Part shown: piece by piece, positions 1 to 64,000 of the stretch
How the letters are laid out: every line of letters begins with the position of its first letter
How positions within the stretch are numbered: position 1 is the stretch's first letter
DNA from: Nitrobacteraceae bacterium AZCC 1564
GTDB taxonomy: Bacteria > Pseudomonadota > Alphaproteobacteria > Rhizobiales > Xanthobacteraceae
Direction: 5' to 3'
Assembly: GCA_036924835.1 (NCBI GenBank)
Contig: JBAGRR010000001.1
Span: forward strand, 3,673,001 to 3,737,000
DNA length: 64,000 nucleotides
The notes under the pieces: model-generated
Databases searched by the model: none
What the model saw: only the letters and a program-made list of their open reading frames with translations
Told to the model about the DNA's origin: nothing
Made by a program: the position numbers and the translations under genes

Positions 1-434
1 ACGGTGCCGACGACCTGGCCGCGCCTGTTTTCGGGAGTGAGATGGGCGGCGATCGGCACGATCATCTGCGTGGCCGTTGCGGTGAGCCCGAGCAACAGCG
101 ATGCTGCGATGAAGACCCATATGTTGATGGCGGTGGCTGCCGCGATCAGGCTGACGATCACGCCCGCAAGCGTGATCAGGATCAGCCGCTTGTTCTCGAT
201 CAGGTCGCCTAATGGCACGATAAAGAACAGTCCGGCGACGTAGCCGAGCTGCAGAACCGTGACGATCAATCCGGCTGCCGAGACGTCGACGCCGAAGGAG
301 TTGCCGATCTGTCCAATCAGCGGCTGGGCGTAATAAAGGTTTGCGACAGTTGCGCCGCCCGCCATGGCAAGCGACAGAATAAGCCAGGGGCGGGGTCCTC
401 CGGTCGAGGAGCCCGTTTGCGAAGAAGACGACAT
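1..434 (-). CDS. MFS transporter, N-terminal part (cut by window edge)
   Basis: The first 144 residues of a multi-pass inner-membrane transporter read leftwards off the window. After a short Ser/Gly-rich cytoplasmic tail come a helix carrying a NLYYAQPLI motif, a second helix (about 55-75) and a loop of the GDLIENKR type between helices 2 and 3, which matches the conserved loop of the major facilitator superfamily. Two more helices follow. The NLYYAQPL signature is common in a YnfM-like drug/metabolite efflux subgroup; the substrate cannot be told. The start ATG (434-432) gives MSSSSQTG. The rest lies outside the window. Confidence 0.85.
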   Translation of the reverse strand, partial: MSSSSQTGSSTGGPRPWLILSLAMAGGATVANLYYAQPLIGQIGNSFGVDVSAAGLIVTVLQLGYVAGLFFIVPLGDLIENKRLILITLAGVIVSLIAAATAINIWVFIAASLLLGLTATATQMIVPIAAHLTPENRRGQVVGT

Positions 435-774
435 TTGGATCTCTGGGAGGCGTAGCCGCTACAGGGCCGCCAATGGACGCGCCTCTATAACCGATGCGCC
501 GCGATGGAATAATGACGATATGGTGAGCGGCGACGGGTGTTGTATCGCCGAGAGGGTCGTGGCAGCCAATGCTAGTGCCGCGGATTTGAAGTTCTTCCGA
601 ATGAGGCCGCAAGTTCGATGAAGAACTTCAAGTCCAAAAGCGGCACGCAATCATAGGTTTGCTAGTGTCCCTTTGATTCCGAAGTTCGCATCCGAGCAAG
701 CCGCAAGCCTGTGCGAACTTCGGAATCGGGACACTAGTGCGCATGGCTGCCGGAAATTTAGGCTGCTCGTGACA
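435..774. other. Intergenic region with one palindromic repeat
   Basis: The 340 bases between the MFS gene and the isochorismatase-like gene hold no convincing gene. The only structure is the hairpin repeat at 662-737, described separately. Confidence 0.6.
662..737. repeat. Single hairpin unit (B type) of the composite repeat family
   Basis: A long imperfect palindrome bounded by CTAG at both ends. The arm starting ctagtgtcc...gattccgaagttcgca pairs with tgcgaacttcggaatc...ggacactag, and a few bases are unpaired on the 5' side. It matches the B unit of the composites at 14425, 18552, 24664, 26940 and 35623 but has no A unit beside it, so it is a solo or truncated copy. Confidence 0.85.
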
Positions 775-1395
775 TCAAGCGGCTTTGGCTGCCGCCGTCA
801 GCGCAGCGGTGTCTTTCACCACGATGGCGAAACGATCCGAGAGTTCGGTCAGCGCCACGCGATGGACGACGCTCGCGGGAATTGTGCCGCCGAGCGGATC
901 AGGCAGGTCACGCGTTGCGGTGGCATTGGCGACAATCGTCGTCCGGTACTTCAGGTCGAGCGCAGCGCGCGCGGTGGCGCTGACGCACATGTGGGTCATG
1001 AAGCCCGCAAGGATCAGCTCGGTGCGACCGGTGCTCTTCACCAGTGCGTCCAGATCGGTGCCAGCGAATGCGTTGGGCAAACTCTTGCGCACCACCACTT
1101 CCTCGGCCGCGGGCGTTAGCTCGCGCACGATCGCAGCGTAGGGTCCGGCCTCGTCGAACAGCGGGCGGCCCGCCGGCGCATGCTGAACGATGTGAAACAC
1201 CGGCACGCCGCTGTTGCGCGCCAGTGTCAGCAGCTTCTGCGCTTCGAGGATTGCGTTGTCGACGCCGTCGAGCGGCAGGTTGCCCTTGGTGTATTCCAAC
1301 TGGGCGTCGATGATCACGAGTGCGGATTTGTCGAGCGCGCTGGGATGGAGCGGCGCACCAGCGATCTGGAGCAGCGTTTTCGGAGCTGAAGTCAT
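775..1395 (-). CDS. Isochorismatase-family cysteine hydrolase
   Basis: A 206-residue protein of the usual length for single-domain isochorismatase/nicotinamidase-like hydrolases, cytosolic and without a signal peptide. The Asp-Lys-Cys catalytic triad is visible as Asp30 (VIIDAQ), Lys104 (RKSLPNAF) and Cys137 (THMCVSAT), with the cis-peptide region just before the cysteine. Start ATG at 1395 was chosen over a longer open frame because the family's first strand begins about 25 residues in. The substrate is not identifiable; amidases acting on nicotinamide, ureidoacrylate or N-carbamoyl compounds share this fold. It lies head-to-head with dnaG. Confidence 0.85.
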   Translation of the reverse strand: MTSAPKTLLQIAGAPLHPSALDKSALVIIDAQLEYTKGNLPLDGVDNAILEAQKLLTLARNSGVPVFHIVQHAPAGRPLFDEAGPYAAIVRELTPAAEEVVVRKSLPNAFAGTDLDALVKSTGRTELILAGFMTHMCVSATARAALDLKYRTTIVANATATRDLPDPLGGTIPASVVHRVALTELSDRFAIVVKDTAALTAAAKAA

Positions 1396-1539
1396 TTCGT
1401 TGCTTTCGTTGAAAAAATGCGGCGATCGGAGTACTGCCGGACAATAGAACCTGTGTATAGCTTGGACAATCCGGTCATGGGCGGGCCAATCGCCGCGTCG
1501 TCCTATATTCATGCTCGGTTGCAGAGGCTGTCCGATTTC

Positions 1540-3540
1540 ATGCGCTTTACGCCCCAATTTCTCGATGAACTACGTGCCCGGCTTCCGGTTTCGGAAGTAG
1601 TGGGCCGGCGCGTGAAATTGAAGAAAGCGGGCAAGGAATGGAAGGGCCTGTCGCCGTTCCATCAGGAGAAAACGCCGTCCTTCACGGTCAATGACCAGAA
1701 GGGATTTTACCACGACTTCTCCAGCGGCCGGCACGGCGACATCATTCGCTTCGTGATGGAAACCGAGGGCGTCTCGTTCCCCGAAGCCGTCGAGCGGCTC
1801 GCATCGATGGCTGGTATGGCGCTGCCCGCAGTGACGCCGGATGCCGCGCGTCACGAGCAGCGCCGCAAGACGCTCTACGATGTAATGGATCTGGCGGCGA
1901 AGTTTTTTGCTGAGACGCTGGCGTCGCGCAACGGCGCCAAAGCGCGGGGGTATCTCGGCGACCGCGGGATGCAGTCCACGACGCAACTGCAGTTTCGCCT
2001 TGGCTATGCGCCGGGAGAGCGGTTCGCACTGAAGGAGCACCTTGGCAGTCTCGGTATTCCCGTCGAGGACATGGTGGAAGCGGGATTGCTGATCGGCGGC
2101 GACGATATCCCGGTGCCGTATGATCGTTTCCGTGATCGTGTGATGTTTCCCATCACCGATGCACGCGGACGCATCATCGCCTTCGGTGGGCGGGCGCTCG
2201 AAAAGGATGTCCCTGCGAAATACCTGAACTCGCCGGAGACGCCGCTCTTTCACAAAGGCGATAACCTCTACAACCTCTTCACCGCGCGGCAGGCCGCACA
2301 TGACGGTGCGCCGCTGATCGTGGTGGAAGGTTATGTCGACGTCATCGCCATGGTCACCGTCGGCTTCGGTGCAACGGTCGCGCCGCTGGGCACCGCGCTG
2401 ACCGAGAACCAACTCGCGCTGCTCTGGAAGATGGCAGACGAGCCGATCCTGTGTTTCGACGGCGACGGCGCTGGACAGCGCGCCGCCTATCGCGCGGCGG
2501 ACCTGGCATTGCCGCATCTGAAGCCCGGCAAGAGTTTGCGTTTTGCGCTGCTGCCCGAGGGGCAGGATCCGGACGATCTTGCGCGCTCCGGTGGGCGCGG
2601 GGCGATCGAAGAGGTGATCAATCTGGCGAAGCCGCTCGCGGACGTGGTGTGGTCGCGCGAGATCGAAGGCGGCAGCTACGCAACGCCGGAACGCCGGGCG
2701 GCGCTGGAAGCCCGCATCAATGAGCTCACCAACGGCATCCGTGACGAAGTCGTGCGGCGCTACTATCGCCAGGATTTCCAGCAGCGGCTGCAGCGCGCTT
2801 TTGCCCCTGAATCCGGAGGAGGCCAGCGCGGCGGCTTTCGCGGTTCCTACCCGTCCAGAGGCGAATCAGCGCCGCGTTTCGCGCCCCGGGCGCCGTTTTC
2901 CCCAGGCGGAGGCGGCCGGGCGGGCGGACTATCCACAGGCGGGCGCGCCCTGGGGCGTGGCCCTTATCAGGCCGCCAGCCCCCAGTTGGCGGCGAGTTCC
3001 ATCATGCGCGGCCAGCGCAGTGCGATCTCCCGGCGCGAGGCTCTGATCCTGCAGTCGCTGCTCAATCACCCCTGGCTGCTGCATGACCATTTGGAGGAAG
3101 TCGCCGCCCTGGAATTGGCTCACCCGGAAGCACACAAGCTGCGTGCCGGGATCATCGCGGCCTTCTCGAATTATTCGCACACGGACGATCCGGCGGCGGA
3201 AAGCGCCCGGTTGCGCGCCAGTCTGGAAAAATCCGGATATTCTGAACAAATTCAAAAGGTTGAGCGGGCCATTACAACGAAGAATGTCTGGGCCGCCCAA
3301 GCTGGCGCCGCGGTGGAAGATGTTCTTCCGACCTGGCATCAACTTGTTGCCTTGCATCGGCAATGGCACTCCTTACTTAGGGAGCTCAAGGATGCAGAAT
3401 TGGCTCTTGGGCAAGACAGCAGCGAAGCAAATTATGGCTGGCTGCGCGATGTGAAGGCCCGGCTCGCCGAAGTGGATGGCCTTGAGGCGCTGATCGAGGG
3501 GTTTGGCGAATCCTCGGGACGGTTCCAGCGCAGTGTTTAA
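1540..3540 (+). CDS. dnaG: DNA primase DnaG with degenerate zinc site
   Basis: Makes RNA primers at the replication fork. The product is 666 residues. Start ATG 1540 gives MRFTPQFLDELRAR, the conserved N-terminus. The CHC2 zinc-binding fold occupies about residues 10-100, the TOPRIM core has EGYVD near 264 and FDGDG near 306, and a Gly/Arg-rich linker (about 425-490) leads to the DnaB-binding C-terminal domain. The zinc ligands are mostly lost: the positions equivalent to Cys-His-Cys-Cys are Ser38, His41, Asp59 and Ser62 (GLSPFHQEK and YHDFSSG). The rest of the module is well kept, so this looks like evolved loss of zinc rather than decay. It precedes rpoD, the usual macromolecular synthesis order. 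Confidence 0.97.
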   Translation: MRFTPQFLDELRARLPVSEVVGRRVKLKKAGKEWKGLSPFHQEKTPSFTVNDQKGFYHDFSSGRHGDIIRFVMETEGVSFPEAVERLASMAGMALPAVTPDAARHEQRRKTLYDVMDLAAKFFAETLASRNGAKARGYLGDRGMQSTTQLQFRLGYAPGERFALKEHLGSLGIPVEDMVEAGLLIGGDDIPVPYDRFRDRVMFPITDARGRIIAFGGRALEKDVPAKYLNSPETPLFHKGDNLYNLFTARQAAHDGAPLIVVEGYVDVIAMVTVGFGATVAPLGTALTENQLALLWKMADEPILCFDGDGAGQRAAYRAADLALPHLKPGKSLRFALLPEGQDPDDLARSGGRGAIEEVINLAKPLADVVWSREIEGGSYATPERRAALEARINELTNGIRDEVVRRYYRQDFQQRLQRAFAPESGGGQRGGFRGSYPSRGESAPRFAPRAPFSPGGGGRAGGLSTGGRALGRGPYQAASPQLAASSIMRGQRSAISRREALILQSLLNHPWLLHDHLEEVAALELAHPEAHKLRAGIIAAFSNYSHTDDPAAESARLRASLEKSGYSEQIQKVERAITTKNVWAAQAGAAVEDVLPTWHQLVALHRQWHSLLRELKDAELALGQDSSEANYGWLRDVKARLAEVDGLEALIEGFGESSGRFQRSV

Positions 3541-3779
3541 CTTGACTAGATGCGAGGCTCGCGCCAAGGCCTTAAAAAGACTCGCCAAACCGGTTTTTTA
3601 GCCGCAAAAACAGGGTTAATCGAGGCTTAACGGCCTTGGGCTAAAAGCTGGGACACAAGTCAAATCCGGTCGGGTGGTGCCCTCACAAGCGCCGCCCTTT
3701 CCGCACGATGCGGATCAACAATTCTACGTCTACGCGGGCGAATGCGCCCACGTCGTAAGCGCGTTTCAGGAGCGAGTGA

Positions 3780-5906
<2,127 letters not shown>

Positions 5907-5925
5907 GTTACAGTTCATCATCGAA

Positions 5926-5957
5926 ACAAAACGGCGGGCCAAAAGCCCGCCGTTTTT
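5926..5957. terminator. Rho-independent terminator after rpoD, possibly bidirectional
   Basis: A perfect GC-rich hairpin with arms aacggcgggc and gcccgccgtt around a CAAAA loop. It is flanked by an A-run on the left and a T-run on the right, so it can stop rpoD transcripts and also those of the converging dehydrogenase gene. Confidence 0.9.
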
Positions 5958-5996
5958 TATTCAGCTATCGTTTCGCGAGGATGCTTGCGGCTTCGA

Positions 5997-6848
5997 TTAT
6001 TCGCTCTCCACAAACGCCTTGAACGCCTCGGCATACTCGGGATGCCAGCGTGAGAGAGCCGGGCGGTTCTCGACGATGTCACCCATGGCCCATGTCATCC
6101 GCTTTTCGTCCAGTTTGCGCGGAACATCGTTGTCCGGACAGAGAATGTAGAAGTCGTTCGCCGCGAGCCGTACGATCATGAAATCGATGGTCTGTTCCGG
6201 TGTCCATGCGCCGGCAGGCTTCTCGGTGCGGCCGCGCGCGGTGAGGCCGGTGAACACGAAGCCGGGGATCAAGAGATGCGCGCTCACCTGGCACTGGGGA
6301 ATGTTGCGCAGTTCGTGCTGCAGGGCTTCGGTGAAAGCCTTCACGCCGGCCTTGGCGACATTGTAGGCGGGATCGCCCGGCGGCGTGGTGATGCCCTGCT
6401 TGGAGCCGGTGTTGATGATCAATCCGGGCCGTTTGCGAGCGATCATGCCGGGTGCAAACACCTGCGAGCCATTGATGACGCCCCACAGGTTAACGTCGAG
6501 CACGCGCTCCCAGTTCTCCAGCGGGCCAAACATTTGGCTGCCGGGCTGGATACCCGCATTGTTCATCAGCACATCAGTCCCACCGAACCGCTCGCGCACC
6601 GCGGCTTGAAGCTGTTCAATTTCTTCGCGGTGGCTGACATTGGCCTCCATGATCATCACATCGGATGCGCCTCCCGGTGCGGCAGCGGCCACGACCGTCG
6701 CGGCCTCCGCGAGCCGCGCCTTGCCCAGATCGGCGATGCAGATCTTCAGACCAAGCTGCGCAAACCGCGCTGCTGCAGCGAGACCAATGCCGGATGCTCC
6801 GCCGGTGATCACTGCGACGGCATCGGGAATAAGAGCGGGATGCGACAT
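5997..6848 (-). CDS. Short-chain dehydrogenase/reductase
   Basis: A 283-residue NAD(P)-dependent oxidoreductase of the classical SDR type. The nucleotide-binding motif TGGASGIG lies near residue 15, NNAG near 95, a catalytic Ser in NTGSKQG, and the YNVAK pair carries the catalytic Tyr and Lys. An extended C-terminus (DNDVPRKLDEKRMTW, then HPEYAEAF) resembles SDRs of the cyclohexanol/sorbitol dehydrogenase-like group; the substrate is unknown. ATG 6848 gives MSHPALIPDA; a longer open frame exists upstream but lacks family similarity. It converges on rpoD. Confidence 0.88.
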   Translation of the reverse strand: MSHPALIPDAVAVITGGASGIGLAAAARFAQLGLKICIADLGKARLAEAATVVAAAAPGGASDVMIMEANVSHREEIEQLQAAVRERFGGTDVLMNNAGIQPGSQMFGPLENWERVLDVNLWGVINGSQVFAPGMIARKRPGLIINTGSKQGITTPPGDPAYNVAKAGVKAFTEALQHELRNIPQCQVSAHLLIPGFVFTGLTARGRTEKPAGAWTPEQTIDFMIVRLAANDFYILCPDNDVPRKLDEKRMTWAMGDIVENRPALSRWHPEYAEAFKAFVESE

Positions 6849-7120
6849 GATGAATTCTCCAAATAACGTTCCAAGCGACGTGATGTCGGAAGCAAAGTCG
6901 GTGCCCCGGGGAGGGCATGATGCCTGCTGATACCGCGCAAATGCATCAGGTTTTTGATGCCTGATGCGCAACCAGGCATCGCGCACAATCAGAACCAGAT
7001 GAATCGATCAGGAATGGCATCGTGTCCCTGTAGCGCAGTGTGGTACGCTTGTGGGATCAAACAATGTTGAGCTGCGCGGGCCGTAGAACCCGTAGAGAGT
7101 TCGAGTTCACTGGATGCTAA

Positions 7121-7708
7121 TTATTTCAGCAATTCTTCCGGTAGGCGCATCGGGTCATAATTCCGAGGTGCGTTGTTTCCGATCATCTGGACCAGCGGCC
7201 AGCACAAAGAGGCGCCAACGATCGTGGCAATGAGAAGCCTGAATTCGCCGGTGAACACCAGCATGATCAGCGGTCCGACGAAGCAAATCAGGCTGAGCAA
7301 GATGGCGCTTATCAGCACGATGTGATGGCGCGCACCCATGTACCCCGCCGTAAAACGAACTGAGGTGGCACCCGCTGCAACAAGGCGTGCATGGAAGTCA
7401 TGCACGAACGCGCGATAGATGGGCGTTTGTTTTTCTTCGGCGACACCGCGCGCGTTTCCGTCGGTGATGGTCAGCAGGTAGCCGTCGGCAAACTCGATCA
7501 GGCACTGGTTCAGTCCGCCGCCGGATTGCAGATGGACGGAGGCAACGTTCTTGAATGGTGCGCTATCGCTTTGGCCATCGAAAGTCCACGCGATCCGGTC
7601 CTCCGTCAGCGTCACGCCATGATTGTCATTGCGGAAATAAAAGCCGGGCTTTCCGGCCCTCAAATACACATCGTAACGGGTTTCAGAAGCAGCAATGGGT
7701 GCATTCAT
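7121..7708 (-). CDS. Conserved-type membrane protein of unknown function
   Basis: 195 residues. Residues 1-120 form a soluble N-terminal domain that looks like a small beta-rich (PH-like) fold, with GVTLTEDRIAW and SVHLQSGGG segments. Two strongly hydrophobic helices follow at about 128-150 and 155-173, then a short tail PRNYDPMRLPEELLK. No enzyme motif is visible. The gene diverges from the lytic transglycosylase gene with about 120 bp between. Function not recognised. Confidence 0.7.
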   Translation of the reverse strand: MNAPIAASETRYDVYLRAGKPGFYFRNDNHGVTLTEDRIAWTFDGQSDSAPFKNVASVHLQSGGGLNQCLIEFADGYLLTITDGNARGVAEEKQTPIYRAFVHDFHARLVAAGATSVRFTAGYMGARHHIVLISAILLSLICFVGPLIMLVFTGEFRLLIATIVGASLCWPLVQMIGNNAPRNYDPMRLPEELLK

Positions 7709-7831
7709 GGACGAAGTTTAACAATGCGCATCAATATGCGCCAGACTGGGGCAACGCTGCCAGGGGACGTCATTGTTCGGACGCAAGTGCCGTGTCATCA
7801 TTTGTCTCGCGATACTCAAACGGAGTTCATC

Positions 7832-8644
7832 ATGGTCACGCGCATATTCGCGACCGTCCTTGTTTCAGTTTCTGTTTTTGCCGCCACTCCAGCTTTTGCC
7901 GCCCAGTGTGGCGGAGACTTCCAGACCTTTGTCGGAAGCATGTCGCGCGAAGCGCAGGCGGCGGGCATTTCGCAGGCCGTCATCTCGGAGGCTCTTGGTG
8001 GAGTGACGCAGGATGGCGCGGTGCTGGCGTTCGATCGGCGCCAGCGCGGCACTTTCAACAAGACGTTCGAGCAATATGTTGCGACGCGCGTAGGTCCCGG
8101 GCGGATCAAGACGGGCAAGGCGATGCTGCTGCGTCACGGCTCGTTGCTGTCGCGCATCGAGCAGCAGTATGGAGTGCCGCCGGAGGTCCTAGTGGCGATC
8201 TGGGGTCTCGAGAGCGATTTCGGCAAGGGCGATATGGGCAAACTGCCGGTGTTTCGCGTGCTGGCCACCATGGCGCATGACTGCCGCCGCACAGATCTGT
8301 TTCAGAACGAGCTGCTGGCTGCTCTGAAGATCGTGCAGCGGGGCGACCTCTCGACGGGCGATATGATCGGCGCATATGCCGGCGAGATCGGCCAGACGCA
8401 GTTTCTGCCGTCGTCCTACATCAAGTATGGCGTTGATTTCGACGGCAACGGTCACGTTGATCTGCGCCACAGTGTGCCGGACGTCCTTGCTTCCACCGCC
8501 AATCTGCTGAAGACCAACGGTTGGCGGGCTGGCGGCGACTATCACGAAGGCTCGGAAAATTTCGAAGCGATGCGGGAGTGGAATCGCGCCGTGATTTATC
8601 GCAAGACCATTGCCTATTTCGCGGACCGGCTGGCAGGACAGTAA
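7832..8644 (+). CDS. Lytic murein transglycosylase, MltB-like
   Basis: Cleaves peptidoglycan glycan strands in the periplasm. The product has 270 residues with a Sec signal peptide (MVTRIFATVLVSVSVFAATPAFA, cleavage near 23). The SltB/MltB fold follows, with the catalytic Glu127 in WGLESDFG and the downstream GEIGQTQFLPSSYIKYG and DGNGHVDLR segments typical of the family. It has no lipobox, so the enzyme is probably soluble, and no C-terminal peptidoglycan-binding domain. ATG 7832 was chosen because it begins the signal peptide; the longer open frame upstream overlaps the divergent gene. Confidence 0.9.
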   Translation: MVTRIFATVLVSVSVFAATPAFAAQCGGDFQTFVGSMSREAQAAGISQAVISEALGGVTQDGAVLAFDRRQRGTFNKTFEQYVATRVGPGRIKTGKAMLLRHGSLLSRIEQQYGVPPEVLVAIWGLESDFGKGDMGKLPVFRVLATMAHDCRRTDLFQNELLAALKIVQRGDLSTGDMIGAYAGEIGQTQFLPSSYIKYGVDFDGNGHVDLRHSVPDVLASTANLLKTNGWRAGGDYHEGSENFEAMREWNRAVIYRKTIAYFADRLAGQ

Positions 8645-8704
8645 GAAAACGCCGTATGCAAAGGGTCGTCAGTAACAAGAACAGGAAGAGGATTCGGCAG
8701 GCCA

Positions 8705-9856
8705 ATGTCTGAAGAAGTGTGTTCCTGGCTGGCATCGCAGCAAGGCGCGATGTTGGCGATGATGGAAAAGGTCGTCAATATCGACAGCGGATCCTACGAC
8801 AAAGCGGGCGTTGATGCCGTCGGAGAGGTCTTTGCAGACTTCTTCAGAAGTCATGATATCGATGTCGAGCGTCTGCCAAGCAGCACGGCCGGCGACATCT
8901 TTCGGGCGAGCATCCCAGGGCCCGGAAACGCCCCGATCATCCTGATGGGCCATCGTGACACTGTGTTCTCCAAAGGTGAAGCCGCGCGCCGTCCTTTCAC
9001 GGTGAAGGACGGACGTGCCTACGGTCCCGGCGTCATGGACATGAAGGGAGGCCTTGTCCTCAACGCTTACGTTCTCGTCGCCTTCAAGAAATTTGGCGGC
9101 AATCCGGCGCCGCTGGTGGCCCTGTTGACCTCGGATGAGGAAATTGCTTCGCCCCATTCACGCCGCACGATCGAGGAGACGGCGCGCGGAGCGCGGGCCG
9201 TTTACAACTCGGAGCCGGGGCGGGCGAGCGGGAATGTCGTTTCGGGCCGCAAGGGCGGTATCTTCATGGTCATGGACGTTGTCGGCAAGGCCGCCCATTC
9301 CGGCGTCAATTTCCAGGATGGGCATAGCGCCATTCATGCGCTCGCGCATAAGACGGTCGAGATCGCTGCGTTGACCGATATGTCGATCGGACTCACTCTG
9401 AATATCGGTCTCGTTTCCGGTGGGCAGTCGGTTAACACGGTTGCACCGTCCGCAACAGGTGAAATCGATATGCGATATGCTAGGCATGCCGACCGGGATC
9501 GTATCGTTGGCGAGATCGAACGCATTGTCGCGAAGGAGCATGTCGCGGGTACGTCAGCGACCTTGCGGATCAAAGGCGAGTTTCTACCGTTCGAGCAGAC
9601 CGTGGGAAATGCCAACCTTCTGTCGATCTATCAGCAGGCCGCGCGGCTCAGCGGCCTGACGCTGGAGGGGGAGTTTACAGGCGGGTGCGCAGACTCTGGC
9701 TTTACGTCGGCCATCGGCACGCCGACCCTTTGCGGCACAGGCCCGGTCGGAGGAAAGGCTCACAGCCCAGAGGAGTATTTGGAGATCGACAGCATCGTGC
9801 CGCGTGCTCAGTCCCTCGCGCGGGCCATTGCCGCGACAACTCCCCTCAAAGCATGA
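8705..9856 (+). CDS. M20-family metallopeptidase (glutamate carboxypeptidase-like)
   Basis: 383 residues, a dizinc exopeptidase or amidohydrolase of the M20/CPG2 group. The metal and catalytic residues are visible: His83 and Asp85 in MGHRDTVF, Asp112 in GVMDMKGG, and the Glu145-Glu146 pair in SDEEIASP. An EPGR motif precedes the dimerisation domain, and the terminal His is in GKAHSPEEYL. There is no signal peptide, so it is probably cytosolic. The natural substrate (for example N-acyl glutamates or dipeptides) is not evident. It lies 60 bp after the transglycosylase gene in the same direction and may be co-transcribed. Confidence 0.88.
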   Translation: MSEEVCSWLASQQGAMLAMMEKVVNIDSGSYDKAGVDAVGEVFADFFRSHDIDVERLPSSTAGDIFRASIPGPGNAPIILMGHRDTVFSKGEAARRPFTVKDGRAYGPGVMDMKGGLVLNAYVLVAFKKFGGNPAPLVALLTSDEEIASPHSRRTIEETARGARAVYNSEPGRASGNVVSGRKGGIFMVMDVVGKAAHSGVNFQDGHSAIHALAHKTVEIAALTDMSIGLTLNIGLVSGGQSVNTVAPSATGEIDMRYARHADRDRIVGEIERIVAKEHVAGTSATLRIKGEFLPFEQTVGNANLLSIYQQAARLSGLTLEGEFTGGCADSGFTSAIGTPTLCGTGPVGGKAHSPEEYLEIDSIVPRAQSLARAIAATTPLKA

Positions 9857-9983
9857 TTCAGGTGATGTGTCATAGGTGAGGGCATCGTTTGTGATGCCCG
9901 CCGCTGCAGTATGATGCATCGATCAGTCGTGTCTCTGGGCCAAAAACTCGGCACGAAGTTTAAAAATGGCAGACTAAAATAAA

Positions 9984-10009
9984 GCTCGAGCGGATGGCTC
10001 CGCCCGAGC
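9984..10009 (-). terminator. Hairpin terminator for the Lys/Ala peptide gene
   Basis: A GC-rich stem (gctcg and cgagc outer arms, gcgga and tccgc inner arms, one mismatch). On the minus strand it is followed by an A/T-rich tract containing TTTATTTTA. It lies about 20 bases past the stop codon of the 31-residue Lys/Ala gene, in the right orientation. Confidence 0.6.
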
Positions 10010-10031
10010 CATTGCCGTAAAATTTGCCGCG

Positions 10032-10127
10032 TTACTTCTTGGCCTTTTTGGCCTTCTTCGCCTTTTTGGCTTTTTTCGCGGTTGTTTTCTTCGCTGCCTT
10101 CTTCGCCTTCTTGGCTTTCTTAGCCAT
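10032..10127 (-). CDS. Tiny lysine/alanine-repeat peptide (H1-like tail)
   Basis: A 31-residue peptide built almost only of AKK repeats (MAKKAKKAKK, then AAKKTTAKKA and further AKK units). It begins at ATG 10127 behind an AGAGGTT-like ribosome site and is followed by a hairpin terminator. The composition matches the lysine-rich tails of bacterial histone H1-like proteins, so DNA or RNA binding in the nucleoid is a reasonable guess. Stand-alone peptides of this size are easily missed. The neighbouring spacers are bare, so it is a single-gene unit. Confidence 0.65.
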   Translation of the reverse strand: MAKKAKKAKKAAKKTTAKKAKKAKKAKKAKK

Positions 10128-10607
10128 AGCAACCTCTTGGGTTTGAGTTGACGATAACGTCAGGTGAGGCTTGCTCGGCAGAGGGCCATGGTGCAGCAGC
10201 CTCACAACAATCCGAACTGATTCGCGTTGTGTTGTCTCGCGCTTTCCAAAGTTGTGCAGAATTTATGACTTTCCTGATTGTTATTAGCGATCAACAGCGT
10301 GTTTGTTACGGTTAATGATCGGCGAAGAGTTTGACGACCAGTGTCGGAAACGGGCAGATGGCGGTTGTTGTCCTGCAAGTCTGTTCATCGTCAAAAGTGC
10401 GAGACGTCTCCTTCATGGTTTCCAAACCACGCTGCGGATTATGCGATCGGAGTGAGACTCCGTTAAGCGTGCAAGCGCAGGATGCCCTGACTTTTGGGGA
10501 AGGGGCACTTCGGCAAGCCGAAATGCGGGGTGAGTGATGGATGGATCGAGCTGCGGAAGCTCGCCAGGGGCAGAATGCGCGTGGTGTCGCGCCATCAGGA
10601 TTTCAGC
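10128..10607. other. Long intergenic region upstream of the first diguanylate cyclase
   Basis: About 480 bases with no gene I can support; short open frames here lack ribosome sites or recognisable products. The region probably carries the promoters of the divergent Lys/Ala peptide gene and the cyclase gene. No clear consensus promoter was found. Confidence 0.5.
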
Positions 10608-11816
10608 ATGCTGAGCGTGCCGACATTGTTCGTCGTCTTCGTCGTCAACTTTCTGGCGATCGGTGTGGTTTGGAGCTACGTCGCACGCAGCTACCCGAAT
10701 TTTGAGGCCGCGCGCTACTGGTGTGCCATGGCGCTGATCGCTGCGCTCGGAGCCGGCACATCCCTGATGCGTGGGCAGATCGATCCACTGATTCCGATCC
10801 TGCTCGGCAACGGCTTGGTCATTTTTGCCTGCTGCGTCGGAATGATGGGCATCAGGCGTTTTTATGGAAAGCCCGTATCATGGCTGCCGGCCATCGCCAT
10901 CACCTGCACAACCGTTGTTTGTCTCGCTGTCTTCAAGATCTGGCATGACGACATCGTTGCACGCATGGCGATCTACTCGATCGGGCAAACATTGCCGCTC
11001 GCGCTATCGCTGCAGGATTTGCTGGCACGCGAGAACCGTCCGGTCACTCCGGGGGCCCGGATGGCGGTGTCCATCACGATTTTGATCGCCCTTATCCACG
11101 GAGTGCGTTCGATAGCCGCCGTATTTCACGTCGGCGGTCCGGTGGCGTTGGTCGAACTCAATCAATTCCAGGCGGCCATGATCGTGCTGCTGGTATTCGC
11201 TGCGATGTCTTGGAATTTCGGCTTTCTGCTGATGGCGATCGATCGTCTGCGAACCGAAGTCGCCAATCTGGCCATGTTCGATGACCTCACCGGCTCAGCC
11301 AACCGTCGCCAGTTGTTGGCGCGGCTCGATGAGGAATGCGCCCGTTCCGACCGCGCAATGCAGCCGTTTGCAGTGCTGGTCATGGACCTCGACGGATTTA
11401 AGGAAGTCAACGACAACTATGGTCACGCTGCAGGTGACGAATGCCTGCGGCTGTTTACCAGAGCGGTGCAGGGCCAGTTGCGAACCGGAGACCTGTTGGC
11501 GCGGATTGGCGGCGATGAATTCTGCGTTGTGCTGCCATCCACCACGCTGCGTGAAGCCGCGATTGTCGCCCACCAGATCATCGAAGCTTGTCGCAATGAG
11601 TGCTCGCATTGGAATAGCGCGCCCATCTCGCTGTCTGTTTCGATTGGTATCGCACAATGGCGTCCAGAGATCGGTCGCCATACCGATCGGCTGATCGCCG
11701 AAGCTGACCAGGCGCTCTACATTGCCAAGAAAGACGGCAAGAACGGCTATGCGATCCATCAGGAAGCGCAGTCGCTCGAGCCGACGGAAGCAAAGTCTTT
11801 TCTCAAGACCGCGTAA
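10608..11816 (+). CDS. Membrane diguanylate cyclase (GGDEF), copy 1
   Basis: 402 residues. Six or seven hydrophobic helices in about residues 1-205 form the membrane sensor part, followed by a linker helix and a GGDEF domain (about 222-390) that makes cyclic di-GMP from GTP. The active site GGDEF is at 301-305. An RxxD inhibitory site (Arg292, Asp295) sits five residues upstream, so product inhibition is expected. ATG 10608 (MLSVPTLF) was chosen because the next cyclase starts the same way and CAGGA lies upstream. It is a close paralogue of the gene at 12013. Confidence 0.9.
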   Translation: MLSVPTLFVVFVVNFLAIGVVWSYVARSYPNFEAARYWCAMALIAALGAGTSLMRGQIDPLIPILLGNGLVIFACCVGMMGIRRFYGKPVSWLPAIAITCTTVVCLAVFKIWHDDIVARMAIYSIGQTLPLALSLQDLLARENRPVTPGARMAVSITILIALIHGVRSIAAVFHVGGPVALVELNQFQAAMIVLLVFAAMSWNFGFLLMAIDRLRTEVANLAMFDDLTGSANRRQLLARLDEECARSDRAMQPFAVLVMDLDGFKEVNDNYGHAAGDECLRLFTRAVQGQLRTGDLLARIGGDEFCVVLPSTTLREAAIVAHQIIEACRNECSHWNSAPISLSVSIGIAQWRPEIGRHTDRLIAEADQALYIAKKDGKNGYAIHQEAQSLEPTEAKSFLKTA

Positions 11817-12012
11817 CGGCTGTTCACCGGTGCTTGCTGAAAACTGCCCTTGCGACTGTTGTTGATTTATCGATTGAAAACCACGTGATTGATTGCTTGG
11901 CTGGAGTGAAGATTCCTTAAGTGCTCCGGCTCACTTTACCTTGCATCAGAGGTGAGAGGGAAATGACAAGCGTCAGCACGAAATGGGCGAGGTGCGCCCG
12001 GGAGCAGCGACA

Positions 12013-13218
12013 ATGCTGAGTGTGCCGACGCTGTGGATCGTCTTTGTCACCAATTTTTTGGCGCTGGGTCTGGTCTGGACCTACGTCATGCGCAGCTACC
12101 CAAATTTTGATGCCGCGCGCTTCTGGACGGCCGCTGCCTTTGTAGCAGCGGTTGGTGCTGCGTCGGCGATGCTGCGCGAGGTGCTGCCTCCGCTCGTGCC
12201 CTTGATGATCGGCGGTACGTTGTTGATCGCCGCATGCAGCTTGGCTGCCATGGGAATCGAGCGATTCTACGCGCGCCCTGTTTCTTGGCGCATTCATGCC
12301 CTGGTTCTCGTGCTCACTTTCGCCGGTTTGAGCTATTTCGCCGCCTGGAAGCCCAGCACGGCCATGCGCATCGTCACCTATTCGATAGGGCAGTCGATCG
12401 TCATCGGACTGACTATTCCTCTGACTCTCTCTGAGCAACGTGAACGCAAGCATCCCGGCGCGCGCCTGGCTGGCTGCATTGCCGTTTTGATTATCGCGGT
12501 GAATGTCCTTCGATCCGTGATGGCCGCATTCCATATCGGCGGCGAAGTATCGATGATGCACTTCAATGCGTTCCAGTCTTTCTTGGTGCTCATGCTCGTC
12601 TTCCTGTCGATGATGTGGAACTTCGGTTTTTTGCTCATGGCCATCGACAGGTTGCGCAGCGAGGTTGCCGAACTTGCAATGTCCGACGATTTGACCGGTG
12701 CCGCCAACCGACGCCAGCTCTTGGCGCGTCTCGATGAGGAATGTGCTCGCTCTGATCGAGCGATGCAGCCGTTCGCGCTTCTGGTGATCGACCTTGACGG
12801 CTTCAAGGATATCAACGACGGATATGGCCATGCCGCGGGCGATGAGTGCTTGCGGCTGTTTACCCGTAGGGTGCAAGCGCGGCTGCGCACCGGCGATCTG
12901 CTGGCCCGTATCGGCGGCGACGAATTCTGCATTGTGTTGCCGTCGACCACGTTGCGTGAAGCGGCAATTGTCGCTCGTCAGGTGCTCGACGCTTGCCGCG
13001 CCGAACATGTCGCTTGGCACGGCACCTCGATCCCCCTCTCGGCATCGATCGGGATCGCGCAATGGCGGCCGGATATCGGGCATCATCCTGATCGACTGAT
13101 CGCAGAGGCGGACCGCGCGCTTTATACCGCCAAGAACAACGGAAAGGACGGCTATGCGCTGCAGGACCATGTGCCGCCGCTGGCCTCTGCAACAGATTTG
13201 CTCAGCAAGATCGCCTAA
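12013..13218 (+). CDS. Membrane diguanylate cyclase (GGDEF), copy 2
   Basis: 401 residues with the same plan as copy 1: an N-terminal MLSVPTLW start, about six membrane helices, then a GGDEF domain with intact RIGGDEF and the RTGD inhibitory site. Long stretches of the catalytic domain are identical to copy 1 (for example RRQLLARLDEECARSDRAMQ), while the membrane part has diverged more, which points to duplication followed by change in the sensor. ATG 12013 has a GGGAG ribosome site. It lies about 200 bp downstream of copy 1. Confidence 0.9.
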   Translation: MLSVPTLWIVFVTNFLALGLVWTYVMRSYPNFDAARFWTAAAFVAAVGAASAMLREVLPPLVPLMIGGTLLIAACSLAAMGIERFYARPVSWRIHALVLVLTFAGLSYFAAWKPSTAMRIVTYSIGQSIVIGLTIPLTLSEQRERKHPGARLAGCIAVLIIAVNVLRSVMAAFHIGGEVSMMHFNAFQSFLVLMLVFLSMMWNFGFLLMAIDRLRSEVAELAMSDDLTGAANRRQLLARLDEECARSDRAMQPFALLVIDLDGFKDINDGYGHAAGDECLRLFTRRVQARLRTGDLLARIGGDEFCIVLPSTTLREAAIVARQVLDACRAEHVAWHGTSIPLSASIGIAQWRPDIGHHPDRLIAEADRALYTAKNNGKDGYALQDHVPPLASATDLLSKIA

Positions 13219-13243
13219 GCCGCAAGTTATTGAATTGGAGGCT

Positions 13244-13384
13244 ATGCGAACTGTTCAATGCGTCGTCCGCCTTGGTGGCCACGTGATCTATCGTTCATCG
13301 CGCGTCTGCTCGCCGGTTAGCCGTGCGCCGGTTCCCCGATGCAGCATGGAGCGCGTCGTGCGCCCGAATGGAGCGGTGGTCTAA
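13244..13384 (+). CDS. Possible 46-residue peptide
   Basis: A short open frame starting with ATG 13244 just after a strong GGAGG ribosome site. The predicted peptide (MRTVQCVVRLGGHVIYRSSR start) has no recognisable domain. Support is the ribosome site only; it could be chance. Confidence 0.3.
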   Translation: MRTVQCVVRLGGHVIYRSSRVCSPVSRAPVPRCSMERVVRPNGAVV

Positions 13385-13430
13385 AGGAGTGTTCGCCGCT
13401 GCGTCTGATCGATGCGAATATCCCGAAACT

Positions 13431-13466
13431 TGATCATCGCCGGGCCAGAACGCCCGGCAATGATCA
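13431..13466. terminator. Strong 15-16 bp hairpin, terminator-like
   Basis: Near-perfect inverted repeat: tgatcatcgccgggc pairs with gcccggcaatgatca around a six-base loop, with one wobble pair. Only three T follow, so as a terminator it is imperfect; it may end the diguanylate cyclase transcript or act in RNA stability. Confidence 0.5.
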
Positions 13467-13534
13467 TTTGATGAGCGGTTGGAACCTCCAAAGCGAACAA
13501 AAGTTGGTGGATGTGCTCACAGGGAGTGCATGCC

Positions 13535-13723
13535 ATGGAAGAAGATCCTCGCAAGCCGCAGACAATGGCCCTTGCACCTGTGTTGATATTCGCGCTGATC
13601 CTTGTTGCGGTATTTGGCGCAGCGATAATCACCACGCTGGATCATAAGCCCGCCGTGGTTGCCGGAGACAGCGCGCCTCCAGGAACGACAGGCTTGGCAA
13701 GGCCACATCCGACAGCTCGGTAA
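13535..13723 (+). CDS. Small single-pass membrane protein
   Basis: 62 residues from ATG 13535, preceded by AGGGAG. A polar N-terminus (MEEDPRKPQT) is followed by one hydrophobic helix at about 12-32 (LAPVLIFALILVAVFGAA) and a short Pro/Gly-rich periplasmic or cytoplasmic tail. No family recognised. Its place between the cyclases and the PilZ gene is suggestive of, but does not prove, a shared role. Confidence 0.55.
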   Translation: MEEDPRKPQTMALAPVLIFALILVAVFGAAIITTLDHKPAVVAGDSAPPGTTGLARPHPTAR

Positions 13724-13985
13724 CGGAGTATGCGTTGCGTCACGTGCCATCACGCCAGCCAACGTCGAGTGAATGTGCGGCGCATGTAGCCGCGCGCCTT
13801 TAAGAGTTCCTGATTTAACTTCCCTCGCGCCTATTAAGGTTGCCACACGGGTTTCGTTGCGATGTCGCACGGACCGGCTAGCGTCTCAGAGCCGGGCTAT
13901 TGCCGTTCGCCCGGGCACTGCGTGGCGAAGACGTCGGGCGGTATACTGCGCCCGGCGGCTTCGTTTTAACCCCGAGGGCGCGGTC

Positions 13986-14180
13986 ATGATTTCTATTGGT
14001 TTTATTCGCTTCCTGAATTCGCAGAAGGAGCCGGTTAGCAGTGAGATCTGGCATCTGTGGAGGGTCGCCCTTCCACGGCGCACGATCACTGGGCGATTGG
14101 CATGGGGCAGGGTCTGGCGTCGTCGCGATGGCCGCCACTGGATCTACAAGCAATACCTATCGAGACATCACCATGCGTGA
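13986..14180 (+). CDS. Small basic protein of unknown function, upstream of the PilZ gene
   Basis: 64 residues from ATG 13986 (GAGGGCG upstream). It is rich in Arg, Trp and His, with a segment GRLAWGRVWRRRDGRHWIYK. Its last codons overlap the start of the PilZ gene by 8 bp, so the two are probably translated together. Function unknown. Confidence 0.5.
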   Translation: MISIGFIRFLNSQKEPVSSEIWHLWRVALPRRTITGRLAWGRVWRRRDGRHWIYKQYLSRHHHA

Positions 14181-14415
14181 GCGGCGCGCGCGCCCGCGCC
14201 TCGTGATCTCACGGAAGGCGCTGGTGCATTTCAAGGGACAGCGTTCGGTGTTTCCGTGCCACGTGCGTGATATCGCGCCCACAGGCGCCGGCGTTCGCCT
14301 GCAGGACGTGCATATCTTCCCGCTTGAATTCGATCTGTCGTTCGACGGGTTTCGGACAACGCAACACTGCAAGGTGATATGGCGCGACAATTACTTTTGT
14401 GGAGTCGCGTTCTGA
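14173..14415 (+). CDS. Single-domain PilZ protein (c-di-GMP receptor)
   Basis: 80 residues, essentially one PilZ beta-barrel. The N-terminal arginine motif RRARPR and the downstream DIAPTGAG motif (family pattern D/N-x-S-x-x-G, here with Ala for Ser) form the expected cyclic di-GMP site. The barrel ends in VIWRDNYFCGVAF. It lies downstream of two diguanylate cyclases and overlaps the previous small gene. The Ser-to-Ala change may weaken ligand contact. Confidence 0.8.
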   Translation: MRERRARPRLVISRKALVHFKGQRSVFPCHVRDIAPTGAGVRLQDVHIFPLEFDLSFDGFRTTQHCKVIWRDNYFCGVAF

Positions 14416-14424
14416 CGCGTCGCG

Positions 14425-14591
14425 CTAGTGTGGTGGTTCAGAAGTTAGCTCCATTTTTCCCGCGAATTCTTCCAGCGAACTTCTGAACCTGAACCATACT
14501 AGAATTATAAAGTTGCTAGTGTCCTCTCGAATCCAAAGTTCGCTACGGAGCGCGCTGCACGATGAGACGAACTTTGGATTCAGGACACGAG
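14425..14591 (+). repeat. Composite two-hairpin repeat, forward orientation
   Basis: Unit A (14425-14502, ctagtgtgg...ccatactag), a 13-base AT-rich linker (aattataaagttg), then unit B (14516-14591, ctagtgtcc...ggacacgag). The B arms aatccaaagttcg and cgaactttggatt pair well; the A arms are partly decayed. It lies between the converging ends of the PilZ and Gre-like genes, where it could also act as a terminator. Confidence 0.85.
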
Positions 14592-14609
14592 CGACCGACG
14601 TGATCTGCA

Positions 14610-15074
14610 TCAGCGGATCTCGAGAATCTCCAGCTCGTGCTCGCCCGCGCGCACCACCTCTCCGACGCTTTTGCCGAACAGTGCCCGCGCCAGGGGAGCG
14701 ACGTGAGAGATTTTGCCCCTAGCAGGATCCGATTCATCTTCGCCGACAATGCGGAAAGTCTGTTCGCGGCCATCGTCGCGTGCAAGCTTCACGGTGTGGC
14801 CGAAGCGGATGTATTCGGTTGAGTCCGCGTTGTGCACAACATGCGCAGTTGCGCGCCGGGCTTCCCAATAACGCACGTCCCGCGCAGCGCGTGCAAACGC
14901 GTCGCTCTCGTCCTCGTCTTCGGCTTTTGTGAGGGCGTCGTGCGCGCGTGCAAGCTCGGCCTCGATCTGTGCAAGGCCTTCCAGGGTGACATCGTTCGGA
15001 TGCTCGGAGATCGACAGCTCGGGCAAATCGATCGAACCGCTTCCATCCGGCTCCTTGACGAATGCTCTGCTCAT
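14610..15074 (-). CDS. GreA/GreB-like transcription elongation factor
   Basis: 154 residues. A helical hairpin N-terminus (about 40-75) carries an acidic EDEDE patch, and a C-terminal FKBP-like Gre domain contains DESDPARGKISHVAPLARALFGK, matching the family's SP.ARALLG motif. Gre proteins bind the RNA polymerase secondary channel and rescue backtracked complexes. It is divergent from standard GreA, and such extra Gre paralogues are common in rhizobia. ATG 15074 gives MSRAFVKEPDG; the longer frame lacks support. Confidence 0.8.
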   Translation of the reverse strand: MSRAFVKEPDGSGSIDLPELSISEHPNDVTLEGLAQIEAELARAHDALTKAEDEDESDAFARAARDVRYWEARRATAHVVHNADSTEYIRFGHTVKLARDDGREQTFRIVGEDESDPARGKISHVAPLARALFGKSVGEVVRAGEHELEILEIR

Positions 15075-15196
15075 GAGAATCCCTATATTAAAGGGGTTTC
15101 CGGCCTTTTGGACCGCGATGGTTTGACGCAACTTGCGTCGGGCCGGCGAGTTCTTATGTAGGTGAACCTGTGAACAAGGGACGCCCCTGCAACATC

Positions 15197-15727
15197 ATGA
15201 CGGACGACAGCCTTTTTGACCGCACCACCACGCGCCGCGGCGCTCGTCGTCCGCCGATTATCGATCAGGACGGCAACGAGGTACACCCCAATGACGGCGC
15301 GTCCGGCTTCAACTTTAACGGTGCTGGCGCCACATTCACCAGTATCCAGTTCGGCGCTGGCGCTTACTTTGGGCCCCTGACCCGCGAGCAGCGTTTCGCG
15401 CGGATCGATGCTCTGGCGAAGCTCCTAGATGTTGCCTTTATTTTGCCTGGCACCAAGGTTCGGTACGGTATCGACGGCTTGATCGGACTTGTTCCGATTG
15501 TCGGCGATCTGCTCACCACAGCGATCTCGCTCTGGATCGTCCGAGAGGCGAGGGCGCTCGGCGCCCCGAAACATCTGGTCGCGCGAATGCTTGCCAATGT
15601 CGCGCTTGATGGCGTTGTCGGCTTGGTGCCGTTCGCCGGTGACGCATTCGACGTTATGTTCCGCGCCAACATGCGCAACATACGCATTCTCAAACGCTGG
15701 ATGGATAAGCAGCCAAGACAGGTTTGA
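15197..15727 (+). CDS. DUF4112 family membrane protein
   Basis: About 176 residues from ATG 15197; a GTG at 15170 would add nine. The DUF4112 core contains LAKLLDVAFILPGTKVRYGIDGLIGLVPIVGDLLTT segments and a second GLVPFAGDAFDVMFRANMRNI block, each with an amphipathic or membrane helix. The function of the family is unknown. The last codons lie in a short tandem duplication (ccaagacaggtttga twice, 15713-15742), so the C-terminus may have been extended or altered by it. Confidence 0.8.
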   Translation: MTDDSLFDRTTTRRGARRPPIIDQDGNEVHPNDGASGFNFNGAGATFTSIQFGAGAYFGPLTREQRFARIDALAKLLDVAFILPGTKVRYGIDGLIGLVPIVGDLLTTAISLWIVREARALGAPKHLVARMLANVALDGVVGLVPFAGDAFDVMFRANMRNIRILKRWMDKQPRQV

Positions 15728-15825
15728 CCAAGACAGGTTTGAAGAGGCAGACTTGATCAGAATAAGTTTGACCAAGTCAGCCTTTGAAATGCGGGTTTGC
15801 AGAAGAAGATAGATCGAAGATCGGA

Positions 15826-16116
15826 TCAGCCGGCAGCGCGCTGCTTTTCTTCGTCGGCCTCTGCAGGTTCCGGCCGGTTGCGCTGAAGCGGAAATGCATC
15901 GCTTTCATACAGCGTGCGGATGCCGCTCTGGTCGAAACGCGCTTCATCCACTTGGAGATAAGCGCCATTCAAGGAATCGGCAGGAAGTTGTTCGATCGCG
16001 AACTGCACGGCTTCGGCTGCGGTTGAAAACCGGCGGTAGGCAAAACCGGCGCGCTTCTTCTTGCGGATCGCCGCAGGAAAGAGTTCGGCTTCGGTGTTGA
16101 AATTGAACGCAGCCAT
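15826..16116 (-). CDS. Small conserved-type hypothetical protein
   Basis: 96 residues from ATG 16116 (MAAFNFNTEAE). A basic KKKRAGFAYRRFSTAAEAVQFA segment is followed by LQVDEARFD and IRTLYESDAFPL, a layout I associate with small proteins common in Bradyrhizobium-type genomes. No catalytic motif. It is a single-gene unit; function unknown. Confidence 0.6.
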   Translation of the reverse strand: MAAFNFNTEAELFPAAIRKKKRAGFAYRRFSTAAEAVQFAIEQLPADSLNGAYLQVDEARFDQSGIRTLYESDAFPLQRNRPEPAEADEEKQRAAG

Positions 16117-16367
16117 GAGCTCGGCCTTTTGATTGTTGATATGTGGGAACCAACGACATACGGGGCGCGGAAACCGATGCCGCGCGGCGCTGTCACATGC
16201 AAGAACAGCCTCTAATATAGGCCTTTTTTTGCCGATTGCGACCCACGAATGGGGCGTATGATAAACGTGCTGAATAGGCACCTGTCGGCTTAATTATCAC
16301 TTGAAAATCAACGCCATAGCAATAATGCGAGCGGAACGCCTTTTGCGACCCGCTCGCAGGATCGTCT

Positions 16368-16799
16368 TCAGTTGACCGCTACCGGCTGTTCAAGGGTGGA
16401 ACCGCGTTGGGTGTCCGTTTTATCGATCCGCCCCGCAGAGATCGGAACCACCTTCAATTTGGTAGCGTAAGCCTCAACGTGAACATCATCATTCGACGCC
16501 AGCTGGATTTGGCGCACGGGTGCCTGTTCCATCTCTCCGCTGGCGCCACGCCGGACGGAATACTGCCAGGCATTCAGCATGCCATTTTCATGCAGTGCTT
16601 TTTCAACAGCACCGGCATCCTTACCCGTCAGTTGTTTGAGTTCTTTCGCAGTCAGGCCGATGACAATTTCCTGCTTCGGCGTGGTGACCTTGAAGAGCGT
16701 CACTCTGTTAACGGCCAAAGCCGGATGAGAGATCACGGCATCAATCAGCAAACCGGCGAGGCCGAGACCTAGCACCGCCTGGCGCGATGTTGTCGACAT
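16368..16799 (-). CDS. Exported hypothetical protein
   Basis: 143 residues starting MSTTSRQAVLGLGLAGLLID, a probable Sec signal with cleavage near residue 29 (HPALA). The mature part alternates strand-like segments (TLFKVTTPKQEIVIGLTAKELKQLTGK) and ends in a polar tail. No domain recognised. It lies upstream of msrB-msrA in the same direction but 120 bp away. Confidence 0.6.
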   Translation of the reverse strand: MSTTSRQAVLGLGLAGLLIDAVISHPALAVNRVTLFKVTTPKQEIVIGLTAKELKQLTGKDAGAVEKALHENGMLNAWQYSVRRGASGEMEQAPVRQIQLASNDDVHVEAYATKLKVVPISAGRIDKTDTQRGSTLEQPVAVN

Positions 16800-16919
16800 A
16801 GAGATTCCTTGAAGTTTTTTAGCAGCGTTTCTTGTTGTTCGCAGCGCAACATAAATAGGCGCCGCTGCGGCTGATTTAAGCCGCGAGCGACGCATGTCTC
16901 CTCTGCGTTCGTTTAAACG

Positions 16920-17339
16920 TTACTTCGGCAGATGCTTCAGTGCCGCCGAGTTGATGCAGTAACGCAATCCCGTCGGTCCAGGACCGTCGGGAAACACGTG
17001 TCCAAGGTGGCCCTGACATTTCGAACACAGCACTTCGGTTCGCACCATGCCGTGCGAGAAATCGCGCTCCTCGTCGATGCTTCCCTCACTGGCAGGCTGC
17101 GAAAATGCCGGCCAGCCGCAGCCGGAATCGAATTTTGCATCGGATTCGAACAGAGGCTGTCCGCAGCCGGCGCAAACGTAGGTGCCTGGATCAAACGAAT
17201 GATCGTACTCGCCCGTAAACGGCCGCTCGGTCGCTTTCTCGCGCAGGACTGCATACTGCACCGGTGTCAGTTCGCGGCGCCATTCGGCATCCGACTTTTC
17301 GATCTTGCCGGAGCTGGGCTTGGTTTTTGTCTCAGTCAT
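16920..17339 (-). CDS. msrB: Peptide-methionine (R)-S-oxide reductase MsrB
   Basis: Reduces methionine-R-sulfoxide in damaged proteins. 139 residues with two zinc-binding CxxC pairs (Cys56/59 and Cys105/108), the catalytic Cys128 in RYCINSAAL, and Cys74 in GCGWPAF as the likely resolving cysteine. There is no signal peptide, so it acts in the cytosol, unlike its neighbour MsrA. It starts 19 bp after the msrA stop, so the two form an operon. Confidence 0.97.
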
Positions 17340-17358
17340 GCTTGGCTCCCCTTTGTCG

Positions 17359-18075
17359 TCAGTTCGAAGCGCGGGTGTCCTTCACGAGCACCGGCTTCTC
17401 ACGGTAGTTTTCAGCGAAGATCTTTTTCAGATTCTCGATCTTCGGCAAATCGTTGAACGCTATATAGGGTTGGTTCGGGTGCAGCGTGAGGTAGTCCTGA
17501 TGATAATCTTCCGCAGGGTAAAAGGCGCGCAGTGGTTCGATCGTTGTCACGATCTTCTTCTTGTAAACGTTCGCGCCGGTGAGCTGCGCGATATAGGCCT
17601 CGACAACCTTGCGTTCTTGCGGGTCTGAGGTGAACACTGTCGACCGATATTGAGTACCGGTGTCCGGACCCTGGCGATTCAACTGGGTCGGGTCGTGCAC
17701 CACTGAGAAATAGATCTGCAGCAACTTGCCCAGACTGACCTTTTTTGGATCGTAGGTGATCTGCACAGACTCTGCGTGGCCCGTGGCTCCCGTGCTGACC
17801 GTATCGTAATTCGCGCTCTGTGCAGGGCCGCCAGCATAGCCCGAGACCGCTTTCACGACGCCATTGGTGTGTTGATAGACGCCCTGGACGCCCCAGAAGC
17901 AGCCGCCCGCGAGCACAAGCGTCCTCAGGCCGTCGGTTTGCCCAATATCCGATGTTGGCGGTGGAATGATGAAAGCTTCCTCGGAAGCGCGAGACGGCAC
18001 GGCGAACCATGACAGTGCCAGGACGCTTGCGGTGGCAAGGGCGATGGAGGTCCGGCGGAATGAGAAGGAGCGCAT
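17359..18075 (-). CDS. msrA: Peptide-methionine (S)-S-oxide reductase MsrA, exported
   Basis: 238 residues. A Sec signal peptide (residues 1-30, ending VPSRA) precedes the MsrA domain with the catalytic Cys59 in GGCFWG, plus [20 protein letters not shown] and EDYHQDYL motifs. The enzyme would repair methionine-S-sulfoxide in periplasmic proteins. It is first in an operon with msrB, although MsrB itself carries no export signal. Confidence 0.95.
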
Positions 18076-18191
18076 GGGGATTTCCTCAGGCAGTCAGGTC
18101 GTGTTTCGATGCCACAGATACGCGACGAGACCGGTGCCGTTACATTTCCATGCCCACACATGTTTGTGAACCAGGGCGGCGATAGCCCCGG

Positions 18192-18251
18192 CTAGTGGTC
18201 CGATTCTAACGTTCGCATCCCGTCTCGGCGGGCACTCTCGCGAAAGCTGAA
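18192..18251. repeat. Degraded hairpin unit related to the composite repeat
   Basis: Begins ctagtggtccgattctaacgttcgcatcc; the left arm matches that of the unit at 23134 almost base for base, but the right arm (gcgaaagctgaatcagaatga) is heavily mutated. It lies between divergent genes and is probably a dying copy. Confidence 0.6.
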
Positions 18252-18351
18252 TCAGAATGATTGACAGCGGAGAGAATTCTTGGAACAAATAGTGAACATT
18301 GACTCGTGGGCGGAGGCAGTCAGCTTCTGTCGAACCCGGAACGGAGGAGCC

Positions 18352-18555
18352 ATGTTCGAGCCAGCCACGCAAAGTGAGATTGATCGCTATGACCGCGCTG
18401 TCGACAGCGCCATCGCCACCTGTGGCGGCGATCTGCGTGGAGCGATCAAGGCGCTGATCATCGCCAACGAATATCTCGAAAGGGAGTTGGGTCAGGCTCT
18501 GGCTGCGCGCTCGTTCTTGCGAGCGAGCGGGGCGTCGAAGCGCAACGTTGCCTAG
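18352..18555 (+). CDS. Small conserved-type hypothetical protein
   Basis: 67 residues from ATG 18352, behind a strong GGAGGAG ribosome site. Helical, with IDRYDRAVDSAIATCGGDLRGAIKALIIANEYLERE. No known function. Its last four bases overlap the first bases of the composite repeat at 18552, so the repeat supplies its stop codon. Confidence 0.65.
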   Translation: MFEPATQSEIDRYDRAVDSAIATCGGDLRGAIKALIIANEYLERELGQALAARSFLRASGASKRNVA

Positions 18556-18713
18556 TGTGGTGGCAGAGTTCGCCCGATCTTTCCTGCGAGTCCTTCCGGC
18601 GAACTTCTGAACCTGAACCACACTAGAATTATAGATTTACTAGTCCTCCCGAATCCAAAGTCCGCTACGGAGCGCGCTGCACGATGTGGCGGACTTTGGA
18701 TTCGGGACGCTAG
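18552..18713 (+). repeat. Composite two-hairpin repeat, forward orientation
   Basis: Unit A (18552-18626, ctagtgtggtgg...ccacactag), linker aattatagattta, then unit B (18640-18713, ctagtcctcccgaatccaaag...gctag). The B arms read tccaaagtccgc and gcggactttgga: compared with the copy at 14516, a T-to-C change in one arm is matched by A-to-G in the other. It sits between converging genes. Confidence 0.85.
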
Positions 18714-18735
18714 TTGAGGGTTGCGACCGAGGTGT

Positions 18736-19179
18736 CTAGGCGCCGGCAGGCTGCCCCAATACGGCATGCTCCTCATATTGCGGCAGCTCATCGGTAATCC
18801 TGAACCAGGGGGCCTTGGAGCCAACGAAGATGTGCACGCTGGGCCGGATCGATGGATCGTCGACAAGCGTCCCCATCGGAACGTGAACGAAGGCGCCTTC
18901 GCGAACGACTGAATAAAGAAGTGAGCCGCATACTTCGCAATGCGCATTGTGACTGTCTTTGTCGCCGAAGCGTTTCAGCCGATCCTCACCTTTGGCCACG
19001 CGCAGTTTCTCGCGTGCAATGCCGGCAAACGGTTTGAATGCTGAACCGGTCGTCCGCCGGCAATTCGAACAATGGCAGTTCGCGGCGTAAAGAAATTCAT
19101 CGGCCACCGCGTAGTGGACGGCACCGCAAAGACATTGTCCCGCGATCATGCGTTTGCTTGTTTCCTTCCTGTCCGCCAT
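18736..19179 (-). CDS. GFA-family zinc protein
   Basis: 147 residues of the glutathione-dependent formaldehyde-activating (GFA/CENP-V) fold. Cysteines sit at 16 and 18 (QCLCGAVHY), 35, 37 and 40 (CHCSNCRR), and 81 and 84 (HCEVCGS), the usual two zinc sites. Family members bind small thiol adducts, but most lack proven activity. A GGGAGAA ribosome site supports ATG 19179. It ends beside the composite repeat. Confidence 0.9.
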   Translation of the reverse strand: MADRKETSKRMIAGQCLCGAVHYAVADEFLYAANCHCSNCRRTTGSAFKPFAGIAREKLRVAKGEDRLKRFGDKDSHNAHCEVCGSLLYSVVREGAFVHVPMGTLVDDPSIRPSVHIFVGSKAPWFRITDELPQYEEHAVLGQPAGA

Positions 19180-19214
19180 TGGCTTCTCCCTTTACAGTGT
19201 ATGCCAGGACAGCG

Positions 19215-20540
19215 TTATTTCATGAGCTCCTTTGCCACCGCCATGTACATGGGAAGGCTGACGGGATCATTCGCGGCATTCGCGGCTATTGGATGCGATG
19301 CATAACGCACAATCACCATTTCGGCTTTCGGATCGATGTAGATGCTTTGGCCATAGATGCCGCGGGCCATATACGCATGATGCTCATTGTGGGTGATCCA
19401 CCACATGTCGCGATAGGACCAGCCCTTGAGCGTGGCATAACCCGCTTTCGCAAACTGATCCTTGTCGCCGCCTTTCTCGATGTCGGCGATAGCGGCTTCG
19501 GGAATGATCTGTTGGCGGTTGAACTTGCCATGGTTGCGCATCATCTCGCCGAAGCGTGCCAGGTCGCGGAGGGTGGTGTTCAATCCGCCGCCGCCCGACT
19601 CCGTGCCGATACTATCGACCGTGAAGTAAGCGTCACGTTCTGCGCCGAGCTTCGACCAGATGGTGCTCGACAGGAGATTGGCCATCGATTGGCCGCTCGC
19701 ACGTTTGACAATCCATGCCAGAACTTCCGCGTTTGCGGTCTTGTAGGCGAAGGCTTCGCCATGCTTGCCTTCTTTTTTCAGCGTCACAAGGAAATCGTAG
19801 AAGGTGTGCGGCCCGTCGTAATTTGGTGCGCTTGGTACCATTCCCCCAGCCCGCGCGTAATCGAACACCTCGGACTTCGGGTCTGAATAGTTCTCCGAGA
19901 ATTTTACGCCGATGGTCATGTCCATCACCTGACGTACGGTCGCATCGCCATACGCCGAATACTTTAGTTCTGGAACGTATTTTGTCACAGGGGATGCCGG
20001 ATCGAGCTTGCCCTCCGCCGCGAGCATCGCTGCCAGTGTGCCGACGAAAGATTTTGTGACCGAGAACGCAATGTGCGGCCGCTGCGGGCTGCCTTCGCCG
20101 AAATATTTCTCGAAGACGATCTGGCCGCGGTGAAGCACCAGAATGCCGTCGGTATAGGTCAGGGCAAGAGCGTCATTGAAGGTAATTGATTTGCCGTCGA
20201 GGGTTGTGATCGGAACGTTTGACAGGGCACGCTCGGCGCGTGGCAAAGGCGCTGTAGCTATTTCACCACGCGAAACGTTGGCGGTTGGTATCAGCTCGCG
20301 AATGTGGCTGAAAGACCAGCGCGTAAACGGAAAGCGCGAACTTGAACCGTCGCTGAAGCGGATGATTTTGTCCGGTGGGGGCGGGAATCCCTGCATCACG
20401 CCAATCGCTTTCGGATCAGTCTCGGCCGCGGTGGGAAGCGGCTTCGTCTGGGGCGCTTGTGCATGCGCTGAGATTGCGATTGCTATGAGAGCAAGCAATC
20501 CTAACGCGCCGCCCGTGAGCGCGATGATGCGGAGCATCAT
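19215..20540 (-). CDS. Serine hydrolase of the beta-lactamase/esterase family
   Basis: 441 residues with an N-terminal signal or anchor helix (1-27, ending AHA). The class C beta-lactamase-like fold shows Ser160-Val-Thr-Lys163 (SxxK nucleophile), Tyr266 as the likely general base (FAYKTAN), and GGGGLNTTLRDLARFGEMM, typical of 6-aminohexanoate-dimer hydrolase-like and esterase members. It is probably periplasmic. The natural substrate is unknown; homologues act on amides, esters or D-amino acid peptides. Confidence 0.88.
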   Translation of the reverse strand: MMLRIIALTGGALGLLALIAIAISAHAQAPQTKPLPTAAETDPKAIGVMQGFPPPPDKIIRFSDGSSSRFPFTRWSFSHIRELIPTANVSRGEIATAPLPRAERALSNVPITTLDGKSITFNDALALTYTDGILVLHRGQIVFEKYFGEGSPQRPHIAFSVTKSFVGTLAAMLAAEGKLDPASPVTKYVPELKYSAYGDATVRQVMDMTIGVKFSENYSDPKSEVFDYARAGGMVPSAPNYDGPHTFYDFLVTLKKEGKHGEAFAYKTANAEVLAWIVKRASGQSMANLLSSTIWSKLGAERDAYFTVDSIGTESGGGGLNTTLRDLARFGEMMRNHGKFNRQQIIPEAAIADIEKGGDKDQFAKAGYATLKGWSYRDMWWITHNEHHAYMARGIYGQSIYIDPKAEMVIVRYASHPIAANAANDPVSLPMYMAVAKELMK

Positions 20541-20649
20541 TTGAATGTTTCCCCGGTTTCTGCGCGTGTTATCTGTCGTAATGCGGTAATCAGGCAGCCT
20601 ATCCGAGCGGTACGCGGCAAACCAGAGTAGTCAGCACGATGGTGCAACA

Positions 20650-20679
20650 AAAAACCGCGAGATAGATCTCGCGGTTTTT
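20650..20679. terminator. Rho-independent terminator downstream of the BA14K gene
   Basis: Arms aaaaaccgcgaga and tctcgcggttttt around a four-base loop give a perfect stem with flanking A and T runs. It serves the minus-strand BA14K gene, which ends at 20717, and lies ahead of the serine hydrolase gene. Confidence 0.9.
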
Positions 20680-20716
20680 GGCGATCTATGCGCAATGAAG
20701 CGCGTTTGTCAGATTT

Positions 20717-21091
20717 TTACGGGCAGGGATATCGATTGCCGTCGGTGCTCAGATAAGTTCCCGAGCGAGGATCATAGGAGCGATAGCGCTGTGCGCAATA
20801 GGCTGCGTTTTGATTGGCCTGTGCAGCAGACGCGGCGATTGCCCCGCCGATGATGGCGCCTGCGGCAAGACCAATTCCGAGTCCTGCAGCGGTGCCGCCG
20901 CCTCCACCGCGCCGATAATAGCCGTGCCGATGATGGTACCGGCGATATTGCACGTTCGTCACGTCGCTGGACGAAGTGACTTTGGAGAGGCCGGCGCTAT
21001 TCATCAACGGCGCTGAAGTCGCGGGCAGCGAGGAAGCGAGTGTCATCGAGCCGACGAGCAACGCCACCGCAAGACGTCTTGCTGTTCGCAT
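20717..21091 (-). CDS. BA14K family exported protein
   Basis: 124 residues. A signal peptide (1-26, MRTARRLAVALLVGSM start, ending TSA) is followed by a Tyr/His/Arg/Gly-rich stretch. Then come a glycine/alanine hydrophobic segment (AAGLGIGLAAGAIIGG) that may insert in the membrane, and the C-terminal CAQRYRSYDPRSGTYLS..DGNRYPC signature of the BA14K lectin-like family, known from Brucella and rhizobia. ATG 21091 was chosen for the signal peptide. Confidence 0.88.
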   Translation of the reverse strand: MRTARRLAVALLVGSMTLASSLPATSAPLMNSAGLSKVTSSSDVTNVQYRRYHHRHGYYRRGGGGGTAAGLGIGLAAGAIIGGAIAASAAQANQNAAYCAQRYRSYDPRSGTYLSTDGNRYPCP

Positions 21092-21239
21092 ATGTGCTCC
21101 TTTTTCTTGGAATTGGTACGTGGATGGATTTGAGCCTTCGCACAACGAAAGTGGTGTGATTATGCCACAGGCTTGATAATACGCGGATTAAAAATCGGTA
21201 TCAAATGTCGTGCTTTGAAATGTGGATTATTTACTCTTT

Positions 21240-22946
21240 CTATTCTGTGGGCTTGTAGCCGTGCGCGCGGATTGCGCGGCGATCTTTCACGACACCGATG
21301 ACCACGCCCATGCGCTCGATTGTCGCAATCGTTGTGCCATCGAGGTTACGATCGCAGTTCATGTGTGTCGGTGCGATATAAAAGTCTGCGTAGCGCCAAT
21401 CCCACATCTTGATCCAGCGCAGATTGGGTCGTGCGTATTCTTCATAAGAAACCCGTTCACCGCACACGGCGACCCGATAGTTGTGCGTCTTGGCGGTCTC
21501 AGGCTCCGTGCGGTCCAGGAAGTCGTGCAACTCCTCGACAGCCTCTGGCATGATGTTGACCCAATAATCGGTGACAAAGCGTCGTGACGCACCCTCCAGC
21601 CCGCCGACAAGCTGATTGTAGTAAAGGTATTCATGCGGATGGAGCTCGACGAGCTTGGTCGCTGTCTTGGCATAACAGGCTGCAATAAAGACAAGGCCGC
21701 CTATCATCGCGCTACGATGCCAGCGTTTCAGTAATCCGATGCCGTTGCTCAGGCCGATGCCGGCCAGAATTGCGATGGGCGGAAATACGAACAGGAAGTG
21801 CCGACAGCCATCCAGCGCAGGACCTTGCGCGATCACCTGGCACAGCACCGGAAAGAAAGCCGTGAATGCAATCAGACCGATATCGCGGCGGCGTCTGCTG
21901 TTATCGGCTTTATCAGATGCAAGGGTGGGGACTGCGGTCGCCGCTGCCATTAAGACCGCTGCGCCGAGCGTCAGCAACGGAAGCCTGATCGCGATATAGG
22001 TCGGAATGTAGTAGCGGGGAACATCGGCCATCTCGTACATCCGGCCGAAAATGATCGTGCGGATATGATAGTGGAAATCGCCGAATGAAATGAGGCCGCG
22101 TATCGGATTGAGCGGAGAGAGCGCTGCGTAAGGCCATACCGTGATCATGATGACGTAAGCGACGACGAGGCCGGGCAAAAGCCACAACATCGATGTCAGG
22201 ATGAATTGCGCCCGCTCTTTCCAATATCCGGTGATCGGTCTTGGCGTGTTGATCAGAATGGCGAGGCCGGCATATCCAAAGAGCAGGAGGCTCAGCGATC
22301 TGATGCCGAGCGCCGCACCCGTCATAACGCCAAGACCGATCACGTGACGCATGCGCGGGATCGGCAAGTCGCGCGTGGCGCGGATCAGGAAGTAGGTCGC
22401 ACCAGCCATGAACGTGGCCAGCGGAATGCCTTTTGTGTGATTGAACATACCGCCATACCATGAGCCGCACAACGCAAGTGCTGTAATGGCAAAGAATCCC
22501 GCGCGCGGACCGGCAATCAGCCGTGCAGTCGTGCCGGTGGCGGCGATACCGCCGATGCCGATCAGGGCGCACAGCAGGTGGCGAAGCTCATAGATATCGA
22601 CAGGGAGGATGTTGCCGAGCAGAACTGCGACAACGTCGAACAGTCCGCCATAAAGATAGAGGTTGTCAAACTTGAACAGCGACTGGTCGGTGAACCCGCT
22701 TTTGTAATAAGCGATGATCAGTTCGCCATAGCGGTTTTGCAGGCCTTCATCATTGGAGACGGCATAGTCCTGGAACGTCCAAAAGGCCATTGCCAGCAGG
22801 GCCACCAGTGCGCCTACTGAGGCGAGATCGTAGACATCGCGCGTAGCGATCCAGTTCAGCCACTGTCTTAGCTGTGCCCGGAAAACAGCAAGCAAAGACC
22901 GTCGCGGCTCGGATTGTCCGAGCTGTCCGGTAATGGAATCGCTCAT
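21240..22946 (-). CDS. Polytopic glycosyltransferase-like (GT-C/ArnT-like) membrane protein
   Basis: 568 residues with about 10-12 membrane helices. The first periplasmic loop, after helix 1, contains SNDEGLQNRYGE; a paired acidic motif at this place is typical of GT-C transferases that use polyprenyl-phosphate sugars. The C-terminal 110 residues form a soluble domain. A role in glycosylating lipid or surface polymers is inferred from the fold alone. ATG 22946 was chosen over an upstream extension. No sugar-pathway neighbours are present. Confidence 0.75.
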   Translation of the reverse strand: MSDSITGQLGQSEPRRSLLAVFRAQLRQWLNWIATRDVYDLASVGALVALLAMAFWTFQDYAVSNDEGLQNRYGELIIAYYKSGFTDQSLFKFDNLYLYGGLFDVVAVLLGNILPVDIYELRHLLCALIGIGGIAATGTTARLIAGPRAGFFAITALALCGSWYGGMFNHTKGIPLATFMAGATYFLIRATRDLPIPRMRHVIGLGVMTGAALGIRSLSLLLFGYAGLAILINTPRPITGYWKERAQFILTSMLWLLPGLVVAYVIMITVWPYAALSPLNPIRGLISFGDFHYHIRTIIFGRMYEMADVPRYYIPTYIAIRLPLLTLGAAVLMAAATAVPTLASDKADNSRRRRDIGLIAFTAFFPVLCQVIAQGPALDGCRHFLFVFPPIAILAGIGLSNGIGLLKRWHRSAMIGGLVFIAACYAKTATKLVELHPHEYLYYNQLVGGLEGASRRFVTDYWVNIMPEAVEELHDFLDRTEPETAKTHNYRVAVCGERVSYEEYARPNLRWIKMWDWRYADFYIAPTHMNCDRNLDGTTIATIERMGVVIGVVKDRRAIRAHGYKPTE

Positions 22947-23133
22947 GCCAGTGATGCCCCTTGTCCCCTCGTCGCACGAGCGACGTATCCCCCTGCCGGC
23001 ATCTTTGGCCAGCTTGGGGAAAACCATAGGTGGGGAACTAAGGACCGCTCAAGTAAATTGCGTTTTGCGTTGCGGGAGGCGGCATAAGAAAAAGGTATTA
23101 GAGCGCGCTTTCGAGCGAAGTGGCTACCTCGTA

Positions 23134-23294
23134 GTCCGATTCTAACGTTCGCCCCCGTCTCGGTGGGCATTTTTGCGAACGTTAGAATCAAAGGACCGCG
23201 AGCAGATATATAATTCGAGTGGAGCTCAAGGATTTGACGTTCGCATCGCGAACTCGCGGCAAGCAGGGTGCGAACGTCAAATCCGCTCCACTCG
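23134..23294 (-). repeat. Composite two-hairpin repeat inserted in another repeat, reverse orientation
   Basis: A B-like unit (23134-23196, gtccgattctaacgttcgc paired with gcgaacgttagaatc..aaaggac), an AT-rich linker ending gatatataatt, and an A-like unit (23216-23294, cgagtggagc...gctccactcg with inner arms atttgacgttcgc and gcgaacgtcaaat). On the left it is preceded by tcgagcgaagtggctacc and on the right followed by ttcgcgtgaagaaatgcg. These are the two halves of the dispersed repeat seen uninterrupted at about 23326-23386, so the composite sits inside an older repeat. Confidence 0.85.
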
Positions 23295-23390
23295 TTCGCG
23301 TGAAGAAATGCGTCAAAACAAGAATCCAGAGCGTTTCCAAGCGAAGTGGCTACCGGTTCGCGTGAAGAAAACGCGTCAAAACAAGAACTG
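23295..23390 (+). repeat. Dispersed repeat with GCGTGAAGAAA-type core
   Basis: Two copies in a row. The first (from 23295) is the right half of an interrupted element: ttcgcgtgaagaaatgcg, then tcaaaacaagaa. The second (about 23326-23386) is whole: gagcgtttccaagcgaagt, ggctaccggttcgcgtgaag, then aaaacgcgtcaaaacaagaa. The left half of the first copy lies at 23099-23129. I recognise this as a common dispersed repeat of Bradyrhizobium-type genomes. A small palindrome (ttcggttctg and cagaaccgaa) follows at about 23395-23422. Confidence 0.75.
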
Positions 23391-23428
23391 AGAGCTTCGG
23401 TTCTGATTTAATCAGAACCGAATGTGCT

Positions 23429-24538
23429 TTAGACGACAACGGTCAGTCGTTTGGCTGCGCGGGTGATGCCGGTGTAAAGCCAACGGGCGCGGCTGTCCTG
23501 AAACGCGAAGCTTTCGTCGAACAGCACAACATCATTCCATTGCGACCCTTGAGACTTGTGCACCGTGAGCACATAGCCATAGTCGAATTCGTCGTAAGGA
23601 CGGCGCTGCTCCCACGGAATGTCTTCTATGCCGCCCGCGAAGCAATCCGCGCGGACCGAGACCTTGGTCACCTTCGCGCCGAATTCCTCCTCGGGCGATA
23701 GCCGCATGGTGATGATCTGGGATTTCGACTGCGCGCGGGCTTTCACGCGCCAGAGTCCGCCATTGAAGAGGGCCTTCTTGCGGTTGTTTCTCAGGCATAC
23801 CAGCTTGTCGCCGGCCACCGGCAGCGGATCTTCGATGTTCTGCTTTTGCCGCACGCGCATGTTGTAGGAGCGGCGGGTGTTGTTGCGGCCAACGAGAATC
23901 TGGTCAGCCGCCATCACACGGTCAGGATTGAGGCTGTCGCGCCGGACAACTTCGCTGTCGCCAAATGTCCCGACGTCCAACGCGCGGCCTTCGCGAACAG
24001 CCATCGACATCCGCACGATGGGATCGTCCTCCGCTTGGCGATGAACCTCGGTCAGCATGGCGTCCGGCTCGGCGTCCGTGAAAAAGCCGCCGCCCTGGAT
24101 TGGTGGCAATTGCGCCGGGTCGCCGAGCACCAGCAGAGGGCAGTCGAACGACATCAAATCGCGGCCCAGCTCCGCATCGACCATTGAACATTCGTCGATC
24201 ACGATCAGCTTGGCCTTCGAGGCAGGCGCATCATCCCACAACTCAAAACTCGGCTGCTCCTCGCCGGATTCACGGGTGCGGTAAATCAACGAGTGAATCG
24301 TGGAGGCGTTGTCGCACCCCTTGTTCCGCATCACTAGCGCGGCTTTTCCCGTAAAGGCCGCAAATTTCACACTGCCGTTGACGCCATCGGCAATATGCCG
24401 CGCGAGGGTCGTTTTCCCCGTGCCAGCATAGCCGAACAGCCGAAAGATCGGCGGCGTGTTGCCCCTGCCGGGCTTGGCCTTGAGCCAGTCTGAAACGGCT
24501 TGGAGAGCCCGATCTTGATGTGGTGTGAAAGTCGCCAT
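23429..24538 (-). CDS. ATP-dependent DNA helicase, Dda/RecD2-like (SF1B)
   Basis: 369 residues. Walker A GYAGTGKTT is at 36-44, Walker B VIDECSM at about 114-119, then GDPAQLPPIQGGGFF (motif III) and the C-terminal UvrD-like VLTVHKSQGSQWNDVV with LYTGITRA (motifs V and VI). This compact layout resembles phage T4 Dda and the helicase core of RecD2, 5'-3' translocases that act on stalled forks or recombination intermediates. There is no recBC neighbour. The ATG at 24538 begins MATFTPHQDRAL, a standard helicase start. Confidence 0.88.
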   Translation of the reverse strand: MATFTPHQDRALQAVSDWLKAKPGRGNTPPIFRLFGYAGTGKTTLARHIADGVNGSVKFAAFTGKAALVMRNKGCDNASTIHSLIYRTRESGEEQPSFELWDDAPASKAKLIVIDECSMVDAELGRDLMSFDCPLLVLGDPAQLPPIQGGGFFTDAEPDAMLTEVHRQAEDDPIVRMSMAVREGRALDVGTFGDSEVVRRDSLNPDRVMAADQILVGRNNTRRSYNMRVRQKQNIEDPLPVAGDKLVCLRNNRKKALFNGGLWRVKARAQSKSQIITMRLSPEEEFGAKVTKVSVRADCFAGGIEDIPWEQRRPYDEFDYGYVLTVHKSQGSQWNDVVLFDESFAFQDSRARWLYTGITRAAKRLTVVV

Positions 24539-24663
24539 GTTGCTTGGATAATCTGCAGGGAAGGGAACACGTGCCGGTCAGATGCATAGCCGACTCGGTG
24601 CCGCTGTGGGCACGAATATAGTGCGATCCGCGTCTCGAAACAGCAGCGATTCCCGATCGAATT

Positions 24664-24828
24664 CTAGTGTCCGATTCCGAAGTTCGCATCATTCCGCGGC
24701 ACCTTTGTTTGCGAACTTCGGATTCGAAGGACACTAGCAAGCTATTGTTCTAGTGTGGCTTTGGTTCAGAAGTCCGCATTCCAGACTCGCTGCACGAATG
24801 ATGCGGACTTCTGAACCGCCGCACTGGC
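24664..24828 (-). repeat. Composite two-hairpin repeat, reverse orientation
   Basis: Unit B (24664-24737), linker caagctattgtt, unit A (24750-24828). The whole element is the reverse complement of the copy at 35623-35786, including the linker, which differs at a single base. It lies between the divergent helicase gene and a small membrane protein gene. Confidence 0.9.
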
Positions 24829-24867
24829 TAATAAGATACGCCTCGACGAAGGAATGGAGTGGAGCGG

Positions 24868-25032
24868 GTGGTGAAGTTTTTCAAACGTCTCGTCGTCGCA
24901 GTTGTCATACTCTTCGTGATAACAGTGTTTGGCCTGTTCGCGTTCAACTTTTATCGCCACTACACCGCTGGTGAGCCCGATGCACGGCCGCCGGTCATCT
25001 ACGAACGATCAGACCGGCCATCGCGGGCTTGA
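24868..25032 (+). CDS. Small single-pass membrane protein, GTG start
   Basis: 54 residues from GTG 24868 (a GTG at 24871 is also possible), preceded by GGAGTGGAG. A basic start (VVKFFKRL) leads into one helix (VVAVVILFVITVFGLFAF), then NFYRHYTAGEPDARPP and a short polar tail. No family recognised. It lies about 110 bp ahead of the aminotransferase gene. Confidence 0.5.
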   Translation: MVKFFKRLVVAVVILFVITVFGLFAFNFYRHYTAGEPDARPPVIYERSDRPSRA

Positions 25033-25144
25033 TGTGCCAGCACAGGTTGCGCGCCGCCCGCTGGTGCTTCTATAAAACAGAACAGCCGAGAAAAGGCGAA
25101 TGAGGGAAGCCTCATGCAAGCAACAAAAATGGAGAGACGCCCTC

Positions 25145-26383
25145 ATGACTTCCGTATCGTTCGACTTCGCGCCACTGCTGGCTGATGGGTTGCCGCCTGC
25201 TGCGGCAAAATGGAATGGCTTTCCAAAATACAATTTTGTCGGTGGCAACAATGATCCCGATCAGGTTCCGGTCGATCGGTTGCTGGCGGCCTCTACCGCA
25301 GTCCTGACGCGGGAGGGGAAGACTCTTTCGACCTATGGCCTGAACAGCGGGCCCCTTGGCTATCGGCCGTTGCGAGAATTTCTCGTGGGCAAGCTCAAGC
25401 GTGATGCCGGCATCTCCTGCACGGCAGATGAAATCCTTATCACGTCCGGCTCGCTGCAAGGGCTTGATCTGGTCAACGGCATCCTGACGTCGCCTGGCGA
25501 CACGGTGCTTATCGAACAGGAGTGCTATCAGGGGTCGATCACCCGGCTGGTTCGGCGCGGCGTCAACATCGTCGGCATTCCGCTCGATAGCGGTGGTATG
25601 CGGATCGATGCGGTCGCGGGGGCACTTGAGAACCTCAAGCAAAAGGGGATCCGGCCGAAGTACATTTACACCATTCCGACAGTGCAGAATCCCACTGGTA
25701 CGATCTTGAGCGAACAGCGCCGCCACGAACTGCTCAAGCTGTCGGAAGACTATGGGGTGCCAATCTTCGAAGATGACTGCTACGCCGATCTCATCTGGAA
25801 TGGCCAGCGGCCGCCCGCGCTTTACGCGATGAGCAAGAATGGCGGGGTCATTCACATCGGCTCGTTCTCGAAATCAGTCGCGCCGGCCTTACGTGTCGGC
25901 TACATCGTCGCGCCTTGGCCGGTGTTGTCGCGTATTCTCCCCATCAAAACGGACGCCGGGTCCGGCGCGCTTGAACAGATGGTGCTGGCGGAATTTTGCG
26001 AAGCTCATTTTACCGACCATGTGCCCAAGCTGACGCGTGGTCTTCGCGCCAAGCTGGATACGTTAATGGAGGCGCTCGCCGAACAGTTCGGAACCGCCGC
26101 CGAATTCGAGGCGCCGAAGGGCGGCATTTTCCTGTGGGTCAAGTTGCCGGACAATGTCGATACGATGAAGCTGTATCAGCAGGCGTTGGCATCGGGGATT
26201 GCCATCAATCCCGGCCCGGAATGGTCGACCAATAGCGCTCATAGCAAGAGCCGGCTCAGGCTTTGCTTTGCCAGTCCGTCGGTGCAGGAAATACGGGATG
26301 GCGTCGCCGCGCTCGCCGAGGTTTGCCAGCGAGAATTTGGTGTGCCGCGCCGAAGTGCGAATGTCGAGCGGGCCGCGAAGTAG
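25145..26383 (+). CDS. PLP-dependent aminotransferase, class I/II
   Basis: 412 residues, fold type I aminotransferase close to the 2-aminoadipate/MocR-like group. The Schiff-base lysine is Lys243 in GSFSKSVAPALRVGY; Asn182 (TVQNPTG), Asp211 region (FEDDCYADL) and Arg250 fit the cofactor pocket. There is no HTH domain, so it is an enzyme and not a regulator. Substrate unknown. ATG 25145 has a GGAGAG site upstream; the longer frame from 25100 has none. The TTG-started SRPBCC gene follows 16 bp on. Confidence 0.9.
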   Translation: MTSVSFDFAPLLADGLPPAAAKWNGFPKYNFVGGNNDPDQVPVDRLLAASTAVLTREGKTLSTYGLNSGPLGYRPLREFLVGKLKRDAGISCTADEILITSGSLQGLDLVNGILTSPGDTVLIEQECYQGSITRLVRRGVNIVGIPLDSGGMRIDAVAGALENLKQKGIRPKYIYTIPTVQNPTGTILSEQRRHELLKLSEDYGVPIFEDDCYADLIWNGQRPPALYAMSKNGGVIHIGSFSKSVAPALRVGYIVAPWPVLSRILPIKTDAGSGALEQMVLAEFCEAHFTDHVPKLTRGLRAKLDTLMEALAEQFGTAAEFEAPKGGIFLWVKLPDNVDTMKLYQQALASGIAINPGPEWSTNSAHSKSRLRLCFASPSVQEIRDGVAALAEVCQREFGVPRRSANVERAAK

Positions 26384-26399
26384 AGGGTAGGGGAAACAC

Positions 26400-26930
26400 T
26401 TGCTGAGGAAGATCCTGTTCGGTCTCGTGGCGCTGGTGGTCGTGCTGATCACAGTCATCATCATCCAGCCGTCAGAATACCGTGTGTCGCGAACGCTGAC
26501 CATGGCAGCGCCTCCACAGGACATTTTCGCACAGCTCAACGATTTCCATCGCTGGGAAGCTTGGTCGCCATGGGCCAAGCTCGATCCGAAAGCGAAGGTG
26601 TCGTTTGAAGGCCCCGCTGCCGGGAAAGGCGCCATCTTTGCGTGGTCGGGAAACAGCAAGGTCGGCGAGGGGCGGATGACGCTGGTCGAGAGCACGCCAG
26701 ACAGTTTTGTCAGGACGCGCACGGACTTTGTGAAGCCGTTCGTGGGCAGCAGTTACAGCGAGTTTACGTTGCGCCCTGAGGGCAATAGCACTGCCGTATC
26801 ATGGACGATGTTTGGCCAGAACGATTTCATCGGCAAAGCTATGTGCCTTGTGATCAGTATGGACAAGATGCTCGGCGGTGAAATGGAGAAAGGGCTCACC
26901 AGCATCAAAGGGCTAGTGGAGGGAAAATAA
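26400..26930 (+). CDS. SRPBCC (START-like) family protein with N-terminal anchor
   Basis: 176 residues. A hydrophobic anchor at about 5-23 (ILFGLVALVVVLITVIII) precedes a polyketide cyclase/dehydrase-type SRPBCC domain with FHRWEAWSPWAKLDP and FTLRPEGNSTAVSWTM. Such domains bind hydrophobic ligands; the role is unknown. It starts with TTG 26400, with AGGGTAGGGG upstream, only 16 bp after the aminotransferase stop, so it is probably co-transcribed. Confidence 0.8.
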   Translation: MLRKILFGLVALVVVLITVIIIQPSEYRVSRTLTMAAPPQDIFAQLNDFHRWEAWSPWAKLDPKAKVSFEGPAAGKGAIFAWSGNSKVGEGRMTLVESTPDSFVRTRTDFVKPFVGSSYSEFTLRPEGNSTAVSWTMFGQNDFIGKAMCLVISMDKMLGGEMEKGLTSIKGLVEGK

Positions 26931-26939
26931 AAACGCCGG

Positions 26940-27107
26940 CTAGTGTTCCGGTTCTGACATTCGTATCACGTCGCAGCAGGCACTTTACGAATGTCAGAAC
27001 CAAAGGAACACTAGCGGAAATATATGAATCTAGTGCGGTTTTGGATCTGACGTTCGTATCACGGACTCGAGGTTAATACGGATACGAACGTCAGATCCAC
27101 CGCACTA
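26940..27107 (-). repeat. Composite two-hairpin repeat, reverse orientation
   Basis: Unit B (26940-27014, ctagtgttcc...ggaacactag), linker cggaaatatatgaat, unit A (27030-27107, ctagtgcgg...ccgcactag). Inner arms are ttctgacattcgta and tacgaatgtcagaa, and gatctgacgttcgtatc and gatacgaacgtcagatc. These differ from other copies but stay fully paired. It lies between the converging SRPBCC and flbD genes. Confidence 0.9.
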
Positions 27108-27146
27108 GGATAGTTCCTGCGCCGGCGTTCATTGAGTCGTTCGTGA

Positions 27147-28523
27147 TCAGGCCGCGGCCACACCCCGCAATTCGCCCGATCCAGGCGGTGGGATTGGCTG
27201 ACCGTCGTCGGCATATTCGTTCAGCTTGTTGCGCAGCGTCCGGATCGAGATGCCGAGAATGTTCGCAGCATGGGTGCGATTGCCGAGGCAATGCTTGAGC
27301 GTCTCGAGAATGAGATCGCGCTCGACGTCCGCCACCGTACGACCGACCAGTGCTCGCGTCACTTGCTCTGCGGCAAGCGTCGCGTGAGCCACGACCGGAG
27401 CGGTCTTGGTGAGATCGAGCCGGTCGCCGTCTGGTGACAGGATGGCATCCGCACCGATTTCGTCGCCGCTCGCCATCAGCACCGCGCGGTGCATGGTATT
27501 CTCGAGTTCGCGGACGTTGCCTTGCCAGCGATTGGTGGTCAGGACGCGTCGCGCATCGGCGGAAATGCGCCGCAGCGGAACGCCATTAGCATCGGAATAT
27601 TTCTTGGCGAAGTGCTGTGCGAGTTCGAGAATGTCAGCCGGCCGGTCGCGGAGCGCGGGAATCTTCAGGTTCACGACGTTGAGCCGGAACAGCAGGTCCT
27701 CGCGGAAGGTGCCTTCGCGCACCGCATCCGAGAGGTTGCGGTTCGATGTTGCGATAATACGGATGTCGACCGGAACGGGACGCGTGCCACCGACGCGGTC
27801 GATCACGCGCTCCTGGATCGCGCGCAGCAGTTTCGATTGCAACCGCACATCCATTTCAGAGATTTCGTCCAGCAGCAGCGTGCCGCCGGTGGCTTCCTCG
27901 AACTTGCCGATACGCCGCGCGATGGCGCCGGTGAATGCGCCTTTCTCGTGACCGAAGAGCTCGGATTCCAGAAGGTGTTCGGGAATTGCCGCGCAGTTGA
28001 CCGAGATGAACGGCCGCTTGGAGCGATTTGAGCGGGTATGAACGTAGCGGGCGAGGACTTCTTTGCCCGTGCCGGACTCGCCGGTAATCATGACGGATGC
28101 ATCGGAGCCGGCGATCTGCTGGGCCAGCTTGATGACCTTTGCCATCACCTCATCACGGTAGATGAGATCGCGGGAATCGTTCGCGACTGCCGCAAGGACC
28201 GCCGCGATCAACTCTGGATCGGGGGGCAGGGGAATGTATTCTTTAGCCCCTGCGTGGATCGCCGCGACGGCTGCGCGAGCATCGGTTGTGATGCCGCAGG
28301 CGACGATTGGCACATGAATGTGCTCTGCCTCAAGCCGCATCACGAGATCGCGGATATCCAATGCAACATCGACCAGCAAGAGATCTGCGCCTTTGCCACC
28401 GCGGACAACGCGCATTGCCTGCTCGCTATCCTCGGCGTGGGTCACCGTTGCGCCGCTTTCCATGGCGATCTTGGTCGCCGTGGTGAGCTGACCTTTCAAA
28501 GTACCGACAATGAGAAGCCGCAT
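27147..28523 (-). CDS. flbD: Sigma-54-dependent flagellar regulator FlbD
   Basis: 458 residues with a receiver-like domain (1-115), an AAA+ domain (Walker A GESGTGKE at 148-155, sigma-54 contact loop GAFTGA at 195-200) and a C-terminal Fis-type HTH (about 400-435, NRTHAANILGISIRTLRNKL). It activates sigma-54 flagellar promoters in alphaproteobacteria. The receiver keeps Asp52 (LLLVDVA) but lacks the usual acidic pair after strand 1 (MRLLIVGT), so classical phosphorylation is doubtful. In Caulobacter FlbD works with FliX. It is the last gene of the fliF-fliG-fliH-fliN-flbD run. Confidence 0.95.
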   Translation of the reverse strand: MRLLIVGTLKGQLTTATKIAMESGATVTHAEDSEQAMRVVRGGKGADLLLVDVALDIRDLVMRLEAEHIHVPIVACGITTDARAAVAAIHAGAKEYIPLPPDPELIAAVLAAVANDSRDLIYRDEVMAKVIKLAQQIAGSDASVMITGESGTGKEVLARYVHTRSNRSKRPFISVNCAAIPEHLLESELFGHEKGAFTGAIARRIGKFEEATGGTLLLDEISEMDVRLQSKLLRAIQERVIDRVGGTRPVPVDIRIIATSNRNLSDAVREGTFREDLLFRLNVVNLKIPALRDRPADILELAQHFAKKYSDANGVPLRRISADARRVLTTNRWQGNVRELENTMHRAVLMASGDEIGADAILSPDGDRLDLTKTAPVVAHATLAAEQVTRALVGRTVADVERDLILETLKHCLGNRTHAANILGISIRTLRNKLNEYADDGQPIPPPGSGELRGVAAA

Positions 28524-28583
28524 GGTATACTCCTGTTGATGTCCCGCACCATTCGCGGCGGCAGGTCGTTAATTCAGAATGAC

Positions 28584-28937
28584 TTAAGCTCGTTCAGCCT
28601 TGATGATTTCAGTCATGGTCACGCCAAGCTTGTCTTCCACGAGGACAACTTCGCCGCGTGCCACGAGCCGGTTGTTGACATAGATGTCGATGGCTTCGCC
28701 GACGCGTCGATCAAGTTCGAGAACGGTGCCGGGACCCAGCTTTAGCAGGTTGGCTACGTCCATTTTTGATCGACCGAGCACGGCGGAAACTTGCACCGGG
28801 ACGTCGAAAACAGCTTCGAGATCAGACGCGATCCGGCCACCGTAATCATCGTCGTCGTACATCATTTGATCATCGAGCGGCGGCGCGTCAGCAGCATTGA
28901 GATCTGGAAGCGGAATGTTGCCTTCTGTGTCACTCAT
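28584..28937 (-). CDS. fliN: Flagellar motor switch protein FliN
   Basis: 117 residues. An acidic variable N-terminus (PPLDDQMMYDDDD) precedes the SpoA/FliN domain (about 40-112: VPVQVSAVLGRSKMDVANLLKLGPGTVLELDR, then LVARGEVVLVEDKLGVTMTEI). It forms the lower part of the C-ring. Its start overlaps the fliH/flbE stop by four bases (ATGA), showing translational coupling. Confidence 0.96.
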   Translation of the reverse strand: MSDTEGNIPLPDLNAADAPPLDDQMMYDDDDYGGRIASDLEAVFDVPVQVSAVLGRSKMDVANLLKLGPGTVLELDRRVGEAIDIYVNNRLVARGEVVLVEDKLGVTMTEIIKAERA

Positions 28938-29572
28938 GATTGACCCCCATTGCGAGACGCTAGATAGCGCACGACAAGTTCATTGATTTTGGTTTCGATC
29001 GCCTCACGGTCGAGCGTAACGCCGCCATCAGCCCATTCAATCTTGCAGTCGCCGGTTGGAATGTCAGGTTCGGCGAGAATAACGAGACGCCCCTCGAAGC
29101 CGTTGCGCCGCGCAAGCTGTTCGATCCGTTCGCGGGCTGAGTCGTACAGAGAGTCGTTGATCCGGACGACGATATGCGGTGTGGACGTCAGGTGGCGGAA
29201 GCAATCGCTGACCAGCGCAGTGACCTCTGTGAGGGGCTCGGCCGCCATCAGCTCTGCGCAGAGCTTGCGTGCCACGGCGAGGGCGACCTCGACCGCTTCC
29301 GTTTCCATTCGGTTTTCGACGGCTGCAAAGTTCTTCGCGATTGTGGCGACTGAAGACTCGATACCGGCCAGTGCTTGCGCCATCTGCCGATCACTCAGAA
29401 GCTTGGCTTCGTGCTGGGCAGCATCAAAGCCCGCGCGGTAACCCCGCGCTTCGGCGTCTGCGACCTGCTTGGCAATCTCTTCCGCAGTTAAGACGTGTTC
29501 CTTGGCGGCATTCGGATCCTGCGCCGGCGCGGCGAAGTCGACGTCGAAAAGGAATTTTGCTGGTGCGCCCAT
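28934..29572 (-). CDS. fliH: Flagellar export ATPase regulator FliH/FlbE
   Basis: 212 residues. An extended N-terminus with FLFDVDFAAP is followed by a coiled coil (about 28-110) and a C-terminal FliH domain with RINDSLYDSARERIEQL and DIPTGDCKIEWADGGVTLDRE, the V-type ATPase E-like part. It holds the FliI ATPase at the export gate; in alphaproteobacteria it is called FlbE. ATG 29572 overlaps the fliG stop (TGATG); a TTG one codon earlier is possible. Confidence 0.88.
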   Translation of the reverse strand: MGAPAKFLFDVDFAAPAQDPNAAKEHVLTAEEIAKQVADAEARGYRAGFDAAQHEAKLLSDRQMAQALAGIESSVATIAKNFAAVENRMETEAVEVALAVARKLCAELMAAEPLTEVTALVSDCFRHLTSTPHIVVRINDSLYDSARERIEQLARRNGFEGRLVILAEPDIPTGDCKIEWADGGVTLDREAIETKINELVVRYLASRNGGQS

Positions 29573-30699
29573 CAATACACCAGCTCGTCGTCAGCACGAT
29601 TTTTCTGCAACATGATTTCACCCTTGGCGGCGAGATCCTTGGCGAGATTAACCAGAAGTGCCTGGGCTTCATCGACATCGCGCAACCGGACGGGACCAGC
29701 TGCCGCCATGTCGTCGGTCAGCATCTTGGCGGCGCGGCTCGACATATTGCCGAGGAAGAAGCCGCGAACCGTCTCATTAGCGCCTTTCAATGCGATACCC
29801 AGCTTGTCCTTGTCGACGTGTCGCATCAGCGTCTGAGCTGAGCCGGCATCGAGTTTCACCAGATCGTCGAAGGTGAACATCAGCGCCTTGATGCGTTCGG
29901 CAGATTCGCGATTATCCTCTTCCAGAGAGGTGAGGAAGCGAGTTTCGGTTTGGCGATCGAAGTTGTTGAAGATTTCGGCCATCACTTCATGGGCATCGCG
30001 ACGGCGTGTTTGCGACAGGTTCGACATGAACTCAACGCGCAGGGTCTGCTCGATACGCTCGACGACTTCCTTCTGGACCGCTTCCATCTTGAGCATACGG
30101 CCGACGACATCGAGTGCCATATCTTCCGGCAGGATCGCCAGCACGCGCGCGGCATGTTCAGGTTTTAGCTTCGAAAGCACGACGGCGATGGTCTGCGGAT
30201 ATTCATTCTTGAGGTAGTTGGCGAGAACCTCTTCCTGCACATTGGAAAGCTTCTCCCACATATTGCGGCCGACAGGGCCGCGGATTTCGTCCATGATGCC
30301 GGAGACGCGATCGGCAGGGAGATATTGATGCAACAGACGTTCGGTTGCGTCGAAGTTGCCCATGAGCGCGCCAGAGGCCGACATACGTGACACGAATTCC
30401 AGCAGCAGATCTTCAACAACTTCCGCTTCGACGGTGCCGAGGTTTGCCATCACTCCGGACAGCTCGCGCACCTCATCGTCATGCAGGAGGGACCAGACTT
30501 TGGCTCCGTATTTTTCGCCAAGCGCCAGCATCATAATGGCGGCACGCTTGGGCCCCGGCAGAGGGACGCTTTGGGCGCGGCCGCTCTGACGACTTGCTAG
30601 GGTTGCGACAACGCCGGTGATGTCATTCGTGTTGGCCGCGGCTTCTTCGGCGGAAGGTTGCGCCGTTGGACTGTTGGTCAGAGCTGGAGGTGTTGCCAT
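29572..30699 (-). CDS. fliG: Flagellar motor switch protein FliG
   Basis: 375 residues, slightly longer than typical because of a 45-residue N-terminal tail. Three FliG domains follow: N ([14 protein letters not shown]), middle ([25 protein letters not shown] with the EHPQ-like patch) and C ([30 protein letters not shown]), the last carrying the charged residues that meet the stator. It couples torque to the MS ring. It starts 6 bp after the fliF stop in one operon. Confidence 0.97.
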
Positions 30700-30705
30700 G
30701 TCGGG

Positions 30706-32295
30706 TTATGCCGGTTCTGCGAGCCATTGACGGATGATGGAGACGGTCTCGTTCGGATTGCGCTCGGCGAGTTCGCCGACACGTTGTACGGATTGAGCGT
30801 GGACCTGGCCTTGAACCTGCGCGACGTCGATCATTGTATTCGCGACAATTTGGGCGGCTTCCGGTTCGGCGGACACCAGCAGCGGAGCAGGCTCTGGCGC
30901 AGGATCAGCGGCTAGTACGCGCTTGAGCAACGGGCGCACCACCATGAACACGACAACCAGGCCGAGGATCATCATCACGCCGAGCTCGACGAAATACATG
31001 ATGTCGTCTTTGGTGAACTGGAACATCCCAAGGAAACCTTTCGGCTCCTGAGACGGAATGATGGACGGGCCTTCTGCGAATCTCAGGTTGACGACCTCAA
31101 CCTGATCGCCACGCTTCTGATCGAACCCGATTGCCGAACGGACCAAGGTGCCGATGCGATCGAGTTCTTCTTTCGAGCGCGCTGCGTAGACGATGTCACC
31201 CTTGTCGTTCTTGCTGTAACTGCCGTCGACGAGAACTGCGACAGAGATACGGTTGACGCGGCCAGCTTCGATGACTTCGGTCTTGGTGACGCGGGAAATC
31301 TCGTAGTTGTTGATTTCCTCGCTCTTCTTGCTCTGGTCTTTCGCTGTCGATCCTGAATTCTGCCCTTGGTTGCCGGGGAGTTCGTTGTTGACAGTAACTT
31401 GGCCATCCCGATTGTCCGAAGTCTGCGACGCTTCTTCGCGCGACTGGCTCGAACGTAGCACGCGGCCCTCCGGATCGAATTTGTCAGAGGTCTGCGTGAT
31501 CTTGTTGTAGTCAAAGTCGGCGGAGAGCTGGACACGGGCACGACCGGCGCCGACAACCGACGAGACAATTGCCTCGACTTGATCGCGCAAGCGCTTTTCA
31601 TAGGCCGAACGACGTTCATCACCGCCGGCACCATCGCCGGCGCCGTCTTCGGCGGCGCCATTGGCCAGCAATTGTCCCGTTTCGTCGACGATGGAGACAC
31701 GCTGGGCCTTCATGCCGTTAACCGCGGAGGCGACGATGTGTCGGATCGCGCGAACCTGTTGGGGTTCGAGCGCTCCGCGGACGCGCAACACGATGGAAGC
31801 TGAAGGCTCTGGCGTTTCGCGCGAGAACAGCGGCCGCTCAGGCAGCACGAGGTGGACACGTGCGGCCTGGATACGATCGATGGCCTTGATGGTGCGGGCC
31901 AGTTCGCCTTCGAGGGCGCGGAGATGATTGATATTCTGGACGAAGCTGGTGGAGCCAAGGGCATCGGACTTGTCAAAAATCTCGTAACCGATGCCACCGC
32001 CTTTGGGCAGGCCGCCTTCGGCCAGCTTCATGCGAAGCCGGGTGACCTTGTCCTTCGGCACCATGATGACGGCGCCGTCGTTCTTCATTTCGTAGGGGAT
32101 GTTTTGGCGTTCGAGATCCTTGATGATCGCCGAGGAGTCTTCGTAGCTCAGATCTGTGAAGAGGGTCATCATGGGCGGCGTCGTGACGCGCATGATGACG
32201 AAACCGAAGAAGCCAATGAGAGCCAGCGTCACGGCGCCCATCGCTGCCATGCGTGCTGCGCCCAGCCTTTTCAAAAATTCCAATAGACCTTGCAA
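30706..32295 (-). CDS. fliF: Flagellar MS-ring protein FliF
   Basis: 529 residues. The first membrane helix is at about 18-37 (TLALIGFFGFVIM). The YscJ/FliF ring-building domain (about 45-220) carries LAEGGLPKGGGIGYEIFDKSDALG. A low-complexity linker is followed by a second membrane helix (about 432-455, LGVMMILGLVVVFMVV) and the cytoplasmic FliG-binding tail ending TVSIIRQWLAEPA. The start is TTG 32295 (no ATG fits). It is the first gene of the five-gene flagellar run. A TGGCACG lies about 35 bases upstream but the matching -12 element is poor. Confidence 0.96.
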   Translation of the reverse strand: MQGLLEFLKRLGAARMAAMGAVTLALIGFFGFVIMRVTTPPMMTLFTDLSYEDSSAIIKDLERQNIPYEMKNDGAVIMVPKDKVTRLRMKLAEGGLPKGGGIGYEIFDKSDALGSTSFVQNINHLRALEGELARTIKAIDRIQAARVHLVLPERPLFSRETPEPSASIVLRVRGALEPQQVRAIRHIVASAVNGMKAQRVSIVDETGQLLANGAAEDGAGDGAGGDERRSAYEKRLRDQVEAIVSSVVGAGRARVQLSADFDYNKITQTSDKFDPEGRVLRSSQSREEASQTSDNRDGQVTVNNELPGNQGQNSGSTAKDQSKKSEEINNYEISRVTKTEVIEAGRVNRISVAVLVDGSYSKNDKGDIVYAARSKEELDRIGTLVRSAIGFDQKRGDQVEVVNLRFAEGPSIIPSQEPKGFLGMFQFTKDDIMYFVELGVMMILGLVVVFMVVRPLLKRVLAADPAPEPAPLLVSAEPEAAQIVANTMIDVAQVQGQVHAQSVQRVGELAERNPNETVSIIRQWLAEPA

Positions 32296-32366
32296 GACTC
32301 AGCCCGCCCCAAGATTCGACACCACGTGCCACTGGGCAGAATTTGCCTAGATATGGTTTCCATATG

Positions 32367-32382
32367 GTTAACGGCGGTTAAC
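32367..32382. promoter_or_regulatory. Paired GTTAAC motifs between fliF and sciP
   Basis: GTTAAC occurs twice with a four-base gap, 72 bases upstream of the fliF start. CtrA sites in alphaproteobacteria read TTAA-N7-TTAA; here the spacing is N6, so this is at best a non-canonical site. The location beside sciP (a CtrA partner) and a flagellar operon is the reason to note it. Confidence 0.3.
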
Positions 32383-32486
32383 AGCTCCTACGCGTTTCTT
32401 AAAGTTGGTCACCGGCAACATCACGGGAAGGGTAGGCTTTTACTGATTTCAGCCTGTGCTGGGTGTTTCGCGCGGCCCAATAACAT

Positions 32487-32518
32487 CGAAGCCGGCTTCA
32501 GATCTGAAGCCGGCTTCG
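32487..32518. terminator. Perfect palindrome, likely terminator of sciP
   Basis: Arms gaagccggcttcag and ctgaagccggcttc around a central AT make a perfect stem. It lies just beyond the sciP stop codon and about 190 bases upstream of the fliF start. T-runs are weak, so it may act as a terminator or stabilise the 3' end. Confidence 0.6.
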
Positions 32519-32548
32519 AAACACTAACGAAAGGTAAATCTCTGGAGG

Positions 32549-32824
32549 TTACTGGCGATACTGCTGGATGCGGGTGGTGCGCAATCCGGCCAGACCATGC
32601 TGGTCGATGGAGAATTGCCAGGACAGGAATTCGTCAACGGTCAGCGTGTAACGGCTGCAGGCTTCTTCGAGGGACAACAGGCCACCGCGAACAGCGGCCA
32701 CGACCTCGGCTTTGCGACGGATGACCCATCGCTTGGTTCCGGGCGCGGGAAGATCCGCAATCGTTAACGGACTTCCATCGGGCCCGATGACGTACTTCAC
32801 CCTCGGGCGGTGGGGTTCTGTCAT
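32549..32824 (-). CDS. sciP: CtrA inhibitor SciP (DUF1153)
   Basis: 91 residues, a compact HTH-like protein with the very conserved core RVKYVIGPDGSPLTIADLP, KRWVIRRKAEVVAAVRGGLL and SLEEACSRYTLTVDEFLSWQ. In Caulobacter SciP binds CtrA and blocks transcription of CtrA targets, including flagellar and cell-cycle genes. The full core is present. It stands alone between the fliF and fliK-flgD operons, fitting a link between cell cycle and motility. Confidence 0.95.
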   Translation of the reverse strand: MTEPHRPRVKYVIGPDGSPLTIADLPAPGTKRWVIRRKAEVVAAVRGGLLSLEEACSRYTLTVDEFLSWQFSIDQHGLAGLRTTRIQQYRQ

Positions 32825-32939
32825 GGTGTACTCACAAACTCGAAAACAACTGAACTCGTGAGCTGACGTTACCTTCCGCCGCTTAAAATTTGCCTAAACC
32901 CAAGCCTAGAATACGATTCTCCTTCGATTTGTCTCAAAA

Positions 32940-32973
32940 CCGTCAACCTGACCCGCTTGAGGCAGGTTGACGG
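32940..32973 (-). terminator. Terminator after flgD
   Basis: Arms ccgtcaacctg and caggttgacgg around a 12-base loop, followed on the minus strand by GTTTTGAG. It lies 20 bases past the flgD stop. Confidence 0.75.
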
Positions 32974-32993
32974 AGAGTTCACCGACGGACTGA

Positions 32994-33716
32994 TCAGCTA
33001 CTGGTGCCGCCGCTGCTGTTCGGAGCGACCACGCGCTTGATCTGATCTGTTGTGTAGTTTTGGCCGCCAATCGAAAGCAAAGCGGGACTTGCAGTGAGAT
33101 CGACGGAATCAACCAGTCCCTGCACCTCGGTTGGGATGGCTACGTTGTTGCCGTTGCTGTCCTTGGCTGTGATCGTCATCTTATAGTTGCCGGTGGGCCA
33201 TTGCGTGCCGTCATTGCCCTTGCCGTCCCACACAAAGCTGAAGTCGCCGCCGTTGATATTCATGTTGCCGGAATAGGCGGTGCGCCCCGATGCATCTTGG
33301 ATCGTGATTGTCGCTTCGACGTCCTTCGGAGCCGTCAGATTCCAGGTCGCATGTCCATCGAACATTGCCGTGCTGCCGTCGACGGAGACGGTCTGGCCGA
33401 CATAGACCAGCGCCTGAGTCGATTGCGCCGACTTCTCGATGTTGACGAGCGAGGTGAGCTGATCGTTAGTCTTGAGCTGCTGTTCGACCTGCGCGAACTG
33501 CACGAGCTGTTGGGTGAATTGATTGGTATCCAGCGGATCGAGCGGGTTCTGGTTCTGTAGCTGCGTAGTCAACAGGGTCAGAAACGATTGGAAGTTATCT
33601 GCAATGCCGCCTGCGCCACCAGCGCCCGAGCTGGTGTCGGTCGTCGTCGGCGGCTTGGTCGACACGCCCGATTGAGGGACCGGTGCCTGATTTGGAGCTG
33701 TGGAATCGACGGCCAT
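32994..33716 (-). CDS. flgD: Flagellar hook assembly protein FlgD
   Basis: 240 residues. The N-terminal FlgD motif FLTLLTTQLQNQNPLDPLD..FTQQLVQFAQVEQQ (about 44-80) serves as the export and capping region. Then come an FnIII/tudor-like hybrid domain (DGHATWNLTAPKDVEATITI, DGKGNDGTQWPTGNYKMTI) and a Gly/Ser-rich end. It caps the growing hook. It starts 11 bp after fliK, so the two share a transcript. Confidence 0.96.
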   Translation of the reverse strand: MAVDSTAPNQAPVPQSGVSTKPPTTTDTSSGAGGAGGIADNFQSFLTLLTTQLQNQNPLDPLDTNQFTQQLVQFAQVEQQLKTNDQLTSLVNIEKSAQSTQALVYVGQTVSVDGSTAMFDGHATWNLTAPKDVEATITIQDASGRTAYSGNMNINGGDFSFVWDGKGNDGTQWPTGNYKMTITAKDSNGNNVAIPTEVQGLVDSVDLTASPALLSIGGQNYTTDQIKRVVAPNSSGGTSS

Positions 33717-33727
33717 ATTCTGTCTCC

Positions 33728-35419
33728 TTAAACCCTGATATCGACGCCGCCGCTCGACCCGAGCATGCGGCCATAATTGCGTCCTGCGGCTGGCACAGGC
33801 ACCGTATTTTCTTCTGCAATGACAAGACGCCGCGACTGGCGGCCCGAACCGTTGTCGTTTTGCTGACCCGACGATGATTGATCACGCAGGCTGAATTGCA
33901 GACCGCCGTCTCCAGTTTTCAGGCCGGCATCTTCCAGTGCCTGCTGCAATTGCGGTGCATCACGGCGCAGCATGTCGAGCGTTGCAGGCCGTTCGACCGT
34001 GAGGTGCGACGTCACCTGACCGTGCTTGTCAACGTCAAGGCGGACATCGATACGCCCTAGTTCAGCGGGATCGAGGCGGATTTCAAAGCGGCTGTTGCCG
34101 CCGGCCGCACGCAGCGCGATATCGGCGGCCAGCCCATCCAGAGGAACTGGTGCGTCGCCAGCGAGAACCGTTGCCGTCAACTGCGGCGCTGGCATCGCAG
34201 CGACATTGGGGACGCTCAGCTGAAGCGGCTGCTGTGGCTGATTATTTGCTAACAGAACACTCGGATCGGGCTGCAGCGGCTGGACGGCTGGAGCGGCAGT
34301 CGATAGGCGATGCTCGGTCGCCGCCGGTGTATGCGAGGCCATCGAAGCCTTGGATGAATCCTTGCCGTCTGATGAAGCCGCCGCCGTGTCCTGCTCGGTA
34401 TCAGTCTTGTCAGCCCCGGTCTTGTCAGGCACGGGCTTTTCTGAGCCGGCCGCCGCAGCGTCCACTGTCGTTTTCTCGTGCGCCGATTCTGTCGCACGTT
34501 CTGGGGAGGCGGGCGCCGTCGATGACTCGATCACTTGCTTGTCACCATCCTTGCCGGATGCAGCGGTCTTTGCCGATGTCTCGGTGGCTTTGACCTTCCC
34601 AGCTCCCTGCGCCTGTTGCGCCGTGGTCGCGGTTGGGATCGCGGCAGTGGCGACCTCTGCTGCCTCCGGGGTCGAAAGCTTCGTGACGTCCGAGGCAGAT
34701 GCCGCGGTCGATTTCGGGTCGGTCGAAGAAGTGGCAGTGTCCGCACTTACGGAGGTATCGCTTACGAACGCATCAATGGCAGCCGACGGATCGTTTTTTT
34801 CTGTCCCCTGGGGCGCCGTAGTCGCCGGTGTTCCTGCGATGGCGTCGATTGCCAAGGGGGCTGCGTTCGCATCGTCCGTGGAAGGCGATGCTGAATCGGT
34901 GGCTACGGGGACAACGACCGCAACGGCATTGGGATCAACTGCTGCAGCAGATGGTATTGGCGTCGACGCGTCGGTTTCACCGTCTTTCGTCTGTTCATCT
35001 CCCTTCTTGCCGTCGGGCGATACTTTGCCGGTTCCGTCTCCCTTGGCGGGGCCCTGGTTCGTCGCAGCTGTTTTGTCGCTCTGAGCGGCCTGATCAGTCC
35101 CTTTGTTATCGGCGAGGGATGAGTCCTTCGCATCCTTTGGAGCTGGGGGCGTTTGAGTCGAGTCGCTTTTTGTCGTGTTTGGCGCGTCGTGCCGGTCGGT
35201 GTCGCGCGCGGCGGTATCCGTACGCTGCGGCTGGGCAGGCTGCGGAACCCCACGGGTGTCTCGTGAAGCGGGTGCAGCACTGTCGATCAGCGAGGCAAAG
35301 CCATCCGATGGCGCTGGTGCGGAATGGGGCTGCTTTGATCGCGCAGCGTAATTCGGCGCGGACGCGGCAATTTCATGAGTGGCACTGAACACGGGCGACC
35401 TTTCACAGGTGAGGTTCAT
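33728..35419 (-). CDS. fliK: Flagellar hook-length control protein FliK
   Basis: About 563 residues (554 if the GTG at 35392 is used). A very long Ala/Thr/Asp/Ser-rich N-terminal region (about 20-420) of ruler type is followed by the FliK C-terminal domain (about 450-530) with LDPAELGRIDVRLDV, VERPATLDMLRRDAPQLQQAL and GLQFSLRD. It sets hook length and switches export specificity. A sigma-54 promoter at 35429-35443 would start transcription right at the ATG, so the GTG codon, preceded by GAAAGG, may be the true start. Confidence 0.92.
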   Translation of the reverse strand: MNLTCERSPVFSATHEIAASAPNYAARSKQPHSAPAPSDGFASLIDSAAPASRDTRGVPQPAQPQRTDTAARDTDRHDAPNTTKSDSTQTPPAPKDAKDSSLADNKGTDQAAQSDKTAATNQGPAKGDGTGKVSPDGKKGDEQTKDGETDASTPIPSAAAVDPNAVAVVVPVATDSASPSTDDANAAPLAIDAIAGTPATTAPQGTEKNDPSAAIDAFVSDTSVSADTATSSTDPKSTAASASDVTKLSTPEAAEVATAAIPTATTAQQAQGAGKVKATETSAKTAASGKDGDKQVIESSTAPASPERATESAHEKTTVDAAAAGSEKPVPDKTGADKTDTEQDTAAASSDGKDSSKASMASHTPAATEHRLSTAAPAVQPLQPDPSVLLANNQPQQPLQLSVPNVAAMPAPQLTATVLAGDAPVPLDGLAADIALRAAGGNSRFEIRLDPAELGRIDVRLDVDKHGQVTSHLTVERPATLDMLRRDAPQLQQALEDAGLKTGDGGLQFSLRDQSSSGQQNDNGSGRQSRRLVIAEENTVPVPAAGRNYGRMLGSSGGVDIRV

Positions 35420-35428
35420 TCTTGTTCA

Positions 35429-35443
35429 GCAAGGACCGGGCCA
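35429..35443 (-). promoter_or_regulatory. Sigma-54 promoter upstream of fliK-flgD
   Basis: On the minus strand the bases read TGGCCCGGTCCTTGC, which fits the -24/-12 consensus TGGCACGNNNNTTGC at every fixed position except one (C for A). The -24 GG and -12 GC have the required spacing. The expected transcription start is about 12 bases beyond, near 35417. FlbD in this window is the obvious activator. Confidence 0.7.
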
Positions 35444-35622
35444 ACGGTGTATTTTCCAAAAACGGATGTCTTCTCAATAACTTGATTGGTGGGCTGAGCA
35501 TTGGCGGAGGGGCGAGAACAGGCGCTTTTCTGCCCGCTCGGCAAGTTTTGCCCCTTAGAACGGATAAAGGCCGCCTGCGATTGCTTCGCGGGGGAGCGGA
35601 CTATAAATAAAGGCCAGCACCC
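35444..35622. other. Spacer between fliK and the composite repeat
   Basis: No supported gene. A 62-codon open frame here (35422-35610) has no ribosome site or family and overlaps the sigma-54 promoter, so it is not called. Confidence 0.5.
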
Positions 35623-35786
35623 CTAGTGTGGCGGTTCAGAAGTCCGCATATTCGTGCGGCGAGTCCGGGATGCGGACTTCTGAACCAAAGCCACACTAGA
35701 ACAATAACTTGCTAGGGTCCTTCGATTCCGAAGTTCGCAGAAGAACGTGCAGCGGAATGATGCGAACTTCGGAATCGGGACCCTAG
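35623..35786 (+). repeat. Composite two-hairpin repeat, forward orientation (best-kept copy)
   Basis: Unit A (35623-35699): ctagtgtggc and gccacactag outer arms, ggttcagaagtccgcat and atgcggacttctgaacc inner arms, AAA bulge on the 3' side. Linker aacaataacttg. Unit B (35712-35786): ctagggtcc and ggaccctag outer arms, gattccgaagttcgc and gcgaacttcggaatc inner arms, with the extra bases on the 5' side. It lies between the divergent fliK and mnmA genes. Confidence 0.92.
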
Positions 35787-35844
35787 CATTGATGCCGCCG
35801 GTTCCATGTAATCGGTTGTAGCAGCAGCAAGATCGGCCGGAACC

Positions 35845-37023
35845 ATGCTCAACAGCCTCGACCTTGAAGGTCGCCCGGAGGATACCCGGGTCGTTGTCGC
35901 TATGTCAGGCGGCGTAGATTCGTCAGCAACGGCCGCGTTGCTGAAAGCGGAAGGCTATGACGTCGTCGGCATCACGCTGCAGCTGTACGATCACGGTGCC
36001 GCAACACACCGCAAGGGCGCATGTTGTGCGGGCCGGGACATCCACGATGCCCGTGACGTCGCGGAGCGGATCGGAATCCCGCATTATGTGCTCGACTACG
36101 AAAGCCGGTTTCGTGAGTCTGTGATCGAGAGTTTTGCCGAGAGTTATGTGCACGGTGAAACACCGGTGCCGTGTATCGAATGCAATCGCTCGATCAAGTT
36201 TCGCGACCTGCTCGCGACAGCGCGGGACCTTGGCGCCAAGGTGTTGGCCACCGGGCACTATGTGGCGTCTCGGCGCCTTACGGATGGATCGCGAGCGCTC
36301 GTCTGCGCAGCTGATGCTGATCGCGATCAAAGCTATTTCCTCTTTGCGACGACGCAGGAGCAACTGGCCGACCTGCGCTTTCCGCTTGGCGATATGACCA
36401 AGGCGCAGACCCGCGAATTGGCGCGCAGGTTCGGTTTGTCCGTGGCGGACAAGCAGGACAGCCAGGATATCTGTTTTGTGCCGACAGGCCGCTACACAGA
36501 CGTGATCGAACGGCTAAAGCCGAATGCCATGGAGCCCGGCGACATCGTCGATCTCGGCGGTCGCGTCATTGGCCACCATCAGGGCATCGTCAATTTCACC
36601 ATCGGCCAGCGACGTGGTCTGGGGATCGCCGCAAGCGCTCCTCTCTATGTCGTTCATCTCGATGCTGACACGCGCCGGGTGATCGTAGGTCCACGCGAGG
36701 CATTGAACGTCAGGCGCATCGTATTGCGCGACGTGAACTGGATCGGCGATGGCGCTCTCGACCAAGCGGTCGCGGGCGGCCTCGAAATGTTCGTCAAAGT
36801 GCGCTCGACCCGTGCGCCGCAACCGGCGTGGCTGCGCCGGATCGACGGCGACTACGAAGTGGAGTTGGTTGACGGCGAAGAAGGTGTCTCGCCCGGTCAG
36901 GCCTGCGTGTTCTATGATGCGCCATCGGGGCGGGCGCGTGTGCTTGGCGGCGGCTTCATCAAGAGTGCCACGCCGCGGCATTCACGCGAAAAGCCTGTGT
37001 TGCGTGCCGCGCTTGCAGACTAG
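35845..37023 (+). CDS. mnmA: tRNA 2-thiouridine(34) synthase MnmA
   Basis: 392 residues. The N-type ATP pyrophosphatase motif SGGVDSS is at 21-27, the nucleophile Cys110 in TPVPCIECN, and the partner Cys210 in [13 protein letters not shown]. The [19 protein letters not shown] and C-terminal beta-barrel domains are all present. It adds sulfur to U34 of tRNA-Lys, Glu and Gln. An extra Cys-Cys pair (Cys60-Cys61, KGACCAG) is typical of the alphaproteobacterial form. The methyltransferase gene follows at 27 bp. Confidence 0.97.
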
Positions 37024-37050
37024 CGCGCGCGACGGGAGCGGGGCTGGGCA

Positions 37051-37689
37051 ATGAGCAACGATATCGACCGCGCCGGCGTGGCGAGGGCCTACGCGGCCTG
37101 GGCGCCGGTTTATGATTTCGTGTTCGGCGCCGTGTTCGATCACGGCCGCAAATCCACCATTGCGATCGCCGATGCGATTGGTGGACGGGTGCTTGATGTC
37201 GGTGTCGGCACAGGCCTGTCGTTGTCGGACTATTCGCGCACAACAAGATTGTGCGGCGTTGATATTTCCGAACCGATGCTGCGCAAGGCGCAGGAGCGCG
37301 TTCGCGCCCTCAACCTCACCAATGTCGAGACGCTGTCGGTGATGGACGCCAGGAACTTGGCGTTTCCGGACGGCGCATTTGACGCGGTGGTGGCACAATA
37401 TGTCATCACGGCCGTGCCGGACCCCGAAGGAACGCTCGATGATTTTGTCCGGGTTTTGAAACCGGGTGGTGAGCTCATTTTGGTGAACCACATCGGTGCG
37501 GAAAGCGGTCCGCGCAAAATCTTCGAACTTGCGTTTGCACCATTCGCCCGGCGGCTTGGCTGGCGGCCCGAATTCCCGTGGGATCGGCTGGCGAATTGGG
37601 CTGCGAAACATGGGGGCGTCACGTTGATCGAACGGCGCCCCATGCCCCCGATGGGCCACTTTTCCCTTATTCGCTACCGCAAGGGCTGA
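37051..37689 (+). CDS. pmtA: Phospholipid (PE) N-methyltransferase, PmtA-like
   Basis: 212 residues, class I SAM methyltransferase. YAAWAPVYDFVFG at the start, the SAM motif VLDVGVGTGLSLSDY (about 47-61), MDARNLAFPDGAFD, and YVITAVPDPEGTL with VLKPGGELILVNH fit the Rhodobacter-type phosphatidylethanolamine N-methyltransferase. That enzyme makes phosphatidylcholine, a major lipid in this group. Other small-molecule methyltransferases share parts of the motif set. It follows mnmA closely. Confidence 0.8.
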   Translation: MSNDIDRAGVARAYAAWAPVYDFVFGAVFDHGRKSTIAIADAIGGRVLDVGVGTGLSLSDYSRTTRLCGVDISEPMLRKAQERVRALNLTNVETLSVMDARNLAFPDGAFDAVVAQYVITAVPDPEGTLDDFVRVLKPGGELILVNHIGAESGPRKIFELAFAPFARRLGWRPEFPWDRLANWAAKHGGVTLIERRPMPPMGHFSLIRYRKG

Positions 37690-37735
37690 CCGCTGTTTGC
37701 GCGGAACATCCCCGCGCCGACGTCGTTGGCCCAGC

Positions 37736-38101
37736 ATGAAAGCAAAATTCTTTCTCTCAGTGGTTTGCATGCTGCCTTTGCTTTCGGCGACAGCCGGAGC
37801 GCAGGCGCCTCCGGCGCCTGCGACACCGCCTGCGCAGACCGCGCCGCCCAATCCTGCCCGTGACACGCGGTGCACGCCAACCGAAGCAGTGCCTCACAAC
37901 AACACGGTTGCTCCGAAAGGAACCACAACAGGGCGTGGATCCGACTCGCTTGGCGACAAGCTGGCCAAATCCGACGGAGTGCTGTGCCCGCCGCCCGGTG
38001 TGGACCCCGAGATGCATGCGCCGACGCCTCAGGAAGGGACGACGCCGGTCATTCCGCCGCCCGGCGGGGGAGGTGGGGATCCGAATGTCAGGCCGAAGTG
38101 A
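37736..38101 (+). CDS. Exported proline-rich hypothetical protein
   Basis: 121 residues. A signal peptide (MKAKFFLSVVCMLPLLSATA, cleavage near AGAQA at about 24) precedes a Pro/Ala-rich stretch, a CTPTEAVPHNNTVAPKG segment with Cys residues, and a Pro/Gly-rich tail (IPPPGGGGGDPNVRPK). No domain recognised; it is probably periplasmic or envelope associated. Confidence 0.65.
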   Translation: MKAKFFLSVVCMLPLLSATAGAQAPPAPATPPAQTAPPNPARDTRCTPTEAVPHNNTVAPKGTTTGRGSDSLGDKLAKSDGVLCPPPGVDPEMHAPTPQEGTTPVIPPPGGGGGDPNVRPK

Positions 38102-38277
38102 GGATGTCGGAGGCCACTGAAGGGCCTGAAGACATCGAAATCAGAACGTCGAGGTCACTTCCTGAAGCGGCCTGACGGCGTAAGGCGGGACCGAAACGAA
38201 AATCGTGACCCTTTCAAGGGTTTCGCCTTGTTTGCTGGGCATCTTGCCCATTAGAGCTGGTCAGCAAATGTCATCGC

Positions 38278-38307
38278 TTGACAGGCGTTTAGCTGACTTC
38301 CTATAAG
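38278..38307 (+). promoter_or_regulatory. Sigma-70 promoter of tRNA-Met
   Basis: A perfect -35 TTGACA (38278-38283) and a -10 TATAAG (38302-38307) separated by 18 bases, 46 bases upstream of the tRNA 5' end. This is the clearest housekeeping promoter seen in the window. Confidence 0.8.
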
Positions 38308-38353
38308 CCGCTGGTTCATCGCTGTGCCCGCGCGCCGGGCGCGATGGACGTGT

Positions 38354-38430
38354 GGCGAGGTAGCTCAGCTGGTTAGAGCACGGGAATCATAATCCTGGGG
38401 TCGGGGGTTCGAGTCCCTCCCTCGCTACCA
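38354..38430 (+). tRNA. tRNA-Met (CAT), elongator type
   Basis: A full cloverleaf: the acceptor arms GGCGAGG and CCTCGCT pair (terminal G-U), with D-arm GCTC...GAGC, anticodon loop around CAT in gggaatcataatcctgg, and T-arm GGGGGTTCGAGTCCCTC. CCA is encoded at 38428-38430. The body resembles alphaproteobacterial elongator tRNA-Met; a tRNA-Ile2 with CAT cannot be fully excluded without checking identity elements. Confidence 0.92.
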
Positions 38431-38542
38431 GATCTTCGTTGATTTTCAGCCCTTTTTTAAACCGGCCAAACGAGCACGGTCAGCTCGTAGCAACTCGATA
38501 GCAACCGGCTCGTGGCATTCAGCGAGAGACCGTATCTTGCGG

Positions 38543-38609
38543 AATTTCGAATCCTTGCTTTGTGTGGGCGACAGCGTCGGAAACCGACGCGCTCAAGGAT
38601 TCGAAAATT
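38543..38609. repeat. Nested inverted repeat before the tRNA-Gly fragment
   Basis: An outer inverted repeat (ttcgaatccttg and caaggattcgaa) encloses an inner hairpin (gcgtcgg, AAA, ccgacgc). It sits between the tRNA-Met and the tRNA-Gly fragment and could be an element end or recombination site. It is unlike the composite repeat family. Confidence 0.6.
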
Positions 38610-38643
38610 GGTCGTGCTAAGAGTTCCGCTTTCTGATGTGCGA

Positions 38644-38696
38644 AACTTCAGCCTTCCAAGCTGAATACGAGGGTTCGATTCCCTTCACCCGCTCCA
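38644..38696 (+). pseudogene. 3' fragment of tRNA-Gly (TCC), probable att remnant
   Basis: About 53 bases match the end of a tRNA-Gly: the anticodon arm with ccttccaag (anticodon TCC), variable loop, T-arm GAGGGTTCGATTCCCTT and acceptor end CACCCGCTCCA. The 5' half (acceptor 5' strand and D-arm) is missing; upstream bases do not restore a cloverleaf. Integrases that target tRNA 3' ends leave such fragments at one end of an island. The full tRNA-Gly is not in the window. Confidence 0.8.
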
Positions 38697-39029
38697 AGCT
38701 CGAAGCGATTGCCATCGTTAGGCTATTTAGCCTGTCCATTTTCGTCAGCGACGAGATCTGCGGTTCTTCATACAACCCTCGTACAATTTCGCGCTGAGCG
38801 CAGGCGTTGATCCGGTCGGCCATCATCGGGACGGCAATTATTCGATCGAACGTTTCGGCTGATCACCGTGGATTTCCATCCTACGCACCACGGATCTATT
38901 CGACGCCAGTGTTGAACGCGCTATCGAAACTTTAATCGCCCCGCGACCGCCGTGCCGTGCGTCGTAGTGCGCGAATGCGTGCGCCGCGTCCCATGTATCA
39001 GCGACAGCGAGCCATCATGTTGGATGAAG
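38697..39029. other. Gene-free stretch right of the tRNA-Gly fragment
   Basis: No intact gene. The 69-codon minus-strand frame (38617-38826) runs through the tRNA-Gly fragment and ends in the VKGIEPS-type string that antisense tRNA translation gives, so it is not called. The rest looks like degraded accessory DNA. Confidence 0.5.
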
Positions 39030-39240
39030 CCAGCCGGGCACGCGGATCAAGAGCAACAATTGGCGCATACCGCTGAAGAATCCACAATGTTAGCCGACCG
39101 AGCGCTTCATCATCGGCGTCAGCGTCTTGGAGGATAAGATTTGGCACCGAGAGTTGCGCTTTGGTCGGGGGCCATGCCGATGCGCTGACCAGCAGCTCGA
39201 ACTGCAGCAACCGCTGCCGCGCAGCTCTTCTTCCGGTCAT
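39030..39240 (-). pseudogene. imuB: Remnant of imuB (Y-family polymerase-like)
   Basis: The minus strand reads AAAVAAVRAAGQRIGMAP in one frame, then shifts frame into TKAQLSVPNLILQDADADDE and ALGRLTLWILQRYAPIVALD. This matches residues about 30-90 of ImuB, the Y-family-like partner of ImuA-DnaE2 in error-prone repair, where a block of the form ALxRLALWxxRYSPIVAxDPPDG is typical. Both ends are lost and at least one frameshift is present. Only a fossil remains; no imuA or dnaE2 lies nearby. Confidence 0.6.
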
Positions 39241-39339
39241 GACCTGCAAGGTCGAGCAAGATCTCAGGAAGAGGCGTCGTCCGACTTTCTTCCCCCCCGA
39301 CTGTTTGAGTTCCAAGATTTTCGCTGTTCTGGCTTGTTG

Positions 39340-39418
39340 TGAATTCGTATACATGCATAATATCGCTCAGACAGCGGACAAAGAGACCTCCATCTCGCTT
39401 ATAATGAATACGATTTCA
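39340..39418 (+). promoter_or_regulatory. Two LacI-type operator-like sites at the regulator gene
   Basis: TGAATTCGTATACA (39340-39353) and TGAATACGATTTCA (39405-39418) are both partial palindromes centred on CG, as LacI-family operators usually are. Their centres are 65 bp apart. They flank the proposed start of the LacI gene, suggesting autoregulation. The second overlaps the first codons if ATG 39404 is used. Confidence 0.4.
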
Positions 39419-40435
39419 CAAGGCTTTCCCTTAACAAGTAAGGACATAGCTCGGGCCGCGAAGGTCTCGCAGGCGACCGTCTCGCGTGTGCTGTCGGGAA
39501 ATCCAAACGTCCAACCGGAGACGCGGGAGCGCGTTCTGGCTGTGATGAGGCAAATGAACTATCGGCCGAACGCGATGGCGCGCGCGATGCGCACCAACCG
39601 CACCGGGAACATCGGGGTGGTCGTCTCCCGGCTCGCCAATCCGCTTTATCCAGAAATGCTGCAGATCCTCGGGCAGCGGCTCACTGAAGCCGGGTTGCGG
39701 ATGATGGTCTGGAATACCGACGAGACGGATGAAGGAGCGGCTGCAGCTGCAGTCAGAGAGAGTCTCGTCGACGGTGTCATCATGACGACCGCCACCTCGC
39801 TTTCGACGCCGCTCTATGAGGCGGTGATGCTGAACGCGCCGGTCGTCCTCATTCATCGTGTGGTCGAAGGATGGCCCTGCGATCAGGTCACGAGCGACAA
39901 TGCGAAAGGGGCTGCGACGGTCGCTGATTATGTCGTGCAGGCCAACCGCAAGCGCATCGGCGTGATCGAAGGACCACCGCTCGCAAGCACCATTCGTGCA
40001 CGCCAGACGGCGTTTCGGACGCGACTCGATGAGCTTAAGCGTCCATTGGACCCGTCATTGTCGATCCATGTGGATTCCTTTTCCCACAAGACTGGATTTG
40101 ACGCCGCCTCCTATCTGCTCGATCTCGCCCAGCCGCCGGACGTCCTGTTTTGCGTCAACGACGTGATTGCGCTGGGCGCCCGTGATGCCGCGCGTATGCG
40201 AGGCGTGGATGTTCCGGGCAAGCTCTGGATCATCGGGTATGACGATATCGAGATGGCGTCCTGGCCGGCATTCGATCTCACCACGGTTCGTCAGCCGCTG
40301 AAGCAGATGGCGCAGGAAGCCGTCGCGTTTCTGTTGGAGCGCATTGCCGGCACCGCAATCGATCACAAGACAATTTGCCTTCCGAACGATCTCGTCATTC
40401 GTGGTTCGACTGGTGGTCATCGGCTGGAAAAGTAA
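39404..40435 (+). CDS. LacI-family transcriptional regulator
   Basis: 343 residues from ATG 39404, the normal family length. The LacI HTH lies at about 10-35 (LTSKDIARAAKVSQATVSRVLSGN), the hinge ends with MNYRPNAMARAM, and the periplasmic-binding-protein-like sensor domain follows (NIGVVVSRLANPLYPEM, FCVNDVIALGARDAARMRGV, IIGYDDIEMASW). It likely represses the catabolic operon downstream in response to its sugar or acid. An upstream ATG at 39353 would add 17 residues and is less likely. Confidence 0.9.
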   Translation: MNTISQGFPLTSKDIARAAKVSQATVSRVLSGNPNVQPETRERVLAVMRQMNYRPNAMARAMRTNRTGNIGVVVSRLANPLYPEMLQILGQRLTEAGLRMMVWNTDETDEGAAAAAVRESLVDGVIMTTATSLSTPLYEAVMLNAPVVLIHRVVEGWPCDQVTSDNAKGAATVADYVVQANRKRIGVIEGPPLASTIRARQTAFRTRLDELKRPLDPSLSIHVDSFSHKTGFDAASYLLDLAQPPDVLFCVNDVIALGARDAARMRGVDVPGKLWIIGYDDIEMASWPAFDLTTVRQPLKQMAQEAVAFLLERIAGTAIDHKTICLPNDLVIRGSTGGHRLEK

Positions 40436-40449
40436 GTGGGAGTGAAACC

Positions 40450-41805
40450 ATGCAAATGATTGCCGAAGCGGTGCGTCAGACGCCGGTCCGACGAACGGTC
40501 GATGTTCTTGTCGTTGGTGGCGGCTCTGCGGGGCTTGCTGCAGCGACGTCCGCTGCGCGACTGGGATCCGACGTGATGCTGGTCGAGAAGAATGGCTATC
40601 TGGGCGGCACTCTCGCAATGGTTACGCTTGGGAGCATTTGCGGCCTGTACACCGTAACCGAGGCGGATGTCATTCCGGTGGTGAAGGGATTCGCCAGCGA
40701 GTTGATCGAGCGGATGGATCGCGTTGGCGGCATCAAAGGGCCGATGCGTTGGCTGGAGACCGCTTCGCTGCTTTACGATCCAACCTCCATCAAACTGGTG
40801 GCCGATGAGATCGTGACCGAGGCCGGCGTGAAGGTCGCCTTCCATAATATTGCTGTCGCGGTCGTCAAAGACGGAGGCCGCATCAAGGGCGTGATTTTTG
40901 AGGGTCGGGATGGCCGTTGGGCCTGCATGGCGACAACGGTGATCGATTGCACGGGAGACGCGAATATTGCCGCCCTGTGCGGTGCTGAATTTGAACACGA
41001 TCCGTCGCTGATCCAGGCGCCAACCACCATGTTCCGCTTTGGCGGCGTGGATACGGCGCAGGCGACTGCCATGACGCGCGACGATCTTCGTAACCACCTC
41101 GAAAAGGCCGTTGCGGCCGGATCGCCGTTGCCGCGCACGGCCGGCGGCATGTTCAGCTTCCGCGAAGGAGCCATGCATCTGAACATCACGCGCGTTCTGC
41201 GCGGCGAGCGTTCGCCGGATCCGCTCAACACTGAAGAGGTGTCGGAAGCCGAGATCAACGGGCGGAAACAACTCAAGCTTTATCTTGACGCGTTTCGTCG
41301 CTTTGTACCTGGCTACGAAAATGCGTTCATCGCAGATATCGGCTCCGAAATCGGCGTGAGGGAAAGTCGTCGCATCAAGGGCGACTACTGGCTGACGCTC
41401 GATGATGTGATGAATGAGGCACGCTTCGACGATTCGATTGCCTGCAGTGCCTGGCCAGTCGAAGAGCACGGCGCAGGTCGGGCGACAAAGTGGATATTCC
41501 TCAAACCGGGTACTTTCTACGAGTTGCCGTTCCGCATGCTGCTGCCGGTCGGGATCGACGGATTGCTCGTGGCGGGGCGGTGCTCCTCCGCGTCGCATGA
41601 TGCGCACGCGTCGATGCGTATCGCTGCTGTCTGCATGGCGCTCGGCGAAGCCGCGGGTGTTGCGGCCGCTCAGGCCGGCAGCACGGATATTCGTCAGCTC
41701 AAACCGAGCAGCATTCGTCAGCAGCTTGAGAAGCAAGGGGCAATGGTCGGCCCGCTTCCTGAAGCCTCCCAACAATCAAAGTCCGGACAAGTCATTCACG
41801 CATGA
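40450..41805 (+). CDS. FAD-dependent oxidoreductase (FAD_oxidored type)
   Basis: 451 residues. The N-terminal Rossmann motif VVGGGSAGLAAATSAARLG (about 22-40) leads to an acidic VEKNGYLGGTL. A second FAD-contact motif TVIDCTGDANIAALCGAEF is near 180, and the C-terminal GLLVAGRCSSASHDAHASMRI with ALGEAAGVAAA closes the fold. This is the succinate-dehydrogenase-flavoprotein-like family often found in sugar and polyol catabolic operons; the substrate is unknown. GGGAG precedes ATG 40450. Its last codons overlap the dehydratase start (ATGA). Confidence 0.85.
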   Translation: MQMIAEAVRQTPVRRTVDVLVVGGGSAGLAAATSAARLGSDVMLVEKNGYLGGTLAMVTLGSICGLYTVTEADVIPVVKGFASELIERMDRVGGIKGPMRWLETASLLYDPTSIKLVADEIVTEAGVKVAFHNIAVAVVKDGGRIKGVIFEGRDGRWACMATTVIDCTGDANIAALCGAEFEHDPSLIQAPTTMFRFGGVDTAQATAMTRDDLRNHLEKAVAAGSPLPRTAGGMFSFREGAMHLNITRVLRGERSPDPLNTEEVSEAEINGRKQLKLYLDAFRRFVPGYENAFIADIGSEIGVRESRRIKGDYWLTLDDVMNEARFDDSIACSAWPVEEHGAGRATKWIFLKPGTFYELPFRMLLPVGIDGLLVAGRCSSASHDAHASMRIAAVCMALGEAAGVAAAQAGSTDIRQLKPSSIRQQLEKQGAMVGPLPEASQQSKSGQVIHA

Positions 41806-43478
41806 GTAAGCGCAATTATCGATCCAATTTCGAGCCGGGTACAACACGGTGGGCGATCCGCCGCGCGCAATGGCGTGCGCTCGGGTTGACCGATGAGGAC
41901 ATGACGAAGCCGAAGATCGCCGTGATCAATTCGTCGTCGGAGATCTCGATCTGCTTCAGCCATCTCGATGAAGTCGCCGAGATCGTGAAGCAGGGCATTC
42001 GCGAGGCGGGTGGCTTGCCATTCGAAATCAAGACCACGGCGCCGAGCGATTTCATCACCGGCGCGGGGCGCGGTGGGCGCTATCTGATGCCATCGCGGGA
42101 TCTTCTCGTGAACGACATCGAAGTTGCGGTGGAAGGCGCGGTGCTGGATGGCATGGTGTGTCTGTCGAGCTGCGACAAGACGGCGCCGGCTCATCTGATG
42201 GCCGCAGCACGGCTCAATATTCCGAGCATCCTTGTCATCGGAGGCTATCAGGCGTGTGGCAGGCTACATAACAAGCCGGTCGATATCGAAGATGTCTTCG
42301 AGTCGGTGGGCGAACTCGCGACGGGTCATATCACCACCAAGGAAATCGAGGAGATGTGCGAGATCGCGGTCCTCAGCCCGGGCGTTTGCGCCGGAATGGG
42401 GACGGCCAATACGATGCACATCATGGCTGAGGCGCTCGGCATGACGTTGCCGGGAAGCGCGCCGGTCGCGGCATCCGGGCAACGCATGCGTGATTTCGCG
42501 CGGGAAGCCGGTAAGCGGATCGTATCGCTCGTGAATGAGGATCTGCGTCCGCGAGACATTATGATCCCTGCGGCGTTCTCGAACGCGATGGCGGTGGGCC
42601 TCGCTGTGAGCGGCTCGATCAACATGTTGCGTCATCTTCAGGCGGTCGCCTCCGAAGGTGGAATCGGCGCGAACGTCTACGAACTCATTCACGCGCTCGG
42701 CCGGAAAGTGCCGTTGCTGTGCGCCATCAAGCCGAACGGCAGCGGACGCATCGAGGAGCTTGAGGCGGCAGGTGGCGCACGAGCGGTGATGAAGCAACTC
42801 GAGCCGTTGCTCCATCGCGATGTCATGACGGTGTCTGGCCGGACCGTCGGCGAAAATCTGTCGAACATCACGGTTGAGGATGGCGCAATTGGCAGCCTTG
42901 AGCGGCCGGTCAGCCCGGGCCCTTCTGTTGTGATCTTGCGCGGTTCACTCGCACCGCAAGGCTCCATCATGAAGTTGGGCACAGGCAAGGCGGCAAGCTT
43001 CCGCGGACAATGCCGTGTCTTCGAATCTCAGGAAGCCGCCATGGAATCGCTCGCGCGCGGTGAGATCAAGGGTGGTGAAGTGATTGTGTTGCGGGGGCTG
43101 GGTGCGCGGGGAGGTCCGGGCGTGGCGTCGGCGTCATGGTTTGTCGCTGCCGTCAACGGAGCGCGACTGGGTGAAGAGATCGCAGTGATTACGGATGGTC
43201 AGCTGTCTGGTCTGAATCGAGGTTTCACCATCGGGCAGGTGATGCCCGAAGCAGCCGACGGTGGGCCGATCGCCCTTGTCCAAAACGGCGACAGTGTGTC
43301 GATCGACGTCGAAGCTCGCAGCATCGAGCTCGAAGTGCCGGAAGCAGAGTTGGAACAGCGTCGTGCGGCGCTGCCACCGTTTGTCAATTCCGAAAAGACG
43401 GGCTGGCTCGCGCTTTATCAGGATCGTGTTCAGCCGCTGACGCAGGGCGGAACGCTGAAGGCGCGAAGCGCCATCTGA
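41802..43478 (+). CDS. IlvD/Edd-family dehydratase, probably for a sugar acid
   Basis: 558 residues. The three Fe-S cysteines of the family are visible as Cys51 (SEISICFSHL), Cys124 (LSSCDKTAPAH, with the following DK as metal site) and Cys196 (SPGVCAGMGTANTM). The C-terminal ITDGQLSGLNRGFTIGQVMPEA contains the catalytic Ser region. Family members remove water from dihydroxy acids or aldonic acids to give 2-keto-3-deoxy products. Its place in a sugar-uptake operon argues for an aldonic acid and not valine synthesis. Confidence 0.88.
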   Translation: MSKRNYRSNFEPGTTRWAIRRAQWRALGLTDEDMTKPKIAVINSSSEISICFSHLDEVAEIVKQGIREAGGLPFEIKTTAPSDFITGAGRGGRYLMPSRDLLVNDIEVAVEGAVLDGMVCLSSCDKTAPAHLMAAARLNIPSILVIGGYQACGRLHNKPVDIEDVFESVGELATGHITTKEIEEMCEIAVLSPGVCAGMGTANTMHIMAEALGMTLPGSAPVAASGQRMRDFAREAGKRIVSLVNEDLRPRDIMIPAAFSNAMAVGLAVSGSINMLRHLQAVASEGGIGANVYELIHALGRKVPLLCAIKPNGSGRIEELEAAGGARAVMKQLEPLLHRDVMTVSGRTVGENLSNITVEDGAIGSLERPVSPGPSVVILRGSLAPQGSIMKLGTGKAASFRGQCRVFESQEAAMESLARGEIKGGEVIVLRGLGARGGPGVASASWFVAAVNGARLGEEIAVITDGQLSGLNRGFTIGQVMPEAADGGPIALVQNGDSVSIDVEARSIELEVPEAELEQRRAALPPFVNSEKTGWLALYQDRVQPLTQGGTLKARSAI

Positions 43479-43565
43479 TCGGAGCTGATGGCGTCGACGC
43501 AGATAACCAAGAAGCGCCCGAGCAGGGCGCCCATCCACAATCAGGAACATCACGGGAGTAAAGCG

Positions 43566-44870
43566 ATGGAAATGACACGTGCGGAATTTTTGAAACTGGC
43601 ATTAGGACTAGGTGCCGGTGCTGCGATGAGTGCACCACTCAAGGCTTTTGCGGCGGGTCTGACGGGTACCATCAGCTACCTGACTTATGAATCGCTCCCA
43701 ACAACAAAGAAGGTCACGGGCGATCTGATCGCGGCGCTGGAAGCAGCAAATCCCGGCCTGAAGATCAATCCGCTTTTCACGTCGCCCGAGGCTGTTCGCA
43801 AGCAAGTGGCTTCGATGCTGCAAAGTGGCACCGCGCCCGATATCGTCAATCTCGATATCGAAGACGCGACGCTGTACGCTCACTCCAAGCTGCTAGAACC
43901 GGTGTCTGATATCGTTGGCACCATCAAGAATCTCCCCGATCGCTGGCGCGCGCGCATTGACGGTCAGGATTTCTTCGTGCCGATGGGCGTGAAGTTTACC
44001 TACAGCTGGTATCGTTCCGACCTGTTCGAAAAGGCCGGACTGCAGCCGCCGAAGACATGGGCGGAGTTCGAGGCCGCAGCGAAGAAGCTGACCGGCGACG
44101 GCCAATACGGCTATGCGGTGAGCTCGAATGAGACCGGCGACAATCCGGTGTCCTCCCTGTTCAGTTACGCATTCTCCAACGGCGTGAACTTCGTCGATGA
44201 CGAGGGCAATGTCGTGTTTGACCAGGGGGAAAACAAAGCTGCGCTCGCCGAGACGTTGGCATTCATCACGCGGATGTCGAAGTTCTCGCCCAGCGGAACG
44301 AATTTCGGTTGGGGCGAGATCATCAACTCGTTTGCGTCCGGCAAGGTGGCGATGGCCGACTATATCGGCTCCCGGCTGTTCGCCGTCACGAGCCAGAACA
44401 ACCCGCAACTTGCCGAAGTGACGAAGCCGATGGTGCAGCCCTATGGAAAGGCGGCCGCCAATCGCCTGTCGGCTGAGGGCCTCATGGTCTTCAAAGGCTC
44501 GAAGAACAAGGAAGTCGCAAAATCCATCATCACGTATCTGCGCGAAGGACAACGCTACTTCGACTATCTGTGGTCAATTCCGCTGCATGTTCTGCCGGCG
44601 ACCAAGGAGGATTTCCTAGGCGGCTATCAGCAGGATGATTTCGTCAAGAAGCATCAGGACATCGTGAAAGTTATCGATGCGGCGTGGGACCATGCACGCA
44701 ATCCGGTCTACGACCTGAAGGGGACGAAGCCCAGCTGGCAGCGTGCACGGATCTATACCAGCACCGTCTACAACAAAATGCTGGCGAACGTGGTGCAGGG
44801 CGGTGCCGATCCGTCCGCCGCCATTGATCAGGCTGCAAAGGCGGCTCGCGCGCTGGTCAAGAACGCCTGA
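43566..44870 (+). CDS. Sugar ABC transporter substrate-binding protein (CUT1)
   Basis: 434 residues. The signal sequence MEMTRAEFLKLALGLGAGAAMSAPLKAFA (cleavage about 29) has a Tat-like length but no twin arginine. The extracellular solute-binding family 1 fold follows: ISYLTYESLPTTKKV, MLQSGTAPDIVNLDIED, GVKFTYSWYRSDLFEKAGLQPPKTWAEFE. GGGAG precedes ATG 43566. It would deliver a sugar or sugar derivative to the two permeases encoded next. Confidence 0.92.
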   Translation: MEMTRAEFLKLALGLGAGAAMSAPLKAFAAGLTGTISYLTYESLPTTKKVTGDLIAALEAANPGLKINPLFTSPEAVRKQVASMLQSGTAPDIVNLDIEDATLYAHSKLLEPVSDIVGTIKNLPDRWRARIDGQDFFVPMGVKFTYSWYRSDLFEKAGLQPPKTWAEFEAAAKKLTGDGQYGYAVSSNETGDNPVSSLFSYAFSNGVNFVDDEGNVVFDQGENKAALAETLAFITRMSKFSPSGTNFGWGEIINSFASGKVAMADYIGSRLFAVTSQNNPQLAEVTKPMVQPYGKAAANRLSAEGLMVFKGSKNKEVAKSIITYLREGQRYFDYLWSIPLHVLPATKEDFLGGYQQDDFVKKHQDIVKVIDAAWDHARNPVYDLKGTKPSWQRARIYTSTVYNKMLANVVQGGADPSAAIDQAAKAARALVKNA

Positions 44871-44887
44871 GCTGACGGACGCCGATC

Positions 44888-45778
44888 GTGACGGGAACGA
44901 AAGCACTTCGCAGGCTCGATTTTTCAGGCATTGCCCTCTTGCTGGTAGCAATCCTGTTCATCGCAGTGATGATTATTCCCGTCACGTGGGCGATCGTGTT
45001 GGGATTCACCAACAGCGGTCCATTCCAGGCCGGCATGACGTTTGCCGGCTTTGACAACTATCAGACCATTTTCAGCGATCCGGCATTCTGGCGTGCGCTC
45101 GTCATCGGTTTGATCTATGCGACCATTTCGACGGTACTTGAGGTTATCCTGGGAGTAGGGATCGCAATTCTCATCTTTCGGCATGGCAGCCCGTTCGTGA
45201 CGAGCTTCGTGCTGATGCCCTACATGATACCGACTGTGACCACTGCGCTGGTGTGGCGTTGGATGACCGACAGTCTCAACGGTATCTTCAACCAATTGAT
45301 GGTGCATTCGGGCTTGATCCACTCGGCCATCGAGTTCACCAGCACCGGCGTGCTCGCCATGTCACTGGTGACGGCCGCGAGCGTTTGGCAGTTCACACCG
45401 TTCGTGGTTCTTGTCATCCTTGCAAATCTCGGAACCATCTCGCCGAGCGTTTATGAAGCGGCGCGCGTCGACGGCGTGAATTGGTGGCAGGAATTGATCT
45501 ACGTCACCATTCCGATGCTGCGTGCGCCGATCCTGCTCGTCATCCTGCTCCGCGGCATATGGATGTTCAACCGGTTCGATATCATCTGGCTGCTCACGTC
45601 AGGCGGCCCCATCGGTGGAACCACCACGCTTCCGCTCTACGCTTACGTTCAGGCATTCGGAAACAACGATTATGGCGTTGGCGGCGCAGTCTCGACGGTC
45701 ATTTTCATGATTCTGCTGGTGTTCGGCGTCATCTACATCCGTGCTTTCCATCCGGAGAAGGAGGTGGCACGTGGCTGA
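44888..45778 (+). CDS. Sugar ABC transporter permease 1 (MalF-like)
   Basis: 296 residues with six membrane helices. The ATPase-contact EAA loop reads YEAARVDGVNWWQELIYVTIPML (about 195-215). GTG 44888 is the start, 18 bp after the binding protein stop. It pairs with the next permease and with the ATPase at 49740. Confidence 0.92.
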   Translation: MTGTKALRRLDFSGIALLLVAILFIAVMIIPVTWAIVLGFTNSGPFQAGMTFAGFDNYQTIFSDPAFWRALVIGLIYATISTVLEVILGVGIAILIFRHGSPFVTSFVLMPYMIPTVTTALVWRWMTDSLNGIFNQLMVHSGLIHSAIEFTSTGVLAMSLVTAASVWQFTPFVVLVILANLGTISPSVYEAARVDGVNWWQELIYVTIPMLRAPILLVILLRGIWMFNRFDIIWLLTSGGPIGGTTTLPLYAYVQAFGNNDYGVGGAVSTVIFMILLVFGVIYIRAFHPEKEVARG

Positions 45779-46589
45779 GCGTCGGTCCCTGTTGCCTAAA
45801 GTCCTGATCGGGATCTATCTGATCCCGACGCTGTTTCCATTCTACTGGATGTTGAAATCCGCCCTGGAAACACCGGCGGACGTCTACAAGCCGCGGCTTT
45901 GGCTCGGCAGCTTCACGCTTGAAAACTTCAGCACACTTCTGAAGACCACGAACTTTCTCGTGACGGCGTCGAACAGTCTGCAGGCTGCGCTGATCAGCAG
46001 CACCATCGTCGTAGTCTGCAGTGGGCTCGGCGGTTACGCCCTTGCAAGGACAAATATCCCGCGCAAGACGCTCATCGCGCAGATTGTGCTGTTCTCTTAC
46101 ATGTTCCCCGAAGTGTTGCTTGGCATTCCGTTCTTCGCACTCTTCCAGAAATTGGGACTGTTGAACTCCATCTGGGGCCTTGCGATCGCTCACGTCACCC
46201 TCAGCCTGCCGTTCGGGCTCTGGTTGATGTGGCAGTTCTACCAGGCGCTGCCGATGTCTTACGAAGAAGCCGCGGAGATGGATGGAGCGACGAAGTTCCA
46301 GACCTTCTTGATGGTCATGGTGCCTTTGTCGATCCCGGCACTGACGGCCGTGTTCATCTTTGCCTTCGCCGCATCGTGGAACGACTTCGTGCTAGGCCTG
46401 ATGTTGATCCGCGATGATCAGAAATTCACCTTGCCGATCGCCATGAGCCTGTTCGTGCAGCAGATGGAATTGAACTGGGCAGTGATCCAGGCCGCGAACT
46501 TCCTACTCGCGTTGCCCGGTTTGTTGCTGGTGCTGTTTGGCCGCAAATATCTCGTTCGCGGCTTCCAGACCAGTGGCCTTGCGAACTAA
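45771..46589 (+). CDS. Sugar ABC transporter permease 2 (MalG-like)
   Basis: 272 residues with six membrane helices and the EAA loop SYEEAAEMDGATKFQTFLMVMVPL (about 165-188). GTG 45771 has a perfect AAGGAGG site and overlaps permease 1 by eight bases. The upstream ATG at 45741 lies deep inside permease 1 and is rejected. Confidence 0.92.
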   Translation: MAERRSLLPKVLIGIYLIPTLFPFYWMLKSALETPADVYKPRLWLGSFTLENFSTLLKTTNFLVTASNSLQAALISSTIVVVCSGLGGYALARTNIPRKTLIAQIVLFSYMFPEVLLGIPFFALFQKLGLLNSIWGLAIAHVTLSLPFGLWLMWQFYQALPMSYEEAAEMDGATKFQTFLMVMVPLSIPALTAVFIFAFAASWNDFVLGLMLIRDDQKFTLPIAMSLFVQQMELNWAVIQAANFLLALPGLLLVLFGRKYLVRGFQTSGLAN

Positions 46590-46603
46590 GAGCGACAATC
46601 ATC

Positions 46604-48223
46604 ATGAAGAAGAACTACGACTACATCATCATTGGCGCCGGATCGGCCGGGTGCGTTATGGCGGATCGGCTGTCCGCCAGCGGGGAGCATTCCGTATTGG
46701 TGATCGAGGCCGGGGGGCCGGATCGCAATGTCTGGATTCATGTTCCTCTCGGTTATGGCCGCACTTTCTTCAATAGTACCGTCAACTGGATGTTTGAGAC
46801 GGAGCCGCAGCCGGGCCTGAACGGGCGCCGCATCGCCCAACCGCGCGGCAAGGGACTCGGCGGTTCAAGTTCGATCAACGGCCTCCTTTATGTCCGTGGT
46901 CAGCGCGAGGACTACGACGGATGGCGCGATCTCGGTAACCGCGGCTGGGGATACAGTGACGTGCTACCCATGTTCAAACGCAGCGAAGATCAGCAGCGCG
47001 GCAGCGGGCCGTGGCATGGGACAGGCGGGCCGTTACCTGTCACGGACCTTCCGGAGAAGCATCCGATCGCCGAGGCCTTTATCGCCGCCGGCATAAAGGC
47101 AGGAATTCCACACAATCCTGATTTCAACGGCGAGCGGCAGGAAGGCGTAGGCCCTTTCCAGGCGACAGCCAAGCGCGGCCTTCGTTTCAGCACGGCGAAG
47201 GCGTTTCTGCGCGGCGCCCTGAAACGCCAGAACCTTGATCTTGTCACTCATGCACAAGTGACACGCATCCTCTTCGATGGTGTGCGCGCGCGAGGCGTGG
47301 CTTACGTCCATGAAGGCCGCAATGTTGAAGTCACCGCCAATCGCGAAATCCTTCTTTGCGCCGGCGCGATCCAGTCGCCGCATATTCTGCAGTTGTCGGG
47401 TGTCGGGCCGGAGGGACTGCTTCGCCAGTACAACATTCCGGTCGTTAAAGCGCTGCCTGGTGTCGGAGAGAATCTGCAGGATCACGTCCAGGCGCGCTTC
47501 ATTCTCGAGACAAAGAAGAAGATCACGCTCAACGACGACATGGCCAATCCGCTTCGGCAGCTATGGATGGGCCTGAAATACATCTTCACGCGAAAGGGAC
47601 CGCTCGGCTGGTGGGCCGGAATTGCAGGTGCATTTATCAAGACACGCCCCGATCTCGACAGACCTGACGTGCAGTTTCATCTGTACCCGTTCAGCACGGA
47701 CCGGAAGGATCGCCCGGTTCTGCATCCATATTCCGCGTTCACGCTGACGGTCTGCCAATTGAGACCATACTCGCGTGGTCACGTGCGCTTGAAGAGTGCA
47801 GACCCGCTGGTGCCACCCGCGATCTCGCCGAACTATCTGAGTGATCCCCGCGATGCGGACGTGCTGGCCGCAGGCATGAAAATCGCTCGTCAGGTGGCGG
47901 CTGCAGAGCCGCTTGCCAGCATGATCAAATCGGAAAAGGAGCCCGGTTGGGTCATGCCTGATGAGGAGTTGCTGTCATTCCTGCGCGCGAAGGCAATGTC
48001 TGTCTACCATCCGGTCGGGACCTGCCGCATGGGACATGACGAAAACGCGGTGGTGGATGATGAACTCCGCGTTCACGGCCTTGTTGGCCTTCGGGTGATT
48101 GATGCGTCGATCATGCCGACGCTGATCTCGGGCAACACCAACGCGCCATCGATCATGATCGGCGAGATGGGCGCGGAATTCGTTCTCCGCACAGCCGCAG
48201 TTCAGAATTCAAAAGCGGCCTGA
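46604..48223 (+). CDS. GMC-family FAD oxidoreductase (choline dehydrogenase-like)
   Basis: 539 residues. The FAD motif IIGAGSAGCVMADRLS starts at about 9, the GMC signature 1 at about 84 (GKGLGGSSSINGLLYVRG), and signature 2 near 255 (GAIQSPHILQLSGVGP). The catalytic His lies in VYHPVGTCRMG (about 468) and Asn in SGNTNAPSIMIGE (about 512). GMC enzymes oxidise alcohols, choline or sugars. In this operon a polyol or sugar-alcohol substrate is a reasonable guess. Confidence 0.93.
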   Translation: MKKNYDYIIIGAGSAGCVMADRLSASGEHSVLVIEAGGPDRNVWIHVPLGYGRTFFNSTVNWMFETEPQPGLNGRRIAQPRGKGLGGSSSINGLLYVRGQREDYDGWRDLGNRGWGYSDVLPMFKRSEDQQRGSGPWHGTGGPLPVTDLPEKHPIAEAFIAAGIKAGIPHNPDFNGERQEGVGPFQATAKRGLRFSTAKAFLRGALKRQNLDLVTHAQVTRILFDGVRARGVAYVHEGRNVEVTANREILLCAGAIQSPHILQLSGVGPEGLLRQYNIPVVKALPGVGENLQDHVQARFILETKKKITLNDDMANPLRQLWMGLKYIFTRKGPLGWWAGIAGAFIKTRPDLDRPDVQFHLYPFSTDRKDRPVLHPYSAFTLTVCQLRPYSRGHVRLKSADPLVPPAISPNYLSDPRDADVLAAGMKIARQVAAAEPLASMIKSEKEPGWVMPDEELLSFLRAKAMSVYHPVGTCRMGHDENAVVDDELRVHGLVGLRVIDASIMPTLISGNTNAPSIMIGEMGAEFVLRTAAVQNSKAA

Positions 48224-48245
48224 AGCCGCAGCGGAGCGACGTATC

Positions 48246-49670
48246 ATGTATCCCGAGCTTGGACTTTATATCGATGGAAAATGGATCCGCGGCGGTGGCC
48301 GGGTATCTGAACCCGTCATCAATCCCGCGACCGAACAACCTATCGCGGATCTCTGGCATGCCACTGATGAAGACCTTTCACTTGCACTCTCCACAGTGGA
48401 GCGCGCCTTCGTAACGTGGCGAAAGGTATCGCCGTTCGAGCGTTCGCGGATGCTGCGCAAAGCTGCGGATGCATTGCGCAGCCGTCGCGATGACGTGGCC
48501 ATGACGCTGACGCTCGAACAGGGGAAGGTCCTGGCGGAGTCACGCGCGGAAGTCGATGCCGCGGTGGATATCATCGAGTGGGCTGCCGACGAAGGCAGGC
48601 GTGCGTACGGCCGTGTGGTAGCGGGAAGAACGTCCGATATTCGTCAATTGGTTATTCCGGAGCCCGTAGGACCCACCGCGGGATTTACGCCGTGGAATTT
48701 TCCGGCAACGACACCGGCGCGGAAAATCTCGACTGCCCTTGCCGCTGGGTGCCCGATCATCATCAAAGCGGCAGAAGAAACGCCGGGGACCTGTGTGGAG
48801 ATCGTGCGCGCCTTCGACGAGGCTGGTGTGCCGGCTGGTGTGCTCAATCTCGTGTTTGGCAAGCCCGCCCACATCTCCGAAAGGCTCATTTCAAGTCCGA
48901 TCATCCGCAAGATTTCATTCACTGGTTCGGTACCGGTCGGAAAACATCTGACACGTCTCGCCGCCGACGGCATGAAGCGCGTGACGATGGAGCTTGGCGG
49001 TCATTCGCCCGCGATCGTTTTTGCGGATGCCGACCCTGTACAGGCTGCGAAAGTCCTGGTCGCCGGAAAATATCGTAACGCCGGTCAGGTTTGCATCGCG
49101 CCCAGCCGGTTCTATGTGCAAAAACAAATCGAGGACGCGTTTGTCTCAGCGTTTGTCGCGGAGACGAAAAAGCTGAAGCTTGGTGACGGAACAGAGCCCT
49201 CAACTACGATGGGCCCGATGGCCAATCCGCGGCGTCTCGATGCGATGAACGGCTTTATGACCGATCCCGCGCGCGGCGGGGATGTCCTGTACGGCGGATC
49301 AAGAGTAGGGAATCGCGGCTATTTCTTCGAGCCCACGATCGTTCACACTCCGTCGGATGATTCCAAATTGATGCGCGAAGAGCCATTTGGTCCGATTGCT
49401 CCGATTTCTCCGTTCCGGGAGTTTGATGAGGCCATTTCGAAAGCGAATGCTCTTCCGTACGGGTTGGCGGCGTACGTGTTTACGTCATCGACCAAGACTG
49501 CGTTGGCCGCGTCCGATGAGATCCAGTCGGGAATGGTCGCCGTAAACAGCCTTTCGATGACGCTGACTGAAACGCCCATGGGCGGCGTGAAGGACAGTGG
49601 TCAAGGCTATGAAGGCGGTACCGAAGGCATTGAAGGCTATCTCCATCGGAAGTTCGTGAGCCTGATGTGA
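48246..49670 (+). CDS. Aldehyde dehydrogenase, succinate/2-oxoglutarate-semialdehyde type
   Basis: 474 residues, NAD(P)-dependent. FTPWNFPATTPARKI and FTGSVPVGKHL bind the cofactor; Glu249 (MELGGHSP) and Cys283 (NAGQVCIAPSRF) are catalytic; EEPFGPIAPISPF and the C-terminal GGVKDSGQGYEGGTEGI match the succinate-semialdehyde group, which also includes alpha-ketoglutaric semialdehyde dehydrogenases of the non-phosphorylating pentose pathways. That would suit an operon with an IlvD-type dehydratase. It follows the GMC gene at 22 bp. Confidence 0.92.
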   Translation: MYPELGLYIDGKWIRGGGRVSEPVINPATEQPIADLWHATDEDLSLALSTVERAFVTWRKVSPFERSRMLRKAADALRSRRDDVAMTLTLEQGKVLAESRAEVDAAVDIIEWAADEGRRAYGRVVAGRTSDIRQLVIPEPVGPTAGFTPWNFPATTPARKISTALAAGCPIIIKAAEETPGTCVEIVRAFDEAGVPAGVLNLVFGKPAHISERLISSPIIRKISFTGSVPVGKHLTRLAADGMKRVTMELGGHSPAIVFADADPVQAAKVLVAGKYRNAGQVCIAPSRFYVQKQIEDAFVSAFVAETKKLKLGDGTEPSTTMGPMANPRRLDAMNGFMTDPARGGDVLYGGSRVGNRGYFFEPTIVHTPSDDSKLMREEPFGPIAPISPFREFDEAISKANALPYGLAAYVFTSSTKTALAASDEIQSGMVAVNSLSMTLTETPMGGVKDSGQGYEGGTEGIEGYLHRKFVSLM

Positions 49671-49739
49671 GGAGCAATACGCTCCTCCGGCTCTTCTCAT
49701 CACATCGATGCGGCCGACACCGCATCCGGAGACTAGAAT

Positions 49740-50792
49740 ATGGCATCTGTTGCAATTGACGCCGTACGGAAGGCGTATGGTCCTTTGGAAGTCATTCATG
49801 GCGCATCCATTGACATCAAGGAAGGCGAGTTTGTCGTTCTCGTCGGCCCGTCGGGATGTGGTAAGTCGACGCTGCTGCGGATGATCGCCGGATTAGAGAA
49901 TATCACCGGCGGTGAAATTCGCATCGATGAGCGGGTGATTAACGAGGTCCCGCCGAAAGACCGCGACATCGCGATGGTGTTCCAGAACTATGCGCTCTAT
50001 CCGCATATGACCGTTCGCGGCAACATGGCGTTTTCACTCAGACTCCGGAAGGCATCTGCCGATGAGATTGAAAAACGGGTCAATCGTGCAGCCGCTATCC
50101 TCGGGCTTGAACAGTATCTCGCGCGCTATCCGCGCGAACTGTCCGGCGGTCAGCGACAGCGCGTTGCCATGGGCCGGGCTATCGTTCGCGATCCAAAGGT
50201 CTTTTTGTTCGACGAGCCGCTTTCAAACTTGGATGCCAAACTTCGCGTGGCCATGCGCACCGAATTGAAGGAGTTGCACCAAAGGCTGAGGACGACGATC
50301 GTCTACGTCACGCACGATCAAATCGAAGCCATGACCATGGCGGACAAGATCGTTGTGATGCGTGGCGGTGTCGTCGAACAGTGCGGGCGGCCGCTCGATG
50401 TTTACGATCGCCCCGCCAATACCTTCGTCGCTGGATTTATTGGCTCGCCGGCCATGAAACTCATCAAAGGGCGAATTGAAGGCGCTCGCTTCATGGCGGA
50501 TAACGGTCCGAGCTTTGAACTTGGAGCGGAATACGCGGTGTTTAACGGCCGCCGTGTAATCTACGGGGTTCGTCCAGAGAATTTTGAGTTTGCGGATTCG
50601 GGTACACCTGCGCAGGTCATCGTCGTCGAGCCGACAGGTTCAGAAACGCAGGTCGTTCTGCGAGCCGGGCAGGTGGATATCTCCGTCGTCTGCCGCGAGC
50701 GTATCTCAGCAGCGCCGGGCGACGTTCTTCATCTTCGTTCAATCGCGACTAACATTCACATCTTTGATGATGAGACCGGAAAACGGCTTTAG
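49740..50792 (+). CDS. Sugar ABC transporter ATP-binding protein (UgpC/MalK-like)
   Basis: 350 residues. Walker A GPSGCGKST at 36-44, Q-loop FQNYALYPHM, signature LSGGQ at 134-138, Walker B FLFDEP with DEPLSNLDAKLR, and the H-loop YVTHDQIEAMTMAD are intact. The C-terminal TOBE-type regulatory domain (about 235-350) is kept, with YGVRPENFEF. It energises the CUT1 permeases encoded at 44888-46589 and ends the operon. Confidence 0.94.
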   Translation: MASVAIDAVRKAYGPLEVIHGASIDIKEGEFVVLVGPSGCGKSTLLRMIAGLENITGGEIRIDERVINEVPPKDRDIAMVFQNYALYPHMTVRGNMAFSLRLRKASADEIEKRVNRAAAILGLEQYLARYPRELSGGQRQRVAMGRAIVRDPKVFLFDEPLSNLDAKLRVAMRTELKELHQRLRTTIVYVTHDQIEAMTMADKIVVMRGGVVEQCGRPLDVYDRPANTFVAGFIGSPAMKLIKGRIEGARFMADNGPSFELGAEYAVFNGRRVIYGVRPENFEFADSGTPAQVIVVEPTGSETQVVLRAGQVDISVVCRERISAAPGDVLHLRSIATNIHIFDDETGKRL

Positions 50793-50884
50793 TCTTCCAA
50801 ATGTTTGCGCAAGCTCGTGCCGAGTATGTTGAAATCAAGGTAAAGAAAAACGCCAGTCGGTCGCACGAGTGCGGTCGGAGTTGT

Positions 50885-51448
50885 CTAGCTCGGGCGTTTC
50901 ATCGTCTCCTGCAGAAGGGGTAGCATCTTCTCAACCAGCTCCGCTTTGTCGAATTCGCTGCTGGGCAGGGAAATGCCCAGCGCATAATCGATCTCGTCGT
51001 AGGTCCCGAGCTTGATTGCTATAGCGCAATAACCCAGCCCCAGTTCTTCTATCGTTGTCGCGTACCCATCGGCTTTGCCTCCGCGAGGATCTTGGCAATG
51101 CGATCTGGATTGGTTTCCGTTAGCGGTGTGGGCTTGACAATATTTTCAGGTTTGACGGCTTCCTTCGCAAGGTCAGGATTGTTGGCAAGCAGGATTCTGC
51201 CGAGCGCGCTGCAATGAGCAGGCAAGCGGCTGCCTACGTAGATCTGCATCGTGACAAACCGCCGTCGTTCGGTCGGCGCAACACTGCGAGCGACGATGAT
51301 CACGTCTGTGCCGTCAAGAACGCCCAGGTGAGTCGATCCGCCGGAAATCGCGGCGAGGCGTTCGAGTTCGCTCTCCATCTGGCGAGGAACACCCAGGCTC
51401 CCAAGCGCAGCCATTCCGAGATCAACGATAGAGGGGCGCAGCGAGTAG
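50885..51448 (-). pseudogene. Truncated and frameshifted IclR-family regulator
   Basis: Only the ligand-binding part remains. From about 51448 leftwards the minus strand reads RYSLRPSIVDLGMAALGSL, then HLGVLDGTDVIIVARSVA and LPAHCSALGRILLANN. After a frameshift near 51050-51065 it continues as DGYATTIEELGLGYCAIAI and LGISLPSSEFDKAELVEKML to a stop at 50885. The N-terminal HTH is missing: the sequence breaks off at 51448, where a truncated polX begins on the other strand. It may once have controlled the neighbouring operon. Not functional as it stands. Confidence 0.8.
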
Positions 51449-52810
51449 CGTTTCGAAGCTGCCGCGAAAGAGGACCGGCTACGTTCCATCGAAGGGCTGG
51501 GCGCGTCTTTGCAAACCAAGATCTTACAGAATTTGTCTATCGCACGCGGCGGCGAGACGCAGTTGCATCTTCACAAGGCGGCATCTCTGCTGGACCATGC
51601 CGTGAAGGCTCTGAAGCAGGAACACCCGGAGTACTCTCGCATCGAGATCGCGGGTGATTTTCGCAGAGGTTGCGAGCTGATTTCGGATCTTGCGCTTGTC
51701 GCACAAGGAACGGCGCGGACGGAACGAGAAACCTCCAGCCTCAGGCTCGTGATTAGCGATAAAAAGCACTTTGGCGCGAGCCTTCTGCATGCAACGGGCT
51801 CTGCTGAGCATATTGCTGAGCTGAAAACCTTCGCTGAAGGAAAAGGCTTCGATTTGAGAGCTGACGGACTCTATCGCGACAAAAAGCTGATCGCGTCAGC
51901 GACCGAAGAAGATATTTTCGGAAGCTTAGGCTTGCAGTTTATCCCGCCGGAGCTACGCGAAGGCCGAGGCGAAATCAAAGGAGCAGCCGAACATCGGTTG
52001 ACTGCGCTCGTCCGAGACAAGGACCTTCGCGGAATCCTGCATTCGCACACAATTTCGTCGGACGGCACAGAAACGCTGGAATCGATGGCGGAAGCTACTC
52101 GAAAGCGCGGCTTTGAATATTTCGGTGTGGCTGATCATTCGCAATCGGCTCATTACGCGGGCGGACTATCTTTGGAAGAGATCGCTGAGCAGCATCGCGA
52201 AGTTGACCGATTGAATAGACGCTATGGCAGCAAATTCCGCATCTTGAAGGGGATCGAGGCGGACATTCTCGCGGATGGCTCGCTCGACTATCCCGACAGC
52301 ATCCTATCAGGCTTCGATTTCGTGGTTGCGAGTGTCCATAGTCGTTTCAAGATGCCGAGAAAAGAACAAACCGACCGCATCCTCAAAGCGATCGGAAACC
52401 GGTACACAACAATCTTGGGACACATGACTGGGCGCCAGCTCCAACGCCGCCCAGGATATGACCTCGATATCGATAAGGTTCTGCGCGCTTGCGCCAAGCA
52501 TGGCGTGGCTATCGAAATTAATGCGCATCCTTGGCGCCTTGATCTTGATTGGCGCTGGCATCAGAAAGCGCTCCAATACGGCTGCATGTTCAGCATCAAC
52601 CCGGATGCTCACTCGATCCGCGAGCTCGACCACATGCATTGGGGCGTGGAAATGGCACGAAAGGGCGGCCTACCTCCGGATCGCGTCTTGAATGCGATGC
52701 CGCTCAACGAAATCCTCCCATACCTCACGAAACGGCGGCGAGCCGCCAACAAAACACGAGCAAGCCACGGTGAGCTGGCCTCAGAGGCGTTAGAGGAAAA
52801 GCCAAGCTGA
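51449..52810 (+). pseudogene. polX: N-truncated PolX-type DNA polymerase/PHP protein
   Basis: Open from 51449 to the stop at 52810. It starts inside the helix-hairpin-helix region (EDRLRSIEGLGASLQTKIL), keeps a weak nucleotidyltransferase part (AGDFRRGCELISDLALV) and a complete PHP phosphoesterase/exonuclease domain with metal ligands in GILHSHTISSDG, VADHSQS, IEADILADG, VHSRF, GHMTGR, NAHP and DAHS. Full PolX is about 570 residues, so about 120 N-terminal residues are lost at the iclR joint. TTG 51509 could start a 433-residue protein, so a PHP enzyme may still be made. Confidence 0.75.
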
Positions 52811-52951
52811 CGTTCGCAGACGAGGACCGGTGCGATCGCGGTGGACTGCATCTCGATATGCTGAGCCGACTCTCGTTAAGGCCCTCATGTCCTTCACATC
52901 AGTAAGACACGTCGTCATGGAACCAGCGAGTATGGTCGCGATTGGTCCGGC

Positions 52952-54790
52952 ATGTGTGCCATGGCTCTGCGTTCTCACTCACATTCACTTACGCGCGTCC
53001 CCGGCGCGCGAAAGGCTCCGATTCCAGGGTTTATCGAATTCTGCGATCCGAGCGAACGCAAGCGTCCGCCGGATGACGACGGATGGGTCTACGAAATCAA
53101 AGCGGATGGCTATCGGGCACAGCTTCATCAACGGCCCGGCGAAACAAAGGTCTACTCGCGCACAGGGCTCGACTGGACCAAGGAGTTCGCCTCTATTGCC
53201 GCAGTAGCCAAGAGTCTGAAGTCGAGGTCGGCCGTGATTGACGGCGAAGCCGTTGTGTACGGCAGCAATGGGCTTCCCGACTTCCAGAAATTGCGGCGCG
53301 AACTCGGCAAGCGAAAGCTCGGCAAGCTGTACTTCCATGCGTTCGATTTGTTGTACCTGGACGGTTACGATCTGAAGGCGGTGGCTTACACGCAGCGAAA
53401 GCAGATGCTGAAGCGGCTACTTGCGAAAGCTTCGGACACCTTCGTGTTTGTCGACTACGTCGAGGCTGACGGCGACGAGATATTCGGGAAAGCTTGCGAG
53501 ATGGGACTGGAAGGCTTGGTCGCTAAGCGCGCGGACGCTCCGTACCGCTCGGGCCGGCAAGAGTCCTGGATCAAGCTCAAGTGCAAGAAGAGCGAGACCT
53601 TTCCGATCGTAGCATTCGTCGAGAAGCTTGGCGCTCGTCCGCGGAAGGTGGCGTCCTTGTACGTGGGGCGGCGAGACGGCGACCAGCTCCTGTATGCGGG
53701 CAAGGTCCGCACCGGCTACACAGAGAAGAGCGCTCGAGAACTCCGGGAGCGGCTAGATCCTCTGATCCGGACGACTTCGCCGCTCAGCGTTCCAGTCAAG
53801 AAGCCGAAAGCGACGTGGGTCGACCCGGAGGTGAACGTCGAGGTGGAGTATGGAGCACTGACGGACGACGGACTATTGCGTGCCGCTGTATTCAAGGGCT
53901 TTCGGGGCGACCTAGCGAGGCCCAAGACGCCGAAACGGCGCGCGCCGAGACTGGCTCCGTCGATCTTGCCGCCTCGGATCGGGGTGCCCCGCGAAAACAT
54001 CCTTCAGCTTCTTCCGGAGGCCATAGTCCCATCGAAGGAAGACCTAGCGCGCTATTGGAGTCGTGTGTGGAAGAAGGCTGTTCCTTATCTTGGACATCGG
54101 CCGCTGAAGCTGGTGCGGCACGTTCATGGCACGACCTTCTATCACAAAGGTCCGTTGCCGAAGGACATCCCGGGCGCCGTGCACAAGCTGCGCATCCGAA
54201 AGCGCGAAGGGGGCGAGGGTACGCGCCTGTGGATCGATGACCTCGAGGGTTTCCTCGGGCTGGTCGAGATCGGCGCGGTCGAGCTGCATCCGTGGAACGC
54301 AATCGTGGATGACATCGAGATCGCCGACCGAATCGTGATCGACCTCGATCCCGGTGTGGGCATTCCGTGGGATGCTATCGTGCAAGCGGCACTGCGGGTG
54401 CGTGACATCATGCGTGGGGAGGGCTTCGATCCCTGGCCCAAGCTGACTGGCGGCAAGGGTGTGCATCTGGTGGCGCCGTTTCAGGAGCGGGCGCCCCATG
54501 ACCAAGCGCACAAAATCGCACGTCGTTTGGTCTCCGAACTGGCTGCTCGCTTTCCGGACCAATACATTCTTTCCGCCCAGGCGGAGCGCACGGGCCGCAT
54601 CTTCCTCGACTACCTGCGCAACGGTCGTGGGACCACCGCGATTGGCCCCTATTCGCCCCGAGCACGAGATGGTTTTCCTATCGCCGCCCCAGTCACCTGG
54701 AAGCGGCTGGAAGTAGGCATCCGTCCCGACGCATTCACGATCCGGCATCCATTCCGAATCGCTCCCGGAAGGGGAAAGCAGAAGGGTTGA
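52952..54790 (+). CDS. ligD: ATP-dependent DNA ligase LigD with ligase and polymerase domains
   Basis: 612 residues in the order ligase then polymerase. The ligase domain has the adenylated Lys50 in YEIKADGYR, DGEAVVYG, EGLVAKRADAPYRSGR and SWIKLKCKK; its OB domain runs to about 330. The LigD primase-polymerase domain (about 370-605) has the catalytic DLDPG near 463, KLTGGKGVHLVAPF and LDYLRNGRGTTAIGPYSPRA. The N-terminal 3'-phosphoesterase domain found in many LigDs is absent. No ku gene is in the window. The start may be ATG 52952 or 52961. It acts in non-homologous end joining. Confidence 0.92.
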   Translation: MCAMALRSHSHSLTRVPGARKAPIPGFIEFCDPSERKRPPDDDGWVYEIKADGYRAQLHQRPGETKVYSRTGLDWTKEFASIAAVAKSLKSRSAVIDGEAVVYGSNGLPDFQKLRRELGKRKLGKLYFHAFDLLYLDGYDLKAVAYTQRKQMLKRLLAKASDTFVFVDYVEADGDEIFGKACEMGLEGLVAKRADAPYRSGRQESWIKLKCKKSETFPIVAFVEKLGARPRKVASLYVGRRDGDQLLYAGKVRTGYTEKSARELRERLDPLIRTTSPLSVPVKKPKATWVDPEVNVEVEYGALTDDGLLRAAVFKGFRGDLARPKTPKRRAPRLAPSILPPRIGVPRENILQLLPEAIVPSKEDLARYWSRVWKKAVPYLGHRPLKLVRHVHGTTFYHKGPLPKDIPGAVHKLRIRKREGGEGTRLWIDDLEGFLGLVEIGAVELHPWNAIVDDIEIADRIVIDLDPGVGIPWDAIVQAALRVRDIMRGEGFDPWPKLTGGKGVHLVAPFQERAPHDQAHKIARRLVSELAARFPDQYILSAQAERTGRIFLDYLRNGRGTTAIGPYSPRARDGFPIAAPVTWKRLEVGIRPDAFTIRHPFRIAPGRGKQKG

Positions 54791-55070
54791 GCATGACGTG
54801 AGGGAGATAGAAGTGAGGCGCGTGGAGTGCCTGTTGGCCCTTCGACCAGCGTGCCAATTAAATCCGAAAGAACTTGATGTTCAGGACCTTTGATGTCACT
54901 GCGCAAGAATTAGAGGCGTTGCTGAGTAGCTTCCGGACGTTGCACTGGCGAACCCCAGTTAGTTGAAGAAGCGTTGCTAAAAACGCCCACTTACGGAACA
55001 TTCCTGCAAACCTTCAATTAAGCGGCAGATGGCCTGCGTATATCGCGGCCGGCAGGTTTCGGGTGATCGT

Positions 55071-57056
55071 ATGAGCTCCGTGATCAGAAAGGTTGTTACG
55101 CAACGATCTCCTGAAGAGGTCATGGCGTTGCTCAGTTCTGTCGCCCTTACAATTCTAGCAGCACTTCTTATAGCGACCCTCTACTTCGGTCGCGAAATAT
55201 TCGTACCGTTGGCGCTTTCGATACTTCTGAGCTTCGTCCTCTCGCCCGTTGTGGCGCTTCTGCAGCGCATAAGGGTGCCGCGCGGCCTCGCGGTAGTCAG
55301 CGTCGTAATCCTCGCATTCATGGCCATTTTCGCTTTGGGTAGCTTGGTTGCTCAACAGTTGACGCAGTTAGCTGGAGATCTACCTCGCTATGAAGCGACA
55401 ATGCGGGAAAAAATCCGCTCCGTTCGCGGCGCAACGGCAAGTAGCGGCACCCTCGAGCGAGCGGCGGATATGCTTCAGCAACTTGGCCAGGAACTCGACA
55501 AACCAAAGGACGCCCGATCTACCTATGACCCCGGATCCTCTGTTGGAGCCGCAACAGCGACTTCTGCTGTTAAGCCCGTGCCGGTTGAAGTGCGACAGCC
55601 AGATCCGGGTGCACTCGAAAGTATTCGCGCGCTCATCGCTCCGCTTCTGCACCCGCTCGCAACGACGGGCATTATAATCATCTTTGTGATTTTTATCCTG
55701 CTTCAGAGGGAAGATTTGCGAAATCGCCTGATCAGGCTGGCTGGCTCTCACGACCTACAACGCACAACGGCGGCTCTTGACGACGCCGCGAGCCGCCTCA
55801 GCCGGCTATTTCTAATTCAGCTGCTGTTGAATTCGGCATTCGGCCTAATCATCGGTGTCGGCCTGGCATTTATTGGGATTCCGAGTGCGATCTTGTGGGG
55901 CATTCTGGCAGGTGTGCTTCGCTTCGTGCCCTACATTGGCGCCGTTATCTCGGCTGCTTTTCCTCTCGCCCTCGCAGCAGCTGTCGATCCTAGTTGGACA
56001 ATGTTGATATGGACGTTGGTCCTGTTCCTCGTTGTGGAGCCTATCGTCGGTCACGTAATTGAGCCGATGGTGTACGGACATAGTACCGGCCTCTCTCCTG
56101 TTGCTATCGTTGCCTCAGCGACATTCTGGACGGCGTTGTGGGGCCCGATTGGATTGGTCCTTGCCACTCCGATGACCGTCTGCCTAGTCGTCCTAGGGCG
56201 GCATATCGAGCGGTTGGAATTTCTTGATATAATTTTCGGCGACAGGCCCGCCCTCTCACCTGCAGAAATTTTTTATCAGCGAATGTTGGCCGGCGATCCG
56301 ACTGAGGCGACCGAGAAGGCTGAAGAGTTCATGAAGGAAAGATCTTTATCCTCTTACTTCGATGAGGTCGCTATCAAGGGCTTACAGCTCGCCCAGTTTG
56401 ACGCGAAACGAGGTGCGTTGGACTACACTCGCATGTCTAAAATTCGCGATGCTGTCAACGAATTCGCCAGCGATCTGTCCGATCAGAACGATGTCGGGTC
56501 GGACCACTCCCACACACTCGACGCCGAAGCCGCAGCGGCCGTTGAAGCTGTTTCGGACAGCGCAGTGACCGAGTTGCCAATGCTTCGAAAACGGGATCTT
56601 GCAGCAGGCTGGCAGGGCGAATACCCCGTGCTCTGCGTTGCAGGGCGTACCCCCCTTGATGAGGCAGCTGCAAGGCTCTTTGGACAACTTGCCAATGCGC
56701 ACGGATTAGCCGCTCGTATCCAACCCCCAGAAGCACTCTCCACGGAAAACATCTTTCGGCTTGAAACAGCCGGCGTTGCCTTGGTGTGCGTGTCCTACCT
56801 TGATGTCGCAAGCCCCGCTCACATGCGTTATGCCGTTCAGCGTCTTCGTCGCAAGATACCTCACGCCATAATAATGCTTGGATGCTGGGCCGCAGATTTC
56901 GACAGCGAGTCACTAGAAAGATTGCGGGAGACAGCAAAAGCTGACAAAGCTGCTGGCTCCCTGCGCGAAGCTGTCGAGAGTTGCCGAGCTGCGGCAGCGC
57001 CGCAAGATGGGATCTCGAACCAAGAAAAGTACGAAGCAGTACGGGCCATAAGCTAG
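55071..57056 (+). CDS. AI-2E family transporter with long cytosolic C-terminal domain
   Basis: 661 residues. The AI-2E/PerM core (about 20-385) has eight or so helices, a large loop with coiled-coil character (about 85-175), and the family segment GLAFIGIPSAILWGILAGVLRFVPYIG. The remaining 275 residues are soluble: a helical linker (EIFYQRMLAGDPTEATEKAEEF) and a Rossmann-like block (YPVLCVAGRTPLDEAAARL, GVALVCVSYLDVASPAHMRY, HAIIMLGCW). Most AI-2E proteins stop near 350. A GGAAC lies at 54995 but the matching -10 is poor. Confidence 0.88.
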   Translation: MSSVIRKVVTQRSPEEVMALLSSVALTILAALLIATLYFGREIFVPLALSILLSFVLSPVVALLQRIRVPRGLAVVSVVILAFMAIFALGSLVAQQLTQLAGDLPRYEATMREKIRSVRGATASSGTLERAADMLQQLGQELDKPKDARSTYDPGSSVGAATATSAVKPVPVEVRQPDPGALESIRALIAPLLHPLATTGIIIIFVIFILLQREDLRNRLIRLAGSHDLQRTTAALDDAASRLSRLFLIQLLLNSAFGLIIGVGLAFIGIPSAILWGILAGVLRFVPYIGAVISAAFPLALAAAVDPSWTMLIWTLVLFLVVEPIVGHVIEPMVYGHSTGLSPVAIVASATFWTALWGPIGLVLATPMTVCLVVLGRHIERLEFLDIIFGDRPALSPAEIFYQRMLAGDPTEATEKAEEFMKERSLSSYFDEVAIKGLQLAQFDAKRGALDYTRMSKIRDAVNEFASDLSDQNDVGSDHSHTLDAEAAAAVEAVSDSAVTELPMLRKRDLAAGWQGEYPVLCVAGRTPLDEAAARLFGQLANAHGLAARIQPPEALSTENIFRLETAGVALVCVSYLDVASPAHMRYAVQRLRRKIPHAIIMLGCWAADFDSESLERLRETAKADKAAGSLREAVESCRAAAAPQDGISNQEKYEAVRAIS

Positions 57057-57155
57057 AATCCGGATCCGGTTGCGCGGAGGCCGTGCGTCGGCCGCTCGAC
57101 CCTTTCGCTCGAGGCGAAATTAGCACCTGCACCGTAAAGGAGGGGGTGGTCGTGG

Positions 57156-57356
57156 TTATCTACTGAGCATCAAGGCCAGCACGAAGCCAACGACTCCTGC
57201 TACGACTAGCGAACCGACAGGTTGCTCCTGCACCCTCGATGCGATCGCGCGGCTTCCTTCCCGATAGTATTCGCCGCCACTATTCATCACGTTCTTACCC
57301 AAGTTGCTCGCGACTTCACCCACTTTGCCAGCGGTCTCGTTCGTATCGTTCTCCAT
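57156..57356 (-). CDS. Small C-tail-anchored protein, DUF883/ElaB-like
   Basis: 66 residues. An amphipathic helical N-terminus (MENDTNETAGKVGEVASNLG) is followed by EYYREGSRAIASRVQEQPVGS and a C-terminal membrane helix (LVVAGVVGFVLALMLSR). The QPVGSLVVAGVVGFVLA end is typical of DUF883 and ElaB-like proteins, which are often stress induced and ribosome or envelope associated. A good EcfG-type promoter lies at 57383-57407. Confidence 0.8.
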   Translation of the reverse strand: MENDTNETAGKVGEVASNLGKNVMNSGGEYYREGSRAIASRVQEQPVGSLVVAGVVGFVLALMLSR

Positions 57357-57382
57357 GGATTATCCTCCCGATGTGACGGGCT

Positions 57383-57407
57383 AACCGCCGGCATTTCAGA
57401 GAGTTCC
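57383..57407 (-). promoter_or_regulatory. EcfG-type (general stress) promoter of the DUF883-like gene
   Basis: On the minus strand GGAAC (57407-57403), 17 bases, then GTT (57385-57383). This matches the alphaproteobacterial EcfG consensus GGAAC-N16/17-GTT. The -10 is 27 bases ahead of the start codon. Confidence 0.6.
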
Positions 57408-57814
57408 GAAAGATCCAATTGCCGAATCACACTGCGAGCCGGTGGGTGATGTGCGACCTGGTACCGGTCGATAGCGGCGGTGGCGGAGAGACTTTGGCGT
57501 ACGCCATCCGGGCTACAGCCGCTCTGTGAGTCAGTATCGTCCGCTATGGACTAATAGGCTCCGAAGTAGCCGTTAGGCTGGCATGAGCCACAGCAGATAA
57601 CCGCAGCCTGCGGACACCAATAGCCAAGCAATGTGGCGCGATTCCATGGCGAACTGAGTCCTTTGTTCGATAACCGTTGCCGAATGCGGCGAACCCCAGC
57701 AGACTAGCCACGCTTCTTTCCTGCCAACAGCGCTTCTCGCCTTCGCTTTCTTCAAGAGGGGCAGAGGCACGCATCATTGCGGAACCAGACGCTTCCGCGG
57801 AACATTGGATGCCG
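57408..57814. other. Gene-poor stretch before the TolA-like gene
   Basis: No gene I can support. Two overlapping minus-strand open frames (about 57544-57777) give no recognisable protein, although one ends in a short hydrophobic run. Confidence 0.45.
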
Positions 57815-58426
57815 ATGCCGCGGAAACTGAAGGTCTACCAGACATCCCAGGGCTTTTATGATCTCGCCATCGCGGCGCCGTCGATGAAGGCAGCGCTCGA
57901 AGCCTGGGGCGCGGGCAGCAATCTTTTCCATCAAGGATTTGCAAAAGAGTCAGATGACGACAAGGTCATTGCAGCCGCAATCACAAAGCCCGGCATTGTC
58001 CTCCTGCGACCGGTAGGATCTGACGCTCCTTTCCGGGAGCACGCCGAGTTGCCGACGACCCTCTCGGTCGACGCAAAGCCGCGCAAGGACAAAGCTCGGC
58101 CGCCGAAACTGCAGGCAAGGAAAACACGCAAGGTCGATGAGAAGGCGGAGCGCCGTGCAGCAGACCTGTTTGAAAAAGAACGAGCGCGCCGGGAGCAACA
58201 GCTACAGAAGGAAGAGGAGGCCGCCGCGAAGGCCAATGAGCAGCGTAAAGCCGCAATCATGAAAGCTAAGACGGCGCTGGAGGCCGCGGCACGGGAGCAT
58301 GAGGAGAAAGCGGCACAGCTTGAGAAGGAGCTCCGTGCAGTCCAGCGCCGGGCGGAGGCAGAAGAAAACCGTTGGCTGAAAACCAAGGCTCGGCTGGAAA
58401 CGGCCGTGCGAAAGGCAAGCGGCTGA
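57815..58426 (+). CDS. TolA-like coiled-coil protein of the rhizobial stress group
   Basis: 203 residues from ATG 57815 (an ATG at 57809 adds two). A folded N-terminal domain (MPRKLKVYQTSQGFYDLAIA, MKAALEAWGAGSNLFHQGFA, KPGIVLLRPVGSD) is followed by a highly charged alpha-helical coil (about 105-200) rich in KAE and KEEE. I recall similar proteins, often labelled TolA-like, near ku/ligD genes in Bradyrhizobium. No membrane segment, so it is not a true TolA. Role unknown. Confidence 0.75.
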   Translation: MPRKLKVYQTSQGFYDLAIAAPSMKAALEAWGAGSNLFHQGFAKESDDDKVIAAAITKPGIVLLRPVGSDAPFREHAELPTTLSVDAKPRKDKARPPKLQARKTRKVDEKAERRAADLFEKERARREQQLQKEEEAAAKANEQRKAAIMKAKTALEAAAREHEEKAAQLEKELRAVQRRAEAEENRWLKTKARLETAVRKASG

Positions 58427-58439
58427 AAGTCCGATCAAA

Positions 58440-58464
58440 GGAACTTTCCAATTTGATTCAGGTT
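58440..58464 (+). promoter_or_regulatory. EcfG-type promoter upstream of DUF892-DUF4142
   Basis: GGAAC (58440-58444), exactly 17 bases, GTT (58462-58464). It lies 34 bases ahead of the TTG start at 58498. Confidence 0.6.
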
Positions 58465-58497
58465 AGGGGGTAGACATCACAACTTATGGAGGCATTC

Positions 58498-59048
58498 TTG
58501 GCGAAGAAGACAGCAAAGCGTACGCCTAGCCGCCGGTCAACGAAGCCGCAGAAGAAGCTGAGCGATCTCTTTCATAAGCGCTCAAGGACATCTACTTCGC
58601 CGAGAACAAAATCATAAAGACTCTTCCAAAGATGGCGAAGGCGGTTCAGTCGAAGGAGTTATCCGCGGCGTTCACCAAACACTTGCGCGAGACGCAAGGG
58701 CAGGTGAAACGACTGAACAAGGTATTTTCCATCATCGGGAAGCCTGCGCGAGGTAAGACCTGCGCGGCTATCAATGGAATCGCTGAGGAAGGTGCCGAGA
58801 TCATGAAGGAGTTCAAAGGAATGCCCGCCCTCGATGCGGGCCTCCTTGCTGCAGCTCAGGCGGTCGAACACTACGAAATCTCTCGATATGGCACACTTCG
58901 GACATGGGCGAAGGAGCTCGGGATGCGGGACGCGGCGGAGTTGTTACAAGCCACACTCGACGAGGAAGCAGCCACGGACAAAACCCTGACGCAGCTTGCA
59001 ACTTCCGTCATCAATCTGGAAGCTGAAGAACGAGAGGAGGCGGCTTGA
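58498..59048 (+). pseudogene. DUF892 (YciE-like, ferritin-like) gene with a frameshift
   Basis: TTG 58498 behind GGAGG starts a Lys/Arg-rich tail (LAKKTAKRTPSRRSTKP, TTG read as Met) and KKLSDLFH. One base is then missing near 58580. In the next frame the family sequence goes on (LKDIYFAENKIIKTLPKMA, QGQVKRLNKVFSIIGK, AAQAVEHYEISRYGTLRTWA, LLQATLDEEAATDKTLTQLA) to a stop at 59048. DUF892 proteins are four-helix, diiron ferritin-like stress proteins. A start at ATG 58632 would give a protein without helix 1. The lesion could be real or a sequencing error. Confidence 0.8.
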
Positions 59049-59584
59049 TGAAGATCGTTCTCGCATCTGCTTTTGCTCTGGCTATCATGATGATATCGCC
59101 ATCGTTAGCCCAATCCGTTGGCGAGAAGACAGGAGTTAATTCTGCGCTCGGCATAGCTCCTAAAACACCCGATTTCGTGAAAGAAGCCGCCATGAGCGAC
59201 TTGACAGAAATTGCCGCGAGCAAGCTCGGTGAGGAACGCGGAAACGCCAAGCAGAAAGCGTTTTCCGCCAAGATGATCGAAGATCACACGAAAACTTCGC
59301 AGCAACTGAAAGAACTCGTCAAGCAGGAGAATATGTCAGGAGAGGTCCCCACCTCGCTCGATAGCACTCACCAGAGCAAGATTGATAAACTCCGGGATGC
59401 GAAGCCTGATGATTTCTCATCCGACTTCAATTCAATGCAGATGAGTGCGCATAAAGGCGCGGTTTCGCTTTTTGAACGTTACGCAAAAGGCGGTGATAAC
59501 GATAAGCTGAAGAGTTGGGCTGCAAAAACGCTGCCGGATCTGAAGCATCATCTCGAAATGGCGCAGGATCTGGACAAGAAGTGA
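59048..59584 (+). CDS. Exported DUF4142 protein
   Basis: 178 residues from ATG 59048, overlapping the DUF892 stop (TGATG) with GAGGAGG upstream. The signal peptide (1-23, ending SLAQS) precedes a four-helix ferritin-like DUF4142 domain with DFVKEAAMSDLTEIAASKLGEER, AFSAKMIEDHTKTSQQL and AAKTLPDLKHHLEMAQ. Members are periplasmic, common in stress regulons, and of unknown activity. Confidence 0.88.
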   Translation: MKIVLASAFALAIMMISPSLAQSVGEKTGVNSALGIAPKTPDFVKEAAMSDLTEIAASKLGEERGNAKQKAFSAKMIEDHTKTSQQLKELVKQENMSGEVPTSLDSTHQSKIDKLRDAKPDDFSSDFNSMQMSAHKGAVSLFERYAKGGDNDKLKSWAAKTLPDLKHHLEMAQDLDKK

Positions 59585-59663
59585 GGAAATCGCTTCCAAA
59601 TGTGCGTCATTGGCTCGCTGATATCATCCACTCGGATTTTGATGAGCGAACGGTCGCGCAAAT

Positions 59664-59774
59664 ATGGAAGTGGCGCATGCGCGAAGTTGCGAAACGTTGC
59701 TGGCTGGTTATGACAACCACGAGAATCGAAAGATCATCGCCAACGCCATCCTTGAAGTGCGCGATCAGGAATAA
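59664..59774 (+). CDS. Possible 36-residue peptide or gene remnant
   Basis: ATG 59664 opens MEVAHARSCETLLAGYDNHE and NRKIIANAILEVRDQE. The composition is protein-like, but no ribosome site is clear and no family is recognised; it may be the tail of a decayed gene. Confidence 0.25.
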   Translation: MEVAHARSCETLLAGYDNHENRKIIANAILEVRDQE

Positions 59775-59972
59775 CTACCCTGGGAGAGCTGACGTTTGCT
59801 AAAGGCAATGCAGAGCATTCTGGAGGATGTCGCTAGGTCGGAGTGAGTTCTTCCGGCGCTTTGTGCTCTCTAAGTACCTCGTCACATATCGTTGGGGAGG
59901 TGTAGGAACATTTCTATTCGACCGTTTTAGTCAGCTATCTCGCCTTTTAAATTTGGATTCAAGGAATTTGGT

Positions 59973-60140
59973 ATGGAAAAACCTTTGCAAGTGCAGATTC
60001 GCGAACGCGCGTATCAACTCTGGGAAGCCGCGGGAAGACCCGAGGACCGTGAGCATGAATTCTGGTACCAAGCCGAGCGAGAGTTGAAAGGCGACCTCAA
60101 GAACAGCTCCAATGAGAGGTCTGATAGGTTCCTGGAGTAA
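59973..60140 (+). CDS. DUF2934 small protein
   Basis: 55 residues from ATG 59973 with AAGGA upstream. The pattern QIRERAYQLWEAAGRPEDRE followed by HEFWYQAERELK is the DUF2934 signature, a short helical protein common in rhizobia and stress clusters. Function unknown. Confidence 0.75.
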   Translation: MEKPLQVQIRERAYQLWEAAGRPEDREHEFWYQAERELKGDLKNSSNERSDRFLE

Positions 60141-60298
60141 AGTGAGTCGCCAGCTTGCAACACCGGGGAGGTGCCAGCCGCCACTCAACTTGCTGTAAGA
60201 CTGAATGTAGCCAATGATCTTCCGGTTACGGCGTATGAATGTCCGAATTCAAAAGAAGCTAGTCGAGCGTCTGGCTGATTTGTGTCAATCAATCTTTC

Positions 60299-60735
60299 TT
60301 ATCCTGGGCCCTCCGGAACAGTCGGAAGTGTAAAATTCGCGACGTCAAGGTAAGCGTTGTAGATTACGAGGACCGTCGCATCTTCACCGAGACGCAAGAT
60401 GCCGTTTTGTTGCGCTCGTCCATCCAAAAGCATGCCGAAACAACGGGCATTCGCATCATTCCATTGAGCGTCGGTTATTTCGTCGGCGGTCGGCGAAAGC
60501 CAAGTCACGTCCTTCACGTCCAGCGCTTGGTTGTGTGCCCCGACCACGAATCGGCCTCGACACAAGACCAGATAGGCTTTCCTGACCGCTAGTAGCTTGC
60601 GGTGAATTCTCGCGGTGCCAAGCCCTGAGAATCGATCGCAAGCCAGTCCAGCCACGTGATTTCATTATCCTGTGCGTACGCGTTGTTGTTGCCCTTCTGA
60701 TGGTGGCCAAACTCATCACCAGCAAGCAACTTCGC
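60299..60735 (-). pseudogene. glgX: C-terminal remnant of glycogen debranching enzyme GlgX
   Basis: The minus strand reads [36 protein letters not shown], then after a frameshift [40 protein letters not shown] and NARCFGMLLDGRAQ to the stop at 60299. These match the last 140 or so residues of GlgX (GH13). The catalytic barrel is missing and the N-terminal break is near 60735. Non-functional. Confidence 0.75.
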
Positions 60736-61057
60736 GTTCCATGCGATAACAATAACATCGCGAGCAGATTGTGGGTTTTGTCTCTCCCTCAGCGCGATGA
60801 GATGGCAGGGTCATCGGTAACCCGTCAACGCCATGATTTGGCGCGCACGCCGTAGCTAGAACGCGTGGCAGGCAAGGCTACCGACGCGTCGCATGCGGCC
60901 GCGCCGTCAACGAGCGAATTGTCGAGACGACCCAAGAAATTGACCGAAATGTCTACCCCTGGCGGATGATATGAGAAGTACCCCTTTTTTGCCTATTGAA
61001 CCGACTCCAAAAGCTTCTAGCCTCTGATTGGGGCTGTAACTGTGTGTTTTGGAAAAA
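60736..61057. other. Spacer upstream of the H-NS family gene
   Basis: 322 bases without a supported gene. The last 80 bases before the H-NS gene are AT-richer than the surroundings (gtaccccttttttgcctatt), as expected of its promoter region. Confidence 0.45.
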
Positions 61058-61378
61058 ATGCAAAGCCTCGATCTGAAGTCCCTGTCCGTGGATCAGCTGT
61101 GGGACCTTCATGAAGAGTTGGTTAGCCAACTAACTCGCAAAATGGCGGCTGAAAAAAACAGGCTTGACGTGCGCCTTCGTAAACTTCGCCTCCCTGATGG
61201 CAAGCTGAAGCATGAGCGCCGCCCTTACCCCAAGGTCCTTCCTAAGTTTAAAAATCCGCATAATCCTGCGGAGACCTGGGCCGGCCGTGGCAAAACGCCT
61301 CGCTGGTTAAGTAAGCAGCTTCGGTCCGGTAAAAAGTTGAACGACTTTCGGGTAGAGCGACCCCACGCTTCCGTTTAA
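61058..61378 (+). CDS. H-NS family DNA-binding protein
   Basis: 106 residues from ATG 61058. An N-terminal coiled coil (LSVDQLWDLHEELVSQLTRKM) serves for oligomerisation. The C-terminal H-NS DNA-binding motif reads YPKVLPKFKNPHNPAETWAG and RGKTPRWLSKQL, which carries the AT-hook-like core of the HvrA/BpH3/MucR-unrelated H-NS class in alphaproteobacteria. Such proteins silence AT-rich foreign DNA or regulate symbiosis and photosynthesis genes. It is a lone gene within the accessory region. Confidence 0.85.
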   Translation: MQSLDLKSLSVDQLWDLHEELVSQLTRKMAAEKNRLDVRLRKLRLPDGKLKHERRPYPKVLPKFKNPHNPAETWAGRGKTPRWLSKQLRSGKKLNDFRVERPHASV

Positions 61379-61594
61379 GGTACCATCGAACTAAGCCGTG
61401 GGCAGATGGATGGGCGAGTTCATCCTTAAGGAGTCCGGGATTGTCTGTGTATCCTGATGAGCTCTATCAGTTCTCGATCCCGCAGTCAGTGAACTCCATG
61501 AAGCCATCGCCTGCGACACGGCTTCGGCTTCGCCGATCGAGGCTCCCGAGCTTTGCAGCAGTCCCACGCCCAATCGTGGCGTTAGATTAGCCGG

Positions 61595-62623
61595 TTAAGA
61601 GGCCCTCATAAGTTCGGTACCACGATAGCCGTTGGGGTTCTTCAGCTGCCAACGCCAATGGTCTGCGCACATTTCCGCTAAAGACCGTGTCGATTTCCAA
61701 CCTAATACCCTCTCCGCAAGCCTCGGATCGGCACAACAGATCGGAACATCACCGGGCCTACGTTCACCGGTCACATAAGGAATTGACCTGCCGCTCACTT
61801 CCTCGAATGTCCGAACCACCTCCAAAACGCTGCTGCCGTTTCCCGTTCCGAGATTGACCGTGAGCACTCCGGGCTCCTTTAGGTATCTCAAAGCACTTAC
61901 ATGTCCGGAAGCAAGATCGACGATGTGAATGAAGTCGCGGATTCCCGTTCCGTCCGGCGTGTCATAGTCGTTGCCCCAGACCGTGAGCCTGTCATGTCTC
62001 CCAATGGCCACTTGTGCCACAAACGGCAACAAATTGTTCGGGACGCCCAGTGGATCTTCTCCGATGAACCCGCTTTCGTGCGCACCAACCGGATTGAAGT
62101 AGCGCAGAATACCAATGCGCCAATCGTCGTCGGACCGATAGAGATCCTTCAGCATTTCTTCGATGAAGAACTTTGTGCGCCCGTATGTGTTTATCGGTCG
62201 GAGGGGATGGTTCTCGTCGAGCGGCAGGTAAGTAGGTATACCGTAGACGGTAGCGGACGAACTAAAGACGAGCGTTTTTACCTTTGCCTTCTTCATAGCC
62301 GACACGAGCCGCATCGTTCCCAGGAGGTTGTTCTCGTAATATGTAATGGGCCGAACGCTGGAATCGGCCACGGCCTTTAGTCCTGCAAGATGAATGACCG
62401 CAGTCACTGCGTAGGCATTGAGTATTTCGTGAATGGTCTTTTCATTTCGGATGTCGGCGTGCCGAAAAACGACCGACCGCCCGCAGATGAATTGTACCCG
62501 TTCAAGAGAGGCTTTATTGCTGTTTGAGAGATTGTCGACTGCAACGACATCGAAGCCGGCGTCCAGTAACGCGACGCACACATGGGACCCGATATAACCA
62601 GCGCCTCCGGTCAATAAAATCAT
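61595..62623 (-). CDS. galE: UDP-glucose 4-epimerase GalE
   Basis: 342 residues. The NAD motif TGGAGYIG is at 5-12; the catalytic Ser near 123 (FSSSATVYG), Tyr147 and Lys151 (TYGRTK) follow. YFNPVGAHESGFIGEDP and VWGNDYDTPDGTGIRDFIHI match true GalE. It interconverts UDP-glucose and UDP-galactose for exopolysaccharide or LPS. ATG 62623 gives MILLTGGAGY; the longer frame is rejected. It lies upstream of an exopolysaccharide export gene on the same strand. Confidence 0.95.
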   Translation of the reverse strand: MILLTGGAGYIGSHVCVALLDAGFDVVAVDNLSNSNKASLERVQFICGRSVVFRHADIRNEKTIHEILNAYAVTAVIHLAGLKAVADSSVRPITYYENNLLGTMRLVSAMKKAKVKTLVFSSSATVYGIPTYLPLDENHPLRPINTYGRTKFFIEEMLKDLYRSDDDWRIGILRYFNPVGAHESGFIGEDPLGVPNNLLPFVAQVAIGRHDRLTVWGNDYDTPDGTGIRDFIHIVDLASGHVSALRYLKEPGVLTVNLGTGNGSSVLEVVRTFEEVSGRSIPYVTGERRPGDVPICCADPRLAERVLGWKSTRSLAEMCADHWRWQLKNPNGYRGTELMRAS

Positions 62624-63258
62624 TTCGGGCACTTTCCGTATTGGCCAACCGGCCTGTGCAATGCGGGCGCAGGCGCCTCTCATTCTCTCCAAAGTCGAGC
62701 CCACGATAAGAAATGCTGGGGCAACACGAAGCGCGTCTGGACTAGGCGAGGCCGGAGGCTTGGTAATGGAACATCCCAAATGGTCTTAGGCCTGACCGAC
62801 TTAGCGAGTCTGTACGGCCCGGGTCGTCATGGCCTTTACCAGTCGATTTCATCGCCATAGCTGACTTACCAGCACGACAGAGTGCAACAGCTTTGAGGGA
62901 TTACCTCCTCTGCTTCGCAGCAGAGTGCTGATCGGCATAGCCGCCTTTCAAGTCCGGTTGCTTCAGTGGTCATAAAGCGCCGTGCGGCGCCTCACACTTG
63001 TCAGAGCAGCGAGCCTCTTGTGGTCTTGCCCGTATGCCAGAGCCATCGCGGCTGCTGGCGCTCACTGGCGGCGCAAAATTCAGGCGCCGCGGGCCTCGAA
63101 CGCGCGCTGCCGCAAGATCCTGGCCGTTTCGCCCGTGCCGGCTGGTCTTGTGGGGATTTACGAAGCGATGGCCCCCCGGTTTGCAGCGGCTTGAGTTCAG
63201 CCGCTTCGTCTTCTTTGCGAGCGGCTCGTCTCCATCCACGGCGTTCCGGTCCAATTTC
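62624..63258. other. Long spacer between galE and the export gene
   Basis: About 635 bases. Several overlapping open frames exist on both strands, but none has a ribosome site plus recognisable product. Two short inverted repeats are present (ctctgc/gcagag near 62910 and gcgccgtgcggcgc near 62978). It may hold decayed genes. Confidence 0.5.
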
Positions 63259-64000
63259 CTATGGGATACTTGAACTTCTCAGCTTTGGAGGAGACCCGTC
63301 AGGATCGTCTTGGTACCGCAGCATGATCTCGACAGCGTCACCCGGCTGCAACTCGGTATCTTCGTTTGCGACAATCCGTTCTTGTCCCTTCTCGCCGGTT
63401 CTATTGATGGCAATCTCCGCTCTATTGACGGCTCCTCGTACTAGTTGTGATCGAACCATGGCGGTGTACTGAAGCTTTTCGCTGACGCTCTGCAGCTTTT
63501 CGCGAATTTGGTTCAGCCTCACGCTAGTATCTTGCAGCTCACGGAGCAGGTCGAGCTTCCGCTGATCGTCAAGCTTTGACAGCTTTCTGATGAGCTCGTC
63601 CTGTTGCTTCTTCAATAGCAGCAGTTGCGCAGAGGTCTGCAACTTTCGGGTTGATGAAAGCAGTACTGCGCGCCGCGCATCCGTAACGCGAGGGCTTATC
63701 AAGGAACCCTTGCCGAAGAGATCGGACGCCTTCCGCAGTTCTGCGAGGTCTGACTGAAATCCCTCTTCCTCTTCCTTCTGCTGCTCTGAAATCACGCGGA
63801 TCTCGTCGTCTCCCTGCTGGATCCCGCGCTGAAGGAACGTCTTTTCCTGATAATAGTCACTCTGCTTCGTCTTTAGATATTCCGTTTCCGCATTGACGAT
63901 TTCGGAAATCGCCGATTGAGCTATGGGCACGTCCGTCAGAATGCCCGGATTGATCGGCGTCCGTTCTCCGAGCTCATTCTTGATGCGCCACATACGCGCC
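63259..64000 (-). CDS. exoF: Exopolysaccharide export protein, ExoF-like, C-terminal part
   Basis: At least 247 residues, open to the right edge. Most is a long coiled coil (about 25-175: ETEYLKTKQSDYYQEKTFLQ, RKLQTSAQLLLLKKQQDEL, LRELQDTSVRLNQIREKL). A C-terminal segment follows (QYTAMVRSQLVRGAVNRAEI and AINRTGEKGQERI, with ELQPGDAVEIMLR). This matches the C-terminal half of rhizobial ExoF/OPX-type periplasmic export proteins; the SLBB domains would lie beyond the window. It goes with galE in a polysaccharide locus. Confidence 0.7.
   Translation of the reverse strand, partial: ARMWRIKNELGERTPINPGILTDVPIAQSAISEIVNAETEYLKTKQSDYYQEKTFLQRGIQQGDDEIRVISEQQKEEEEGFQSDLAELRKASDLFGKGSLISPRVTDARRAVLLSSTRKLQTSAQLLLLKKQQDELIRKLSKLDDQRKLDLLRELQDTSVRLNQIREKLQSVSEKLQYTAMVRSQLVRGAVNRAEIAINRTGEKGQERIVANEDTELQPGDAVEIMLRYQDDPDGSPPKLRSSSIP

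Follow-up and report, generated by a model that had tools for sequence, protein, structure and literature searches.

A 64-kb stretch of the chromosome of Nitrobacteraceae bacterium AZCC 1564 (64,000 nucleotides, hereafter the window) carries several copies of a paired-hairpin repeat, which raises the question of whether the two hairpins form one mobile unit and, if so, what moves it. The preliminary description had taken the repeat for a polar, composite unit and conjectured that it was a non-autonomous mobile element. Both views are supported: the order hairpin A, linker, hairpin B is fixed and the hairpins are inherited together, while occupied and unoccupied sites, nested insertions at CTAG or near-CTAG words and near-identical copies in other genomes speak for mobility. 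We consider the repeat likely to be a ~165-bp non-autonomous mobile DNA element that would spread as one A-linker-B unit and insert at CTAG, moved in trans by a protein that would be encoded elsewhere and that probably reads the hairpins as folded single-stranded DNA. Insertion at CTAG would leave CTAG at each end, with TG...CA inside.

All six two-hairpin copies reported earlier were recovered by sequence, by folding and with a profile of the six copies (Table 1), although the one placed at 23134 spans 23128-23294 on the minus strand. The hairpin at 662, previously regarded as a solo, belongs to a seventh full copy as its B half, since nhmmer aligned 572-737 with the entire model, and the copy at 18192 is a fragment of a B half. 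As had been observed, the copy at 24664 is the reverse complement of that at 35623, with 91% identity over 129 nt without a gap and 90% over bases 4-168 of 168.

Table 1. Copies of the two-hairpin unit and one unoccupied site in the 64-kb window
Feature	Position	Strand	Details
Seventh full copy	572-737	+	nhmmer match 1-167 of 167, E 1.4e-25; divergent hairpin A from 572, linker, hairpin B 662-737 (B half also folded)
Full copy	14425-14591	+	Hairpin A 14425-14502, linker, hairpin B 14516-14591; final CTAG reads CGAG
Fragment, part of hairpin B only	18192-18255	-	nhmmer match 103-167
Full copy	18552-18713	+	Hairpin A 18552-18626, linker, hairpin B 18640-18713
Full copy, different subfamily	23128-23294	-	Stems GGATTTGAC / GATTCTAAC; fold, nhmmer
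Full copy	24664-24827	-	Plus-strand reading: B' 24664-24737, linker, A' 24750-24827
Full copy, third subfamily	26940-27108	-	B' 26940-27014, linker, A' 27030-27108
Full copy	35623-35786	+	Hairpin A 35623-35699, linker, hairpin B 35712-35786
Unoccupied site	32270-32310		Relative locus L060 has a unit (16719-16878), L061 and L062 none; no clear CTAG in the window

The unit is ~165 bp long and non-coding, with hairpins A and B of ~70-80 nt each separated by a linker. CTAG stands at each hairpin foot, in line with the boundaries first described, and 63 of the 83 copies with complete ends have the form CTAGTG...CACTAG; the bases outside these ends display no strong preference. The linker, given earlier as 12-19 bp, measures 13 nt between CTAGs in 104 of 139 full copies from a sample of 1.657 Mb (28% of the 5.99-Mb chromosome), and the column length of 15 used for it in the stem-pair analysis includes two CTAG letters. 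Each hairpin usually has the one-sided bulge described earlier; of 54 units in this genome retained by strict filtering on the fold, 44 have both bulges on the arms next to the linker. Hairpins A and B are homologous and mirror each other across the linker, with their bulges toward it. Bulge types were also counted in composites and in solos, but this comparison was set aside because orientation is ambiguous.

The repeat is abundant far beyond chance. The 1.657-Mb sample contains 231 matches, 139 of them full length, and all matches together cover 1.8% of it; 503 of its 1340 CTAG sites fall within the two-hairpin family. A 168-base query returned 447 candidates from the genome, the 40 that were scored being near full length with 88-100% identity. 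A pattern of the architecture was found 298 and 275 times on the two strands, where an intact unit matches on both, against once on each for the backwards control. According to crude gene calls, 134 of the 139 full copies are intergenic, three fall inside a gene and two sit at an edge of the sample, whereas 978 of 5000 random placements are intergenic. The gaps that host the copies are divergent (39), tandem (69) and convergent (26). No strand bias with replication was seen (58/57 and 13/11), although a mirror-symmetric unit would give none anyway. Some units are arranged head to tail with one common CTAG.

Comparison with related loci revealed insertion sites with and without the unit. At one site, L063 has a lone CTAG where L061 and L062 carry a unit between two CTAG-like copies (AAGGG-CTAG-TTGCC in L063 versus AAGAG-CTAG-unit-CTAG-GACC in L062). 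Three further unoccupied sites read CTGG (CATT at that site in L064), CCAG and CAAG, and a fifth, which is hardly CTAG-like, reads TCAG or CAGG in L060 and AGGG in L061. Exact CTAG is thus present in only one of the five, the others being mostly one to two letters off, and this counts against our preferred explanation. Among nine nested units, CTAG is exact at the 5' junction in five, at the 3' junction in seven and at both in three, and the remaining junctions are one letter from CTAG. The surroundings of the copies at 18552 and 26940 yielded no clean unoccupied site in relatives, and the units of L063 near the window copies at 23128 and 35623 are not at exactly the same sites, so orthology is not claimed. 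A site-specific recombinase that integrates circular units at CTAG, with a shared core mimicking a target duplication, would be reminiscent of integron attC hairpins and would suit both the folded hairpins with unpaired bases and the tandem copies with their common CTAG; the lack of any flank preference beyond CTAG argues against such an enzyme, which we consider improbable.

The types of hairpins A and B are co-inherited, as the agreement between A-type and B-type clusters has an AMI of 0.65 and shuffling gave at most 0.05 in 200 trials. Independent A and B hairpins or dissimilar linkers, either of which was to have counted against a composite unit, were not observed, though solo matches to hairpin A (33) and hairpin B (45) occur among the 231. 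Stem positions are 96.0% paired and both sides have changed in 27 of 40 pairs, a level reached in none of 500 shuffles. Without two wobble pairs that are fixed in subfamilies, G-T (89) and A-C (80) mismatches are balanced, which moderately suggests that pairing is kept in DNA rather than RNA; because the counts become 181 and 85 when the two pairs are restored, the wobble test leaves room for an RNA role. Template switching could also maintain the likeness of the arms. A single long A-B hairpin was considered and rejected: it is 83.6% paired, and 11 of its 30 pairs have changed on both sides, a level that 174 of 500 shuffles attain, although its cells changed on both sides (59 vs 34) and its covariation score exceed all shuffles. 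The long hairpin hence beats shuffles on several measures, which counts against our preferred explanation.

Immobile structured RNA parts, such as terminators or stabilisers selected at gene ends, would likewise be intergenic with strong hairpins, and the total G-T count above that of A-C is in their favor. The coexistence of occupied and unoccupied sites (L063 versus L061 and L062), the use of gaps of all three orientations and an Rfam scan of the window, in which one tRNA and no match for the unit was found, make this explanation highly improbable.

A transposase with ends matching those of the unit, which the preliminary description had suggested as a check, was not found in the part of the genome examined, nor was an autonomous copy or parent IS with the unit's ends detected in the 1.657 Mb or in 400 kb of genome G094, which counts against our preferred explanation. 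Self-comparison of the 1.657 Mb gave nine repeat pairs longer than 500 bp at 85% identity or more, and in no case were both sides formed by unit ends; a 510-bp repeat that breaks off precisely at the start of a unit provided no clean unoccupied site. The ORFs near or between units fall in 56 intervals, and the ten of them that were scanned, a minority, are ordinary genes. No single family recurred among ORFs in 39 relative loci, where recurrences were confined to weak pairs (22-32%) and to nearly identical loci from one genome or from close ones. An apparent A-gene-B arrangement in G094 was an IS3-family element in the linker, with AGC on both sides. Contigs of G668 that end at hairpin A had been considered as IS ends, and those of sufficient length continue into the linker and hairpin B.

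These searches bear on the possibility of a classic MITE, in which a DDE transposase reads the outer ends only and duplicates 4-bp CTAG or 2-bp TA. Such a reading names the mover and is compatible with mobility itself. The unit is short and non-coding, with inverted TG...CA ends and CTAG on both sides where unoccupied sites have one CTAG-like word (exact CTAG in one). MITEPsy1 of Pseudomonas syringae is described as duplicating CTAG or YTAA (PMC3189936), and the title of one reference states that IS630 prefers TA in CTAG. One IS5-family element in this genome has CTAG and CTAA flanks, and a fragment of it adjoins a unit in L233 with CTAG at the fragment's right end. Its ends (CAGGCTGTTGAAGAAGTC) are no closer to unit ends than shuffled letters, however, since in comparison with 278 unit ends 38 of 300 shuffles reached the mean score and 180 of 300 the maximum. 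The only other transposase traces found in the genome are a short IS630-type and a weak IS481-type fragment. The inner arms and linker-facing bulges are also as strictly kept as the outer ends, and recognition of the ends alone needs neither. We regard a MITE as possible, if short of probable.

In a REPIN proper, the mover would instead be a Y1 (HUH) transposase, of either the RAYT or the IS200 type, that works on hairpins in single-stranded form; CTAG could then provide both a CT dinucleotide for cleavage and an AG guide. The plan is the same, i.e., two inverted, bulged palindromes with a tetranucleotide at the foot that replicate as one unit, and TnpA-REP of E. coli is described as requiring GTAG, the bulge and a CT cleavage site (PMC8266576). 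A match to PF01797 was present in 10 of 26 hand-picked carriers. None was present in AZCC 1564 or in the other 16 carriers, including all five tested genomes of its genus, and the Y1 profile from eight of the ten PF01797 loci had no match in the 1.657-Mb sample (28% of the genome). A unit lies near two of the ten loci (four further matches in these genomes were left out of this count), both of the IS200 type, while the RAYT-like loci have none within about 1.5 kb. The foot also differs, having CTAG on both sides rather than GTAG or CGTC on one. A past RAYT is conceivable, as E. coli genomes lacking the gene are reported to hold REPINs still (PMC8049555) and the deletion of REPtrons has been put forward as a possibility (PMC3733652). 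On balance we find a REPIN proper rather unlikely.

Units of the same architecture but with other stem sequences are present in 104 of the 296 genomes that were sampled in the host family, and also in other families of the order; a single query to each of a plasmid and a phage collection gave no match. Near-identical copies are present in other genomes, G668 and G094 among them, and of the 40 B hairpins scored in the draft genome G668, 30 show full identity across 80 of 80 bases. A possible, though less than probable, reading is an order-wide REPIN-like family that may spread without any RAYT, a novel or extremely divergent hairpin-reading recombinase recognizing the large, bulged pair of DNA hairpins in trans and inserting it at CTAG, with stems that diverge by paired changes within a fixed architecture. 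To our knowledge only one enzyme family moves such double-palindrome repeats, and its gene was undetectable in 16 of 26 tested carriers. G668 and G094 offer a practical means of finding the mover and of testing hairpin DNA as its substrate.

Among known repeats, RIME1 of rhizobia likewise combines two large palindromes, within about 110 bp. Br-REP1 and Br-REP2 of Bradyrhizobium, a member of the same family as the host, are palindromic and intergenic; their printed consensus has by eye no stem in common with the unit, the section on them describes no CTAG-bounded two-hairpin plan, and it mentions, with the data not shown, a longer version of Br-REP2 in Afipia (PMC5082802). GTAG- and CGTC-tagged palindromes, including GTAG-14 of Bradyrhizobium, are described as often forming head-to-head dimers; the CGTC repeats resemble our unit in having no transposase, whereas GTAG stems are mostly 6-13 bp, and the main text, figures aside, does not contain the string CTAG (PMC3733652). 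With MITEs, as represented by MITEPsy1, the unit shares its short, non-coding form, inverted ends and duplicated CTAG (or YTAA), and it differs in its two separate hairpins, conserved inner arms and bulges, hundreds of copies and lack of a parent IS in our searches. REPINs and BIMEs are REP doublets of inverted palindromes with a foot tetranucleotide and spacer, in E. coli also with a bulge (PMC3116915, PMC8266576), and the unit resembles them in these features and in its intergenic location, replication as a doublet, singlets as remnants and tandem clusters. Its hairpins are ~70-80 nt rather than 20-50 nt, CTAG stands at both feet of each hairpin in place of one GTAG and on both sides of insertions, and no associated RAYT was found. 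We read it as an element with a REPIN-like plan that lacks the customary tag and, in its own genome, any RAYT that could be detected. It seems to be a hitherto undescribed form of a familiar type of repeat, and would extend the bacterial double-palindrome repeats by a class whose feet both carry CTAG.

The chromosome of AZCC 1564 is a single contig of 5,994,409 bp, of which the window forms positions 3673001-3737000. All six two-hairpin copies claimed for the window are present as described. Two further sites had been taken for a solo and a decayed copy; with a profile of the six copies, the first (662) proved to lie in a seventh full copy and only the second is partial, a B-half fragment. The unit is laid out as CTAG-(TG..hairpin A..CA)-CTAG-linker-CTAG-(TG..hairpin B..CA)-CTAG, and its two hairpins share homology and mirror each other across the linker. 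The one-sided bulge of the preliminary description falls on the 3' arm of A and the 5' arm of B in 44 of the 54 units of this genome that folded under strict criteria and in 32 of 40 such units from G094, a second unit-rich genome. Linkers measure 13 nt in 104 of the 139 full copies in our AZCC 1564 sample and in 37/40 G094 units. When A and B types of the 139 copies were clustered separately, they agreed with an AMI of 0.65 (best of 200 shuffles, 0.05), and A-distances correlated with B-distances at 0.58 (best of 200 permutations, 0.08). This agreement, together with the mostly fixed linker length, bears out the proposal of a composite unit.

Coordinates of units and associated features (G, genome; L, locus)
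Sequence	Position	Strand	Feature	Remark
Window	572-737	+	Seventh full unit	
Window	14425, 18552, 23134, 24664, 35623 (starts)		Full units	
Window	26940-27108		Full unit	Relatives show a GCCGGC...GCCGGC inverted repeat at the same place, perhaps a terminator
L067, a relative			CTAG inside the loop of the GCCGGC...GCCGGC inverted repeat	
Window	18192-18255	-	B-half fragment	
Window	11118-11417 and 12523-12822		Direct repeat, 300 nt, 71% identity	In adjacent ORFs, which may be paralogues
L232 (AZCC 1564)	1152-2649		IS5-family element	
L233 (AZCC 1564)	1337-2110		Fragment of the L232 IS against a decayed unit end	CTAG at right end
L315	1187-1360		IS200-type tnpA beside a unit	IS end adjoins outer end of unit
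L317	1-210		IS200-type tnpA beside a unit	
G094 C1	357701-358190		Head-to-tail tandem units, period ~163, one shared CTAG	Units nearly identical
AZCC 1564, g3500001	offset 80180-80666		Head-to-tail tandem units, period ~163, one shared CTAG	
AZCC 1564, from 5100001	offsets 21199-21698 and 18500-19009		510-bp repeat (96%)	Ends exactly at a unit start in one copy
L240 (G094 C1)	~122447-123728		IS3-family element (two ORFs) in a unit linker	AGC either side; units serve as IS targets

The sample, 1.657 Mb made up of the window and 80 further stretches, was searched with nhmmer. Its 231 non-overlapping hits comprise 139 full copies, 33 with A only, 45 with B only and 14 others, and together cover 1.8% of the sequence. 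Full copies extrapolate to ~500 per genome from the whole sample and to ~760 when only the systematic 20 x 20 kb, with its 51 full copies, is used. According to crude gene calls, 69 full copies occupy tandem gaps, 39 divergent and 26 convergent ones, with two at sample edges and only three in genes, as against 3978 of 5000 random placements. CTAG is rare in the sample, with 1340 sites where base composition predicts 6075 and a Markov estimate 1697. The elements account for 503 of the observed sites, with 343 elsewhere between genes and 494 in genes. By segment, the GC skew of the genome (G000) reverses near 0.3 and 3.0 Mb, and GGGCAGGG shows a strand bias, which suggests a terminus and an origin.

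Across 40 of 51 copies, 96.0% of cells are paired in the two-hairpin structure; 27 of its 40 pairs changed on both sides, with 240 such cells vs 80 in shuffles. Slid control structures pair in 28-44% of cells, a comparison that favours the two-hairpin structure because it was derived from the same alignment. An alternative single long hairpin reaches 83.6%, with both partners altered in 11/30 pairs. Counted over the 139 copies, G-T pairs outnumber A-C pairs by 181 to 85, and by 89 to 80 once two pairs with wobble in whole subfamilies are excluded, an exclusion decided after seeing the data. Selection on RNA is expected to favour G-T clearly, and we therefore take the pairing to be kept at the DNA level, a reading with no more than moderate support.

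Insertion was followed in syntenic loci. The window aminotransferase is 82-89% identical to its best 12 loci, mostly Afipia, which puts AZCC 1564 in or near that genus (Alphaproteobacteria, Hyphomicrobiales). At five places among syntenic Afipia loci a unit is found in one locus and absent from others. Just past the aminotransferase, a single CTAG in L063 corresponds to CTAG-unit-CTAG in L062 and CTGG-unit-CTAG in L061. Elsewhere the unoccupied site is CCAG (L061 and L062, vs occupied L060) or CAAG (L061 and L062, vs occupied L063); at another place L060 has TCAG or CAGG and L061 AGGG (vs occupied L063), and at the last of the five L061 has CTGG and L064 CATT (vs occupied L060). Only one of the five unoccupied sites is an exact CTAG; with ~72-90% identity in the aligned stretches, an old target is expected to carry single substitutions. 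Outside CTAG, no strong base preference was seen around 83 copies. Independent evidence comes from nine units of the sample nested at inner CTAGs of other units, all in the host's orientation. The junction is an exact CTAG in 5/9 at the 5' side and 7/9 at the 3' side (both in 3/9), inexact junctions being one letter off; in one case the other half of the host is missing. Several back-to-back units have a single CTAG common to both neighbours.

No convincing mover emerged among the transposase matches of AZCC 1564 or the PF01797 matches of carriers. AZCC 1564 has no PF01797 match, one weak NF033577 fragment far under cut-off, one short DDE_3 fragment with no unit at its locus, and two DDE_Tnp_1 matches, one being the IS5-family element of L232 and the other its fragment in L233. 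A transposase with a CTAG-like target is thus present: the IS5-family element (NF033581 above cut-off) terminates in CAGGCTGTTGAAGAAGTC and lies between CTAG and CTAA. For this reason we slightly raised one reading, a classic MITE moved by a DDE transposase that reads the outer ends only and duplicates its CTAG/TA target, although it stays less likely than not and the IS5-family ends resemble unit ends no more than shuffles do. On the same grounds an order-wide, RAYT-free REPIN-like family, spread by a hairpin-reading recombinase inserting at CTAG, was slightly lowered and is likewise less likely than not. The 26 carriers tested for PF01797 were chosen mainly for high unit counts; ten matched, four with strong, short matches and six with weaker, RAYT-like or partial ones. 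Two of the four (G084 and G668) tested as IS200/IS605 transposases. A unit stands beside IS200-type tnpA in two of the four genomes; the G084 element abuts a unit's outer end, and in G668 a unit end lies ~120 bp from the gene. Both IS200-type elements and units prefer intergenic DNA.

A DNA query matched 33 of 61 genomes: AZCC 1564, 27 of 28 others of its genus and five of eight from other family genera (three by one weak match each), with 0/24 from other families. An architecture pattern that ignores stem sequence matched 104/296 family genomes in 28/47 genera; low counts can be chance, since the backwards control still yields 0-4 matches on each strand. Of the 296, 32 genomes in 13 genera reached 10 or more forward matches, led by G094 (354), AZCC 1564 (298) and G103 (174). 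Of 397 genomes sampled across the order, 36 matched, and outside the family six reached at least 10 forward matches (G383, G448, G489, G567, G594 and G668). The single match of G048 is not palindromic. Some genera have almost no matches despite many sampled genomes. In our reading this points to a patchy distribution with separate bursts. Among the B hairpins scored in G668 (40 of 168 candidates), 30 show full identity across 80 bases, an identity that assembly may overstate because many of the 110 contigs of this draft end within a unit.

Best supported as a mechanism is that a protein acting in trans would move the whole unit into CTAG. The hairpins are more probably recognised in folded form than simply by the ends, because inner arms and linker-facing bulges are as strictly conserved as unit ends. 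CTAG duplication does not discriminate between these, since a single-strand enzyme that cut at CTAG on both the left and the right would produce what looks like the same duplication. Nor is the present lack of a RAYT conclusive, as REPINs persist in RAYT-less E. coli genomes according to PMC8049555.

The literature searched, in which subscription papers were mostly outside coverage, contained no description of the unit, which may have been described in other papers, e.g. among RIME-type elements; the main text of the RepRanger paper contains no occurrence of Afipia, Hyphomicrobiales or CTAG. The unit fits the general definition of a MITE, with no parent IS found, and a CTAG-duplicating MITE, MITEPsy1, is already known (PMC3189936). 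It works like a REPIN but differs from one in tag, hairpin size and cognate RAYT. The hairpin recognition proposed here would resemble that of E. coli TnpA-REP, for which PMC8266576 describes the use of GTAG, a bulge and CT cleavage.
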